Below, in pieces: positions 1-64,000 of a stretch of DNA of 64,000 nucleotides. The notes beneath the pieces are model-generated. The model was not told the origin of the DNA, ran no database searches, and was given only the letters and a program-made list of their open reading frames with translations. This DNA is from Eunapius fragilis (Eukaryota > Porifera > Demospongiae > Spongillida > Spongillidae): positions 5,847,626-5,911,625 of the forward strand of contig OY811980.1 in NCBI GenBank assembly GCA_963681505.1, in the 5' to 3' direction. Every line of letters starts with the position of its first letter. Position 1 is the stretch's first letter. Both the position numbers and the translations under genes were made by a program.

Positions 1-570
1 CTTTCACGCGTTCAAATACGCCCTATTTTATTTTACAAAGTTCGCAAGACTAAAAGGACACGCCCTACCAAGCTATCGAGGTAAGCCAGAACAATGTATT
101 TCGCTGTCAGTGCGGTCGACGGCGTTGTTACAGTATACTCCTTCGCGAAGGCCAAGATTTAAGGTCAGACATGTCTTGTACTGTAACCTGACCTTTATGT
201 GTTCTCTTATTTTGTTTAGTGTCTGAACCAGAGAAATAACCTGCTCGAGCGTCATGGCGTGCAAAGACTTCTAACTTTCGTATATATATGTGTTCTTCAT
301 GTTGTATTTATTTATCATCATTTTATTAAAATCAATTGGACCTGTTGTATAGTTTATTAATATCAATTTATGTTGGGATCATCAATTTACGGTAAATATA
401 CGAGATATTGTTACCTCTGTCAACACCCAATAGAGTGTACTGGCTACACTTCAGAGGTGTTAGCTGTAACACTCCTAAGCGGTTACCACTACACCCCAGG
501 GGGTGTCATTTTTAAATATCCATACGAACACCCCGAAGTGTGTTGCGGTAACACCTTTTTTTTAACAGTG
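1..570 (-). mobile_element. 3' end of CACTG-terminated DNA transposon (copy A)
   Basis: The segment ends at 566-570 in CAGTG, preceded by a T tract and GGTAACACC, so on the minus strand it starts CACTGTTAAAAAAAA. It is the exact-length reverse complement of 6672-7241 (position 1 pairs with 7241 and 570 with 6672), and the ORFs inside the two copies translate identically. Subterminal motifs of the GGGGTGTTA type repeat several times. CACTG termini with repeated subterminal motifs fit the CACTA/EnSpm group; that assignment is inference. The base after 570 resumes receptor-intron sequence found intact at 48871, so the element sits inside a copy of the FN3 unit. Its other end is outside the window. 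Confidence 0.75.
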
Positions 571-930
571 CAGATGGTATAATTCTGTACCCCTGTGTTA
601 GTAGTTGCTATTATATTATGTATGGGACTGTAATGCTGGATATCTCTATGTTAAAGTGAAGGATATAGAGTTTAAACATGTGGCACTAAAAGCTGTTGGA
701 GGAGCGAGATCTGGATATCAGGTGTTCTGATAGGCATTGAAGAGAAGATCCCAGCTGATGCTTGCAAATCAGTATATACCAGCAAATCAATGTGTTTTAA
801 CATATCTAGCCTGATGGACTTATACCCTCAATGCATTTAGCACTGTTAAGTGTAAAGCAGTCTTAAAGGATGACGATGGCATTGCCATTTGTGACAGATT
901 GGGACTTCTAAGCAACCGCTGTGCAGCACT
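571..930 (-). pseudogene. Degenerate FN3 exon, part of displaced unit
   Basis: Diverged homologue of the two-FN3 exon family; the matching full-length relic in the intact units is at about 48782-49240. Its right-hand part (3' half of the exon) is replaced by the transposon end at 570. The frame is broken. Confidence 0.6.
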
Positions 931-1534
931 CACAAAACGTTGTACAACATGGTGCAGACAGCAACATTTTGCTAGCTACTTCACACTGTAATTACGCATT
1001 CATATGATTGGCTGGCCTGGTTCCATATTGTATTGATATTATACCAACCAAGCATTTTTGTATAAATTTAAAATGTATTCTTATGTAGTACTCATCATGC
1101 TTAAATAGATCATATTTGATTTCACGAAACTAGCACTCGATAAACGTGAGCGTGTGGTTATTGTATTTTTCATGTGGCGCAGAGTCTAGCAGAATCATCC
1201 TTTTGTGGTTATAAATTTGTCAGTATAATAAGTGTATGTTACGTAATCACACAACCACTTGTACCTGAAAATATGTTATTAATAACAACAATAATATCTT
1301 GAGAACTACAATAAGTTTCCATAGCAAGAGTTTTAAGAGATCTAAACAAAAAGTGCCGTCAGGTTGCAAAGACATATTGATTTATATAATCTACAATTGT
1401 TGTAGTGATAAAAGTATAATCACATTACGGTGATTTTTCTGGGCAGCACACATATCTTTGGAGGCAACAGAGAACTACCAATGTTTTGCAAAGCACCCAT
1501 CGCGCGCATGTGTGCATGCAATCACACTACTCAC

Positions 1535-2146
1535 AGCCATCTGCAGTGCTAATAATTAGCGCAGAGTACTCTCCGTACAGCGGACCATTCATACCAGGAT
1601 GAAAACTATAAGCCCTCACAGAAATGTTGTACACTGAGTGTGGTGTCAGGCCATGGATGGTATAATTCTGTATCCCCATGTCAGTAGTTGATATTGTAAT
1701 GTTCTCCATGATTTCCATCACTGATGCATTGTAGATAATTAGGTATCCTTGTATGAGACCTCTTGGAGTGGTTGGATACCACCATGTTAGAATGATGGAC
1801 GTAGAATTGAAAGATGTGAAGTTAAAACCAGTTGGAGGAGAAGAAATGTCTGGATATGTTGTGACAGTGATGGAAGTGAAGTTCCCAGGACCAGCCTCAG
1901 ATACTGCTTGCACACACAATGAGTAGTTTGTGTATGCCAGCAAATCAATGAGTGTGATGTTGAATGCTGTCTGGTCTGGCGCAGTAATGATGGATTGGTT
2001 TGTACCATTAAAGCAATCCGTGCTGTTAGCATAAAACAGGTCATATTTCATGACGGTGCCATTAGTGACAGATGGGGGTGTCCAAGAGACAAAGATGGCC
2101 GTAGAGTTGAGCACAGTGGCGGCAAAACTGAATGGTGCTCCAGGTA
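1535..2146 (-). CDS. Isolated FN3-FN3 exon (partial; gene context unclear)
   Basis: This 612-bp open exon has a GT donor side (GCT|GTGAGT on the minus strand) and a CCCCACAG acceptor. It encodes two FN3 domains and has the same length and phase-1 boundaries as receptor exons at 49819-50430, 55047-55658 and 61077-61688. It has no internal stop and few substitutions. FN3 hallmarks visible are the B-strand Trp of each domain (SWTPPS, TWWYP) and the Tyr-rich C'/F strands (YTNYSLCVQAV, HSVYNISVRAY). No partner exon is adjacent: a transposon end lies 965 bp downstream and unrelated sequence upstream. It could be an exon of a gene continuing left of the window or a stranded duplicate. Confidence 0.6.
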
Positions 2147-3705
2147 CTGTGGGGAAATGTGAATCGACATTGATGCTTGGATTTAGATAAATATATTACA
2201 TAAGTAGGGGTAAAAATGCTAGCTGATGTATTCCTTCCCCGCCTATGCATATGTTGTATGCTGTTGCAATTGAATTGCAGTTAATATACTGCAACTATGT
2301 CTTACATCAATTATGCATAACAATGTGCCAACTGCATGCTCACAAGCTACTCCAACTGAATTCTTTGCTTACAGATCTGATGTAAACCTATTCCATGATA
2401 GTATACATATAACACACCAGCTCATTACATAAGCTAACTAGGAGAATTGAGGAAATAATCAATCGTGAATTTATTCAAATAATAGACTTGTATTTAGATC
2501 ATTTTTATAATCATTGATAGTGATTTGCTACACGTGGGTCTGTCGTTCACATACATACACACACAATGCACAAAAATACATAAATATGCACACATGCACA
2601 ACAAACGCACAGAAACACATGCACAAACAAACACACAGAAATAATGCTCCCACTAACACACTTGTATTCAGGGTGGATATGATGGCAAAAGCTTGAGTAT
2701 AGTTACCACTTAATATAAAATACAATGACAGGTAAATATTTGTAATGCAAGTTTATTTTCCCCCATAATTTAAATCAATGACGTTTTCTAAGATATGACA
2801 TGCAGTGGACCAATCAGTACTTACAGTAAACGATTTTAATAGTAAGTTACTTAACTTGCATAAAGTTATTGAGATTCAGGATCATATATATTTATTAAGT
2901 AGGTTATTACAATTTTGGCACATTACTCCATAACATTTGATTTTTTTTTTTTAAACTTGATATTGTAGTGAAAAGGGGCCTAAAAATTACTAGGAAGGAG
3001 CATCAAAGTTGATGCGTGCAAGTGAAATGTACGCATAACAAAAAATTCAGGCCACTGCCATTCCATGATGGACACACTAATTTCCTGAGCGGAAGGAAGA
3101 AGTTATAGAGGACATAAGAATGTCTTAGAATATTTGAAAACATGAAAAATGTACGTTAGGCCACATTTCGCTGCGTCGATTACATTTCATCTTGTATTAA
3201 TAACGCAACTAAAAAATTGTAGATGGACATATTGCATTTATTTAAAAGCTTTGCCTTCATTCGCGAACGCCTGGCCTAACAATTCACGTACACAATGCAC
3301 TGACTGCGTGCAAGCACTCAACATCCAAATGAGATTTAAAGCGACATTGCCGACATACATGTCCTTGAAACGTACGGTGTTTCCGAACTAGCAAAGGCAA
3401 ATCGAATCTAGCCCCACTGTGTTCAATGAATGTAATCAGTTAGTACAGTGATCCCTATTCACCGACCAAATTCATTGACCGCAAAGCGGATTGTTCCAGT
3501 TGAATTGCCTTTGCTATTGCGCATACACTTAAAGTTTTTGCTGCATGAGAGCTCACATCAGTTTTACATATGTGTACAATTGAATTGAATTTACCTTCTG
3601 AATTTCCGTTCACATATGCACATTGTTGACAGGTGATGAATAGAACTGTGAAAAATGCATGTATATAGCCGCCTGAAACATTCATTAATGCGCCTATCAT
3701 TGTTA

Positions 3706-3787
3706 CGTGAGACCCCTCCCCCCCCCCTCCCCCCGGGGCATTGGGAGGGATTTGACCTTTATTAAAGCAAGCGCATTGTTACGTGAG

Positions 3788-3822
<35 letters not shown>

Positions 3823-3862
3823 AGGGACATTGGGAGGGATTTGACCTTTATTAAAGCAAACT
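3706..3862. repeat. Tandem duplication with poly-C tracts
   Basis: Two copies of a unit of about 75-80 bp (CATTGTTACGTGAGACC, a C tract, then CATTGGGAGGGATTTGACC) lie head to tail. The C run is interrupted in the first copy and about 35 bases of near-pure C in the second. The rest of 3448-3984 shows no recognisable gene; GGTCAAATG-like words recur at 3890-3960. Confidence 0.7.
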
Positions 3863-4181
3863 GCCCCTGGTTGGGGGTTAATAACCGGTCAAATGTCTAT
3901 ACTACGTGGTCTGATAAAAGGTCAAATGCGTGGCCGACTATGGTCAAATGTGTTGCTCAGTAATGATATTCACGCGTCAAATCTGGGTGTTACTAATATG
4001 AGGAACGGAACGGAACTTTTGCGGAACGTTCCGTTCCGCATACTAAAACGCGGGACGTCTATACAGTTTTTTTCTACTCAAATGATCCAGTATGAACCAC
4101 ATAGAATGGAGCTGATTAAATTTGTATGCGTTCCCTTCTCCCCCCTACATCCCCTCCTCCTGCCGCCTGCTCCCGCCATAT

Positions 4182-4250
4182 CCCTCCTCCTCCTCCTCCT
4201 CCTCCTCCTCCTCCTCCTCCTCCTCCTCCTCCTCCTCCTCCTCCTCCTCC
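4182..4250. repeat. (CTC)n microsatellite, left foldback arm
   Basis: Near-perfect trinucleotide repeat; the complementary GAG tract is in the right arm at about 6050-6112. Confidence 0.9.
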
Positions 4251-4574
4251 CCTTCCTTCTCCTCCTCCCTTTCCTCCCTCTCCCTCCTTTTAACTCCTCA
4301 TCAGATACACATACATCACTTTGGGCATGCAGCTAAAGCAAGTATTATGTAGTATCTTAAATTTGACACACAACCATGTATGCCATGGTGATACTGTTGT
4401 AAATTTGCAAGGGGACATATATGTGTGCCATGGGATACCATATTTCTTTATAGACTCTTTTTACACATCATGTCCTCAACTAAAAATGTGAAGATACACA
4501 TTCATAGATAAACAACTTAACTTGCCAAAAGTCGTTTGGGTTGGCTTGTGTACACAGCCAATAAGTATCTGAAG

Positions 4575-4745
4575 AACAGTATGATCATGGCACACATGTG
4601 TGTCACGTTGCTAATCTGAGGAACAGCATGATCATGGCATACATGTGTGGTGCCCTCTTGTCTAATCTGAGGAACAGTATGATCATGGCATACATGTGTG
4701 ATGCCCTCTTGTCTAATCTGAGGAACAGTATGATCATGGCATATG
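4575..4745. repeat. Minisatellite, short array (left arm)
   Basis: Units of about 44-52 bp carry ATGATCATGGCATACATGTGTG followed by a CCCTCTTGTCTAATCTGAGGAACAG-type segment, in opposite orientation to the array at 5180-5757. Confidence 0.8.
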
Positions 4746-5179
4746 TGTGTCACATAACTGTGGAGAATTTAATTGCTGTACCATTTGCAAAATCTAAAGT
4801 TTAGCAAATTACACTAGAAGTGAATGTATGATCCCTATCATAGTGAACCTTAGGCAGAGGAGTTTTACGTGTTTTCCTGTGTTTAATCTGAAATGACTCA
4901 ATGATTCAAAGTCAATTCCAGGTAAATGGTTAAAGTTTACTCACTTGCAGGTTACCAAAGCTTTCTGAAATTACCATGATATGTTGCAGCACCTGTCATG
5001 AATGGTATCATGGGGAGGTGTGTGTAGCTGCAACCTAAGAGTGCATGGAATCGAAGAGAAGAGAAATTGTTCTGTCCTGTCTGCAAGTCTTTGATACAAA
5101 ACTAAGGTTTACTCATACATTCACTTCTTGTGTAATTTGCTAAACATTAAATTTTGCAAATGGTACAGCAATTAAATTC

Positions 5180-5757
5180 TTCACAGTTATGTGACACACA
5201 TATATGCCAAGATCATACTGTTCTTCCAATTAGCAACGTGACACACATGTATGCCATGATCATACTGTTCCTCAGATTAGCAACGACACACATTTATGCC
5301 ATGATCATACTGTTCCTCAGATTAGCAACGTGACACACATGTGTGCCATGATCATACTGTTCCTCAGATTAGCAAGAGGGCACCACACATGTATGTCATA
5401 ATCACACTGTTTCTCAGATTAGCAATGTGACACACATGTATGCCAAGATCATACTGTTCCTCAGATTAGCAAGAGGGCACCACACATATATGCTATAATC
5501 ATACTGTTCCTCAGATTAGCCACATGACACACATGTATGCCATGATCATACTGTTCCTCAGATTAGCAAGAGGGCATCACACATGTATGCCATGATCATA
5601 CTGTTCCTCAGATTAGCAACGTGATATACATGTATGCCATGATCATAATGTTCCTCAGATTAGCAAGAGGGCACCACACATGTATGCCATGATCATACTG
5701 TTCCTCAGATTAGCAACGTGACACACGTGTGTGCCATGATCATACTGTTCCTCAGAT
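5180..5757. repeat. Minisatellite, long array (right arm)
   Basis: About 13 units of 40-52 bp with the core CCATGATCATACTGTTCCTC, alternating two linkers (AGCAACGTGACACAC and AGCAAGAGGGCACCACAC). Units abut directly with no unique spacers, so this is a minisatellite and not a CRISPR array. Confidence 0.85.
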
Positions 5758-6045
5758 ACTTATTGGCTGTGTAAACAAGCCAACCCAAACGACTTTTGGC
5801 AAGTTAAGTAGTTTATCTATGAATTAGCCTGATGTGTAAAACGGGTCTTTAAAGAAATATTGTATCCCATGGCACACATGTATGTCCCCTTGCAAATATA
5901 CAACAGTTTCACCATGGCATACATGGTTGGGTTGTGCAAGTTGTGTGTCAAATTTAATATTCAACATAATACTTGCTTTCCCAAAGTGATGTATGTGTAT
6001 CTGATGAAGAGTTAAAAGGAGGCAGGAGGAGGGAGGAGGGGAGAG

Positions 6046-6112
6046 GGAGGAAGGAGGAGGAGGAGGAGGAGGAGGAGGAGGAGGAGGAGGAGGAGGAGGA
6101 GGAGGAGGAGGG
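6046..6112. repeat. (AGG)n microsatellite, right foldback arm
   Basis: Mirror of the CTC tract at 4182-4250, placed symmetrically in the inverted arm. Confidence 0.9.
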
Positions 6113-8777
6113 ATGAGGAGCGAGCAGGAGGCAGGAGGAGGGGAGGAGGGAGCGCATACAAATTTAATGAGCTCCATTCTATGTGGCTCATACTGGGTTA
6201 TTTGAGTAGGCTTTAAAAAAAAAGTGCATAGACGTTCCGCATTTTAGTATGCGGAACGGAAAGGAACGTTCAGCAAACGTTACGTTCCGTTCCTCATATT
6301 AGTAAGACCCGTCAAATCCCACCAAATCCCGACTTCGCCCCGGATAGGCGATAACGCTCGAACATTAAAATATGTCTTAACAAATAGTTTTTCATCGCTT
6401 ACCATATATATAAATGGCTTGATGGCAGTGAAAACGAAGTGGTTTGTACGTCATATCTCTTTAAATTCAGGAAGCCTCTGAACGAGTTTCTGTGTCCTTA
6501 TAATAGCCTATTTAAAAAGCAGACTAGTACATAACGACTAATATATGCGGCTATATAACGTGGCACAACGTCCTATATAATCAATTGTTACCTCTTGACT
6601 GAGATTTTTGAATCGCGATTCCTACGACAAATTGAGCCCTTATATATTCAGTACCATTTTTATATTACGCACACTGTTAAAAAAAAGGTGTTACCGCAAC
6701 ACACTTCGGGGTGTTCGTATGGATATTTAAAAATGACACCCCCTGGGGTGTAGTGGTAACCGCTTAGGAGTGTTACAGCTAACACCTCTGAAGTGTAGCC
6801 AGTACACTCTATTGGGTGTTGACAGAGGTAACAATATCTCGTATATTTACCGTAAATTGATGATCCCAACATAAATTGATATTAATAAACTATACAACAG
6901 GTCCAATTGATTTTAATAAAATGATGATAAATAAATACAACATGAAGAACACATATATATACGAAAGTTAGAAGTCTTTGCACGCCATGACGCTCGAGCA
7001 GGTTATTTCTCTGGTTCAGACACTAAACAAAATAAGAGAACACATAAAGGTCAGGTTACAGTACAAGACATGTCTGACCTTAAATCTTGGCCTTCGCGAA
7101 GGAGTATACTGTAACAACGCCGTCGACCGCACTGACAGCGAAATACATTGTTCTGGCTTACCTCGATAGCTTGGTAGGGCGTGTCCTTTTAGTCTTGCGA
7201 ACTTTGTAAAATAAAATAGGGCGTATTTGAACGCGTGAAAGGGAACTGACGTGTATGGCTTACCCCGATAGCTTGGTAAGGCATGTCCTTTTAGTCTTGC
7301 GGACTTTGTAAAATAAAATAGGGCGTATTTGAACGCGTGAAAAGGAACTTACATGTACCTCGATTCCTCACGCGTATAGTGAGGTAGCGTGCGCTGTAGT
7401 AGCTGGGTAGCACGGTAGTAGAATTTTCCTTAGCGTATATAGCCGAGAAGTGGATTTGTACAGGCATTCCGAACTGCTGTACTAGTATCCCTACCAAGAA
7501 CAACTCGATGCACTCTCTTCAAGGCACCCAACTGTTGTTAATTGAACGACGCATCGCTAAATGTTTGAAGAAAACAACTGGGTTTAAACCAAGCAAAACA
7601 TCACCATGCCTATTACCTTTCACGAACACTTTATATTTTAAAAAGGTCACGGAGAACGTGCTATTAAGGGTCACGCATGCGCAATGAAAAATACCCTGGG
7701 GTCGAGGCAGCGAAAAGGGACCTAGCGCATATTTTTTCAAGTTTTCAAAATATTTCATATTCAGAGAGACACCTATGTCCTCTACAACTTCTTTCATACA
7801 CACTGGAAATTAGCCTGTCCATCATGGGGTTACAGGGTCCCGAATTTTTAATTACGCGTACATTTTTATTACACATGTGGACTTTGATGCTCCTTCCTGG
7901 AAATTTTTATAATATGCGCTAGGTCCCTTTTTGCTGCCTCGACCCCATTTACTCACTAGAAGTTCAATGTTTTTATCAACATGAACACAAAACATGGATA
8001 CATATTAATACTGATAAAAAGTTGATCCAATTATGACATCATGCTGGTGCCAAGCTTAAGCATGCATGATATGCCAAATGTGGCACCATTTCAGATATTC
8101 ATACAATATGGCACATGTGGAATCAAAATGCTACCCTGCTATTGACTGACCCATCACATGATCTTCATGGCAACCAGTCTGGTCCAAGTCACATGATCCC
8201 CTCTATGGCAACCTTTGGTAATGGTCCCCACAGCCATTTCCTCCTCACTCGCTAAAACCTTGTCTGCATCAGGAGTCTTCTCAGTTGTCTCTTCCTTTAC
8301 AAACATGTCTTCCTTACCCTCAGTTCATCCTACATGTATACCTCAGACTACTTGCCTCTCACTATAGTTACTTAATTGCCTCTCCCTACTTGTCAACACG
8401 CTATGTAGTGCTACACATCGATAATAATTATATTCTCATCCATAAAAATAAACAATAGATGGAGCAACAGAAAACTAAGGGCAACCCAGATGCGCTTTTA
8501 TAAGAGTTACAAGGAAGAGCAGATAAAGAAGTGGCTAGCAACTACGCACTAACGACCAACATATGCAATCAATCTGTGTACATACTTTCACATTACCACG
8601 ACTCAAAAAGCTTTTGGCAGTGTGGTATAACCTCAAAGTTTGATACACATGTATTTGTTCAGCAGTTACAATAGTAACATGAATCAAAATGACAAAAAGG
8701 AATAAGCACTTAGTCAGAGTACAGAAAAAAATGATTAGTTACTATAGTCAATCCAGGCATACAGCAAAAATGATCAG

Positions 8778-9056
8778 TTACAATAGTCGATCCAGTGTTG
8801 ACTTGACACAAACAGCTAGGGTAGGTATTTTCTGACTATCCTGGATGTCTAGAATATAGAATTGTCCAAATGTAAGGAATGCTAGACTGGATTTTGGATA
8901 CTCTATATTAAAGGCAAAGTATGCTCCATACAGAGACTTGATAGCCTCCCAGCAAGTTGGCTTCTCTACCAGGATCTCTTGTTCGGTAACAACAAAGATT
9001 TGTGGGGCAGTAGAGTCATGATTCACTATAAGTATGTAGGGCCAGTTTTGTCCCAC
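8778..9056 (-). CDS. Exon of unrecognised gene in element B
   Basis: Open 92-codon stretch whose composition looks protein-coding. It includes a segment YGAYFAFNIEYPKSSLAF and a preceding FVVTEQEILVEKPTCWEAI. This pattern (a short strand-rich segment, then a YxxYFxFNxEYP motif) resembles a domain I associate with uncharacterised transposon-linked proteins in aquatic invertebrates; that resemblance is from memory and unverified. Exact splice sites were not set. Sequences at 9160-9290 and 9669-9908 on the same strand may be upstream exons of the same gene. Confidence 0.4.
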   Translation of the reverse strand: MGQNWPYILIVNHDSTAPQIFVVTEQEILVEKPTCWEAIKSLYGAYFAFNIEYPKSSLAFLTFGQFYILDIQDSQKIPTLAVCVKSTLDRLL

Positions 9057-9159
9057 AGTTTGTACAGCCTGTTCCAGTTGGGTACAAATCTGTCAGGAAA
9101 ATGTTTTTTGACACCTACAGATGTTTGCTCACTCCCCTCCTCCTCCACCTCTAAGCCCC

Positions 9160-9289
9160 TCAGTATTTAGAAAACTCACAGACATTCAGAGCACAACGTT
9201 GATACTTTTGCTCGCATATTTCTTGGGCGTAAGTAAGGCATTGAGTAGCTCCAAAGAGTGCAGTTCGCTCAGTGTATTTGCTGTCCAAA

Positions 9290-9290
<1 letters not shown>
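9160..9290 (-). CDS. Possible exon of unrecognised gene
   Basis: Minus-strand open segment with non-repetitive, protein-like composition (TERTALFGATQCLTYAQEIC) between a CA microsatellite and the exon at 8778-9056. It is probably part of the same gene; boundaries are uncertain. Confidence 0.3.
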
Positions 9291-9292
<2 letters not shown>

Positions 9293-9343
<51 letters not shown>

Positions 9344-9385
9344 TACACACACACATGCACACACACATGTGCGCACACACACACA
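9293..9385. repeat. (CA)n microsatellite
   Basis: Pure CA to about 9337, then CA-rich imperfect sequence. The ORFs through it on both strands are artefacts. Confidence 0.95.
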
Positions 9386-9668
9386 AATTTGAACATGTGT
9401 AAACAAACAGAAACAGTCACTACTTGTAAATCACAAGTGTTTATGTGCATGCATTGTTATTTATACTGAAAAGTTTAGCTGGCATTTAGAAAAATTCTAA
9501 ATCATTTTATCAAGACCCTATATAATTTTAAAGATGGTGTTTATTATATGCCAATATACCAGAGCTATCTAACTTTAATAAAATGAAATGTGTCAAAGCC
9601 ATAATATCTTTTCGTATCTGTACATAACTACAACTACCCCTTTTCACAGTCATTATTCACAGCAAAGA

Positions 9669-9908
9669 TTATCTGTATAAACATGTAAAAATAGCCTCTT
9701 TACAATTACCTTCCTCATTTGTGCAATTCTGTATCTCACTGAGCTGAGCTTTAAGTATAGCAGAAATATTCTCCCGACTTTCAGCTTCCTTCTTTGACAG
9801 TCTGTACACTTTAGGAATCATCATTTTCCATCTCTCACTAGCCACTTCCTCATTGTCAGTGCCAACTATAGCCACCAGTTCCCTCCAAAGCTGAAGGGTA
9901 CAAAACAC
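9669..9908 (-). CDS. Possible exon of unrecognised gene
   Basis: Open charged helical segment (RWKMMIPKVYRLSKKEAES and LKAQLSEIQNCTNEEG) predicted as amphipathic or coiled-coil-like by eye. It ends near an in-frame GT on the minus strand, consistent with an exon upstream of 9160-9290 and 8778-9056. No family was recognised. Confidence 0.35.
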   Translation of the reverse strand: MFCTLQLWRELVAIVGTDNEEVASERWKMMIPKVYRLSKKEAESRENISAILKAQLSEIQNCTNEEGNCKEAIFTCLYR

Positions 9909-10598
9909 TAAATGAAGCTAAAGACTGTCCATCATTAATATTTAATGCATGTTCAGAACTCGTTTTGAATGACAAATACATGTATGTGCATGAACATAAA
10001 ATATTTGTAAATTCATTACTACTATCACCCGGTCCGCATCTTCCTAATCAGATTGTGAAGGGAGGATCCTCTCCCACCTTTGATTACCATACCCCCCCCC
10101 CTCCCCATTTTCTTACACCTCCCCAATCCAATTCTCCTACACTGTACCTCCCTAATCAAAACTATCATCCTCCTCACCCTCCTTCCCCCAGCCTCCTCCC
10201 CCTTACACTTCCTGTATCATCCTCACAAGCATCTCCATCATCCTTATAGTACACGCTCTCTTGTCCTCCCCCTGCTTACACAACAAAACTAGGTAACCCC
10301 AATTGAGTTAATGAGACGTGTTTTTCATGAGTGAAAAAAAAAAAACGATGTCATCGTTATATAAACACATATATTTTTAATTGCAGGGCTAAATGGGTCA
10401 CCTTTGCTGGTCAGAAGTATCAAACTATGTGTATTGTTATTCTAGGAGTGGATGAAGACTACCCTATGTTTGGGCAAGTTAAGGAACTGTACATGATTGA
10501 TACCACAAAACCTATGGCAATTGTGACTGTAATGTCAACGCTTGCATTCAACGAGCACTACCATGGCTATACATTGAGTTATTCAACCTCTACCAGGG

Positions 10599-11172
10599 CA
10601 GGGCCGTAGAGAGGGGGGGGTAAGCAGGGTATGTTACCCCGGGCCTCAGGGTGTAAAGGGGCCTCCGGGTCCAGAAAATATTATTCCTACAATTGGGGGG
10701 TTGAAGGAATCATCATCAAATGTGATGCTTCAGCGGCGGATCCGGAGGGGGGGGGGGGGGGGGGGTAACTCAGTGCACGTGTCTCCCCCCCCCCCCCCCC
10801 CCCCCCTTCCAAATATAAATTCATAACTTTTTGGGCTGCATTTTATAATAATAGCCGCATGCTTGCGCCACCTATTGATACCCGTACGCATTAACTCTAC
10901 TAGTGTACTATATCCTGGGCCCCCTGATATGCGATCATACCCCCCTTCCCCCACTTTTTATATTGGGCTAGAAACCGACAGCACCCACCACCCCCCCCCC
11001 CCCCCCCGCTTTTCGTATCGGGCCAGAAGCCAAAAGCACCCCCCTCCCCAGCCACACCCACCATCCGTGCCCCACCCCCCCTATAACCTGGATCCGCGGC
11101 TATGCTTGGCATGGGTGAGGGGCCTCATTAACTTAAATACCCCGGGCCTCCGTGCCGCTCTCAACGGGCCTC
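10599..11172. mobile_element. Non-autonomous hAT-type MITE, 574 bp
   Basis: It starts CAGGGCCGTAGAGAG. The right end in reverse reads GAGGCCCGTTGAGAG, 12 of 15 matching. The 8-bp direct repeat TACCAGGG flanks it exactly (10591-10598 and 11173-11180), as expected for hAT elements. It has no transposase; the interior is G- and C-homopolymer-rich. It interrupts the coding exon at 10387-11293. Confidence 0.85.
10732..11101. mobile_element. Second, nested hAT-like sequence
   Basis: CAGCGGCGGATCCGG near 10731 and the reverse of CCTGGATCCGCGGCTA at about 11086-11101 form inverted ends inside the larger MITE. Poly-G and poly-C tracts sit next to each end. No clean target duplication was found, so the boundary is tentative. 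Confidence 0.4.
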
Positions 11173-12345
11173 TACCAGGGTAATATCTCTCAAAACATTG
11201 TACAGTCCTTTTCCACTCCATGCTAGAAGATGTCCAAATGGCGACAGATTGGTGGTAATGAAGCACCATATATCTGGAACAGTTCAAAGTTAAAGCGTAC
11301 ATATACTATCCTGTATGAACTGTATTGACTGTAACAGGTGATAGACATGATTTTATTGTGTTGGTACCAGATGATTACTATGCTCCTCCTTGAGCTACAT
11401 GTGATAACATATGAAAAACTTGTGTCCAACAATATATATATGTTCCCATGTAATTTTACTATTAGGGTGTGGTCTAACTAGAATCCAGATGGAGTTTTAA
11501 CACTGTGACGTGGTGCGCATACATGAACCACTGCACGCAAGCCTTCTTAAACACAGCTTTGTTGTATACCGTTATTGCACGTTGTAAAAGCGACGCTAAC
11601 GTGTACAAACGCACTACCCACACCGACGAACGCCCGCCAAGGCCAGCGTTTAGTACTGTAAGTCGTGTGCGTGCGTACATACCTTAAAGATAACGTTCGG
11701 CTTTAAAGTTCAATCCAACTACGAAGTCTGTCACAGCTGCCATAGCATCTTGCCAACCACGCCCTCAATCCGTCAAACAAACAAGGCTGGGAACGCGTTC
11801 ACTGGGGTGTAATGCGGTAAATCAGTGCTATGACAACACACCTTTTAAATGTCTTAACACTCCATTATTGGTGGGATACGGTGCTAACACTCTCGCGTAG
11901 TCTGCCAACACCCATAGGTGTAAGCTGAACACCCTAGTGTGTTATCATAGCACCCCATGGGCTGTAACACCCCTCAGACCTAACACCCCTCGGGCCTTTT
12001 TTTTTAACAGTGTGCATGCATGTATATTACGCCAATCCCAAAGAATTTTCCCCAATGATGCGGAACATAAATTAGCGGGTATGTGACGTCATTCTCTTAT
12101 GGACATGGCCTCAAACCATTAAAAAAAAAAAAGAATAGATATCAATTGATGCTACAAGTGATCATACAAATAATATAGAACACCTGGCCTGCTTCAGTAT
12201 TGGGCGTTCAATCACATGCATCCACGCTTTCGCTCTGGGATCAATGTCCCCATATTCATTTTAGACAGTTTAGCGCACAATTTGTATAGGGCATGTAGTC
12301 AGGAGATAGTCACTGCATTATACAACACTCCCTCTTCTAAAGTCC

Positions 12346-12745
12346 TTAGCGGTCTGATGGTCTTCTCACACGGTGAGGATAACGAGGCTCTTGGACCGGG
12401 GGGAATCATCCGTTCATGCTGTACTTCTTCATCCAGGTGCTCTTCAGTATCGCTATCTGCAAGGATCAGGTTCATCTCCAGCATGCTGTTGTGGTACAGT
12501 CCGTTGACAAGACTTGGGAGCTGGGTCTGAGGTTGAGGGTTGAGTGTCTGCTTTCTTACCTAGCCATTGTGGCTTGATGGTGCACGTCGTCAGAACGAAC
12601 TACCTTGATCACGCTGCCCTGTTGAGCCTTGATCTTATAAACACAATCATTCATGCACCTAATAACGTCAAATGGGCCAGTTCAAGGATGAAGTAACTTC
12701 TTAAATTCCCCCCTTTTAACCACTGGTATGTGTAACCACACTGTT
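12346..12745 (-). pseudogene. Ty3/gypsy Pol C-terminal remnant (integrase tail)
   Basis: On the minus strand, HIPVVKRGEFKKLLHP, stop, TGPFDVIRC, CVYKIKAQQGS resembles the integrase C-terminal GPF/Y region, in which KLLHPWTGPF is a common string; here TGA replaces the Trp codon. Further on, in a shifted frame, EPRYPHRVRRPSDR then TAA (12346-12348) matches the basic tail usual at the end of these polyproteins. One stop and at least one frameshift make it dead. It lies between transposon copies B and C; no LTR was identified. Confidence 0.6.
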
Positions 12746-14473
12746 AAAAAAAAAAAGTGTTACCGTAACACACTTAGGGGTGTTCGTGTACGCATGTTTA
12801 AAAAAGACACCCCATGGGGTGTAGTAGTAACCGCTCAGGAGTGTTACAGCCAACACCCCTGAAGTGTAGCTAGTACACTCTATTGCGTGTTGACAGAGGC
12901 ATTAATATCTCGTATATGCACCGTAAATGGATGATCCCAACATAAATTGATATTAAATAAACTATACAACAACAGGTTCAATTGATTTTAATAAAATGTT
13001 GATGAATAAATAAAACATAAAGAACACACATACATGAAAAACTATAGATGTCTTTACATGCTATGACGATTGAGCAGGTTGTTTCTCTGGTTCAGACACT
13101 ATAAAAATCAAAAGCTCAGGTTACAGTACAAGACATGTCTGACCTTAAATCTTGGGTGCATGCAGCCGTCACGTTCGAGATGCAGAGGAGACGATTCTGC
13201 ATGGGCGTAGGAACAGCCTTAATAGGGGGGGCCCAAAGTCATATTATTCATTGAATTTCACCGTACATGGTATCACCTATCACCATGTACGGTGAAAATC
13301 GATGAATAATATGACTTTGGGCCCCCCCTATTAAGGCTGTTCCTACGCCCATGTTCTGTAACAATAACAACGTCAAACGTACTGATAGTGAAGCTTACCT
13401 CGAAAGCTTGGTAGGGCGTGCCCTTTTAGTCTTATGAACTTTTTAATGGCGTATTTGAATATGAAAAGGAGCCTCGATTCCTTACGCAGTGATATGGTGC
13501 GGTAGCGTACGCTGCAGTAGCTGGGTAGCACGGCAGTGAATTCTTTCTTAGCAGCTAGTCTGCAGAGAAGGAGTTATACAGGCATTCAGAACTGCTGTAC
13601 TATAGTATCCTCACCACGAAAATTCTCTCCAATTAAAGCGCTCAACTTTTTTTACTCGAACGATGCATCGATAAACGTTGGAAGAAAACAACTGGGTTAA
13701 AACCAGGCATAGAATCAAAATGCAAACCTACCTTTCACAAACAGACTTGAACGCGCCATTATTTCTTTGAACGCCAAGTGCATATATGCATACATGCTCA
13801 CTAAATCTGCCTCACCATTCATGCATGTGGTGTGGATCAAAATCACCTTGATTACCATTGTAGATTATCCACATAGTCATAAAAATATTTGAACATATTT
13901 GGGCCCAGTGTAAACACATTTTTGTGTGTCCAAATTGTAACTTGCTGGTACCATAACCCATTAGCAAAAGTTGGAGGAGTGACATACTAAACTGATTTGG
14001 GATACATCTTGTTCTTAGAGTACATAATGTTGTGCATTAGTGAAATGAAGTGAGGTCATCCGAATAATGGGGTTCTTTAGGCAGTGCGAGAAGACTTCGT
14101 AGATGTACTTATATGGTTACAAGTGCAGCAAGCATATGCATGCATCATCCAGTTGTGACTGATCAACACATTCCTGCAAGCAAGATCTAAATCATGCATG
14201 AATGGTGTAATGTTTGTGTGTGCATGCATGCATAAACAAACTTGGCGTTCAAAGAGTTAAAGGTCACGAACAGAGAACGCGCTGTTAAGGGTGACGCATG
14301 CTAAATGAAATATACACAGCCAAATAATATCAATGTTTTGCAGGGTCCATTCCTGGTTGATTCCCGTGACGTTCCACAAGTTCACCTTGTCGCACGTTCA
14401 ACATAACCCAACACGAATATGAAACATGGATCAATATTTATACTGATAAATATCATGCTGGTGCCAAGCTTAA
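12739..14473. mobile_element. CACTG-terminated element, copy C (5' part)
   Basis: It starts CACTGTTAAAAAAAAAAAGTG. From there it follows copy B (6672 to about 8240) with substitutions and indels: the GGGGTGTT-rich subterminal zone, the block around 13060-13140, and the CCTCGAT...GTAGCTGGGTAGCACGG block at 13470-13540. It is interrupted by a hairpin MITE (13200-13353), a TTAA MITE (14474-15034) and a CACTGTGC element (15079-21434). Homology to 8060-8240 seems to resume around 15035-15078 and 21435-21680. The 3' terminus was not found. Confidence 0.6.
13200..13353. mobile_element. Hairpin MITE (near-perfect 154-bp palindrome)
   Basis: CATGGGCGTAGGAACAGCC at the left is mirrored by GGCTGTTCCTACGCCCATG at the right. 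The arms are about 68 bp around a short loop near TATCACCTATCA. The equivalent position in copy B (about 7096) lacks it, so it is an insertion. The GGGCGTAGGAACAG terminus resembles hAT ends; the flanking duplication is not clear because the ends are palindromic. Confidence 0.75.
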
Positions 14474-15034
14474 TGATAGATCGTCACCTACGCGTAGGCG
14501 CGTTAACCTACATGTAGGCGTTGCAAATCGCTTTATTCCAAACAATGTACAAACAGCCAACGCTTGAAATAATAAGGACCAATATAACAAAGAGGGTTAC
14601 TTGCAAGCTGGCGGCAGAAAACAACGCCAGCGTGCTGCTAGTGCTACGAACGCTCTGTTTGGACACGCCCCTCATTTAGCTGGAGTTGTTCCGATTTGCA
14701 AAAAACTTACTAGAAGCATTCTTCGTTTTATAGGCAGATATAATTTTAACTCTTTTTGCCAAATACACACGATTTCCAACTTTTATGCTCACTTTCATCA
14801 AGATCGTAGGCAATTTTTGTACGCTCCTACATCTCGATCGTGGATCTAAAGAGCCGATGGTTGAATGAGCTCCAAAGCGAATTAAAAACGAAGCCCTATG
14901 CTTAAGTGTTACTTTATTCGAGTTCAAAGTTTTATACGCCACTGAATGCGAGGACCATACGTTGCAATAAAACGCCTACACGTAGGCTAAAACAGCACTT
15001 TTCGCCTACATGTAGGCGTTTGTTCGCTCTATCA
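14474..15034. mobile_element. TTAA-target MITE, 561 bp
   Basis: Its ends are TGATAGATCG and, in reverse, TGATAGAGCG, flanked exactly by TTAA (14470-14473 and 15035-15038). The paralogous site at 8051-8065 reads AAGCTTAAGCATGC, with a single TTAA at 8056-8059, which is the empty site. Subterminal palindromes CCTACRYGTAGGCG occur twice at each end. TTAA duplication is the piggyBac signature; the superfamily call is inference because there is no transposase and the ends do not start CCC. Confidence 0.8.
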
Positions 15035-15239
15035 TTAAGCATGCATGATATTCCAAATGTGCTGATTGTTGAATCATCCACTGTGCAAAAAATAGGATAT
15101 ACGCTATTGTATATTTTGCGTATATTTCGAGTATACGCATGAATATACGCGTGCGTATACGCGAAATATCCCACTGGTATATTTTGCGTATAGAACCAAT
15201 TTCGCACTGCGTATATTTCGAGTATCCTCAAATGTATCA

Positions 15240-16430
15240 CGTGCGCTTATGGAGGATTTTCTAATTAATGTCTCCGGATACTACACTGTACCTACGTTGA
15301 CCGTATACTGTATTGGGTACGCCACCCGATTATGTTCGTTGTATACTGGCTCGATTAGTATTAAAATTATTATCAATATTAAATAAAGCAATACAATCAA
15401 TAGACAACGTTCAAGCTCTCCAGCCATCCGGGAAGGAGATACTCCAGTAGTGGCCCTCCAACCCGCCGTTGCCACGAGTTGCTCAGAAATCCATTGCAAC
15501 CTCTTCTAACGAAACGCGCAGCAGTAGTTGAGCGTAGGCTTCAAACTGCTTCCCTGTACTGTCACCATAGTCCATATAGCTACAGCAAAATAGAGCATCC
15601 ATACGATACAAATGCAAACAGAGGCCTACACTGACGGCGGGATTGCTTGACAAGCTCAGCTGAATCTGAAGTTTCCTTGTCTAGCTGCAGGGAATATACA
15701 GGGTTAAAACAAACGAAGCCATTACCTTATACTCCAAAGCAATCCGCTACTTCTCTATCTCCGCTCTTCGTATAATTTGTCAATTCTGACAACAGACACT
15801 GATAAACAGCAAGTGTGAATGAAAACGCAATCTCTTACCCGCTCTGCCTTTGCTAGTTTTTATGACGTCTCTAAATTTGATCGAGAAAAAAAAGGTGATG
15901 ATCACTGCTTACGCTTCGAGACTTCAGCTGGATTCTCCTCAGTAGGAAATAAAAAGCCGATATAACGTTACTGTACCTGTACAGAAAGTGATGTCCTTTT
16001 CCCTCGAGTTGGTCTTACAGCATCGCTTTGAGACAGTTTTGGATCTGTAGTTTCGCAACCTCCTGCAGTAGTGTAACGGACCGTGCAAACAGCATCGCCA
16101 TGCTGCCTAGGACCTAGGGTTTGGCGCGGTCTTCTTCGTCATCATCGTACTAGTATCGATATACATGTAGGTTCTGCTGTGACGACATGACTTCATCGTT
16201 TCTCGGGGACCTGTTAAAGGAGAGACTTGGGAATTAGCCACTAGTCCCTCAATTTACTTGAAGACCCACCTAAGATATTTCTTCTGGATGATAGGAACGT
16301 ACGGTTATAGTTGCAGTAGATTTCCCGACGATGACGCCATATATGCATGCGGCTTTGAAGAGTCTACGCATGCGCGTTACATTCATTTGACAAGAAGCCT
16401 CGTACACACTGTATTTGTTCTGCTCAGAGT
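15240..16430. other. No recognisable gene
   Basis: Interior of the CACTGTGC element. Short ORFs (15281-15499 minus; 16258-16512 plus) show no domain or motif I recognise. Codon composition near 15,900-16,200 is not convincing. Confidence 0.5.
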
Positions 16431-16489
16431 GGGGTTTCAAAAGCAACTTAGAAATGACTTATTTGATGTACACAAGACTGTATTACAAT

Positions 16490-17215
16490 ACCTGGTCTGG
16501 CCACTAACATGATTCTATTTGATGCACACCTACGAACATGACTCTATTAGATGCACACCAGGGACTGCCACTTTATTTGATGCAAATAAGCAAACCCAAG
16601 TCTGGCCGCTATCCTGATTCTATTTGAAGCCCACCAGGTCTGGTCGCTACCAATATTCTATTAGATGCACACCAGGGATTGGCCACTACTAGAATTTAAT
16701 GATTCAATTTGATGCAAACTGGGTCAGTTTGCTAACATGATTCTATTTGATGCACACCAGGGTCTGATCGATATCACAAACCTACCAGATGTACAACAGC
16801 GACTGGCCACTAGCGTGTCTTTACTTGATGCAGACGAGTTAATATGATTCCATTTGATACACACCAGGTCTGGCTGCTAACATGATTCTATACGATGCAC
16901 ACCAGGGACTGCTGCTCGCATCTTGATATGCTAGTACGTGGCAATTCCTAATGTGAGGGTCATGGTAGCAGTGTGCATCAGACAGAATCATATTAGCGGC
17001 CAGACCTGCTGTGCATCAAATAAAGCTATTGGCCATTCTCTGGTGTGCAGCTGATAGGATTGTGGTATCAACCAGATCCTAGTGAGCATCAAATAGAAAC
17101 ATGGTAGCGACCAGACCAATGTGCATCAAATAGAATCAGGATACCCTGATTTCATAAAAAAGATTCAATCTGATGCACACCAGGTCTGGCCGCTATCCTG
17201 ATTCCATTTGATCAC
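16490..17215. repeat. Degenerate minisatellite with inverted halves
   Basis: Units of about 35-60 bp with the core ATTTGATGCACACCAGG and TCTGGCCGCTA run forward from about 16490 to 16920. They are inverted (GTGCATCAAATAGAATC) from about 16975 to 17150, then forward again at 17165-17210, making a large imperfect palindrome. Confidence 0.75.
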
Positions 17216-18110
17216 ATGACCGTATTAGACATAGAAAAAGTGTACTGTGTCATTGCTATATAGTAATATATGGCCACACCCCTTTGTAAGACTTCTATGT
17301 ATGTACATTAACATGACATGTACATGTATGGAAACGTTCGGTTACACCCAGCTAGTCTCACAAGTGGAGATAGAATAGTACACAACATGTACATGTAAAG
17401 ATGTAACAATACAACAAATGTAAGTTCACATCAGATCTTTCAGTTTCATTCAATTGATGTAAGGCTTGATCCTATCAGGGTGAAAATATATCATTTAAAG
17501 ATATCACACCATGCAAACATACCATACATACAATTTGGATGAAGACTATTGAGAAGGATAGATTCTTAGTGCACTCAGCTACTAAATGGCAGTAATACTG
17601 GTGCCACCTACAGACAATTGTAAACATATGTGGATGCACATGCACATACTGGTATAAAATGCAGACACATGCATACACACATCTTGACAGAATTGTGCTT
17701 TCTTCTCCTAGTGACATGCAGACACAGATACACACACATGCGTACCCTATGTATGTAGCTGCACACATGCCAATATCCTCCCAAAAGGTCCTTCAATACA
17801 ACCACTACATGTAAGAATGTTCACAGAACAATGAAAGCCCTACACAGCTAGGCACCAAAACATATTGCTGCCTGGGTCTATTTGGCACTGACTAAACATC
17901 ACACAGTGAACTATAAAAACTTCAGAGTGACACCAAAGCAATCAAACTTCAGTGCTAACAGCCCACAGTTAGTCCACCAACCCTCCCCTTTGGCAGGAGT
18001 GCCCCAGTTATCAAGACTGTGGCTACATGCATCATGGTAGCCTCATCACGGGGTGTGGCAAAGCAGCCATCCCACCAACTGTATGAGTGTATTACCCCTT
18101 GGCAACTTCT
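17216..18110. other. No recognisable gene
   Basis: Unique sequence with short ORFs only. The block at 17820-18090 has a less AT-rich, possibly exon-derived look, but I could not assign a protein. Confidence 0.4.
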
Positions 18111-18287
18111 TCAAGTATGTGTATGTGTGTGTATGTGTGTATGTGTGTATGTGTGTGCACATGTGTGTGCATGCAAGGTGAGTGTAAAGATCATGTGATG
18201 TGGTTTAGTAGACATTATTAGGTGATTAGGGTAAGTAGGAATGCTAGCATTAAATACCAAACCATCGTCATCAGGCACCTGATGACA

Positions 18288-19548
18288 GTATGAGGTGAAC
18301 ACATGACAGTATGAGGTGAGCACATGACAGTATGAGTGAGCACATGACAGCATGAGGCTAGCACATGATAACAACATGAGGTGAGCACATGACAGCATGA
18401 GGTGAGCACATGATGACAGCATGAGGTGAGCACATGATGACAGCATGAGGTTAGCACATGATGGCAGCATGAGGTGAGCACATGACAGCATGAGGTGAGC
18501 ACATGATGACAGCATGAGGTTAGCACATGATGACAGCATGAGGTTAGCACATGATGACAGTATGAGGTGAGCACATGACAGCATGAGGTTAGCACATGAT
18601 GACAACATGAGGGTAGCACATGTCAGCATGAGGTGAGCACATGATAACAACATGAGGTGAGCACATGATGACAGCATGAGGTGAGCACATGATGACAGCA
18701 TGAGGTTAGCACATGATGACAGCATGAGGTGAGCACATGATGACAGCATGAGGTGAGCACATGATGACAGCATGAGGTGAGCACATTATGTCAGCATGAG
18801 GTGAGCACATGATGACAGCATGAGGAGAGCACATGATGTCAGCATGAGGTGAGCACATGATGACAGCATGAGATTAGCACATGACAGCATGAGGTTAGCA
18901 CATGATGACAGCATGAGGTGAGCACATGATGACAGTACGAGGTGAGCACATGACAGCATGAGGTGAGCACATGATGACAGTATGAGGTGAGATCATGACA
19001 GCATGAGGTGAGCACATGATGACAGCATGAGTTGAGCACATGACAGCATGAGGTGAGCACATGATGACAACATGAGGTGAGCACATGATGACAGCATGAG
19101 GTGAGCACATGACAGCATGAGGTTAGCACATCATGTCAGCATGAGGTGAGCACATGACAGCATGAGGTGAGCACATGACAGCATGAGGTGAGCACATGAC
19201 AGCATGAGGTGAGCACATCATGTCAGCATGAGGTGAGCACATGATGACAGCATGAGGTGAGCACATGATGACAGCATGAGGTGAGCACATGATGACAGCA
19301 TGAGGTGAGCACATGACAGCATGAGGATAGCACATGATGACAGCATGAGGTGAGCACATTATGTCAGCATGAGGTGAGCACATGATGACAGCATGAGGAG
19401 AGCACATGATGTCAGCATGAGGTGAGCACATGATGACAGCATGAGATTAGCACATGACAGCATGAGGTTAGCACATGATGACAGCATGAGGTTAGCACAT
19501 GATGTCAGCATGAGGTTAGCACATGATGACAGCATGAGGTGAGCACAT
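18288..19548. repeat. 21/24-bp minisatellite, about 55 units
   Basis: Two interchangeable units, ACATGACAGCATGAGGTGAGC (written here as a 21-base period) and the same with an extra ATG, tile the region with point variants (GTTAGC, GTCAGC, GAGAGC). Unit lengths are multiples of three, so long minus-strand ORFs arise without being genes. A block at 18781-18910 recurs at 19354-19483, a higher-order duplication of 573 bp. Confidence 0.95.
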
Positions 19549-20394
19549 TATTATCAAGGAGGCCATTGTTCATGTGCATCAGACTGTCAAACGGCATACG
19601 CTTGTCTCACCAATAACTCAGAACACACATATACATGCAATGTACCCAGAGCACCGATCCTGCATGCTTGATGCACAGATTACATCATGACCAATGTAAA
19701 AGGAACATTGAATCAGTGAATATACACACGTTGAACGTGTACACATATACATGCTCACATACACATGTATGCGCATACATGCACACAACAAACACACACG
19801 CACACACATGTACCAAATGCACACACATATCATACATGTTACTATTACATACACATGTGTACACACACACACACACAACACACACACAATCACACACATA
19901 TGCAGCATGTAGCCTGACCCTGGGCGTGTATACTGAGCTGGTTGCCACAGTTACAATCAGCCCATTTCAAAAGGTGACTTTTAAAAATTGATTATAATAG
20001 TATGTATGACAACCATAAATTATTTATATACATGGTACAACCCAGAAATATTACAAAACTACATTGGCCTTTCAGTGGTCACTCCATCCAACGCGACGTC
20101 TACACAACTTGGGGCTTTTTGGCTTCACACATATCATCACTGAAACTGTATACAAGTACCGGTAGACGAATCAAATTCAAATGTGCGTAATTCATAAACT
20201 AAGCTAGTATGTGTATACATACATTTTAGCCAGAACTCCGACCAACCAGATATACGCTTTCCTTCCGCGATTTCTTTATTTGACACTTCGGAACACGTAT
20301 AGCCATCTTTCTTTTAAATTTAATGGCCCATTATTAATGGCCAATAGCTCAATTAACAACGAATTACGCCCTCGCTATGATGCGGTATAAAATT

Positions 20395-20630
20395 AGCATC
20401 ACATGTATACAGTTATACACAATGTGTATAACTGTAACAATGATATACAGGCGGATATACAGGCGAGTATAACAACCCTTTTTACACTGCGGTTTTTTAA
20501 TTAGTACATACTACCATTATACACAGTTATACACAATTATATGCAATGTGTATAACAAATGCTGTATAACTACTTGTATAACAATGTTATACAGGCGAGT
20601 ATAACAACCCTTTTTACACAGTGCAAGTGC
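20395..20630. repeat. Duplicated GTATAAC-rich unit
   Basis: TATACAGGCGAGTATAACAA followed by CCCTTTTTACAC occurs at about 20459-20494 and about 20589-20624, with TATACACAATGTGTATAAC palindromes between. It ends in a CACAGTG, so it may be the end of another small element nested in the CACTGTGC transposon. Confidence 0.5.
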
Positions 20631-21674
20631 CAAGACCACAAGGTGTCACTGCTATTTCACTGCTATTTCAGTGGTGATCATACTGTTGGCCTATTTGTCT
20701 GGAACCATATCAGCTAACCTCTGCAACTCTAGGTCCTTCTGACTGGGGATCTTGACCATTCTCCTGCTCCCTCACACACTTTAAAACAATGGCTGATATA
20801 AATGATGAGCTGCAAATATATGGTTGCATGGGCGGCCAATTCACCACCCTGCTGGGCTACCTGGTTACAAAGATTGCTCCCGGTCAAACATGGCCTCCCA
20901 TGCTTCCTACCATCCTGTAGACACATTGACCCACTGGTATACAGCATACAATTACGCATTCGTTAACTTAGCTAGTGTTGCCTAAAGTACCCACTGGTCA
21001 ACAGTGACGCATGCGATAACACATAACCCTGGCATACACACCGCCATTCCTGTCCTCCTCACTTATCTTACCCACTTGTTAAGCCCATGCCATGCATCAT
21101 TAATATCTTAGATACGTACCGACGCTTATAGTTCAAATGGTAAACGTCCATAATGCTCTACGTTCGAATTCACATAGGAGGCATACAGCGGTTCAAATTA
21201 TTCATATCAAAGTTATACATGTAAGTTATTTAGATTTGAATGCGTTGCATAATTCATTGCGGTGTGCGTATACGTGATATTTCGAGAATACGCACAATGA
21301 ATAATTGTCACCTAGGGATTCTTGAAATATACCAGGTGGATATTCGAAATATACACTACCCTTGGTATATTGATGGTATACGCGAAATATACGCAAAAAT
21401 ATACGCTAGCGTATACTAGGTTTTTTGCACAGTGATCCCTTTCCATACAAAATATTACCCATTCCAGGTATTCATACAATAAATAAAAGTTTAAATTCAA
21501 TTCTGTTCAGTTGCAAATTCTCTCTTTCTATTAGAAGTCACATGTTCTCCATTGCAACCTGGCAGTCGAACACGATAGCCTCCAAAAGGATGTTCAAACT
21601 GCCTTGAGGAGTGCCTCAGTAGCACATGTGAAAAAAAAACCTACCCTGCTATTGACAGACCCATCACATGATCT

Positions 21675-21738
21675 TCATACAGTTATGGAGCTGGTGGTGA
21701 TGTTATCACAATAGGGATCTCTGGAGTACACACAGCCA
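21675..21738 (-). CDS. PSI-type exon of a semaphorin/plexin-like gene (partial)
   Basis: The acceptor CTTTCTTCAG precedes the exon, which encodes GCVYSRDPYCDN followed by a short tail and TGA at 21675-21677. RDPYC after a Cys is the hallmark of the PSI module that follows the Sema domain in semaphorins and plexins. Its phase-2 start joins correctly to the exon at 21905-21955. The gene is cut 240 bp further on by the end of the transposon at 21434, so the stop may mark truncation, or a GT donor at ATAACT|GTATGA may be used. Confidence 0.6.
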
Positions 21739-21890
21739 CTGAAGAAAGGGATCATTTAAGTATGTGTGTGCACGTGTGTGTTCATGCGTTATGCAAAAAC
21801 AAAGCTCTGCAAACAACTGCATGATACACCACACATAACATGAAGTGATGAGTACACACATACTCACACTGTGTAGTTGACCATACCTGT

Positions 21891-21963
21891 AGTCCAGGTA
21901 TTGACAACACCTCTCCAGTGGCAGACTGTAGATGCCACTGTCAGTGTTCACATAGAGGTACTT
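21891..21963 (-). CDS. Sema-domain C-terminal exon (partial)
   Basis: The minus strand reads YLYVNTDSGIYSLPLERC and CQYLDY, ending at TACAG|GTATGG. The pattern (small residue-SGIYxLPLExC) is the last strand and first PSI Cys of Sema domains. The proposed acceptor (GTGAAG|TACC) is tentative. Together with 21675-21738 it makes a Sema-PSI junction. Upstream exons probably include 22046-22125 (PTPPPISPAGEDVSSVHQME, GT donor CAG|GTAAGT-like). Confidence 0.55.
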
Positions 21964-22045
21964 CACTCAACTCTGAGGGGTGGAACATACAGTGTAGGGA
22001 AAGTGATGTTGAAATGACTGAGGGTTGTGGTCAGAACTTACTTGA

Positions 22046-22125
22046 TTTCTTATCTCCATTTGATGCACACTTGATACATCCTCACCAGCTGGGGATATGG
22101 GTGGTGGTGTTGGGGAGTCACAAAC
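22046..22125 (-). CDS. Probable exon upstream of Sema exon
   Basis: Open on the minus strand with a Pro-rich segment then GEDVSSVHQMEIRNQ, ending in a good donor (CAAG|TAAGT context). The composition is exon-like. Its role in the Sema-like gene is inferred from position only. Confidence 0.35.
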
Positions 22126-22604
22126 ATAAGCATCTTGTTATGTCACCACTCCCACCAACACAGCTATAGGTATATATGCAGAAAAGAGGTACACTCACTG
22201 ATAATATGCCAACATAGCAGTGGTATTACCTTCTCCCTCCCTCCCCCCCCCAACATTACCGGGCAAAATTACATTCACATAGCTATTGCTTATAGGTTTG
22301 TAAATGTTAAACAGTAACTGAGTAACAACACTTGGACTATTTAAGTAGACTGAATGAATATTGAACGTAGCTGGATACATGCCATGAGCACTGGGGCTAC
22401 CTTATCTGCCACACTCAGAGTCCCCCCTCCCCCCTCCAAACAAAAACACATTCCTCCACCATTAGCTCTAGCCTTGAGCATACTCCTTCATACCAGTCCT
22501 CACTACTGTACAGTGTGCCCCACTATGCACCCATTATGCACCACGTAAGCCATTGCATATTCCTTGACCCAACGTCTGTTGGTGAGTGATGAGTACTCAC
22601 TAGT

Positions 22605-22668
<64 letters not shown>
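22605..22668. repeat. (CA)n microsatellite
   Basis: Pure CA tract of about 64 bp. Confidence 0.95.
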
Positions 22669-22669
<1 letters not shown>

Positions 22670-22844
22670 TTCCCAGGAAGAGGACATCTACATGATGATC
22701 CATTTAGCACACAGGTCTAGTCTACAGCCATCTTTGTTACCCTGTTAAGAGGAAAGGGATGGTGACATGAGATGTGATCACCACACGGGGTATGGCCTTA
22801 CACCACACCACTCTGCACAGCCAGGAGCTCAGGGGTGTATTGGG

Positions 22845-23010
22845 CTATTGATTGTACCAAGTTGATCCTCTGGGAGTCCTGATATGACCTGCCATTATAA
22901 GAACACTAGAGAAATAGAATGAGTCCTCTGTTGCTGTTGCCATTGGGGACAAGGGCATCACTGTCATTGGCCTGTTTGACACAGATAGAGGTCTGGGGAC
23001 TATACCTGAT
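22845..23010 (-). CDS. Unrecognised exon-like segment
   Basis: Minus-strand frame with protein-like composition (PRPLSVSNRPMTVMPLSP, TEDSFYFSSVLIMAGH) running to a stop at about 22847. It lies upstream of the Sema/PSI exons on the same strand and may belong to that gene. No domain was recognised and splice sites were not set. Confidence 0.3.
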
Positions 23011-23397
23011 GACAAAAAAGTAACACACCATGTACAAAAAGTGAACACGACTGTTAGCTCCACCCCCACTTCCTCTTCCTCCTCCCACCCCTCCCCCCCA
23101 ATGATGCAAGTACAGGGCGTGTGTGTGGTGTTTGTGGTGTGTGTGTGCATGTGTGTGTGTGTGTTTGTGGTGCATGTGAGGTGTGTGGTGCATACATGTG
23201 TGTGGTGTGTGTCTGTGTGTGTGTGTGGTTGATGTGTTGATGTGTTATCATAGGTGTAGAATATAGGAGGCTCAGGCCCCCCCTCCCCCCCCCACAGGCA
23301 ATTTGCTGAGGGAAGTTCAGCACCACCCCCCACCCCCCAGTGTACTTATTTACATTATTAAATTAATGGTAATGGAATGTTGGTAAGGGAACTCACC

Positions 23398-23650
23398 CTG
23401 TGTAGTCAGTGAAGGTTCCATATGTAAGCTCTGGACACACACTCTCGTCCAGCACACTACCTAGGTTAACTAAAGACCACACCCTCTGTGGGGTGAAGGG
23501 ATGTCATAATGATGCCAACAGCCTTAGACCACCATGGGAAGGTGCATTCATGTGGATGTTAGCATTCACCACGAGGTTAGGTCTGAGAGGACCAGAGGAA
23601 TGTTGACATGTTATGTTAGTAGGAAAAGGAAGACCATTTGGTCTACTGAC
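23398..23650 (-). CDS. Unrecognised exon-like segments
   Basis: Two open minus-strand stretches. One ends CPELTYGTFTDYTG just before GTGAGT (a good donor at 23397). The other contains PNLVVNANIHMNAPSHGG. They read like extracellular protein sequence and lie on the strand of the Sema/PSI exons. No family call. Confidence 0.3.
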
Positions 23651-24480
23651 TGATCCTGAGTCGTTCTGGGGAGGAAGGAGGAGGGAGGAGGGAGGGGGAG
23701 GGAAAGCATGTAGGCAACCAGTTAGATCCAAGTCACATGATCCCTTCATGGCAACCTTTGGTGATGTAAAAGGGTGAACAGTCTTCATGCCTGTGTACAT
23801 ATGAAAAAGAACTATTGACTCACCTAGCTCTTGATGAGATCACACCCAGCACATGATCTCCATGGAGACCCACACATCCAAGTCACACCCCTCCATGGCA
23901 ACCTTTAGCCTTCAGGGGTGTCTGTGTGCATGTAAAAATGAAAATGCATGGTGCATGATAGAAGTAATAAAATTAGTAGAACCTTTATGGCACTCAAAGG
24001 CAGCTGCATATATAGTACAGCAAAAATTATTTTTATTAAATGGCTGGTTTCCTTTTGTTTTCCACTCACCTTATGCAAAGGTGGTGTGATGCGTTCTGTG
24101 AGACATCTAAATACACGTATTGTATCAACTGGCCTACTGTCAAACTGGAGCAGTCAAATAATTATCTATATAGCTAGTATTAGCTGGTCATTATGGACAT
24201 GGCTTTTTGACAGCATTGCCATGACAATGATTTTTAACCCCACAACAATACTGTACAAAGAGTCACTACAAAATGTGTCCAAACTCTGTCACTAGTTGCC
24301 TACCCTTAAAGCAGGTGGGCAGCATTCGATTTCATCCAGCATACCTCATGTTTGTCTTCAGGCTATCAGGGTCTGCATGTGATAAATAGATGTGTGTAGC
24401 TGCATGAACACTTTTAGCATACACTGCAACAGGTTAACTAATTTGGATTTTAATACACGTTGCTGCACAAGCCGTGCTAC
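23651..24480. other. No recognisable gene
   Basis: Includes a dispersed repeat (AAGTCACATGATCCC...GGCAACCTTTGG at about 23731-23765, also at 8189-8218) and short ORFs with no recognisable content. Confidence 0.4.
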
Positions 24481-24484
24481 TTAA

Positions 24485-24720
<236 letters not shown>

Positions 24721-24992
24721 ACAAAGCGGCATGCAGGATTATAAACAAGCTTGCATGTTGCTTGCATATTAAGCTATGGTATACGCATGCATACCTGAGT
24801 ATCGATCACCTTCGTATAAACACCGCGGCACATACATGCATGAACACTGCAGGCAAGACTTCATAAACATACCACAATAGCACGTTGACAAAGCGATGTT
24901 AACGTGTTTACAAACGCACTAGCTGCAGGATAGTCTATAAATCCACACCGACGAACGCCCGGGCCAAGGCAAGCCTATGTTAGACGTTTAGT

Positions 24993-25260
24993 CAGTGGCG
25001 TATCCAGGATTTCAGCGAGGGGGGTGGTTAAGCTCAGGCCCGATACGGGTGCTGCTGTCGGTTTCTAGCCCGATACGAAAAGCGGGGGGGGGGGGGGGGG
25101 GGGGGGGGCTGTTGGTTTCTGGCCCAATACAGGCGCGTATCCAGAATGTGCTGGACTGGCAGGCGCGTATCCAGAATTTGCCGGAGGGGGGTGCTGGGGA
25201 GAGGAGGGAAGAGCCAAACCTCTACCAGCGAGGGGGTCTGGGGCTCCCCCCTAGAAGCCG
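24993..25260. mobile_element. hAT-type terminal sequences (nested)
   Basis: CAGTGGCGTATCCAGGATTT at about 24995, then CAGGCGCGTATCCAGAAT at about 25132 and again at about 25160, each followed by a GAGGGGGG run, resemble hAT ends. They flank the transposase pseudogene on its 3' side. The matching opposite terminus near 27.8 kb was not found. Confidence 0.5.
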
Positions 25261-25433
25261 ACACGTTTCTTCTACATCCGCGCTCAAAATGATACAAAAC
25301 TGTGCGAAAACGACTATACTTATAACTTACAAAATTATGGCAACAGCAAATGGCATTTTCAGCAGAAATCATTTATAAGCGCAGAAACATTGTGATGATG
25401 TACATGGATTTGATTACACTAATTGTTCAATCG

Positions 25434-27795
25434 TTAAGAATATCTACTAATTGCAATCGCCGAGGGTGACGCCGAGCAAATTCATCAATCGATTGAGGCA
25501 CATCAACAGGAATGTCACGGTGTATATGGAGTAGGGAAAGCCCGGATAGCCTCCCAGTCGTCATGCACGAACGGAAAGGTGTCTTTATCCGCTTTAACCC
25601 ACTAAACGACCTTTCCGCTGAGCATGTTGTGACTGGGAAGGTGCACATGATTCGAACAAGTGCTCTGACGTTCGGAAACATAGAAGTGGTGTGTCTCAGA
25701 GCCATACTGGGGGTACTTGGCAAGCTGGCCTCTCCATGCTGTTGCTGTTGCTTTACCCACTTCATTTTCCAACAATGCAGCTCACTTTGGATGCAATCTG
25801 CAGATGGAAGATCACCGATGTAGCTATCTGCAAATTTCATTACTGTGGTGTTGTATTCTTCATCAGGGAGTGTCACCATGACTGAAGGTACAATACACAG
25901 CCCTAGCAATGCGATTTGGTGATGTGTTGTGAACCGTGATGGCATCTCTGATAGCAAGGTGATCAAGTAGAGGAATGGAGATGGTGTGGCAATAGTACTC
26001 AGAAGGAGTGTCTGCAGGTATGTTACTTCTGTGGATCTGTCGTCCACACCTTCTCGGTATAGATGGTTCTGTGCTCACATCTGAACACATTGTTTCTACT
26101 ACACTGTACCAGCTTGCATGGTAGGTACTGATATTAACTCTGACATCTTGGAGTGTAGATATTATGCTGTCTATCTCCTTTACCGCAGCAACGATATCTT
26201 TGGTCTCAGCTTGCAAATTTGATGTCAAGGCTTGCAAGTACTTTAGGCATGAGTTTGGTATCACTAAAGCACTGATAAAATCTGTAGTTGTGATGGCTAA
26301 CAGAAGACCCCTAGCATCAGTGAGTGAGTCGTTTGACCATAACCTTGCACCATCATCACAGATTCTTTCCATGCAAGCTACAGTTGATGGGTGGAGATAC
26401 GTAAATACTTGTAATGCATCAATTCGCTGAACCCATCTAGTACGACAAAGATCTTTCACCTTAAGTACAGCTGAATCTGGTTGGGTCGTCATTATTGCTT
26501 CTTCTAAAGCACGTTGTCGCTTAGGATGAGCATCAAAGAATTGATACACTCTGCCCAAAACACCCATCATATTTCGAACACTGGTTACCTGCACGGAATT
26601 CACCACAGCTAAGTTAAGACAGTGGGAAGTGCAGTGAAGATATAGTGCAAGTGGGTACTGTGCTGTAATCAGAGCTGCTGCACCATTAACTGAGCCTGCC
26701 ATGTTACCTGCTCCATCATAAGCCTGACCTCTGATGTTGGTAGGATCCAAGCCATAGGCTACGAGGGAGCTTGTGATTTTGTCAGCCAGATCACGACCAG
26801 TGATCCCAGTGTCGCACTCAAAGAAACCTACTAGGTCTTCCCTAACATAATCACTTTCAGGATCTACATATCTCAAGACCAGGCTCAGTTGTTCCTTGTT
26901 TGCAGCATCAGTTACTTCATCTGCTATTACAGAATACCACCGAGCAACTTTTACTTTAGTGATGATCTGTAGCCTGATCTGGTCCCCAAGGACTTCTATA
27001 ATCTCATTTTGAATGCCAGGTGATGTGTATGTAGCATTCCGAGCAGCTGTGGCTATATGATCAGAAAGGATGGTGTCTCCAGCTTGCACTCTAAACTGCA
27101 ACAGAGCGCTGAAATTCCCATGGGATGGGTTTCAGAAGTGTAGGTATCCTTTTCTACGTCAGTAGCGTTGTCCCTGTGGCCACGCAGAGCAATGTTGTTT
27201 CTGCCACAAAACAGTACCGTTTCAAATATTGAAGTTAGCTTCAGTCGATTCTTCTTGATTCTCTCATCCATTGCCTCGTTCAGAGTGTGACGAATGTCTG
27301 GCTGTTTGTACATCATCGTGTTAAGGAACCCCTCAGCTCTAACTACAGCGTCTTTGTGATGACCCCCATGTCTGCATGATTTCTGAATACCTCCAATGCT
27401 TTTTAAAAATTGGTTATAGGACGATTGACGAGAACTCCTGGATCTGAACCATGATAGGCAGATGCAGCAAACAGAGCACAGGGAAGGAAAAAGCCACCAT
27501 TCTTCTGTTTACTGTAGACAAGCCAAGGATATTTTTGGAGCCACTTATGCTGAAAAGAACGTCCATTAGAACACTTTGGAAAAGTGTAATCAGCATCTGG
27601 CTTGAAGTGGTTGACAAGCAAGTGATATTTGCCTTCGTCGCTGATAATTCTAGATCCCTCAAGACTTGCTACATCATCGAAGTGTGAAGTAGACACTGAA
27701 ATGTGCTTTTCTGCTGGAGGACCAATGCTGTCATCGAGGGATTCGACGCTAGTTGCATGACTTGGACCCTGGTTCGCCTCAACTGCAGAGCCCAA
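25434..27795 (-). pseudogene. hAT-superfamily transposase (ZMYM1-like), frameshifted
   Basis: Domains in order on the minus strand: an N-terminal TTF-type zinc-finger region (FQHKWLQKYPWLVYSKQKNG, then FFLPCALF, 27795-27403), a DUF4371-like catalytic core (VIADEVTDAANKEQLSLVLR; YDGAGNMAG; LHCTSHCLNLAVV), and the C-terminal hAT dimerisation motif (CSAERSFSGLKRIKT, about 25.6 kb). Three frames are needed. Single-base losses are implied near 27115 (PMG|NFSALLQF) and near 25950 (between AIRDA and SRFTTHHQ), so it is dead unless these are sequence errors. It lies downstream of the last visible XPB exon and may sit inside an XPB intron. Confidence 0.85.
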
Positions 27796-28173
27796 CTAGT
27801 ATAGTATATTTAAATGAAATTGTTATAGGTTGAAAAAGTAAAGAGACACCGTATTTTAGGTCACTTGGTGTCCATTTGCTCAAAGACCACACTGCATGAA
27901 ACAGCTCAAACTACCAGTTGATTATCCAACTAAAGCCTCCCAAGTGATGAGGCTTTATTAGTACACAGAGCAGTGACCACCGTGGTTGCTATGGTGGCTC
28001 TACTCTGGTTCAATATACGACTCCTTAGTGCTATGTAGTGCTCACACTAGGGTAATGTAGTCATACATGTACCTGGTTTTTATAGTGTGTTTCAACTGAG
28101 TACACTATCATTATTCACTATATGCATGGTCGCTATACAGTTTTTGTCTTTAACCCCTCCTGTTGCCACTCAC

Positions 28174-30576
<2,403 letters not shown>

Positions 30577-30599
30577 ATTATTAAAATACCAATATTAAT

Positions 30600-30958
30600 A
30601 CTATTACCAATTAGGCTCGTAGTCAGACCCATTACGCCATCGGAACGTAGCTGGTGATGTAATTACATGTACCCGCTCTTATGGATTACATCACCGCTGC
30701 GCTCGATCCATTAAAAGTTCGTATATTGTTTTTATAGATACATCTGATTAGGATGCAGCTGAAAGTTGTCTTTTCAAATTAATAGACAATGCATGCTTCT
30801 GCTAGCTACAACAAGTGTCGAGATGGGCCGCAAAACTGACTGTTTTAAAAGAATATCACACAGAGGTTTTAATACCCCATGACCTATTTCATAATGGCTG
30901 TGCATGACAAAAATGTTTAAGAATATCTAAGTTTTATAATCCTGGTAAAAAAAGGTTT
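30600..30958. other. No recognisable gene
   Basis: AT-rich sequence upstream of XPB; it would contain the XPB promoter, but no motif is clear enough to call. Confidence 0.4.
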
Positions 30959-30959
30959 T

Positions 30960-32742
30960 ACACTCCCCTCTCTGGTTGAATAGTGATTTCGCTTGAGTTC
31001 AACTTAATGCTGTCACCACTTGCCTCTCCCTTGTTAACTCTGAGCTCCACCACTTCTTCCATTTGATGTCTTCGTTGTGAGAAGGTATGTTTAAGCATGC
31101 AACTGATCGCGACCCCCCATGAGAATTTATTTTTTCAGTGAAAACCGGGTCAGGAACATCTGAACCATCACATTCATCTTCATCATCAAACTTCACTTCC
31201 ACCACCTCATTCATGTGTTTTCCTTTTCGGGTTAGGGTACGTACCAAGTATTTTAGGTGCTCCCAAAAGTAGTGACATCTTCAGTGATGACAGTTTCAGA
31301 CTCCTCATGCCTCTCTTGATAGCTTGTGTTAAAAAAGGGCCCAATCAGCTTCGTGGATACAGAACTGGTTGGCTTCTGCTTTGCTAACAATAATTGGTGG
31401 GCCCACGCCAACCGAACATCACTGTTCAGGATATGCAGAAAAAAATGAATATCATGAATCCTTGGAGCGAGTTGGTGAGTGCAAACAGAACCTGAAAGGC
31501 TTCCTGATGGTTCACAAATGTCAGTGCTCCAAAGAGCCAGGTAAGGCCAAAGAGAAAGGCTACTCCAGTGATATTCAACATCAGTTGAAGTGTACCAGCT
31601 TTCTTGCCATGATTTTTGGATTGTCTGCGAAGATGTCTCACTAACACCACGATAACCACGACAAATATGACCATATTAAAGGAAAGCACTAGCATGATGG
31701 GCCCCAAAAAGGCACCAAAAAATACCCCAACATTATTGATGAAGCAGCTATAATAGAAAAAGGAGAAAATTAAAATGCAGTACTTGATGTGTTAACCAAC
31801 TTACTATCCAATGGTTGAGTTAACATTTTTGACAAGTAAATGTGTATCAATTGCCAGAGGGATAACTACTGGAACTAATGGAGTCACTAAAATGGTTATT
31901 AAAATATATAGTTATCCAGCCATTATTTTGTTCATTCATGAGCATACCCCAACTGACAAGAGATAGAGTGATGATGTATCGTGTGGTGATCTGGAACAAC
32001 ACAATGACAAACTTCTGGAACATCAACAAGGCCTCCGCCCCCATCCACATCACGGCCACCAAGGTGAAGTAGTGGACCAACACTGACACAGTCACGCAGC
32101 CTCCATAATTCTCTGTCCTGTCAATTCCAATCACAAACACCAACAGCATACCAATGAGGGCACAGCACAGTTTAATGTGATACTTGGAGACTTCCTTCTA
32201 CCTTAGCTTTCTAATATGAGACATATATATAAGTAACTCAAAACATTGAATTGTTCGACCTACTTTATCAGCAAAAGTGAAATAACTGTTGCTGTCAGGC
32301 CAACCAGGGATAGTGCCAACCCAATATAGATTATGATGTCAATTGGTGTGGGTGTGGATGGTGGAGTGGTAGGATGTAATATCTGTGATATATCCTAAGT
32401 AAGGCAGGACATGATCAAATGATGTTATTTAACAGTTGCTCTTACTACTAAGACAGCAAAGTTTGTCAAGTGGTAGCATTTTCATTCAACTGGAATGGTT
32501 GTCGCATTGCAAAGACATTGGTAATTAGTACATCATTTTCTACATTATTGTACTCATGTACATGTATCCTAATACAATTCCATTACCACATGATGGAGGA
32601 CTCCATGACACTAGCAGACTGCTGTATCTGAGGTCACGGACACTAATATTCAGAGGGGAAGGAGGAGTAGCCTGTAGGGTGGTGAATGATTGAGGCATGG
32701 AGAATTCTCCTTCTCCTTCAGTTGTGTTTACCAACACAACAA
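30960..32742 (-). pseudogene. Adhesion GPCR 3' paralogue, decayed
   Basis: Remnants in receptor order (minus): an FN3 exon (32742 to about 32560, like 40963-41165), a GPS tail (CYHLTNFAVLVV, about 32440-32500) preceded by TGA, TM1 (about 32268-32396), TM2-TM5 (about 31935-32225), the TM5 loop exon (about 31803-31893), TM6-TM7 (about 31435-31745) and the tail. Disruptions are the TGA before the GPS Cys, TAG at 32198-32200 in the first intracellular loop, a net 2-base gain after the TM7 FFC codons (about 31435), and a further shift near 31250. The hormone-receptor-like and GAIN exons are missing. The tail carries a second HxMxEVVE copy (31000-31080). It arose by duplication of the end of the adjacent receptor gene. 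Confidence 0.85.
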
Positions 32743-32907
32743 AAAAGGAGACAGGTCAGAGGCCAATGCCGACTACGCCAATGTAAGAGCCGGGTATGCA
32801 ACAGTCTCACAGGTATCAGAACTGATCATATCCACGAAAAAATATATTATATATCAAGGGTGTGCACGGGATCTTCCGCGCATGCGTTAATTATCTTACA
32901 ATAGTTC

Positions 32908-32971
32908 ATAGTCCTATATTTAGCCCGTTTCTAGCATATACTATATTTCGTGTGCTAAATATAGGACTATG
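32908..32971. repeat. Inverted repeat / hairpin
   Basis: ATAGTCCTATATTTAGC and its reverse complement GCTAAATATAGGACTAT flank about 30 bases. Probably the core of a small MITE; the rest of 32750-33190 has no recognisable gene. Confidence 0.7.
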
Positions 32972-33224
32972 ACATTTTACAGACCCTTGTTTTCTTGCTT
33001 TTTACACCACCATTGCGTTCAAATACTATTTCAAGTCTCACCAACTTTCTCATGGAGAATGTTTTCAGGAACTTGTTTCACTGATAGTTTATTTTTTCTC
33101 ATATGTAATTATACGTCTTAAAATGACCGTGTATTTGATTGTGTTGTTTCTGGTTTGGAATCGACAATTCTAAACTTGTCACGATTCGGCCGTAATGATA
33201 CGAGTAACGGTGTCATAGCGGATT

Positions 33225-33400
33225 TTGTCCCCCCCAAGAAGTGTCCCCCCGGACACAATCCGCTAGCGGATTCTGTCCGGTGGGACATGCACAATCCGCT
33301 AGCGGGCACTGTCCGGGGGGACACAATTTGCCAGCGGATTCTGTCCGGGAGGACATGTTCTGCTAGCGGATTCTGTCCCTCCTCCGCAGAATGTGTCCCC
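33225..33400. repeat. GCGGATTCTGTCC tandem/palindromic repeat, copy 1
   Basis: About five units of GCTAGCGGATTCTGTCC plus GGGGGGACA linkers. Related units occur at about 36705-36810 with the same G/C tract, so they probably derive from one element family. Confidence 0.7.
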
Positions 33401-33422
33401 CCGCCCCCCTCCAACCATAAAT

Positions 33423-33568
33423 CCATTGCGTTTGATTATAGCGAGCGTGTAGGCATGCAGCTTCGTATGGCGAAATGGTCGCAAACGTTCGGATACGTAT
33501 TACTGAATTATATACAAGAAAAGCTGGAAATGGTTCAATGAAACAATAAATCAGTATCTCAGTCACAC
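33423..33568. repeat. Direct repeat, left copy (about 146 bp)
   Basis: CATTGCGTTTGATTA...AATCAGTATCTCAGTCACA recurs at 34139-34284 with small indels. The two copies bracket the CA microsatellite and the 26-bp minisatellite. Confidence 0.85.
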
Positions 33569-33569
33569 A

Positions 33570-33700
<131 letters not shown>

Positions 33701-34116
33701 AAGAGTAGTGAGGCCAGGGGTAACAGAGCCATAGTGAGGCCAGGGGTAACAGAGCCATAGTGAGGCCATGCAGGGGTAACAGAGCCATAGCGAGGCCTGG
33801 GGTAACAGAGCCATAGTGAGGCCAGGGGTAACAGAGCCATAGTGAGGCCAGAGGTAACAGAGCCATAGTGAGGCCATGCAGGGTAACAGAGCCATAGCGA
33901 GGCCTGGGGTAACAGAGCCATAGTGAGGCATGGGATAACAGAGCCATAGTGAGGCCTGCATGCATGGGGTAACAGAGCCATAGTGAGGCCAGGGGTAACA
34001 GAGCCATAGTGAGGCCTGCATGCATGGGGTAACAGAGCCATAGTGAGGCCTGCATACAGAGCCATAGTGAGGCAGGGGTAACAGAGGGGAAACAGAGCCA
34101 TAGTGAGGCCAGGGGT
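33701..34116. repeat. 26-bp minisatellite, about 15 units
   Basis: The unit GTAACAGAGCCATAGTGAGG plus CCAGGG has variants carrying TGCATGCATG. The overlapping minus-strand ORFs (WLCYP repeats) are repeat artefacts. Confidence 0.95.
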
Positions 34117-34138
34117 ACCCCCCCCCCCCTTCCCCCAA

Positions 34139-34284
34139 CATTGCGTTTGATTAGCGAGCTGAGCGTGTAAGCATGCAGCTTCGTATGGTGAAATGGTCGC
34201 CAAACGCTCAGATACATATTAATTTTACAAGAAAAGCTGGAAATGGTTCAATCCAACGATAAATCAGTATCTCAGTCACATACA
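34139..34284. repeat. Direct repeat, right copy
   Basis: Partner of 33423-33568. Confidence 0.85.
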
Positions 34285-36400
34285 CAGGAAGAGCAACACC
34301 ATTTGTCCTCATGCAATGTTGGGAAGTGTGATAATACCAACATATTTGATAAGGAACCATTTGTGACAGGTGTCACATTGCACCAAGTCTCCGTAAGCGG
34401 TGTCAGGCATCAGACACGGTCAATAAACATAAATATCCTTAGGGATCGTTGCAGTGTTTGCCGGATTATACCAAACCATTTGTTTGAGGATGGTATATGC
34501 TGCAGATTATCCTGTGTTCAGTTCCTGTTAATTGAAACAGTACTGCATTGACTCTGTTCATAAACTCACGTCCTTGATCTGATATGGTGACATTGGTGCA
34601 ACCATACCTGTAAAGAAGTTACATGTTATGATATGCTTATAGCCTTATATGTAAACTGAATTAAGGATTCATATACATTTGCCTGCATATAATCTTATGC
34701 AGAAACTCAGCAACTATTCTTGCAGTCTTGTCAGCTATAGGCTCAGCCTCAGGCCACTTAGAAAAGTAATCAACTAAGGTGATGATGTAACAATTACCTC
34801 GTTCAGTTTTTGAGAGAGGACCAATCAGGTCTATTCCAACCTAAATTGATACATGCATGCATTAACTTATTGTAGTCTTGATTGCAAGTAACTTGATGTC
34901 AAAAACTAGGTTGTATAGGTATATGGGATGCTGAGGGGTACGGTCTTCATAAACTTGGCACCATTGGCGTTTTGGCAAACATCGCACGTCTTAACGAACT
35001 CATGCACCTACATGTATACATCTTTCATCTGCGTCTTCCAGAAGAACGTCGATGAAACCTTAATTTTCTCTTGTTCCCAGGTGTCCACCTACATACAGGG
35101 TGTTTGCGAAAGAACGCAACGCTTTAAAACTACTATAACTCAGGATTGAAATTAATTAACTGCTTGATTTCTTTAAAAATGTTAGGCAAATCCAATTAGA
35201 TTTCAATTACTATAAGCGGTTAAGTAACTGAATCAAATCCCTCATAAATCAAAATATTCAAAGCCCTCTATTAACAAAGTTATTCAAGATTGTGGTTTGC
35301 AACAATTGATTTTAATAACTAATAATAAGTAACACACGATCTGGATATACGGTGGAACAGTACTGATTGTTCCTAGGTTCAATAGTGAGTTATTCACATT
35401 TAAGACCATCGTTTGCTTTAAAGTTATTAAGGTTGAAGCTGTTATGTGGTATATATTTTTAATAACCATCATAAATTATTCCAGTATAAAATGAAGTACA
35501 AAACACTACTTGATTTGGTTATGGATTATTTAATGGTGCGTTATTAAAACTCAAAGTTAATAAAAACGTAGTGGTCATATAGCTTTTTCAAGTTTGATTT
35601 GTTGTTTTGAATATTAACTAGTAAAACGCCAATCAAATTTCATACTTTTTCAAAGTCTCATCAATTCTATTTTTCAGTTTATAAATCACTTTATTAATTA
35701 AAAGTTGTCGTACATTGTTTTGTCAGTTTAGTTAATTGCAAGCTATTTGATTTTATCTTTTGAACGGCTAAAGATAAACAAATTTTAACAATGCGGTTCG
35801 TATTTGACTAAACGTGGTTATTGTAGGTTCATAAATTCATCTAGATTGACAATCCTATTAATGTCATTAGCGTTGCGCTCTTTTGCAAAGACCCTGTATA
35901 AAAAGCGCTATTATGATTATTGGATCGATCCTAGCTTGAGTCAGTGTTAATCCTCGGACACTTTTCGGGCGCTTGGTTATCGACGTTGATAATCTACCAA
36001 CCGTTTACACGCGTGCATTGTATAAAATCAGCTTGCATGCGTAAAGACCAAGACTAATGCATAAGCTGTACATAGTTGGTTTCGATCATGAAGTACTAAT
36101 TCGATAACCGAGCCCCCATGCGTACGTATACGTGCACTGCAGTCATACTCACTTTCTTTGGACGTATGGCATGAATGAAGGATTCGTTCTATTTCTTCTA
36201 TGCCTCTAGGAACTTGAAGATATTCAATTTTCCCTCTTTCTTAATTTATCCTTTTTGCGGTACAGTTATACGCCACTATCGACCGCATAGTCCACACACT
36301 TGAGCTCGCTTTAGGTCCATGTGATGCCATGCAGAGGGGTAACTAAGCTAGTACCATACTCCAGAAAGCTGAAAATGGCATCGTACTCTTCTTCATCCAT
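34255..36400 (-). pseudogene. Ty3/gypsy-integrase-derived gene (KRBA2-like), decayed
   Basis: Parts on the minus strand: exon 1 at 36355-36400 (ATG; MDEEEYDAIFSFLEYG, then GT); a zinc-binding integrase N-domain at about 34970-35092 (GGHLGTRE, KDVYM, stop, CDVCQNANG); a catalytic-core exon at 34683-34840 (VGIDLIGPLSKTERG, YFSKWPEAEP); a second core exon ending at 34607 (YGCTNVTISDQGREF, then EHRIICSIYHPQTNGLV followed by TAA); and a C-terminal Cys/His segment (QCDTCHKWF, later WCCSSC) resembling a PHD finger in shifted frames. Introns inside an integrase suggest a host-type gene, not a raw retrotransposon. Stops, frameshifts and a mariner-like MITE (35097-35896) have destroyed it. The KRBA2-like name is from memory of this family. 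Confidence 0.7.
35097..35896. mobile_element. Tc1/mariner-type MITE, 800 bp
   Basis: CAGGGTGTTTGCGAAAGAAC at the left and, in reverse, CAGGGTCTTTGCAAAAGAGC at the right form inverted ends of about 28 bp, flanked by TA on both sides (35095-35096; 35897-35898). AT-rich with no transposase. It lies within the integrase-derived pseudogene, beside its zinc-binding segment. Confidence 0.85.
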
Positions 36401-36659
36401 AATGCTGCAGCTGACTACTGAAAGCTAATAGCGAATAATAGCAGCTGCAAAGCGCACCACGTGCAACTTAGAAGGGCGGAGGGGATAATATTCAGGGCCG
36501 CAGCCAGGACGTCTGCATGGCGGGGAGGTAGATTGATAGCACTGCGGGACTGAAAGGGGAGGGTATGTGTGTGCTAAACTGGCTCGATGCAAAAAGCGGG
36601 CAGGGCTTATAGGACCTGACACCAACAAAAAAAACCGGGACGGCCAAGCATGGGTTGGA

Positions 36660-36815
36660 GGCCGGCCGGGGGGGGGGGGGGGGGGAAGAGAGAGAATATC
36701 TGCGGAAGGGGGACAATATCTGCTAGCGGATTATGTCCGTGGGGGACAATTTCCGCTAGTAGATTATGTCCGGGGGGACAGAATCTGCGGGGGGACAGAA
36801 TCTGCTCCGACAACG
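36660..36815. repeat. Poly-G plus GCGGATTATGTCC repeat, copy 2
   Basis: A G run at about 36669-36687 is followed by GCTAGCGGATTATGTCC and GGGGGACAGAATCTGC units related to those at 33225-33400. No gene was recognised between 36405 and 37312; this includes the receptor's 3' flank. Confidence 0.7.
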
Positions 36816-37312
36816 GCCCAAATCTAACGATACAATATACAATCGACTATTAGATTACAATAGACACTGTTCCAGCCAATTCTGAAGCTATTGGTGAAAT
36901 TGTGTTCCTATCCTGAGTTATGCGTGGTCAAGAAGGAGGATAAATTCAGGGACTGGGTACGAAGACGGGCAGTACCCTTTGTCCTCTACAACCGCGCGGT
37001 TTTGTGCCGATGGCATAAAACAAACGACGAAATTACTCACTTTCGTCTTCTCGTTCGATTACAACGGCTAGCTAAATGATCCGATATATAGTCAGGAGTC
37101 TCATTATAAACGCGGGTCGCGTGTTTGTAATGATATTCATATTCGCTATACTTAAAGCACATGCACCTGTTTGCATAGTCATGTCAACACTGCACAGAAT
37201 AAAGCACTACATGCGACAGTAACATACTCATGTACCATGCATATCACACAGAACTAGCAAAAAGAGTAAAATTTTAACGACGGGCAGCAGTTTTTCAGTC
37301 ATAGCTAATAGC

Positions 37313-37931
37313 TCAGCGACCTGACAAATTCAGCTCAACATCTTCACCACTTTGCCCTTCGTCGAATGTCACTGTCACCACTTCCTCCATGTGACGCTTA
37401 TGAAGTGATAAAGTGCGGGTGAGCTTCGCGGTGGGTCCGAGCGCTTTTATTTCTTCAGTAAAGACAGTTTCATCGGTATCAGGTTTGCCTAGAATTGTTC
37501 CGCGAGTCATCAGACTCAGCTTAGTTGATGGTCGTGTTGAAGATAGAGACCATTTATGTTTCTTGTCACGAGGCCTTAGAAGCTGTAACCACGAGAGACG
37601 AACTTCCTTATTCAGGGCGCAAAAGAAAATGAATATTAAGAAACCTTGGAACGAGTTTATCAAGGTGAACACAATCTGGAAAACCTGGTCAGCTTTCAAG
37701 ATGGTAAGTGCCCCAAAGATCCAGGTAAGGCCAAATAGGACGAATACACTAATGATGTTTATCATCAGTTGAATGGAACCAGAAATCTTGTTGTGGTCGC
37801 TTGATCGTTTCAGCGCGTGCTTAATTAGTACCACAATCACGATAACGAATATGACAGCATTGAAGGCAAGCATGAGAAGAATCGGTCCCAAGAATGCGGC
37901 AAAGAACACGGTGACATTACTAATGAAGCAG
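37313..37931 (-). CDS. Receptor last exon: TM5-TM7 and cytoplasmic tail
   Basis: The acceptor CCACAATAG precedes 37931. The exon begins CFISNVTVFFAAFLGPILL (TM5), then VFVLFGLTWIFGAL (TM6) and FQGFLIFIFFCALNKEVR (TM7 and the start of helix 8), a signature of secretin-like adhesion GPCRs. The tail is about 85 residues, Ser/Thr-rich, with HKRHMEEVVTVTFDEG near its end and stop TGA at 37313-37315. A similar HxMxEVV motif is present, duplicated, in the pseudogene tail. Confidence 0.9.
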
Positions 37932-40900
37932 CTATTGTGGTGGGGAAGATATCAGCGGAATGACAAGTGCACATGCAACCACGCGGTTAGCTTACTATCC
38001 ATACGGTGCGTCACGTTTGACAAGCAGATTTCGATCCATGGCTAGTGGAATAATTACGGGAACCAATGGTGTCACTGAAAGGTTGAAAATATAATATACT
38101 GTAACCCGAAATCATCTACAGCATACCCCAACAGACAAGAGATAGAATGATGATGTATCGCGTGGTGATCTGGAAAAACACAAGGACAAGCTTCTGGAAC
38201 ATCAGCAAGGCCTCCACCCCCATCCACATCACGGCCACCAGGGTGAAGTAGTGGACCAACACTGACACAGTCACGCAGCCTCCATAGTTCTCTGTCCTGT
38301 CAATTCCAATCACAAACACCAACAGCATACCAATGAGGGCACAGCACAGCTGAACATGGAACTTGGAGACATCCTTCTCTCTCTGCTTCCTAAGTTTTGC
38401 ATTGTGACACACGTAGGTGACTATATTAATTAACCAAATATTTTTACTTTATAAGTGTTAGGCTCATAATTGTTGCCACCAGTCCTAGAAGAGACAGTGA
38501 CACTCCAACAAAGGTGATGGCTTCCAATGCTCTTTGGACAGGTGTACTTGGAGGTTCAGGTCTGATTCTGCTTGATATGTCCTGCAATGATCAAAGTAAG
38601 AGTGCTGGGTATGACCACAGAGTAACCTTACCACTAAGATGGCAAAGTTTGTCAGGTGTGAGCATTGACACTGTATTTCGCTATTTGAAGTGTTGCTCAT
38701 GTTGGTGATGCATCCCTCTGTAGTCCAATTACCTCTCCCTCCTGATGGATAATTATGCATTTTTATAAGTGATGTTCCTTTTCATTCCATAGGACTTGTC
38801 CCTTCTTCCACAATTCCCTACCAATCTGATCATTAATACCCCCTCCTTCCTCACTGTACCTGCTGCACTAAAGTTCCAACCAATCTGATCATTAATACCC
38901 CCTCCCCTCCCTCACTGTACCTGCTGCACTAAAGTTCCAACTGACACAGTCATATCTTGAATAATTCTGCATTCAGTAATGGTCAATCAAACTCTGCTCA
39001 AAATTTTTGAAATGGTCTTACTTTGCTAGGAACAGTGAACATGAATAGAGCTGGGGTCGAAAGGTTTCCAAATGAGGTATCACTTTCTGCCACAATTGTT
39101 GCACCAAGGACGAGAGATGCTATCATGGTGCTGTTTGAAGAATTAGCTAGTGGGAAAAAGGATGCTGTGCGATAGATAGAGAAAACAAGTCCAACACGAC
39201 TGTTATTTAAGGATTTGAACAATGATGGTGGCAGGAAAACTGATGCAGTGGATGCAGGAGTAGTGGAGACACTGGAAGTGTTTCTTGTTTCTTCCAGGCT
39301 ACTATTTCCAACATCTTGTGGGGAAAAGCTAAAGCTGGTTCCCTCAACGGTAAGGTTAGCTAGAGGAATCTGGTTGGCAGGATTACTGCATGACCACAAC
39401 TTTTGTATTTCATTACAGTCAAACCTTTTGAGCAACAAGTGTTGTCTGGTTTTTTATAGAAACAAAAGATGTGAAATTTTCTTGCTCAACAAGACTTGAA
39501 GCAATGTTTTCAAATGACTTAACAATTCTGGAAATATGGGTTGTTTTAAAATGGTAAGATATTTTAATAAATTGTAATTACATTGAACCACTTCTTTCCA
39601 GCACCATTGGTGGCCAAGATTGGATACTGCTTAGGACTGTAACAACATTGGTGATGGTCTGATGAGATATAAATGTAAGTTCAAAACACACTGGCTTGCT
39701 TGTCACGTACCTCTGGCTGCACAGGAACAGATGGTGATGATATGTTGGCAATTTGAGTGAAGACATTTGTCACAACAGCCAGGTTTGAACTACTTTGGTC
39801 AACCACCTCCGAAGCTTGAGACACTACAGTCTGTAACTGTGATGTTACATTTACCACATTTTCTGAGCTGATGGTTTGCTGGTGAGCATAGATAAAAGTA
39901 AGTACTGTACAAAGATTTTCAAAAAACTTCACATTTTGTATAACTGATCCGAGTTCCTTGAACTGCTTGGTCACCACTGTGGGGCATATAGAAGCATCCT
40001 CTGTCCAGATCTGTCCATTACAGTACCGTGTTACATTTTGGCCAACTACACCATACTGACACATTTGAGACACAGTCTGACCATCCACTGCCTCTGGCCA
40101 GCTGTATGTCCCTCCTCTGTTAGCCACGTCCAGAGCACAACTGCAAAATCTGTTTGCTGTAAAGGATTAACCACAGTAGAATCATATATGATTGATTGAT
40201 AATATAATGTTAAAATAAACCTGATATAACTTGTGCACTATCTCCTAGAACAATTGCTCTGCTGGTGATGCTTTGAGATTTAAATGACTGTACAAACATG
40301 GCTATCTCAGTGGATGTCAATTTCAGAAAAATCAAAATGTTGCATTCAATCCTATATGATCCAGTAGTGACATCATTTGGACACCTAATACAAAGTGCTC
40401 ATGAGGTAAATAACCACATCAACATGTTGATTTTACCTTTGCACAGAAGTGCACAGTGCCCCCAGAGGAAATATTCCATTTATGCCATTCTCCTGAAGAC
40501 TGACATTTGCTATCATTGCTATCTGATAATGGAGCGCATGTACCAATCTTAAGATTCTGTTAAATACTAGGTTACCTCATCTTGAAACTTTAAGACAGCA
40601 GCATCATTTTGATGATTATCAACGTTGGTTAGTGTGGATATCCTGAGATATATAACCGATGGATCTGTGGTCGGTGCTATTTGGAATAATACCTGAAATA
40701 ATTGCCATAAGTAATGTTAATATAGATAGCAAGTTACCATGAAGGGTTGTTGCATTTATAGAGGTGTTAGGACCACATCCACTAATGGTAAAAGCACACA
40801 CAAAGATTGTGTATTGGGTATAATTGAAGAGGTTTTGAATTAAAACAGTGGTATTTGAAACCCCCGAAGACCTTGCTGGAATGCCATTTGACAGTCTGTA

Positions 40901-43900
40901 GGTCACCTAGATACATTAGTAATTAATACAGCATTTTATATGTCATTTCTCATAAGCCTCACCATGTATCCTAATATGATTCCATTACTACATGATGGAG
41001 GACTCCATGACACCAACAGACTGCTGTAGCTGAGGTCACTGACACTAATATTGAGAGGGGAAGAAGGAGGAGCCTGTAGGGTGGTGAATGATTGAGGCAT
41101 GGAGAATTCTCCTTCTCCTTCAGTTGTGTTTACCAACACAACAAATGAGTAAGAAGTGAATGGCACTGTGGGAACATTGGGTATCAACATTTATAAGTAG
41201 AGACATGTTAGGCCACCTACCAAGTGACATATCTTTGAGAGCTATGTATCGTTGGCTTCCAGGTACTGTAATGAAGTAACTTTGATTCTGACCATTTACA
41301 CAGTCTGCATCAACAGAGCTGGGATCATTAACAGTTACATTAACAGAGTATGAAATGACTGAATAGTTCTTTTCCAGAGGACAGCTCCAAGTGAGATTGG
41401 CAGAGGTAGCAGTGAGGGCACTGGATGGAACTTCTGGAGGTTGTGGGACCTCAGCATATTCTGTGGGGGTCATGTAGGTCATACAGGTTTCCCACTTTAG
41501 AACAGAGACAGGACTCACTGTTAAGGGATGAATCGACAACTGGTCCACTAAATGGTCCAGGACCTTTGCTTGTGTATGCTCTCACTGAAATGCTGTACTG
41601 CACACACTCCTGGAGCATATTCAGTACTAGATGATTTGGAGCACCACTGGTGTTCCTATAGTTGACACCAGTCTGTCCATTGTCCAAGGGCCATGTATAT
41701 CTCACTTCATAGGCTTTGAGGATACCATTCCTTGATATATTAGGTATCTGTTCCCAACTGACATTGACTGAAGTTGGTGCAAGTGTAATGGCAGACACTT
41801 TGATAGGTGCAGCACTAGGACCTGAAAGAAAAACCTGTTATTAGTTGCAATGATAGGATTTGAAAGAGTCAAATATATACACGGATAGTAGACTTTAAAA
41901 AAAAAACTGAAATCATTAATGGGACTATTATCTAACTAATCAGTCGAGTTGTGCACCTCACCAAAATGGAATATTGCACTGCATATGAAGGTCTAGGACA
42001 TCAGATTGTAATGAGTGTACCTTGAGTAAGATTATGTAGTAAGGGTTAATTTTCATCTGAAATAATTACGTAGTTCAACATGGTAAGTTAATAATTCATC
42101 TGCAAGTTTTCTTTGAGCAAATAAACAGTTGACCACACAATAAACTAATTTGACTTCCAGCTATTCTAATGCATTTATAATGAATCCAAAACTAATTATT
42201 TGATGATAAATTGTTTCTCACTTGTTTCTCCAGTTCTAGCAGTGACAACATTTGATTGGTGACCCTCTCCTGCTGATGTATTAGCAGTCACATAACAACA
42301 ATATTGTGTGTATGGGCTGAGTCCTGTGTTGAATGTTACAGCCAGTGTTGTCCCATTCACTACAGATCTAATGGTGGGCACATTTGGTCCAATCACTTGC
42401 TCAGGGTATGATTGGTCAATAGAAGTGTTACAGTACACAGTGTATCCAGTGATGATACCATTCCTTGGTATGGGTATAGACCAATTGGCCGAGAGGTTAT
42501 TTAGATCCAAAATAGGAGACAGAGAAAGGTGCTGAGGTGATGTAGGAACTGAAAAACGTTTGAAATGTAGCATATAATGAATTTGATCACATTCATATTT
42601 CCATAGAATTATCGCTTTTGGATAATGCATAATTACCTGATTGAGCAGTTAAAGCAGTGACCAGAGCTGATGGGCTGCTTTGGCCACAAGATGTATTAGC
42701 AGTCACATAGAAACTATACTGTGTGTATGGGTTGAGTCCTGTGTTGAATGTTACAGCCAGTGTTGTCCCATTCACTACAGATCTGATGGTGGGAATGTTT
42801 GGACCAACCACTTGCTCAGGGTATGGTTGGTTGATAGAAGTGTTACAGTACACAGAGTAACCAGTGATGATTCCATTCCTTAGTATGGGTACAGACCATG
42901 CAGCATAGAGAGCAGTTGGAGACCCAGGAACAGCGTACAGTGTGAAGTTCAGTGGTGAGGATGATACTGCGAGAAATAAAAAATCATGACTTTCAGTTAC
43001 ATCATAACAATGGAAGCAAAGACAAATTTCTAGTATGGTACGATGGCACTTAAGCATATTTAAATGCCATTAGTATGTCAATGAAGTACAGGTTGGTATA
43101 AGCCTATCATAATCACATAATGAAAAAAATTATACAATTGGAGAAAACGTATGGCATCAATGAAGACATGAACTATTGATACATAAAAATGCACACACCT
43201 GGTTGACTGGTCTGAGATATGCCAGTGATGGAAGGACTACCTTCTCCAGCACTTGTGTTAGCAGTGACATAACACTGATAGAATGTGAATGGAAGAAGGC
43301 CACTCAGGTATACAGAAGTCTGACTGGTCACATTGAAGACAGTATGGGTAGAACTACCAATTGGCACCTGTTCAGGATAGGTCTGGTTCTGTGATACTGT
43401 ACAGTACACTGTGTAGCCTGTCACAATCCCATAGGGTGGGAATGGAGGTGTCCAGTTGGCCATAAGGACACTTGAAGAGACTTCAGTAAGTCCAAAGTGT
43501 TGTGGTGATGCTGTGACTGTTTAAAAATGCCCAGCATGATATTATAGTGTGGTGTGTGAGTGTGTGTGTGTGCATGTGTGTGCATGTATGTGCTTTTGTG
43601 TGATAAGTGCTCCAACTTACCATCCGACAATGTCTGAATAAATAGCTCTTGAGAGTAATTTCCATATATTAATGAGGTTGATACACTGGGTCTGATAAGG
43701 TAGTTAAATGCCCTCACAGAAAAAGAGTATGCCATGTATGGAATGAGACCACTAAACGTGTAGGACTGTTGTGAGCTGTCATTGGTGGAGATGGTAATAT
43801 TCACTGGGTTGAATGACAGTGAAGTATTGTGCATTATCTGATACCCAGCAATGAGACCTTGGGGAGTCTGTGGATATCCCCATGTTAGCTTGATTGATGT

Positions 43901-46900
43901 AGAGTTGACAGCAGTGGCAGTAAAGTTAGTGGGAGGTGAGGATATGTCTGGGTCTGTAGTGATGACCACAGCAGTGGTGAGAGCACCAGGGCCAATCCTA
44001 GTTGAGGCCTGCACACACAGAGCATACATGCCAAATGGAACCAGATTAGTCAAGGTTGCATTGTATGTTGTCTGCCCTGGTACAGAAGGAATATGTTGAC
44101 TTGTTCCACTTGTAGTACAATTACCAAAAGTACTGATGGAATAGTACAGATCATAACTAGTAATGATTCCATTGAGAATGGTTGGTTCTGCCCATGAGAC
44201 AAACAGCACTGATGAATTGACTACTGAGGAGGTCAGGGCATTAGGAGTACCAGGAACTGTGGTATAGGGTACAATCATTCAATAACATCCTTTTAAAGTA
44301 GTGCACAAAACATACCATCTTCATTTGTTGATACCATGATATCAGAACTGCTGTTGCCAAGGGTTACTGTAAGGGCTCTCACAGAAATGAAATATTCCTT
44401 GTAAATAGACAGGCCAGTGAGGAGAGTGCTGTTGGTAACATTTGTATTCACAACAGAAGTAGTTTCAGCTCCTCCTGAAAGTGTGTAGTTCACTTGGTAG
44501 CCTCTGATGATGCCATTTGAGAACTGGGGTGGTTGCCAGGTAACCATGATGGAGGTAGAGCTGGTGTTGTAGGCCACAACATTGAGGGGAGGGGAGGGGG
44601 CTAGGATGGTTTGATGGTATGCAGGTCAAAGGTTGATGCAGTACACACTCTCACAATACATACCATCCTCTGAAGTGAGCTGACTAACAGGATCACTGTA
44701 GACACTTGTTCCTCCACTGGTCACCACACTCACTCTGAAGGTGTACAAGGTATAGAAGGCAAGTCCACTTATAGTTAGTGATGTGGTCAGTGTGGTGATG
44801 TTAGTGGTTCCATTAGTGTTCTCTGCTGGGTAGTACACAACCACATACATCTGTATGATGCCATTGGGAAACTGGGGGCGTGTCCAATTTAGAGTAATTG
44901 CAGTAGAATTTTGATTGTATGCAGTAAGGTTATATGGAGGAGGTGGGGCTGGAAAAAAAAAGTATCAGTATATGAAGTGAACTTACCAAGCTCAATGAAC
45001 AACATACTTCCTTCAACTGTACTGGATGTTGATATATCTGAAGGGCCTCCCTCTCCCACTGATGTGTTAGCAGTCACATAACAACTATATTGTGTGTAAG
45101 TATTAAGCCCAGTCAGTGTAACTGCCAGTGTTGTCCCATCGACTATAGATCTAATGGTGGATACATTTGATCCAATCAGTTGCTCTGGATATGTTTGATT
45201 AGCAGAAATGTTACAGTACACAGAGTAACCAGTGATGATACCATTCCTAGGTATGGGTACAGACCAACTAGCAGACAGCTGAGATGGTGAACCAGCAATA
45301 TAAGTCAGATAAAACTTCTGAGGTGATGATGGAACTATAGAAGAATAATGATCATTAGGAAGAAATGCATAATGGGATACATAACGAATATGGGGCCACA
45401 AATTTAGCAAACTTGCATAAATGATGCAAGCCAATAAATAATGAACAAAGCAGTATCTAATTAACATTTACCATCTTGACTGGTCTGATATATACTGATG
45501 TTGGAGGGACTTCCCTCTCCAGCACTAGTGTTAGCAGTGACATAACACTGGTAGAATGTGAATGGAAGAAGGCCACTCAGGTATACAGAAGTCTGACTGG
45601 TCACGTTGATAACAGTATAGATAGAAGCACCAGTTGGCACCTGTTCAGGATAGGTCTGGTTCAGTGAAACTGTGCAGTACACTGTGTAGCCTGTCACAAT
45701 CCCATTGGGTGAGGATGGAGGTGTCCAGTTGGCCATAAGGACACTTGAAGAGACTGCAGAGAGCTGGAAGTTCAGTGGCATTGAGGGAACTGCAGAAACA
45801 TATTAAAATATCAATAACATGTGTTACTAAATAACATCACTATACGTACCATCTTGTAATGTTCCGATAACTAGTTGCTGGTTATAGTTTCCGTATATTT
45901 GGGCACTAAGCCTGGTAGAATAGCTGTATGCTCTTACAGTAAATGAATACACTGTAAACGGATTAAGACCAATAAACGTGTAGGACTGTTGTGAGCTGTC
46001 ATTGGTGGAGATGGTAATATTCACTGGGTTGAATGACAGTGAAGTATTGTGCATTATCTGATACCCAGCAATGAGACCTTGGGGAGTCTGTGGATATCCC
46101 CATGTTAGCTTGATTGATGTAGAGTTGACAGCAGTGGCAGAAAAGTTAGTGGGAGGTGAGGATATGCCTGGGTCTGTAGTGATGACCACAGCAGTGGTGA
46201 GAGCACCAGGGCCAATCCTAGTTGAGGCCTGCACACACAGGGCATACATGCTAAATGGAACCAGATTAGTCAAGGTTGCATTGTATGTTGCCTGCCCTGG
46301 TACAGAAGGAATATGTTGACTTGTTCCACTTGTAGTACAATTACCAAAAGTACTGATGGAATAGTACAAGTCATAACTAGTAATGATTCCATTGACAGCA
46401 GTTGGTTCTGCCCATGAGACAAAGAGAGCTGATGAATTGACTACTGAGGAGGTCAGGGCATTAGGAGTATCAGGCACTGTGATTAAAACGATTGTAGGAT
46501 GATATGAACATTATTTTAAGTATGTACACAAAACATACCATCTTCATTTGTTGATACCGTGACAGCAGAACTGCTGTTGCCAAGGGTTACTGTAAGGGCT
46601 CTCACAAAAACAATATATTTTGTGTAAATGGACAGGCCTCTGAGGAGAGTGCTGTTGGAATCATTTGTATTCACAGCATAAGTAGTTCCGGCTTCTCCTG
46701 AAAGTGTATAGTTCACTTGGTAGCCTCTGATGATGCCATTTTGGAACTGGGGTGGTTGCCAAGTAACCATGATGGAGGTGGAGCTGGTGTTGTAGGCCAC
46801 AACATTGAGGGGAGGGGAGGGGGCTAGGATGGTTTGATGGTATGCAAGTCAAAGAATGATGCAGTTCACACTCTCAAAATACATACCATCTTCTGAAGTG

Positions 46901-49900
46901 GGCTGACTAACAGGATCACTGAAGGCACTTGTCCCTCCACTGGTCACCACACTCACTCTGAAGGTGTACAAGGTATAGAAGGCAAGTCCACTTATAGTTA
47001 GTGATGTGGTCAGCGTGGTGATGTTAGTGGTCCCATTAGTGTTCTCTGCTGGGTAGTACACAACCTCATACATCTGTATGATGCCATTGGGAAACAGGGG
47101 GCGTGTCCAATTTAGAGTGATCGAAGAAGAACTTTGATTGTATGCAGTAAGGTTGTATGGAGGAGGTGGGGCTGGAAAAACCAAATGTAACAGTATATGA
47201 AGGAAAACATACCAAGCTGCAATGCACAAATACCTCCTTCAACTGTCCTGGATGTTGATATAACTGAAGGGCATCCCTCTCCCACTGATGTGCTAGCAGT
47301 CACATAACAACTATATTGTGTGTATGGGCTAAGTCCACTCATGGTAGCAACCAGTGTTGTCCCATTGACTACAGATCTAATGGTGGGCAAATTTGATCCA
47401 ATCACTTGCTCTGGATATGTTTGATTAGCAGAAGTGTTACAGTACACAGAGTAACCAGTGATGATACCATTCCTAGGTATGGGTACAGACCAACTAGCAG
47501 ACAGCTGAGATGGTGAACCAGCAACAGGAGACAGAGAAACGTTCAGTGGTAGTGATGGAACTGCAAGGAAAATTGCCATAAGGTCTAAGGGTGTTTAATT
47601 AGGGAATTAGAAAACAGGAACATAGAGGAAATGGAGCATTTAGGACCTCTTCCCCTTACCATTCCCTAGTGAACTAGGTCAGTAACTATGAACTACAACT
47701 GGTGGTGCACACTATTGTGATCTGTTCATAGTGGCAATGGAACATCCATCTGAAGAGCACTTAGAGTATTTCCTGTGCTGACATTCTTGCACTGATGTAT
47801 TTTTGAATGTTACACTCTGGATGTATGTGAGATTTTAAAATAAAAAAAAACACTGTTCTTTGATTCATTTGTAATAGGCTGGATCCTTACCCTATTTCAT
47901 TGATAATTAATTCTGACTAGAATGCTTAATGATGGGTACATGCAGCGCCTCTCATAAAATAATGAGATGCTGGAAGTGGCAAAATATGTAGGGTATTAAT
48001 ATACCTAAAGTTGCAAGAAATAAAGTGATCTATTAAAGAGGGATAGTGAGATGTAAACAAAAATGTTTCTCCCCCCCACCGCCACCACTATTTTTACATA
48101 CCTGTTGAAACAAATCTGCCCTATATAGTTAACTGTAATATCAATAATGAGTGTAAATGCAAAAAATATTTGATACTTACCTGCCTGATTCGTTTGTGTA
48201 ATGTTGGTATCTGAGGGACTTCCTTCACCAACACTAGTATTAGCAGTGATATAACACTGGTAGAATGTGAATGGTAGAAGGCCACTCAGGTATACAGAAG
48301 TCTGACTGGTCACATTGAAGACAGTATACGTAGAACCACCAGTTGGCACCTGTTCAGGATAGGTCTGGTTCAGTGATACTGTACAGTACACTGTGTAGCC
48401 TGTCACAATTTCATTGGGTGAGGATGGAGGTGTCCATGTGGCCATAAGGACACTGGATGTGACTGCAGAGAGCTGGAAGTTTAGCGGCATTGAGGGTACT
48501 GTGGAAATACACAAAGAAAGGTATAAATTAATGTATGACTTAATCTCTTTACTACTTTAATATTCATTGAGATATACCAAGAGGATTCATGAAAATGTTG
48601 AATCCTGGTGTAATACAAACCATTATAATATTCAGAAGAAGGCACCCACTACAACTGTTGATGGGCAAGTGTGCACATTTGTGCTGATGAACTGTATAAT
48701 ATACTGGATGCATGTACCATATGTGTGCATGCACCACACCACTCACGGATATGTGATGCACTATAAATGAACAATTACTTTGAGTGCTCTCCATACAGTG
48801 GAGCATTCAGACCAGGATGAAATTATAAGTCCTCACAGAAATGTTGTACACTGTGCAGGATGTCAGGCCACAGATGGTATAATTCTGTACCCCTGTGTTA
48901 GTAGTTGCTATTGTATTATGTATGGGACATTGTGATGCTGGATATCTCTATGTTAAAGTGATGGATATAGAGTTTAAACGTGTGGCACTAAAAGCTGTTG
49001 GAGGAGCGAGATCTGGATATCAGGTGTTCTGATAGGCATTGAAGAGAAGATCCCAGCTGATGCTTGCAAATCAGTATATACCAGCAAATCAATGTGTTTT
49101 AACATATCTATAGCCTGATGGACTTATACCCTCAATGCATTTAGCACTGTTAAGTGTAAAGCAGTCTTAAAGGATGACGATGGCATTGCCATTTGTGACA
49201 GATTGGGACTTCTAAGCAACCGGTGTGCAGCACTCACAAAACGTTGTACAACATGGTGCGGACAGCAACATTTTGCTAGCTACTTCACACTATAATTATG
49301 CATTCATATGATTGACTGGCCTGGCTCCATATCATATTGATATTATACCAAGCATCTTTGTTTTTAGAAATTAAAAATTTATTTTCATCGTGCACAAATA
49401 GAGCATGTTTGATTTCACAAAACTAGCACTCGTAAAGTGGAGCTAAAAGGGAGCATGTGGTTGTATTTAATGAATGTGGCAGTGTCTAGCAAAGTCATCC
49501 TTCTGTGGTTATAAATTTGTCAGCACAAAAATTGAATGATCAACCACTTGTACCTGGAGATATGTTATTAATGGCAACAAAAATATCTTGAGCACTACAA
49601 TACATTTCCATAGCAAGAGTTTTAGGAGAAAAGTGCAGTCGGGTTGCAAAGACATATTGATTAAATATTATAACCTACAATTGTTGTTGATAAAAGTATA
49701 ATCACAATACGGTGATTTTGCTGGGCAGTGTCAAGCATATCTTTGGAGGCAACAGAGAACTACCAATGTTTTGCAAAGCACCCATCACGTGCATGTGTGC
49801 ATGCATCACATTACTCACAGCCATCTGCAGTGCTAATAATTAGCGCAGAGTACTCTCCGTACAGTGGACCATTCATACCAGGATGAAAACTATAAGCCCT

Positions 49901-52900
49901 CACAGAAATGTTGTACACTGAGTGTGGTGACAGGCCATGGATGGTATAATTTTGTATCCCTATGTCAGTAGTTGATATTGTAATGTTCTCCATGATTTCC
50001 ATCACAAATGCATTGTAGACAATTAGGTATCCCTGTATGAGACCTCTTGGAGTAGTTGGATACCACCATGTTAGAATGATGGACGTAGAATTGAAAGATG
50101 TGAAATTAAAACCAGTTGGAGGAGAAGAAATGTCTGGATATGTTGTGACAGTGATGGAAGTGAAGTTCCCAGGACCAGCCTCAGATACTGCTTGCACACA
50201 CAATGAGTAGTTTGTGTATGCCAGCAAATCAACGAGTGTGATATTGAATTCTGTCTGGTCTGGCGCAGTAATGATGGATTGATTTGTACCATTAAAGCAA
50301 TCCGTACTGTTAGCATAAAACAGGTCATAATTCATGATGGTGCCATTAGTGACAGATGGGGGTGTCCAAGAGACAAAGATGGCCGTAGAGTTGAGCACAG
50401 TGGCAGCAAAACTGAATGATGCTCCAGGTACTGTGGGGAAATGTGAATCCAAAATTAATGCTTGGCTTTAGCTAAATGTATTACATAAGTAGGGGTAAAA
50501 ATGCTAGCTGATGTATTCCTTCCCCGCCTATGCACATGTTGTATGCTGTTGCAATTGAATTGCAGTTAATATACTGCAACTATGTCTTACACCAATTATG
50601 CATAACAATGTGCCAATTGCATGCTCACAAGCTACTCCAACTGAATTCTTTGCTTACAGATCTGATGTAAACCTATTCCATGATTGTATACATATAACAC
50701 ACCAGCTCATTACATAAGCTAACTAGGAGAATTAAGGAAATAATCAATCGTGAATTTATTCAAATGATAGACTTGTATTTAGATCATTTTAATAACCATT
50801 GTTAGTGATTTGCTACATGTGGGTCTGTCGTTCACATACAATACACACATGCACATGCACAACAAATGCACAGAAAACATGCACAAACACACAGAAAAAA
50901 TGCTCCCACTAACACACTTGTATTCAGTGTGGATGTGATGGAGAAAGCTTGACTATAGTTATCAATACAATGACAGGTTAATATTTGTAATGCATTTAAA
51001 AAGTTTATTTTCCCCCATAATTTAAATCAGTGATGTTTTCTAAGATATGACATGCAGTGGACCAATCAGTACTTACAGTATTTTAATAGTGAGTTACTTA
51101 ACTTGCATAAAGCTATTGAGATTCAAGATCATATGTATTTATTAAGTAGGTTATTAAAAATTTGGCACAGTACTCCATAACATTTGATTTTTTGATATTG
51201 TAGCGAAAAAGGGACCTAAAAATTACTAGGACGGAGCATCAAAGTTCATGCGTGCAAGTGAAATTACGCACAATAAAAAATTCAGGCCACTGCCATTCCA
51301 TGATGGACACACTAATTTCCTGTGCGGAAGGAAGAAGTTATAGGGGACATAAGAATCTCTTAGAATATTTGAAAACATGGGAAATATACGTTAGGCCACA
51401 TTTTGCTGCGTCGATTACATTTCATCTTGTATTAATAACGCAACTAAAAAATTGTAGATGGACATATTGCATTTATTTAAATACTTTGCCTTCATTCGCG
51501 AACGCCTGGCCTAACAATTAACGTACACAATGCACTGACTGTGTGCAAGCACTCAACATCCAAATGAGATATAAAGTGACATTGCCAACATACATGTCCT
51601 TGAAACGTATGGTGTTTCCGAACTAGCAAAGGCAAATCGAATCTAGCCCCACTGTGTTCAATGAATGTAATCAGTTAGTCCAGTTATGAATAAATGCCAA
51701 AAGTATGTATCTTTGCATAACATACACTTCAGAGCTAAATCTTCAACAGTCCTAGCTAGGCCCGATGCAGAAGGACTTCCCTCTCCTGCTGATGTATTAG
51801 CAGTGACATAACAACTATACTCTGTGTATGGACTGAGTCCTGTGTCGAATGCTACAGTCAGTGTTGTTCCATTCACTACAGATCTAATGGTGGGAGTGTT
51901 TGGACCAACCACTTGCTCAGGGTATGGTTGGTTGATAGAAGTGTTACAATACACAGTGTATCCAATGATGAGTCCATTCCTTGGTATGGGTACAGACCAG
52001 TTAGAAGAGAGCCAAGTTGGTGAACCCAGAACAGGGGATAGAGTGAAGTTTGAAGGTGAGGAAGGAACTGAAGGCGTAAACAAAAATATAATTTTCCAGA
52101 ATGGAATAGTTTATATAGAGGTATGGTTATCGGTTTGCAATGTAGTACCATTTTTTCAAAAGAAATGATCCATTTGCATGCTGTGTAAAAATAGTGGGTC
52201 CAAAATCAGCAGTATAATCATTCTGTAATTTTGCCTTTGTAAATCACAAATGTTTGGTTGTTTTCGTAATAATAACTACAGAAGGGTAGGGGGGGGGGGG
52301 GGGGGGGGGGGGGGGGGAGATTGCTGCCTGCATGCCTGGTATAGACATTCTGTGCCCCAGGTAAACTACAACAGGAAATAATACCATGGTAATTTAAAGC
52401 AAGAATACAAGTTACCTGACTGAGCACTTAGAGCTGTGAGTATTGCTGAAGGGCTTCCTTGTCCCACTGATGTATTAGCTGTCACATAACAACTATATTG
52501 TGTGTATGGGCTGAGACCAGTCAGTGTAGCAGACAGTGTTGTCCCATTCACTACAGATCTAATGGTGGGCTCATTTGGTCCAATCACTTGCTCTGGATAT
52601 GTTTGATTTCCAGAAGTGTTACAGTACACAGAGTAACCAGTGATGATACCATTCCTAGGTATGGGTACAGACCAACTAGCAGACAGCTGAGATGGGGAAC
52701 CAGCAACAGGAGACAGAGAGAAGTTTCGAGGTGTCGTTGGAACTGCAAATAAATAGTGATGATTTGTTAGTAAAGTTTATACTAGAAGCAAAGTTTGGAA
52801 GGTCATGTTTCATAGATTTTGGATTGTAAGCAACAGCATAATAGCATAACAGATTACCTGACTGAACAGTAATCGTGGTGAATACAACTGATGGACTTCC

Positions 52901-55900
52901 TTCTCCCACTGATGTATTAGCAGTCACATAACAACTATATTGTGTGTATGGGCTAAGTCCACTCAGTGTAGCAGCCAGTGTTGTCCCATTGACTACAGAT
53001 CTAATGGTGGGCACATTTGGTCCAATCATTTGCTCTGGATATGTTTGATTAGCAGAAGTGTTGCAGTACACAGAGTAACCAGTGATGATACCATTCCTAG
53101 GTATGGGTACAGACCAACTAGCAGACAGCTGAGATGGTGAGCCAGCAATGGAAGACAGAGAGATGTTCAGAGGTAGTGATGGAACTGCAAGGAAAATTGC
53201 CATAAGGTCTAAGGGTGTTTAAAATTAGGGAATTAGAAAAACAGGAACATAGAGGAAATGGAACATTTAGGACCATTTCCCCTTACCATTCCCTAGTCCC
53301 CCACCCTATTTTTACATATCTGTTGGCTGTCCTATACAGTTAGGAGAGTACTGTATGAACTGTTAATATCAATAATGTGTGTAATATTTGATACTTACCT
53401 GCGTGATTGGTTTGTGTAGTGTTGGTATCTGAGGGATTTCCTTCACCAGCACGAGTGTTAGCAGTGACATAACACTGGTAGAATGTGAATGGAAGAAGGC
53501 CACTCAGGTATACAGAAGTCTGACTGGTCTCATTGAAGACAGTATAGGTAGAAGCACCAGTTGGCACCTGTTCAGGATAGGTCTGGTTCTGTGATACTGT
53601 GCAGTACACTGTGTAGCCTGTCACAATCCCATCGGGTGAGGATGGAGGTGTCCAGTTGGCCATAAGGACACTGGATGTGACTGCAGAGAGCTGGAAGTTT
53701 AGCGGCATTGAGGGTACTGTGGAAATGCACAGAGAAAGGTATAAATTAAAGTACGACATAATATCTTTACTACTTTAATATTCATTGAGATATACCTAGA
53801 TATAACAAGAGGATTCATGAAAATGTTGAAACCTGGTGTAGTACAAACCATTATAATATTCAGAAGAAGGCAACCACTACAACTGTTGATAGGCAAGTGT
53901 GCACATTTGTGCCGATGAACTGTATAATATACTGGATGCATGTACCATATGTGTGCATGCACAACACCACTCATGGATGTGTGATGCACTAAAAATGAAC
54001 AATTACTTTGAGTGCTCTCCATACAGTGGAGCATTCAGACCAGGATGAAATTATAAGTCCTCACAGAAATGTTGTACACTGTGTAGGGTGTCAGGCCACA
54101 GATGGTATAATTCTGTACACCTGTGTTAGTAGTTGCTATTGTATTATGTATGGGACATTGTGATGCTGGATATCTCTATGTTAAAGTGATGGATATAGAG
54201 TTTAAACATGTGGCACTAAAAGCTGTAGGAGGAGCGAGATCTGGATATCAGGTGTTCTGATAGGCATTGATAAGAAGATCCCAGCTGATGCTTGCAAATC
54301 AGTATATACCAGCAAATCAATGTGTTTTAACATATCTATAGCCTGATGGACTTATACCTTCAATGCATTTAGCACTGTTAAATGTAAAGCGGTCTTAAAG
54401 GATGACGATGGCATTGCCATTTGTGACAGATTGGGACTTCTAAGCAACCGCTGTGCAGCACTCACAAAACGTTGTACAACATGGTGCGGACAGCAACATT
54501 TTGCTAGCTACTTCACACTATAATTATGCATTCATATGATTGACTGGCCTGGCTCCATATCATATTGATATTATACCAAGCATCTTTGTTTTTAGAAATT
54601 AAAAATTTATTTTCATCGTGCACAAACAGAGCATGTTTGATTTCACGAAACTAGCACTCGTAAAGTAGAGCTAAAAGGGAGCGTGTGGTTGTATTTAATG
54701 AATGTGGCAGTGTCTAGCAAAGTCATCCTTCTGTGGTTATAAATTTGTCAGTATAAAAATTGAATGATCAACCACTTGTACCTGGAGATGTGTTATTAAT
54801 GGCAACAAAAATATCTTGAGCACTACAATACGTTTCCATAGCAAGAGTTTTAGGAGAAAAGTGCAGTCGGGTTGCAAAGACGTATTGATTAAATATTATA
54901 ACCTACAATTGTTGTTGATAAAAGTATAATCACAATACGGTGATTTTGCTGGGCAGTGTCACACATATCTTTGGAGGCAACAGAGAACTACCAATGTTTT
55001 GCAAAGCACCCATCATGTGCATGTGTGCATGCATCACATTACTCACAGCCATCTGCAGTGCTAATAATTAGCGCAGAGTGCTCTCCGTACAGCGGACCAT
55101 TCATACCAGGATGAAAACTATAAGCCCTCACAGAAATGTTGTACACTGAGTGTGGTGTCAGGCCATGGATGGTATAATTCTGTATCCCCATGTCAGTAGT
55201 TGATATTGTAATGTTCTCCATGATTTCCATCACTGATGCATTGTAGACAATCAGGTATCCCTGTATGAGACCTCTTGGAGTAGTTGGATACCACCATGTT
55301 AGAATGATGGACGTAGAATTGAAAGATGTGAAATTAAAACCAGTTGGAGGAGAAGAAATGTCTGGATATGTTGTGACAGTGATGGAAGTGAAGTTCCCAG
55401 GACCAGCCTCAGATACTGCTTGCACACACAATGAGTAGTTTGTGTATGCCAGCAAATCAACGAGTGTGATATTGAATGCTGTCTGGTCTGGCACAGTAAT
55501 GATGGATTGATTTGTACCATTAAAGCAATCCGTACTGTTAGCATAAAACAGGTCATATTTCATGATGGTGCCATTAGTGACAGATGGGGGTGTCCAAGAG
55601 ACAAAGATGGCCGTAGAGTTGAGCACAGTGGCGGCAAAACTGAATGATGCTCCAGGTACTGTGGGGAAATGAGAATCCAAAATTAATGCTTGGCTTTAGC
55701 TAAATGTATTACATAAGTAGGGGGGAAAATGCTAGCTGATGTATTCCTTCCCCGCCTATGCATATGTTGTATGCTGTTGCAATTGAATTGCAGTTAATAT
55801 ACTGCAACTATGTCTTACACCAATTATGCATAACAATGTGCCAATTGCATGCTCACAAGCACTCCAACTGAATTCTTTGCTTACAGATCGGATGTAAACC

Positions 55901-58900
55901 TATTCCATGATTGTATACATATAATACTGTCTATTTGCATCCTAAAATGTGTACAGTGGTACACAAATTACTCCTTTCATTTTGCTGCATTATATCTCAT
56001 ACCAGCAGTGAGCATTTTACACAACTTGTGAAAATCTATACCCCCTATGGTGGTGCTAACTTGTGGTTAAGTGTGTCATGAAATGCTAATTTTGGCTAAT
56101 TGCAATAACAACTCTTAATTCTGTTATCTATAGCACTGCAGAACACTGCAAAAGTTAGAAATTAAAACAAACATGATGGGAACATTCTCAATAAGTCAAA
56201 TTTTATCCACATAGTTTGTTTTGTATGTACATCAAACAAATGCTGTTCCTTTTTGGTAATCACTTTTAAAGTCATATGCTCTAATTTGTGTACGCCTGTA
56301 CACATATTACATTGCTTCACTATAGTAGTTTACTGTTTTCAAATGAGTATTGAAATTGATAGAGGGCATGATGTAGTAACTATATAATATGAAAGTATTC
56401 ATGCATGTGGTTGTATCAGGAAAGTTTTGCAGTAAAATGTGTACAGGTGTACACAAATTAGTCTATGTAGGAAAATGATGTTCAATGCAAAAGAATCTTG
56501 CAAATTCAATCACTTGTGTATCAAAAAACAGCAACATGCTAAATGTTCATGTTAGTATCACTTCATCATCTCAGGGCAGACTGCTGCTTTAGGTTTTGAG
56601 GTTTTACTCCTTCACTCCTACTTGCACTTCCTCTACCTCCACTTGCACTCCCTCTACCTCTACTTGCACTTTCTCTATCTCTACTTTAGACTACTTGCAC
56701 TACTTGCACTTCCTCTACTCGCACTTCCTCTACCTCTACTTGCACTTCCCTACCATGCCTCCACTACTCACTCTTTCACTATTTGCACCTTCAGTGCTTG
56801 CGCCTCCACTATTTGCGCCTCCACCATTTGTGCCTCCACTATTCGAGCCTTCAGTGCTCGTGCCTCCACTATTCGCGCCTCCGCCATTTGTGCCTCCACT
56901 ATTTGTGCCTCCGCTATTCGAGCCGTCAGCTCGATCGTGCCTCCTCTACTCGCGCCTCGACTATTCGCGCCTCCTCCATTTGTGCCTCCACTATTCGAGC
57001 CTTCAGTGCTCGTGTCACCTCTACTCGCGCCTCCACTATTCGCGCCTCCACTATTTGCACCTCCACTACTCGCGCCTCCACCATTTGCACCTCCACTATT
57101 CGAGCCTTCAGTGCTTGTGCCTCCACTGTCAACACATCCTCTTGCTCTGCGTACACGTACACCTCAGTCACATGCGCTTTGTTTTTCAAATGTTGTTTAT
57201 TTGTTAGATAACAATCAAATAATTTGAATTAATAGTGACCATCAATTAATAATCTGTTGTGTACTCAGATATTGATTTTTGAATAAAAAATGTGATTACT
57301 TACAAAGATAAGGTAGGGTAAGTAATTTGTGCTCCCCTGTACACATATTACCCAATATGTGTACAGGTGTACACACGGATGCAAATAGACAATACACCAG
57401 CTCATTACATAAGCTAACTAGGAGAATTAAGGAAATAATCAATCGTGAATTTATTCAAATAATAGACTTGTATTTAGATCATTTAAATAACCATTGTTAG
57501 TGTTTTGCTACACGTGGGTCTGTCGTTCACATAGAATACACACATGCACATGCACACCAAACGCACAGAAAACATGCACAAACACACAGAAATAATGCTC
57601 CCACTAACACACTTGTATTCAGTGTGGATGTGATGGAGAAAGCTTGACTATAGTTATCAATACAATGACAGGTAAATATTTATAATGCATTTAAAAAGTT
57701 TATTTTCCCCCATAATTTAAATCAGTGACGTTTTCTAAGATATGACATGCAGTGGACCAATCAGTACTTACAGTATACGAATTTTAATAGTGAGTTACTT
57801 AACTTGCATAAAGTTATTGAGATTCAAGATCATATATATTTATTAAGAAGGTTATTAAAAATTTGGCACATTACTCCATAACATTTGATTTTTTGATATT
57901 GTAGCGAAAAGGGACCTAAAAATTACCAGGACGGAGCATCAAAGTTCATGCATGCAAGTGAAATTACGCATGATAAAAAATTCAGGCCACTGCCATTCCA
58001 TGATGGACACACTAATTTCCTGTGCGGAAGGAAGAAGTTATAGGGGACATAAGAATCTCTTAGAGTATTTGAAAACATGGAAAATGTACGTTAGGCCACA
58101 TTTTGCTGCGTCGATTACATTTCATCTTGTATTAAAAACACAACAAAAAAATTGTAGATGGAAATATTGCATTTATTTAAAAGCTTTGCCTTCATTCGCG
58201 AACGCCTGGCCTACCAATTCACGTACACCATGCACTGACTGTGTGCAAGCACTCAACATCCAAATGAGATATAAAGCAACATTGCCGACATACATGTCCT
58301 TGAAAGGTAGGGTGTTTCTGAACTAGCAAAGGCAAATCGAATCTAGCCCCACTGTGTTCAATGAGTGTAATCAGTTAGTACAGTTATGAATAAATGCCAA
58401 AAGTATGTATCTTTGCATAACATACACTTCAGAGCTAAATCTTACCAGCATCAACAGTCCTAGCTAGGCCCAATGCAGAAGGACTTCCCTCTCCTGCTGA
58501 TGTATTAGCAGTGACATAACAACTATACTCTGTGTATGGACTGAGTCCTGTGTCGAATGCTACAGTCAATGTTGTTCCATTCACTACAGATCTAATGGTG
58601 GGCTCATTTGGTCCAATCACTTGCTCTGGATATGTTTGATTTCCAGACGTGTTACAATACACAGAGTAACCAGTGATGATACCATTACTAGGTATGGGTA
58701 CAGACCAACTAGCAGACAGCTGAGATGGTGAACCAGCAACAGGAGACAGAGAGAAGTTTTGAGGTGTCGTTGGAACTGCAAATAAATAGTGATGATTTGT
58801 TAGTAAGGTTTACACTAGAAGCAAAGTTTGAAAGGGCATGTTTCATAGATTTTGGATCGTAAGCAACAGCATAATAGCATAACAGATTACCTGACTGAAC

Positions 58901-61900
58901 AGTAATCGTGGTGAATACAACTGATGGACTTCCTTCTCCCACTGATGTATTAGCAGTCACATAACAACTATATTGTGTGTATGGGCTAAGTCCACTCAGT
59001 GTAGCAGACAGTGTTGTCCCATTGACTACAGATCTAATGGTGGGTACATTTGGTCCAATCATTTGCTCTGGATATGTTTGATTAGCAGAAGTGTTGCAGT
59101 ACACAGAGTAACCAGTGATGATACCATTCCTAGGTATGGGTACAGACCAACTAGCAGACAGCTGAGATGGTGAGCCAGCAATGGAAGACAGAGAGATGTT
59201 CAGAGGTAGTGATGGAACTGCAAGGAAAATTGCCATAAGGTCTAAGGGTGTTTAAAATTAGGGAATTAGAAAACAGGAACATAGAGGAAATGGAACATTT
59301 AGGACAATTTTCCCTTACCATTCCCTAGTCCCCCACCCTATTTTACATTTCTGTTGGCTGTCCTATACAGTTAGGAGAGTACTGTATGAACTGTAATATC
59401 AATAATGTGTGTAATGTTTGATACTTACCTGCCTGATTCGTTTGTGTAGTGTTGGTATCTGAGGGATTTCCTTCACCAGCACTAGTGTTAGCAGTGACAT
59501 AACACTGGTAGAATGTGAATGGAAGAAGGCCACTCAGGTATACAGAAGTCTGACTGGTCTCATTGAAGACAGTATAGGTAGAACCACCAGTTGGCACCTG
59601 TTCAGGATAGGTCTGGTTCTGTGATACTGTACAGTACACTGTGTAGCCTTTCACAATCCCATCGGGTGAGGATGGAGGTGTCCAGTTGGCCATAAGGACA
59701 CTGGATGTGACTGCAGAGAGCTGGAAGTTTAGCGGCATTGAGGGTGCTGTGGAAATGCACAAAGAAAGGTATAAATTAAAGTACGACATAATCTCTTTAC
59801 TACTTTAATATTCATTGAGATATACCTAGATATAACAAGAGGATTCATGAAAATGTTGATACCTGGTGTAATACAAACCATTATAATATTCAGAAGAAGG
59901 CACCCACTACAACTGTTGATAGGCAAGTGTGCACATTTGTGCTGATGAACTGTATAATATACTGGATGCATGTACCATATGTGTGCATGCACCACACCAC
60001 TCATGGATGTGTGATGCATTAAAAATGAACAATTACTTTGAGTGCTCTCCATACAGTGGAGCATTCAGACCAGGATGAAATTATTAGTCCTCACAGAAAT
60101 GTTGTACACTGTGTAGGGTGTCAGGCCACAGATGGTATAATTCTGTACCCCTGTGTTAGTAGTTGCTATTGTATTATGTATGGGACATTGTGATGCTGGA
60201 TATCTCTATGTTAAAGTGATGGATATAGAGTTTAAACATGTGGCACTAAAAGCTGTTGGAGGAGCGAGATCTGGATATCAGGTGTTCTGATAGGCATTGA
60301 AGAGAAGATCCCAGCTGATGCTTGCAAATCAGTATATACCAGCAAATCAATGTGTTTTAACATATCTATAGCCTGATGGACTTATACCTTCAATGCATTT
60401 AGCACTGTTAAGTGTAAAGTGGTCTTAAAGGATGACGATGGCATTGCCATTTGTGACAGATTGGGACTTCTAAGCAACCGCTGTGCAGCACTCACAAAAC
60501 GTTGTACAACATGGTGCGGACAGCAACATTTTGCTAGCTACTTCACTCTATAATTATGCATTCATAAGATTGACTGGCCTGGCTCCATATCACATTGATA
60601 TTATACCAAGCATCTTTGTTTTTAGAAATTAAAAATTTATTTTCATCGTGCACAAACAGAGCATGTTTGATTTCACGAAACTAGCACTCGTAAAGTAGAG
60701 CTAAAAGGGAGCGTGTGGTTGTATTTAATGAATGTGGCAGTGTCTAGCAAAGTCATCCTTCTGTGGTTATAAATTTGTCAGTATAAAAATTGAATGATCA
60801 ACCACTTGTACCTGGAGATATGTTATTAATGGCAACAAAAATATCTTGAGCACTACAATACATTTCCATAGCAAGAGTTTTGAGAGAAAAGTGCAGTCAG
60901 GTTGCAAAGACATACTGATTAATTATTATAACCTACAATTGTTGTTGATAAAAGTATAATCACAATACGGTGATTTTGCTGGGCAGTGTCAAGCATATCT
61001 TTGGAGGCAACAGAGAACTACCAATGTTTTGCAAAGCACCCATCACGTGCATGTGTGCATGCATCACATTACTCACAGCCATCTGCAGTGCTAATAATTA
61101 GCGCAGAGTACTCTCCGTTCAGTGGACCATTCATACCAGGATGAAAACTATAAGCCCTCACAGAAATGTTGTACACTGAGTGTGGTGTCAGGCCATGGAT
61201 GGTATAATTTTGTATCCCCATGTCAGTAGTTGATATTGTAATGTTCTCCATGATTTCCATCACTGATGCATTGTAGACAATCTGATATCCTTGTATGAGA
61301 CCTCTTGGAGTAGTTGGATACCACCATGTTAGAATGATGGACGTAGAATTGAAAGATGTGAAATTAAAACCAGTTGGAGGAGAAGAAATGTCTGGATATG
61401 TTGTGACAGTGATGGAAGTGAAGTTCCCAGGACCAGCCTCAGATACTGCTTGCACACACAATGAGTAGTTTGTGTATGCCAGCAAATCAACGAGTGTGAT
61501 ATTGAATGCTGTCTGGTCTGGCACAGTAATGATGGATTGATTTGTACCATTAAAGCAATCCGTACTGTTAGCATAAAACAGGTCATATTTCATGATGGTG
61601 CCATTAGTGACAGATGGGGGAGTCCAAGAGACAAAGATGGCCGTAGAGTTGAGCACAGTGGCGGCAAAACTGAATGATGCTCCAGGTACTGTGGGGAAAT
61701 GTGAATCCGAAATTAATGCTTGGCTTTAGCTAAATGTATTACATAAGTAGGGGGGAAAATGCTAGCTGATGTATTCCTTCCCCGCCTGTATGCTGTTGCA
61801 ATTGAATTGCAGTTAATATACTGCAACTATGTCTTACACCAATTATGCATAACAATGTGCCAATTGCATACTCACAAGCTACTCCAACTGAATTCTTTGC

Positions 61901-64000
61901 TTACAGATCTGATGTAAACCTATTCCATGATTGTATACATATAATACACCAGCTCATTACATAAGCTAACTAGGAGAATTAAGGAAATAATCAATCGTGA
62001 ATTTATTCAAATGATAGACTTGTATTTAGATCATTTAAATAACCATTGTTAGTGTTTTGCTACACGTGGGTCTGTCGTTCACATACAATACACACATGCA
62101 CATGCACACCAAACGCACAGAAAACATGCATAAACACACAGAAATAATGCTCCCACTAACACACTTGTATTCAGTGTGGATGTGATGGAGAAAGCTTGAC
62201 TATAGTTATCAATACAATGACAGGTAAATATTTGTAATGCATTTAAAAAGCTTATTTTCCCCCATAATTTAAATCAGTGACGTTTTCTAAGATATGACAT
62301 GCAGTGGACCAATCAGTACTTACAGTATACGAATTTTAATAGTGAGTTACTTAACTTGCATAAAGTTATTGAGATTCAAGATCATATATATTTATTAAGT
62401 AGGTTATTAAAAATTTGCACATTACTCCATAACATTTGATTTTTTGATATTGTAGCGAAAAGGGACCTAAATATTACCAGGACGGTTCTTCAAAGTTCAT
62501 GCGTGCAAGTGAAATTACGCATAATAAAAAATTCAGGCCACTGCCATTCCATGATGGACACACTAATTTCCTGTGCAAAAGGAAGATGTTATAGGGGACA
62601 TAAGAATCTCTTAGAATATTTGAAAACATGGAAAATGTACGTTAGGCCACATTTTGCTGCGTCGATTACATTTCATCTTGTATTAATAACACAACAAAAA
62701 AATTGTAGATGGAAATATTGCATTTATTTAAAAGCTTTGCCTTCATTCACGAATGCCTGGCCTAACAATTCACGTACACAATGCACTGACTGTGTGCAAG
62801 CACTCAACATCCAAATGAGATATAAAGCGACATTGCCAACATACATGTCCTTGAAACGTATGGTGTTTCCAAACTAGCAAAGGCAAATCGAATCTAGCCC
62901 CACTGTGTTCAATGAATGTAATCAGTTAGTCCAGTTATGAATAAATGCCAAAAGTATGTATCTTTGCATAACATACACTTCAGAGCTAAATCTTACCAGC
63001 ATCAACAGTCCTAGCTAGGCCCAATGCAGAAGGACTTCCCTCTCCTGCTGATGTATTAGCAGTGACATAACAACTATACTCTGTGTATGGACTGAGTCCT
63101 GTGTCGAATGCTACAGTCAATGTTGTTCCATTCACTACAGATCTAATGGTGGGCTCATTTGGTCCAATCACTTGCTCTGGATATGTTTGATTTCCAGAAG
63201 TGTTACAATACACAGAGTAACCAGTGATGATACCATTCCTAGGTATGGGTACAGACCAACTAGCAGACAGCTGAGATGGTGAACCAGCAACAGGAGACAG
63301 AGAGAAGTTTTGAGGTGTCGTTGGAACTGCAAATAAATAGTGATGATTTGTTAGTAAGGTTTACACTAGAAGCAAAGTTTGAAAGGGCATGTTTCATAGA
63401 TTTTGGATCGTAAGCAACAGCATAATAGCATAACAGATTACCTGACTGAACAGTAATCATGGTGAATACAACTGATGGACTTCCTTCTCCCACTGATGTA
63501 TTAGCAGTCACATAACAACTATATTGTGTGTATGGGCTAAGTCCACTCAGTGTAGCAGACAGTGTTGTCCCATTGACTACAGATCTAATGGTGGGTACAT
63601 TTGGTCCAATCATTTGCTCTGGATATGTTTGATTAGCAGAAGTGTTGCAGTACACAGAGTAACCAGTGATGATACCATTCCTAGGTATGGGTACAGACCA
63701 ACTAGCAGACAGCTGAGATGGTGAGCCAGCAATGGAAGACAGAGAGATGTTCAGAGGTAGTGATGGAACTGCAAGGAAAATTGCCATAAGGTCTAAGGGT
63801 GTTTAAAATTAGGGAATTAGAAAACAGGAACATAGAGGAAATGGAACATTTAGGACCATTTTCCCTTACCATTCCCTAGTCCCCCACCCTATTTTTACAT
63901 ATCTGTTGGCTGCCCTATACAGTTAGGAGAGTACTGTCTGAACTGTAATATCAATAATGTGTGTAATATTTGATACTTACCTGCCTGATTGGTTTGTGTA
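37313..64000 (-). CDS. Giant FN3-repeat adhesion GPCR, 3' portion (5' end outside window)
   Basis: Role, from family knowledge: a cell-surface receptor whose FN3 stalk contacts other cells or matrix. The GAIN/GPS self-cleaves and the seven-helix part signals through G proteins. Seen here on the minus strand: about 33 FN3 domains over about 30 exons (E1 at the right edge to 40738), a hormone-receptor-like Cys module (40437-40547, 39711-40156), a GAIN-type stalk (39022-39658), GPS (38632-38966), 7TM and tail (37313-38581). FN3 exons are 285, 318, 327, 330 or 612-636 bp with phase-1 borders, so they can be duplicated without frame loss. No signal peptide is visible because the start is off-window. 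One splice junction (38420/38448) does not close in frame. Neighbouring 30960-32742 is a dead copy of its 3' end. Confidence 0.85.
37996..38074 (-). CDS. Receptor exon: end of TM4 and extracellular loop 2
   Basis: 79 bp, phase 1 to 2, encoding TPLVPVIIPLAMDRN and KRDAPYG. The Cys that follows in the next exon (YCFIS) would pair with the TM3 Cys. Confidence 0.85.
38127..38420 (-). CDS. Receptor exon: TM2-TM4
   Basis: Encodes NAKLRKQREKDVSKFHVQLC (loop 1 and start of TM2), LIGMLLVFVIGIDRTENYGG, CVTVSVLVHYFTLVAVMWMG (TM3, with its Cys) and the start of TM4 up to CWG at a phase-1 donor. The 5' border at 38420 is tentative: it implies a 27-nt intron and leaves the frame two bases out. Confidence 0.75.
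38448..38581 (-). CDS. Receptor exon: TM1
   Basis: Starts DISSRIRPEPPSTPVQ, then TM1 LEAITFVGVSLSLLGLVATI. Ends ATAAA|GTAAAAAT (phase 2). The pseudogene has the same exon with the same end. Confidence 0.85.
38632..38741 (-). CDS. Receptor exon: GPS cleavage motif
   Basis: Encodes GNWTTEGC...CQCSHLTNFAILV. CxCxHLT is the canonical GPS; self-cleavage would fall between Leu and Thr and leave TNFAILV as the tethered agonist. 110 bp, phase 1 to 0. Confidence 0.9.
38921..38966 (-). CDS. Receptor mini-exon: GPS first Cys and Trp
   Basis: 46 bp, between TGAATGCAG and GTACAGTGAGG, encoding NYSRYDCVSWNFSAA. It supplies the first GPS Cys and the conserved Trp (CxxW), and its phases (0 to 1) fit the exons on both sides. 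Its last 20 bases and donor are repeated 60 bp downstream (38861-38880). Confidence 0.85.
39022..39658 (-). CDS. Receptor exons: GAIN-type stalk
   Basis: Exons 39582-39658 (TITNVVTVLSSIQ) and 39022-39445 (FDCNEIQKLWSC, then LPPSLFKSLNNSRVGLVFSI and SLVLGATIVAES). The sequence pattern of a helical subdomain followed by FxxxSRVGLVFSIYRT strands is typical of GAIN domains. Many N-linked glycosylation sequons. Phases 0-2 and 2-0 agree. Confidence 0.8.
39711..40156 (-). CDS. Receptor exon: hormone-receptor-like (HormR) module and GAIN helix
   Basis: Encodes CALDVANRGGTYSWPEAVDG, CQYGVVGQNVTRYC and GQIWTEDASICP, the Cys/Trp pattern of HormR domains (W, G, C...C, W...C). A helical GAIN segment with TSQLQTVVSQASEVVDQ follows. 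The start was chosen at CTTTACAG|CA because only this acceptor joins in frame to the exon at 40221-40287. Confidence 0.8.
40221..40287 (-). CDS. Receptor small exon between stalk modules
   Basis: 67 bp, acceptor TTGTACAG, encoding SFKSQSITSRAIVLGDSAQV, donor GTTTATTT (weak). Phase 0 to 1. Confidence 0.65.
40437..40547 (-). CDS. Receptor small exon, Cys-rich
   Basis: 111 bp, phase 0 both ends, encoding IGTCAPLSDSNDSKCQ and SSGGTVHFCAK with three Cys. Lies directly before the HormR module. Confidence 0.75.
40576..40676 (-). CDS. Receptor small exon after the FN3 array
   Basis: 101 bp encoding TTDPSVIYLRISTLTNV and AAVLKFQDE. The acceptor CCAAATAG was preferred over TTTCAG because it keeps the frame. 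Confidence 0.7.
40738..41460 (-). CDS. Receptor exons: two membrane-proximal FN3 domains in three exons
   Basis: Exons 41221-41460, 40963-41165 and 40738-40906. Unlike the rest of the array, these FN3 domains are split internally: a phase-1 intron of 55 bp before VPFTSYSFVVLVNTTEG and a phase-0 intron after GIILGYM. The middle exon is the one retained in the pseudogene at about 32560-32742. Confidence 0.85.
41519..42548 (-). CDS. Receptor exons: two FN3 domains
   Basis: Exons 42222-42548 (327 bp; NWSIPIPRNGIITGYTVYC) and 41519-41821 (303 bp; VNVSWEQIPNISRNGILKAY). One FN3 each, phase 1 both sides. Confidence 0.85.
42637..43516 (-). CDS. Receptor exons: two FN3 domains
   Basis: Exons 43199-43516 (318 bp; MANWTPPFPPYGIVTGYTVY) and 42637-42966 (330 bp; AAWSVPILRNGIITGYSVYC), one FN3 each. 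The order of a 318-bp exon followed by 327/330-bp exons recurs upstream. Confidence 0.85.
43621..45789 (-). CDS. Receptor FN3 block 1 (five exons, six FN3)
   Basis: Exons from 5': 45472-45789 (318), 45008-45334 (327), 44664-44948 (285), 44316-44600 (285), 43621-44256 (636, two FN3). The same five-exon series follows upstream as block 2 with high identity, so the block was duplicated as a unit. Confidence 0.85.
45850..48498 (-). CDS. Receptor FN3 block 2 (five exons, six FN3)
   Basis: Exons from 5': 48181-48498 (318), 47234-47560 (327), 46887-47171 (285), 46539-46823 (285), 45850-46476 (627, two FN3). Paralogous to block 1 exon by exon. An extra stretch (about 47580-48180), unique to this copy, lies in the intron. 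Confidence 0.85.
48782..49240 (-). pseudogene. Fossil FN3-FN3 exon inside receptor intron, copy 1
   Basis: Aligns along its length to the working exon at 49819-50430 (for example CTCTCCATACAGTGGAGCATTCAGACCAGGATGAAA-type sequence, kept here in shortened form) but has frame-breaking indels and no usable splice sites. The same relic is at about 54010-54460 and 60040-60490, and partly at 571-930. Confidence 0.75.
49819..50430 (-). CDS. Receptor exon: FN3-FN3 (block 3)
   Basis: 612 bp, phase 1. Two FN3 domains (TAIFVSWTPPSVTNG; SIILTWWYPTTPRGL). Paralogues at 55047-55658 and 61077-61688, and the displaced copy at 1535-2146. Confidence 0.9.
51726..52067 (-). CDS. Receptor FN3 exon with shifted splice donor
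   Basis: One FN3 (SSNWSVPIPRNGLIIGYTVYC). Compared with 58446 and 62997, eight bases (ACCAGCAT in plus orientation) including the donor are missing. The next in-phase donor, GAAGT|GTATGT at 51720-51725, restores phase 1, giving a 342-bp exon with extra residues EDLALK. Confidence 0.7.
52280..52318. repeat. Poly-G tract in receptor intron
   Basis: About 30 uninterrupted G, found only in this unit. Confidence 0.95.
52416..53184 (-). CDS. Receptor exons: two FN3 (block 3)
   Basis: Exons 52858-53184 and 52416-52742, both 327 bp, phase 1, differing mainly in the last third (SVGEGSPSVVFTTITVQSG versus SVGQGSPSAILTALSAQSG). Confidence 0.88.
53399..53716 (-). CDS. Receptor exon: FN3 (318 bp type)
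   Basis: MPLNFQLSAVTSSVLMANWT start, phase 1. First exon of block 3; near-identical to 59429-59746 and close to 48181-48498. Confidence 0.9.
54010..54460 (-). pseudogene. Fossil FN3-FN3 exon, copy 2
   Basis: Counterpart of 48782-49240 in the next tandem unit. Confidence 0.75.
55047..55658 (-). CDS. Receptor exon: FN3-FN3 (block 4)
   Basis: 612 bp, phase 1, same splice borders as 49819-50430; differs by a few residues. Confidence 0.9.
55928..57391. mobile_element. 1,464-bp insertion with TIRs in one receptor unit
   Basis: Its ends are TGTCTATTTGCATCC and the exact inverse GGATGCAAATAGACA, flanked by ATAC (55924-55927 and 57392-57395). The empty site ATAATACACCAGCTC is present in the neighbouring unit at about 61941. 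Inside are GTGTACA(G)GTGTACAC palindromes near both ends and a 15-bp minisatellite. A 4-bp duplication with these ends does not match a superfamily I can name. No transposase. Confidence 0.85.
56600..57140. repeat. 15-bp-type minisatellite inside the insertion
   Basis: CCTCCACTATTCGCG-like units (variants with TTTGTG, TTCGAG, CTCGCG) preceded by a CTCTACTTGCACTTC-type array. Open in all three plus-strand frames (Pro/Ser/Leu-rich) for up to about 200 codons; probably not a gene. Confidence 0.85.
58446..58775 (-). CDS. Receptor chimeric FN3 exon (block 4)
   Basis: 330 bp, phase 1. The N-terminal part (SGNQTYPEQVIGPNEPTIR) matches exon 52416-52742. The C-terminal part (TLTVAFDTGLSPYTEYSCYV, GLARTVD) matches exon 51726-52067. 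The switch lies within the shared CATTCACTACAGATCTAATG stretch at about 58577-58603. Confidence 0.88.
58891..59217 (-). CDS. Receptor exon: FN3 (327 bp type, block 4)
   Basis: Near-identical to 52858-53184 and 63442-63768. Confidence 0.9.
59429..59746 (-). CDS. Receptor exon: FN3 (318 bp type, block 4)
   Basis: First exon of block 4; near-identical to 53399-53716. Confidence 0.9.
60040..60490 (-). pseudogene. Fossil FN3-FN3 exon, copy 3
   Basis: Counterpart of 48782-49240. Confidence 0.75.
61077..61688 (-). CDS. Receptor exon: FN3-FN3 (block 5)
   Basis: 612 bp, phase 1; same family as 55047-55658. Confidence 0.9.
62997..63326 (-). CDS. Receptor chimeric FN3 exon (block 5)
   Basis: 330 bp; same chimeric structure as 58446-58775, so the recombinant exon was copied after it formed. 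Confidence 0.88.
63442..63768 (-). CDS. Receptor exon: FN3 (block 5)
   Basis: 327 bp, phase 1; near-identical to 58891-59217 (one visible change is a Met for Thr in VVFTMITVQSG). Confidence 0.9.
63981..64000 (-). CDS. Receptor FN3 exon, cut by window edge
   Basis: Starts after the donor-side ATACTTAC, as at 53399 and 59429, and encodes the end of a 318-bp-type FN3 exon. The array therefore continues beyond the window. Confidence 0.8.

Follow-up and report, generated by a model that had tools for sequence, protein, structure and literature searches.

A sponge adhesion GPCR gene with a long FN3 array that probably grows by copying of intron-containing blocks and shrinks by misaligned recombination

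In adhesion GPCRs the GAIN domain self-cleaves at the GPS and pulling on the stalk exposes a tethered agonist, and in one of them, ADGRV1/VLGR1, a very long ectodomain is made of one repeated domain type, Calx-beta. FN3 is listed among the adhesion-GPCR ectodomains of animals and their relatives in passages of PMC12716839, and the parts of PMC4302439 on the sponge Amphimedon queenslandica, which also name ADGRV1/VLGR1, describe adhesion GPCRs with GPS and 7tm_2, list fn3 among the N-terminal domains for Figure 4, and report HRM in at least eight of these receptors. Concerning coding arrays, PMC11462820 describes the LPA kringle IV-2 repeat as a coding VNTR of 5.6 kb per unit with 1-40 units per allele, and passages of PMC1578592 describe a single-exon FN3 in tenascin-W that has been repeatedly duplicated, from 4 to 12 between species.

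Here, we analysed a 64,000-nucleotide stretch of the genome of the sponge Eunapius fragilis (the window, C10:5847626-5911625, where C10 is OY811980.1; genome 218.9 Mb, 24 contigs), which holds on its minus strand the 3′ part of a gene, gene B, consisting of an FN3 array and then the GAIN, GPS and 7TM exons (Table 1). As in ADGRV1, one domain type is repeated along a long ectodomain, Calx-beta there and FN3 here, and the two 7TM regions are weakly similar (E 4.4e-8). Like the Amphimedon queenslandica receptors, gene B joins GPS and 7tm_2 with fn3, whereas section 8 of PMC4302439 describes no FN3-array amplification, block duplication or chimeric exons, all of which gene B has. Multi-kilobase coding units are shared with LPA (5.6 kb there, about 5-6 kb per block in gene B), but the work on LPA (PMC11462820) deals with kringles, a secreted protein and documented allele counts, and gene B with FN3 domains in a GPCR and one genome. 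Repeated FN3-exon duplication is shared with tenascin-W (PMC1578592), a matrix protein in which, however, a single exon was copied, whereas gene B copies multi-exon blocks and also has fused exons, of which the tenascin-W passages contain none. FN3 adhesion GPCRs, FN3-exon duplication and intragenic block VNTRs are each known, and gene B combines them. The preliminary description of this DNA knew of no published adhesion GPCR with so recently amplified a stalk; this stands insofar as text searches of open-licence literature, which misses most subscription papers, turned up no adhesion GPCR with a block-amplified FN3 stalk, and the first 300,000 characters of a 2026 adhesion-GPCR review (PMC13197933) mention neither FN3 nor FNIII, but not for sponge adhesion GPCRs with FN3 as such, which are published (PMC4302439).

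The conceptual splice of gene B runs in frame through 42 exons (12,971 nt) and encodes 4,322 aa with one terminal stop and 174 N-glycosylation sequons; 25 array exons were placed by a splice-site caller and 17, from window position 41821 to the stop, by hand with the frame kept. In the C-terminal 1,159 aa, Pfam found fn3, a GPS (E 1.4e-13, sequence CQCSHLTNFAILV, with the HL/T cleavage site present) and a 7tm_2 domain (E 6.8e-35) that places the 7TM region in class B2, and among solved structures the adhesion GPCRs were the nearest to it, with ADGRG2 best (E 1.8e-44), before the secretin-type receptors. The Pfam GAIN model was not listed for this part at E up to 0.1, and similarity to GAIN was found by phmmer, with 14 solved adhesion-GPCR chains matched at E up to 0.01, among them ADGRG6 (query residues 120-376), Latrophilin-1, BAI3 and others. 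GPS, 7TM and GAIN similarity together bear out the earlier assignment to the adhesion GPCRs. The three membrane-proximal FN3 domains, two of which are split by introns, are of an older kind than those of the array. An HRM domain in the Cys-rich exon was rejected, because the score of 14.8 bits against a cut-off of 26.2 makes it HRM-like only. No signal-peptide exon was found for gene B; the search for its 5′ end led to C10:5930794-5933562, which resembles, at 86% and 83%, sequences that precede two further cluster genes. Rfam gave no match within the window.

The array was recounted with a profile built on the window's open reading frames and with the splice-site caller, which did not force the phase. 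Gene B has 33 intact FN3 domains in the window (40738-63768, all on the minus strand) and three relics, so that the earlier estimate of about 33 was exact, and the array does run off the window as had been stated, since beyond a run of 5,000 N at C10:5911626-5916625, which starts where the window stops and which we take to be masked sequence, C10:5916902-5918505 holds one more two-domain FN3 exon and another relic, bringing the visible intact domains to 35. The Pfam fn3 check covered part of the array and found the domain in five single-domain exons (E 1.6e-13 to 4.1e-18), in two two-domain exons (61078-61686, E 9.2e-29; 49814-50467, E 1.8e-27) and in the three membrane-proximal domains (E 4.4e-30, three stretches). 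Phase-1 borders, which the preliminary description had seen on almost every exon, were found on 122 of 124 array exons of at least 280 nt from six gene copies, and the other two are neighbouring exons merged by the caller in one open frame; because nearly every array exon is of phase 1-1, the loss or gain of whole exons leaves the frame intact. Exon 51726-52067 lacks the donor that serves its sister copies, so that its splicing would have to use a weak alternative. The relics, 'YPASQ' pieces, were rejected as functional FN3 exons because of stops and frame changes in copy 60071, the one of the three that was read.

Table 1. Features of the window, in window coordinates unless C10 is given
Feature	Position	Strand	Basis or remark
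Gene B 7TM exons: 37313-37931 (with stop), 37996-38074, 38127-38389, 38448-38581	37313..38581	-	Pfam 7tm_2
GPS and C-terminal GAIN exons: 38632-38741 (CQCSHLTNFAILV), 38921-38966, 39022-39369	38632..39369	-	Pfam GPS, GAIN similarity
N-terminal GAIN part, Cys-rich exon 39711-40156, short linker exons	39425..40664	-	In-frame splice
Three membrane-proximal FN3: exons 40738-40906, 40963-41165, 41221-41460, 41519-41821	40738..41821	-	Pfam, splice
Array 3′ zone: 15 FN3 domains, including two APPPP / APSPP / two-domain exon units	42222..47560	-	Caller, splice
Block 0 (partial): FN3 exon 48181-48498, relic, two-domain exon 49819-50430	48181..50430	-	DNA identity, caller
Block I: 51726-52067, 52416-52742, 52858-53184, 53399-53716, two-domain 55047-55658	51726..55658	-	
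Block II: fused 58446-58775, 58891-59217, 59429-59746, two-domain 61077-61688	58446..61688	-	
Block III, cut by window end: fused 62997-63326, exon 63442-63768	62997..64000	-	
Chimeric FN3 exon	58446..58775	-	5′ part like 52416-52742, 3′ part like 51726-52067
FN3 relics in introns	48813-48947, 54041-54175, 60071-60205	-	Profile; one copy read in all frames
Gene A, most 5′ FN3 exon found (two domains)	1535..2146	-	Gene A 7TM outside the window at C10:5822516

The order within the gene B blocks is the two-domain exon, the relic, the VPSMP, VPSLP and VPTTP exons and, where present, the VPSSPS exon. Copying of blocks of several exons with their introns, as claimed in the preliminary description, is seen in an identity of 95-98%, introns included: 95.2% between 48131-52070 and 59389-63329, 97.0% between 52444-55927 and 58474-61947, and 98.1% between 57391-59448 and 61943-64000. 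A multi-exon unit with introns is repeated inside gene B, as in a coding VNTR of the LPA type; Tandem Repeats Finder, with periods up to 500, was blind to these blocks. Between blocks I and II lies a 1.46-kb stretch (55927-57391) with a 15/30-bp minisatellite. Neighbouring blocks differ by 2.2-2.7% in introns (three comparisons) and by 0.5-3.3% in exons, and the 2.8% of exon difference between blocks II and I is raised by a fused exon. Between blocks I and 0, exons differ as much as introns (3.33% vs 2.68%), and therefore constraint is not evident there.

The window belongs to a 118.5-kb contig (H, C10:5821626-5940158) between 200-N gaps at 5821426-5821625 and 5940159-5940358, and both neighbouring contigs (L and R) carry inverted near-identical copies of its ends. 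Identity between the last 14.8 kb of L and inverted H is 99.3%; in 500-bp windows it is 100.0% in 24 of 29 and 99.8% in three, and it drops to 93.7 and 95.7% in the remaining two, which lie at the upstream end. With H reversed, R shares 26.8 kb (97.8%) and 5.5 kb (96.5%), and the 5′ unit of R is 100% identical to block III of H over 1 kb and 99-100% identical to block II over most of its length. As the scaffold is interrupted by gaps and duplicated on both sides of H, some copies may be assembly leftovers, and sequence comparison is compatible both with H as a second haplotype inserted between its partners and with inverted duplicates. A transposon-like element of 5.3 kb, of which the genome has 10 nearly complete copies at 99-100%, is present in the window whole at 6672-12014 and with its ends at 1-570, the two copies being inverted; one of them lies within a relic FN3 exon that belongs to gene A, and R has clean empty sites for both. 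Window 25427-27508 holds remnants of a hAT-type transposase (Dimer_Tnp_hAT E 1.1e-9, DUF4371 E 1.1e-18).

In blocks II and III, one fused exon replaces two exons, its 5′ part resembling the VPTTP exon and its 3′ part the VPSSPS exon of block I, which holds both parents. At the 76 diagnostic sites of exon 58446-58775, the best split separated 37:2 (left) from 3:34 (right), a chi-square reached by 0 of 5,000 shuffles; the fused exon of block III (76 sites) gave 0 of 5,000 as well, and so did that of the gene B copy on R (73 sites, 33:2 and 1:37). A chimera of the same type occurs in gene A on H, where C10:5841615-5841941 consists of the 5′ part of L exon 5806171 and the 3′ part of the next, 5806613 (40 sites, 18:1 and 2:19, 0 of 5,000 shuffles); compared with L, this copy is shorter by 442 bp and one FN3, and gene A on R has the same junction (C10:5989857-5990183). 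The fused state is more likely the derived one, because the two-exon order also occurs elsewhere in these arrays. In-frame chimeras without the intervening DNA indicate that array length changed via recombination between neighbouring exons; judged by their sequence, such exons are what unequal recombination leaves, and the earlier suggestion of an array that changes its own length is thereby strengthened.

Sister arrays were counted in the same way. Gene A has 41 intact FN3 domains on H. On L it has 39, the contig stopping short of the final three, and the shared part has 38 (H) against 39 (L), in copies that may be alleles or duplicates. The gene B copy on R has 29 FN3 up to the contig end, with the exon order as on H, and, as the R contig begins inside the array, there is no countable difference between H and R for gene B. 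For gene C (7TM at C10:6059452), a 14-kb stretch was fetched that holds 11 intact FN3 and one damaged, the 5′ side of the gene lying outside it. The APPPP/APSPP/two-domain unit occurs five times in gene A on H, twice in gene B on H and once in gene C, and the VPGA two-domain exon once, at least four times and, in the fetched stretch of gene C, not at all; as these counts differ, the sisters amplified different parts of apparently one ancestral array. On R, gene A (C10:5986552-5990608) has five intact FN3, and then homology to the other copies stops inside an exon, which would be a rearrangement or an assembly break; 4.7 kb past the break lies a 3.85-kb element with a 100% inverted copy at C10:6072638-6076483. 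Downstream of gene B is another adhesion-GPCR 7TM, 'P' (window 31450-32236, C10:5879075-5879861; FN3 piece at window 32543), without an adjoining FN3 array in this contig; R has a near-identical copy, a version 92% alike lies downstream of gene C, and two other receptors of C10 are 88-89% alike. The idea that gene C and the broken gene A copy on R are halves of one gene, with C as the 3′ one, was dropped, since a P-like 7TM follows it as it follows gene B, and by its sequence gene C looks like a B-type duplicate.

A search with one exon gave at least 150 matches, on C10, C15, C6 and C1. At C15:4831769-4904153, single-FN3 exons of the same kind as in gene B are densely set at a spacing of about 430 bp, with no 7tm_2 match within 0.7 Mb among the matches listed, and may belong to another receptor or adhesion gene; these runs imply that FN3 amplification extends beyond gene B. 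Adjoining the cluster, a gene at C10:5780412-5794334 combines tandem Ig-like exons with FN3 and a protein tyrosine phosphatase domain (Y_phosphatase E 2.9e-31), so that tandem ectodomain exons occur here in a receptor of another type as well.

It might be argued that the gene B blocks are an assembler's false duplications of a single unit, as H lies between two gaps and its ends, matched inverted by L and R, have the look of a retained second haplotype. This is very improbable, given that the blocks in H differ by 2-3% and have each their own indels, unlike assembler echoes, that R, assembled apart, agrees with H in block order and in the fused exon, and that R has nothing matching the 1.46-kb stretch which separates blocks I and II on H. 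A weightier possibility, to which we give somewhat less than even odds, is that H and R, together with the 5′ part of L vs H, are true inverted segmental duplicates, in which case length differences would exist between paralogues only. At gene scale, L and H have nothing in common upstream of about C10:5801700, L having the Ig/receptor-phosphatase gene and H an intergenic stretch before gene B, and the 5′ end of gene A exists in three versions (L, H and R), more than two alleles provide; both points favour at least some duplication. R, on the other hand, keeps the order of reversed H even in intergenic DNA (88-98%), has the empty transposon sites, and reaches an identity of 100% over 4 kb, as alleles would show.

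Two further alternatives concern the gene itself. Were the FN3 array and the 7TM exons separate transcription units, for which the hand-placed membrane-proximal exons and the conceptual nature of the splice leave room, a continuous in-frame splice on the same strand with intron-sized gaps would not be expected, and the order of array, three FN3, Cys-rich/GAIN and 7TM recurs in gene A on H, gene B on R and gene C, so that we regard this as hardly credible. The chimeric exons could also have come from gene conversion, or from mutation with selection, instead of length-changing recombination, and length-neutral exchange tracts do exist here, R being 100% identical to block III of H over 1 kb and about 96% beside it. 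However, conversion alone would not remove the DNA between the parents, and 442 bp are gone in gene A and the second exon is absent from blocks II and III of gene B; this explanation is improbable.

Based on these findings, we propose, with a probability of about 0.78, that gene B encodes an adhesion GPCR with a long FN3 array that grows by intron-containing block copies and shrinks by misaligned recombination. Its architecture, exon phases, block copies, chimeric exons and sister unit counts are read from the DNA itself. In this proposal the array exons would be followed by the three older FN3 domains, the GAIN domain with its canonical GPS and the 7TM region, and array and 7TM would be spliced as one message. 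The array would grow when multi-exon blocks are copied with their introns, and would shrink when misaligned neighbours recombine, sometimes inside exons, to give in-frame chimeric FN3, and its length may still vary in the population, as the preliminary description thought probable for alleles or individuals. By analogy with other adhesion GPCRs, GAIN would cleave at HL/T of the GPS, and the exposed TNFAILV stretch, which we take to be the tethered agonist, would signal. The array may serve as a long adhesive spacer, with a pull on the stalk exposing the agonist; an FN3 domain is 3-4 nm long, and 35 of them would span roughly 100-140 nm.

That the stalk might diversify recognition, as the preliminary description suggested, is so far unsupported by the comparison of synonymous and non-synonymous differences. 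Pooled dN/dS was 0.37-0.57 in seven comparisons between copies: 0.37 for the pooled exons of blocks II-I and III-II, 0.57 for blocks I-0, 0.50 for gene B on H vs R, where 21 exons of 7,830 nt in all have 168 differences, and 0.42-0.50 for gene A units (four comparisons). Such values point to constraint or relaxed constraint, with no sign of diversifying selection. The broader idea that FN3 stalks are hypermutable coding VNTRs, whose new lengths and chimeras would make the receptor sets of individuals differ and serve cell-cell or self recognition, is improbable in our estimate.

In conclusion, the intermediates of growth and shrinkage, namely block copies, relic exons and chimeric exons, are readable in one genome. 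If stalk length varies between individuals, gene B would be a signalling receptor with a coding VNTR in which each unit amounts to an entire adhesion domain. In that case the evolution of giant adhesion-GPCR stalks would be open to long-read testing, and the sponge would offer a natural stalk-length series for studying how ectodomain length relates to mechanical activation.
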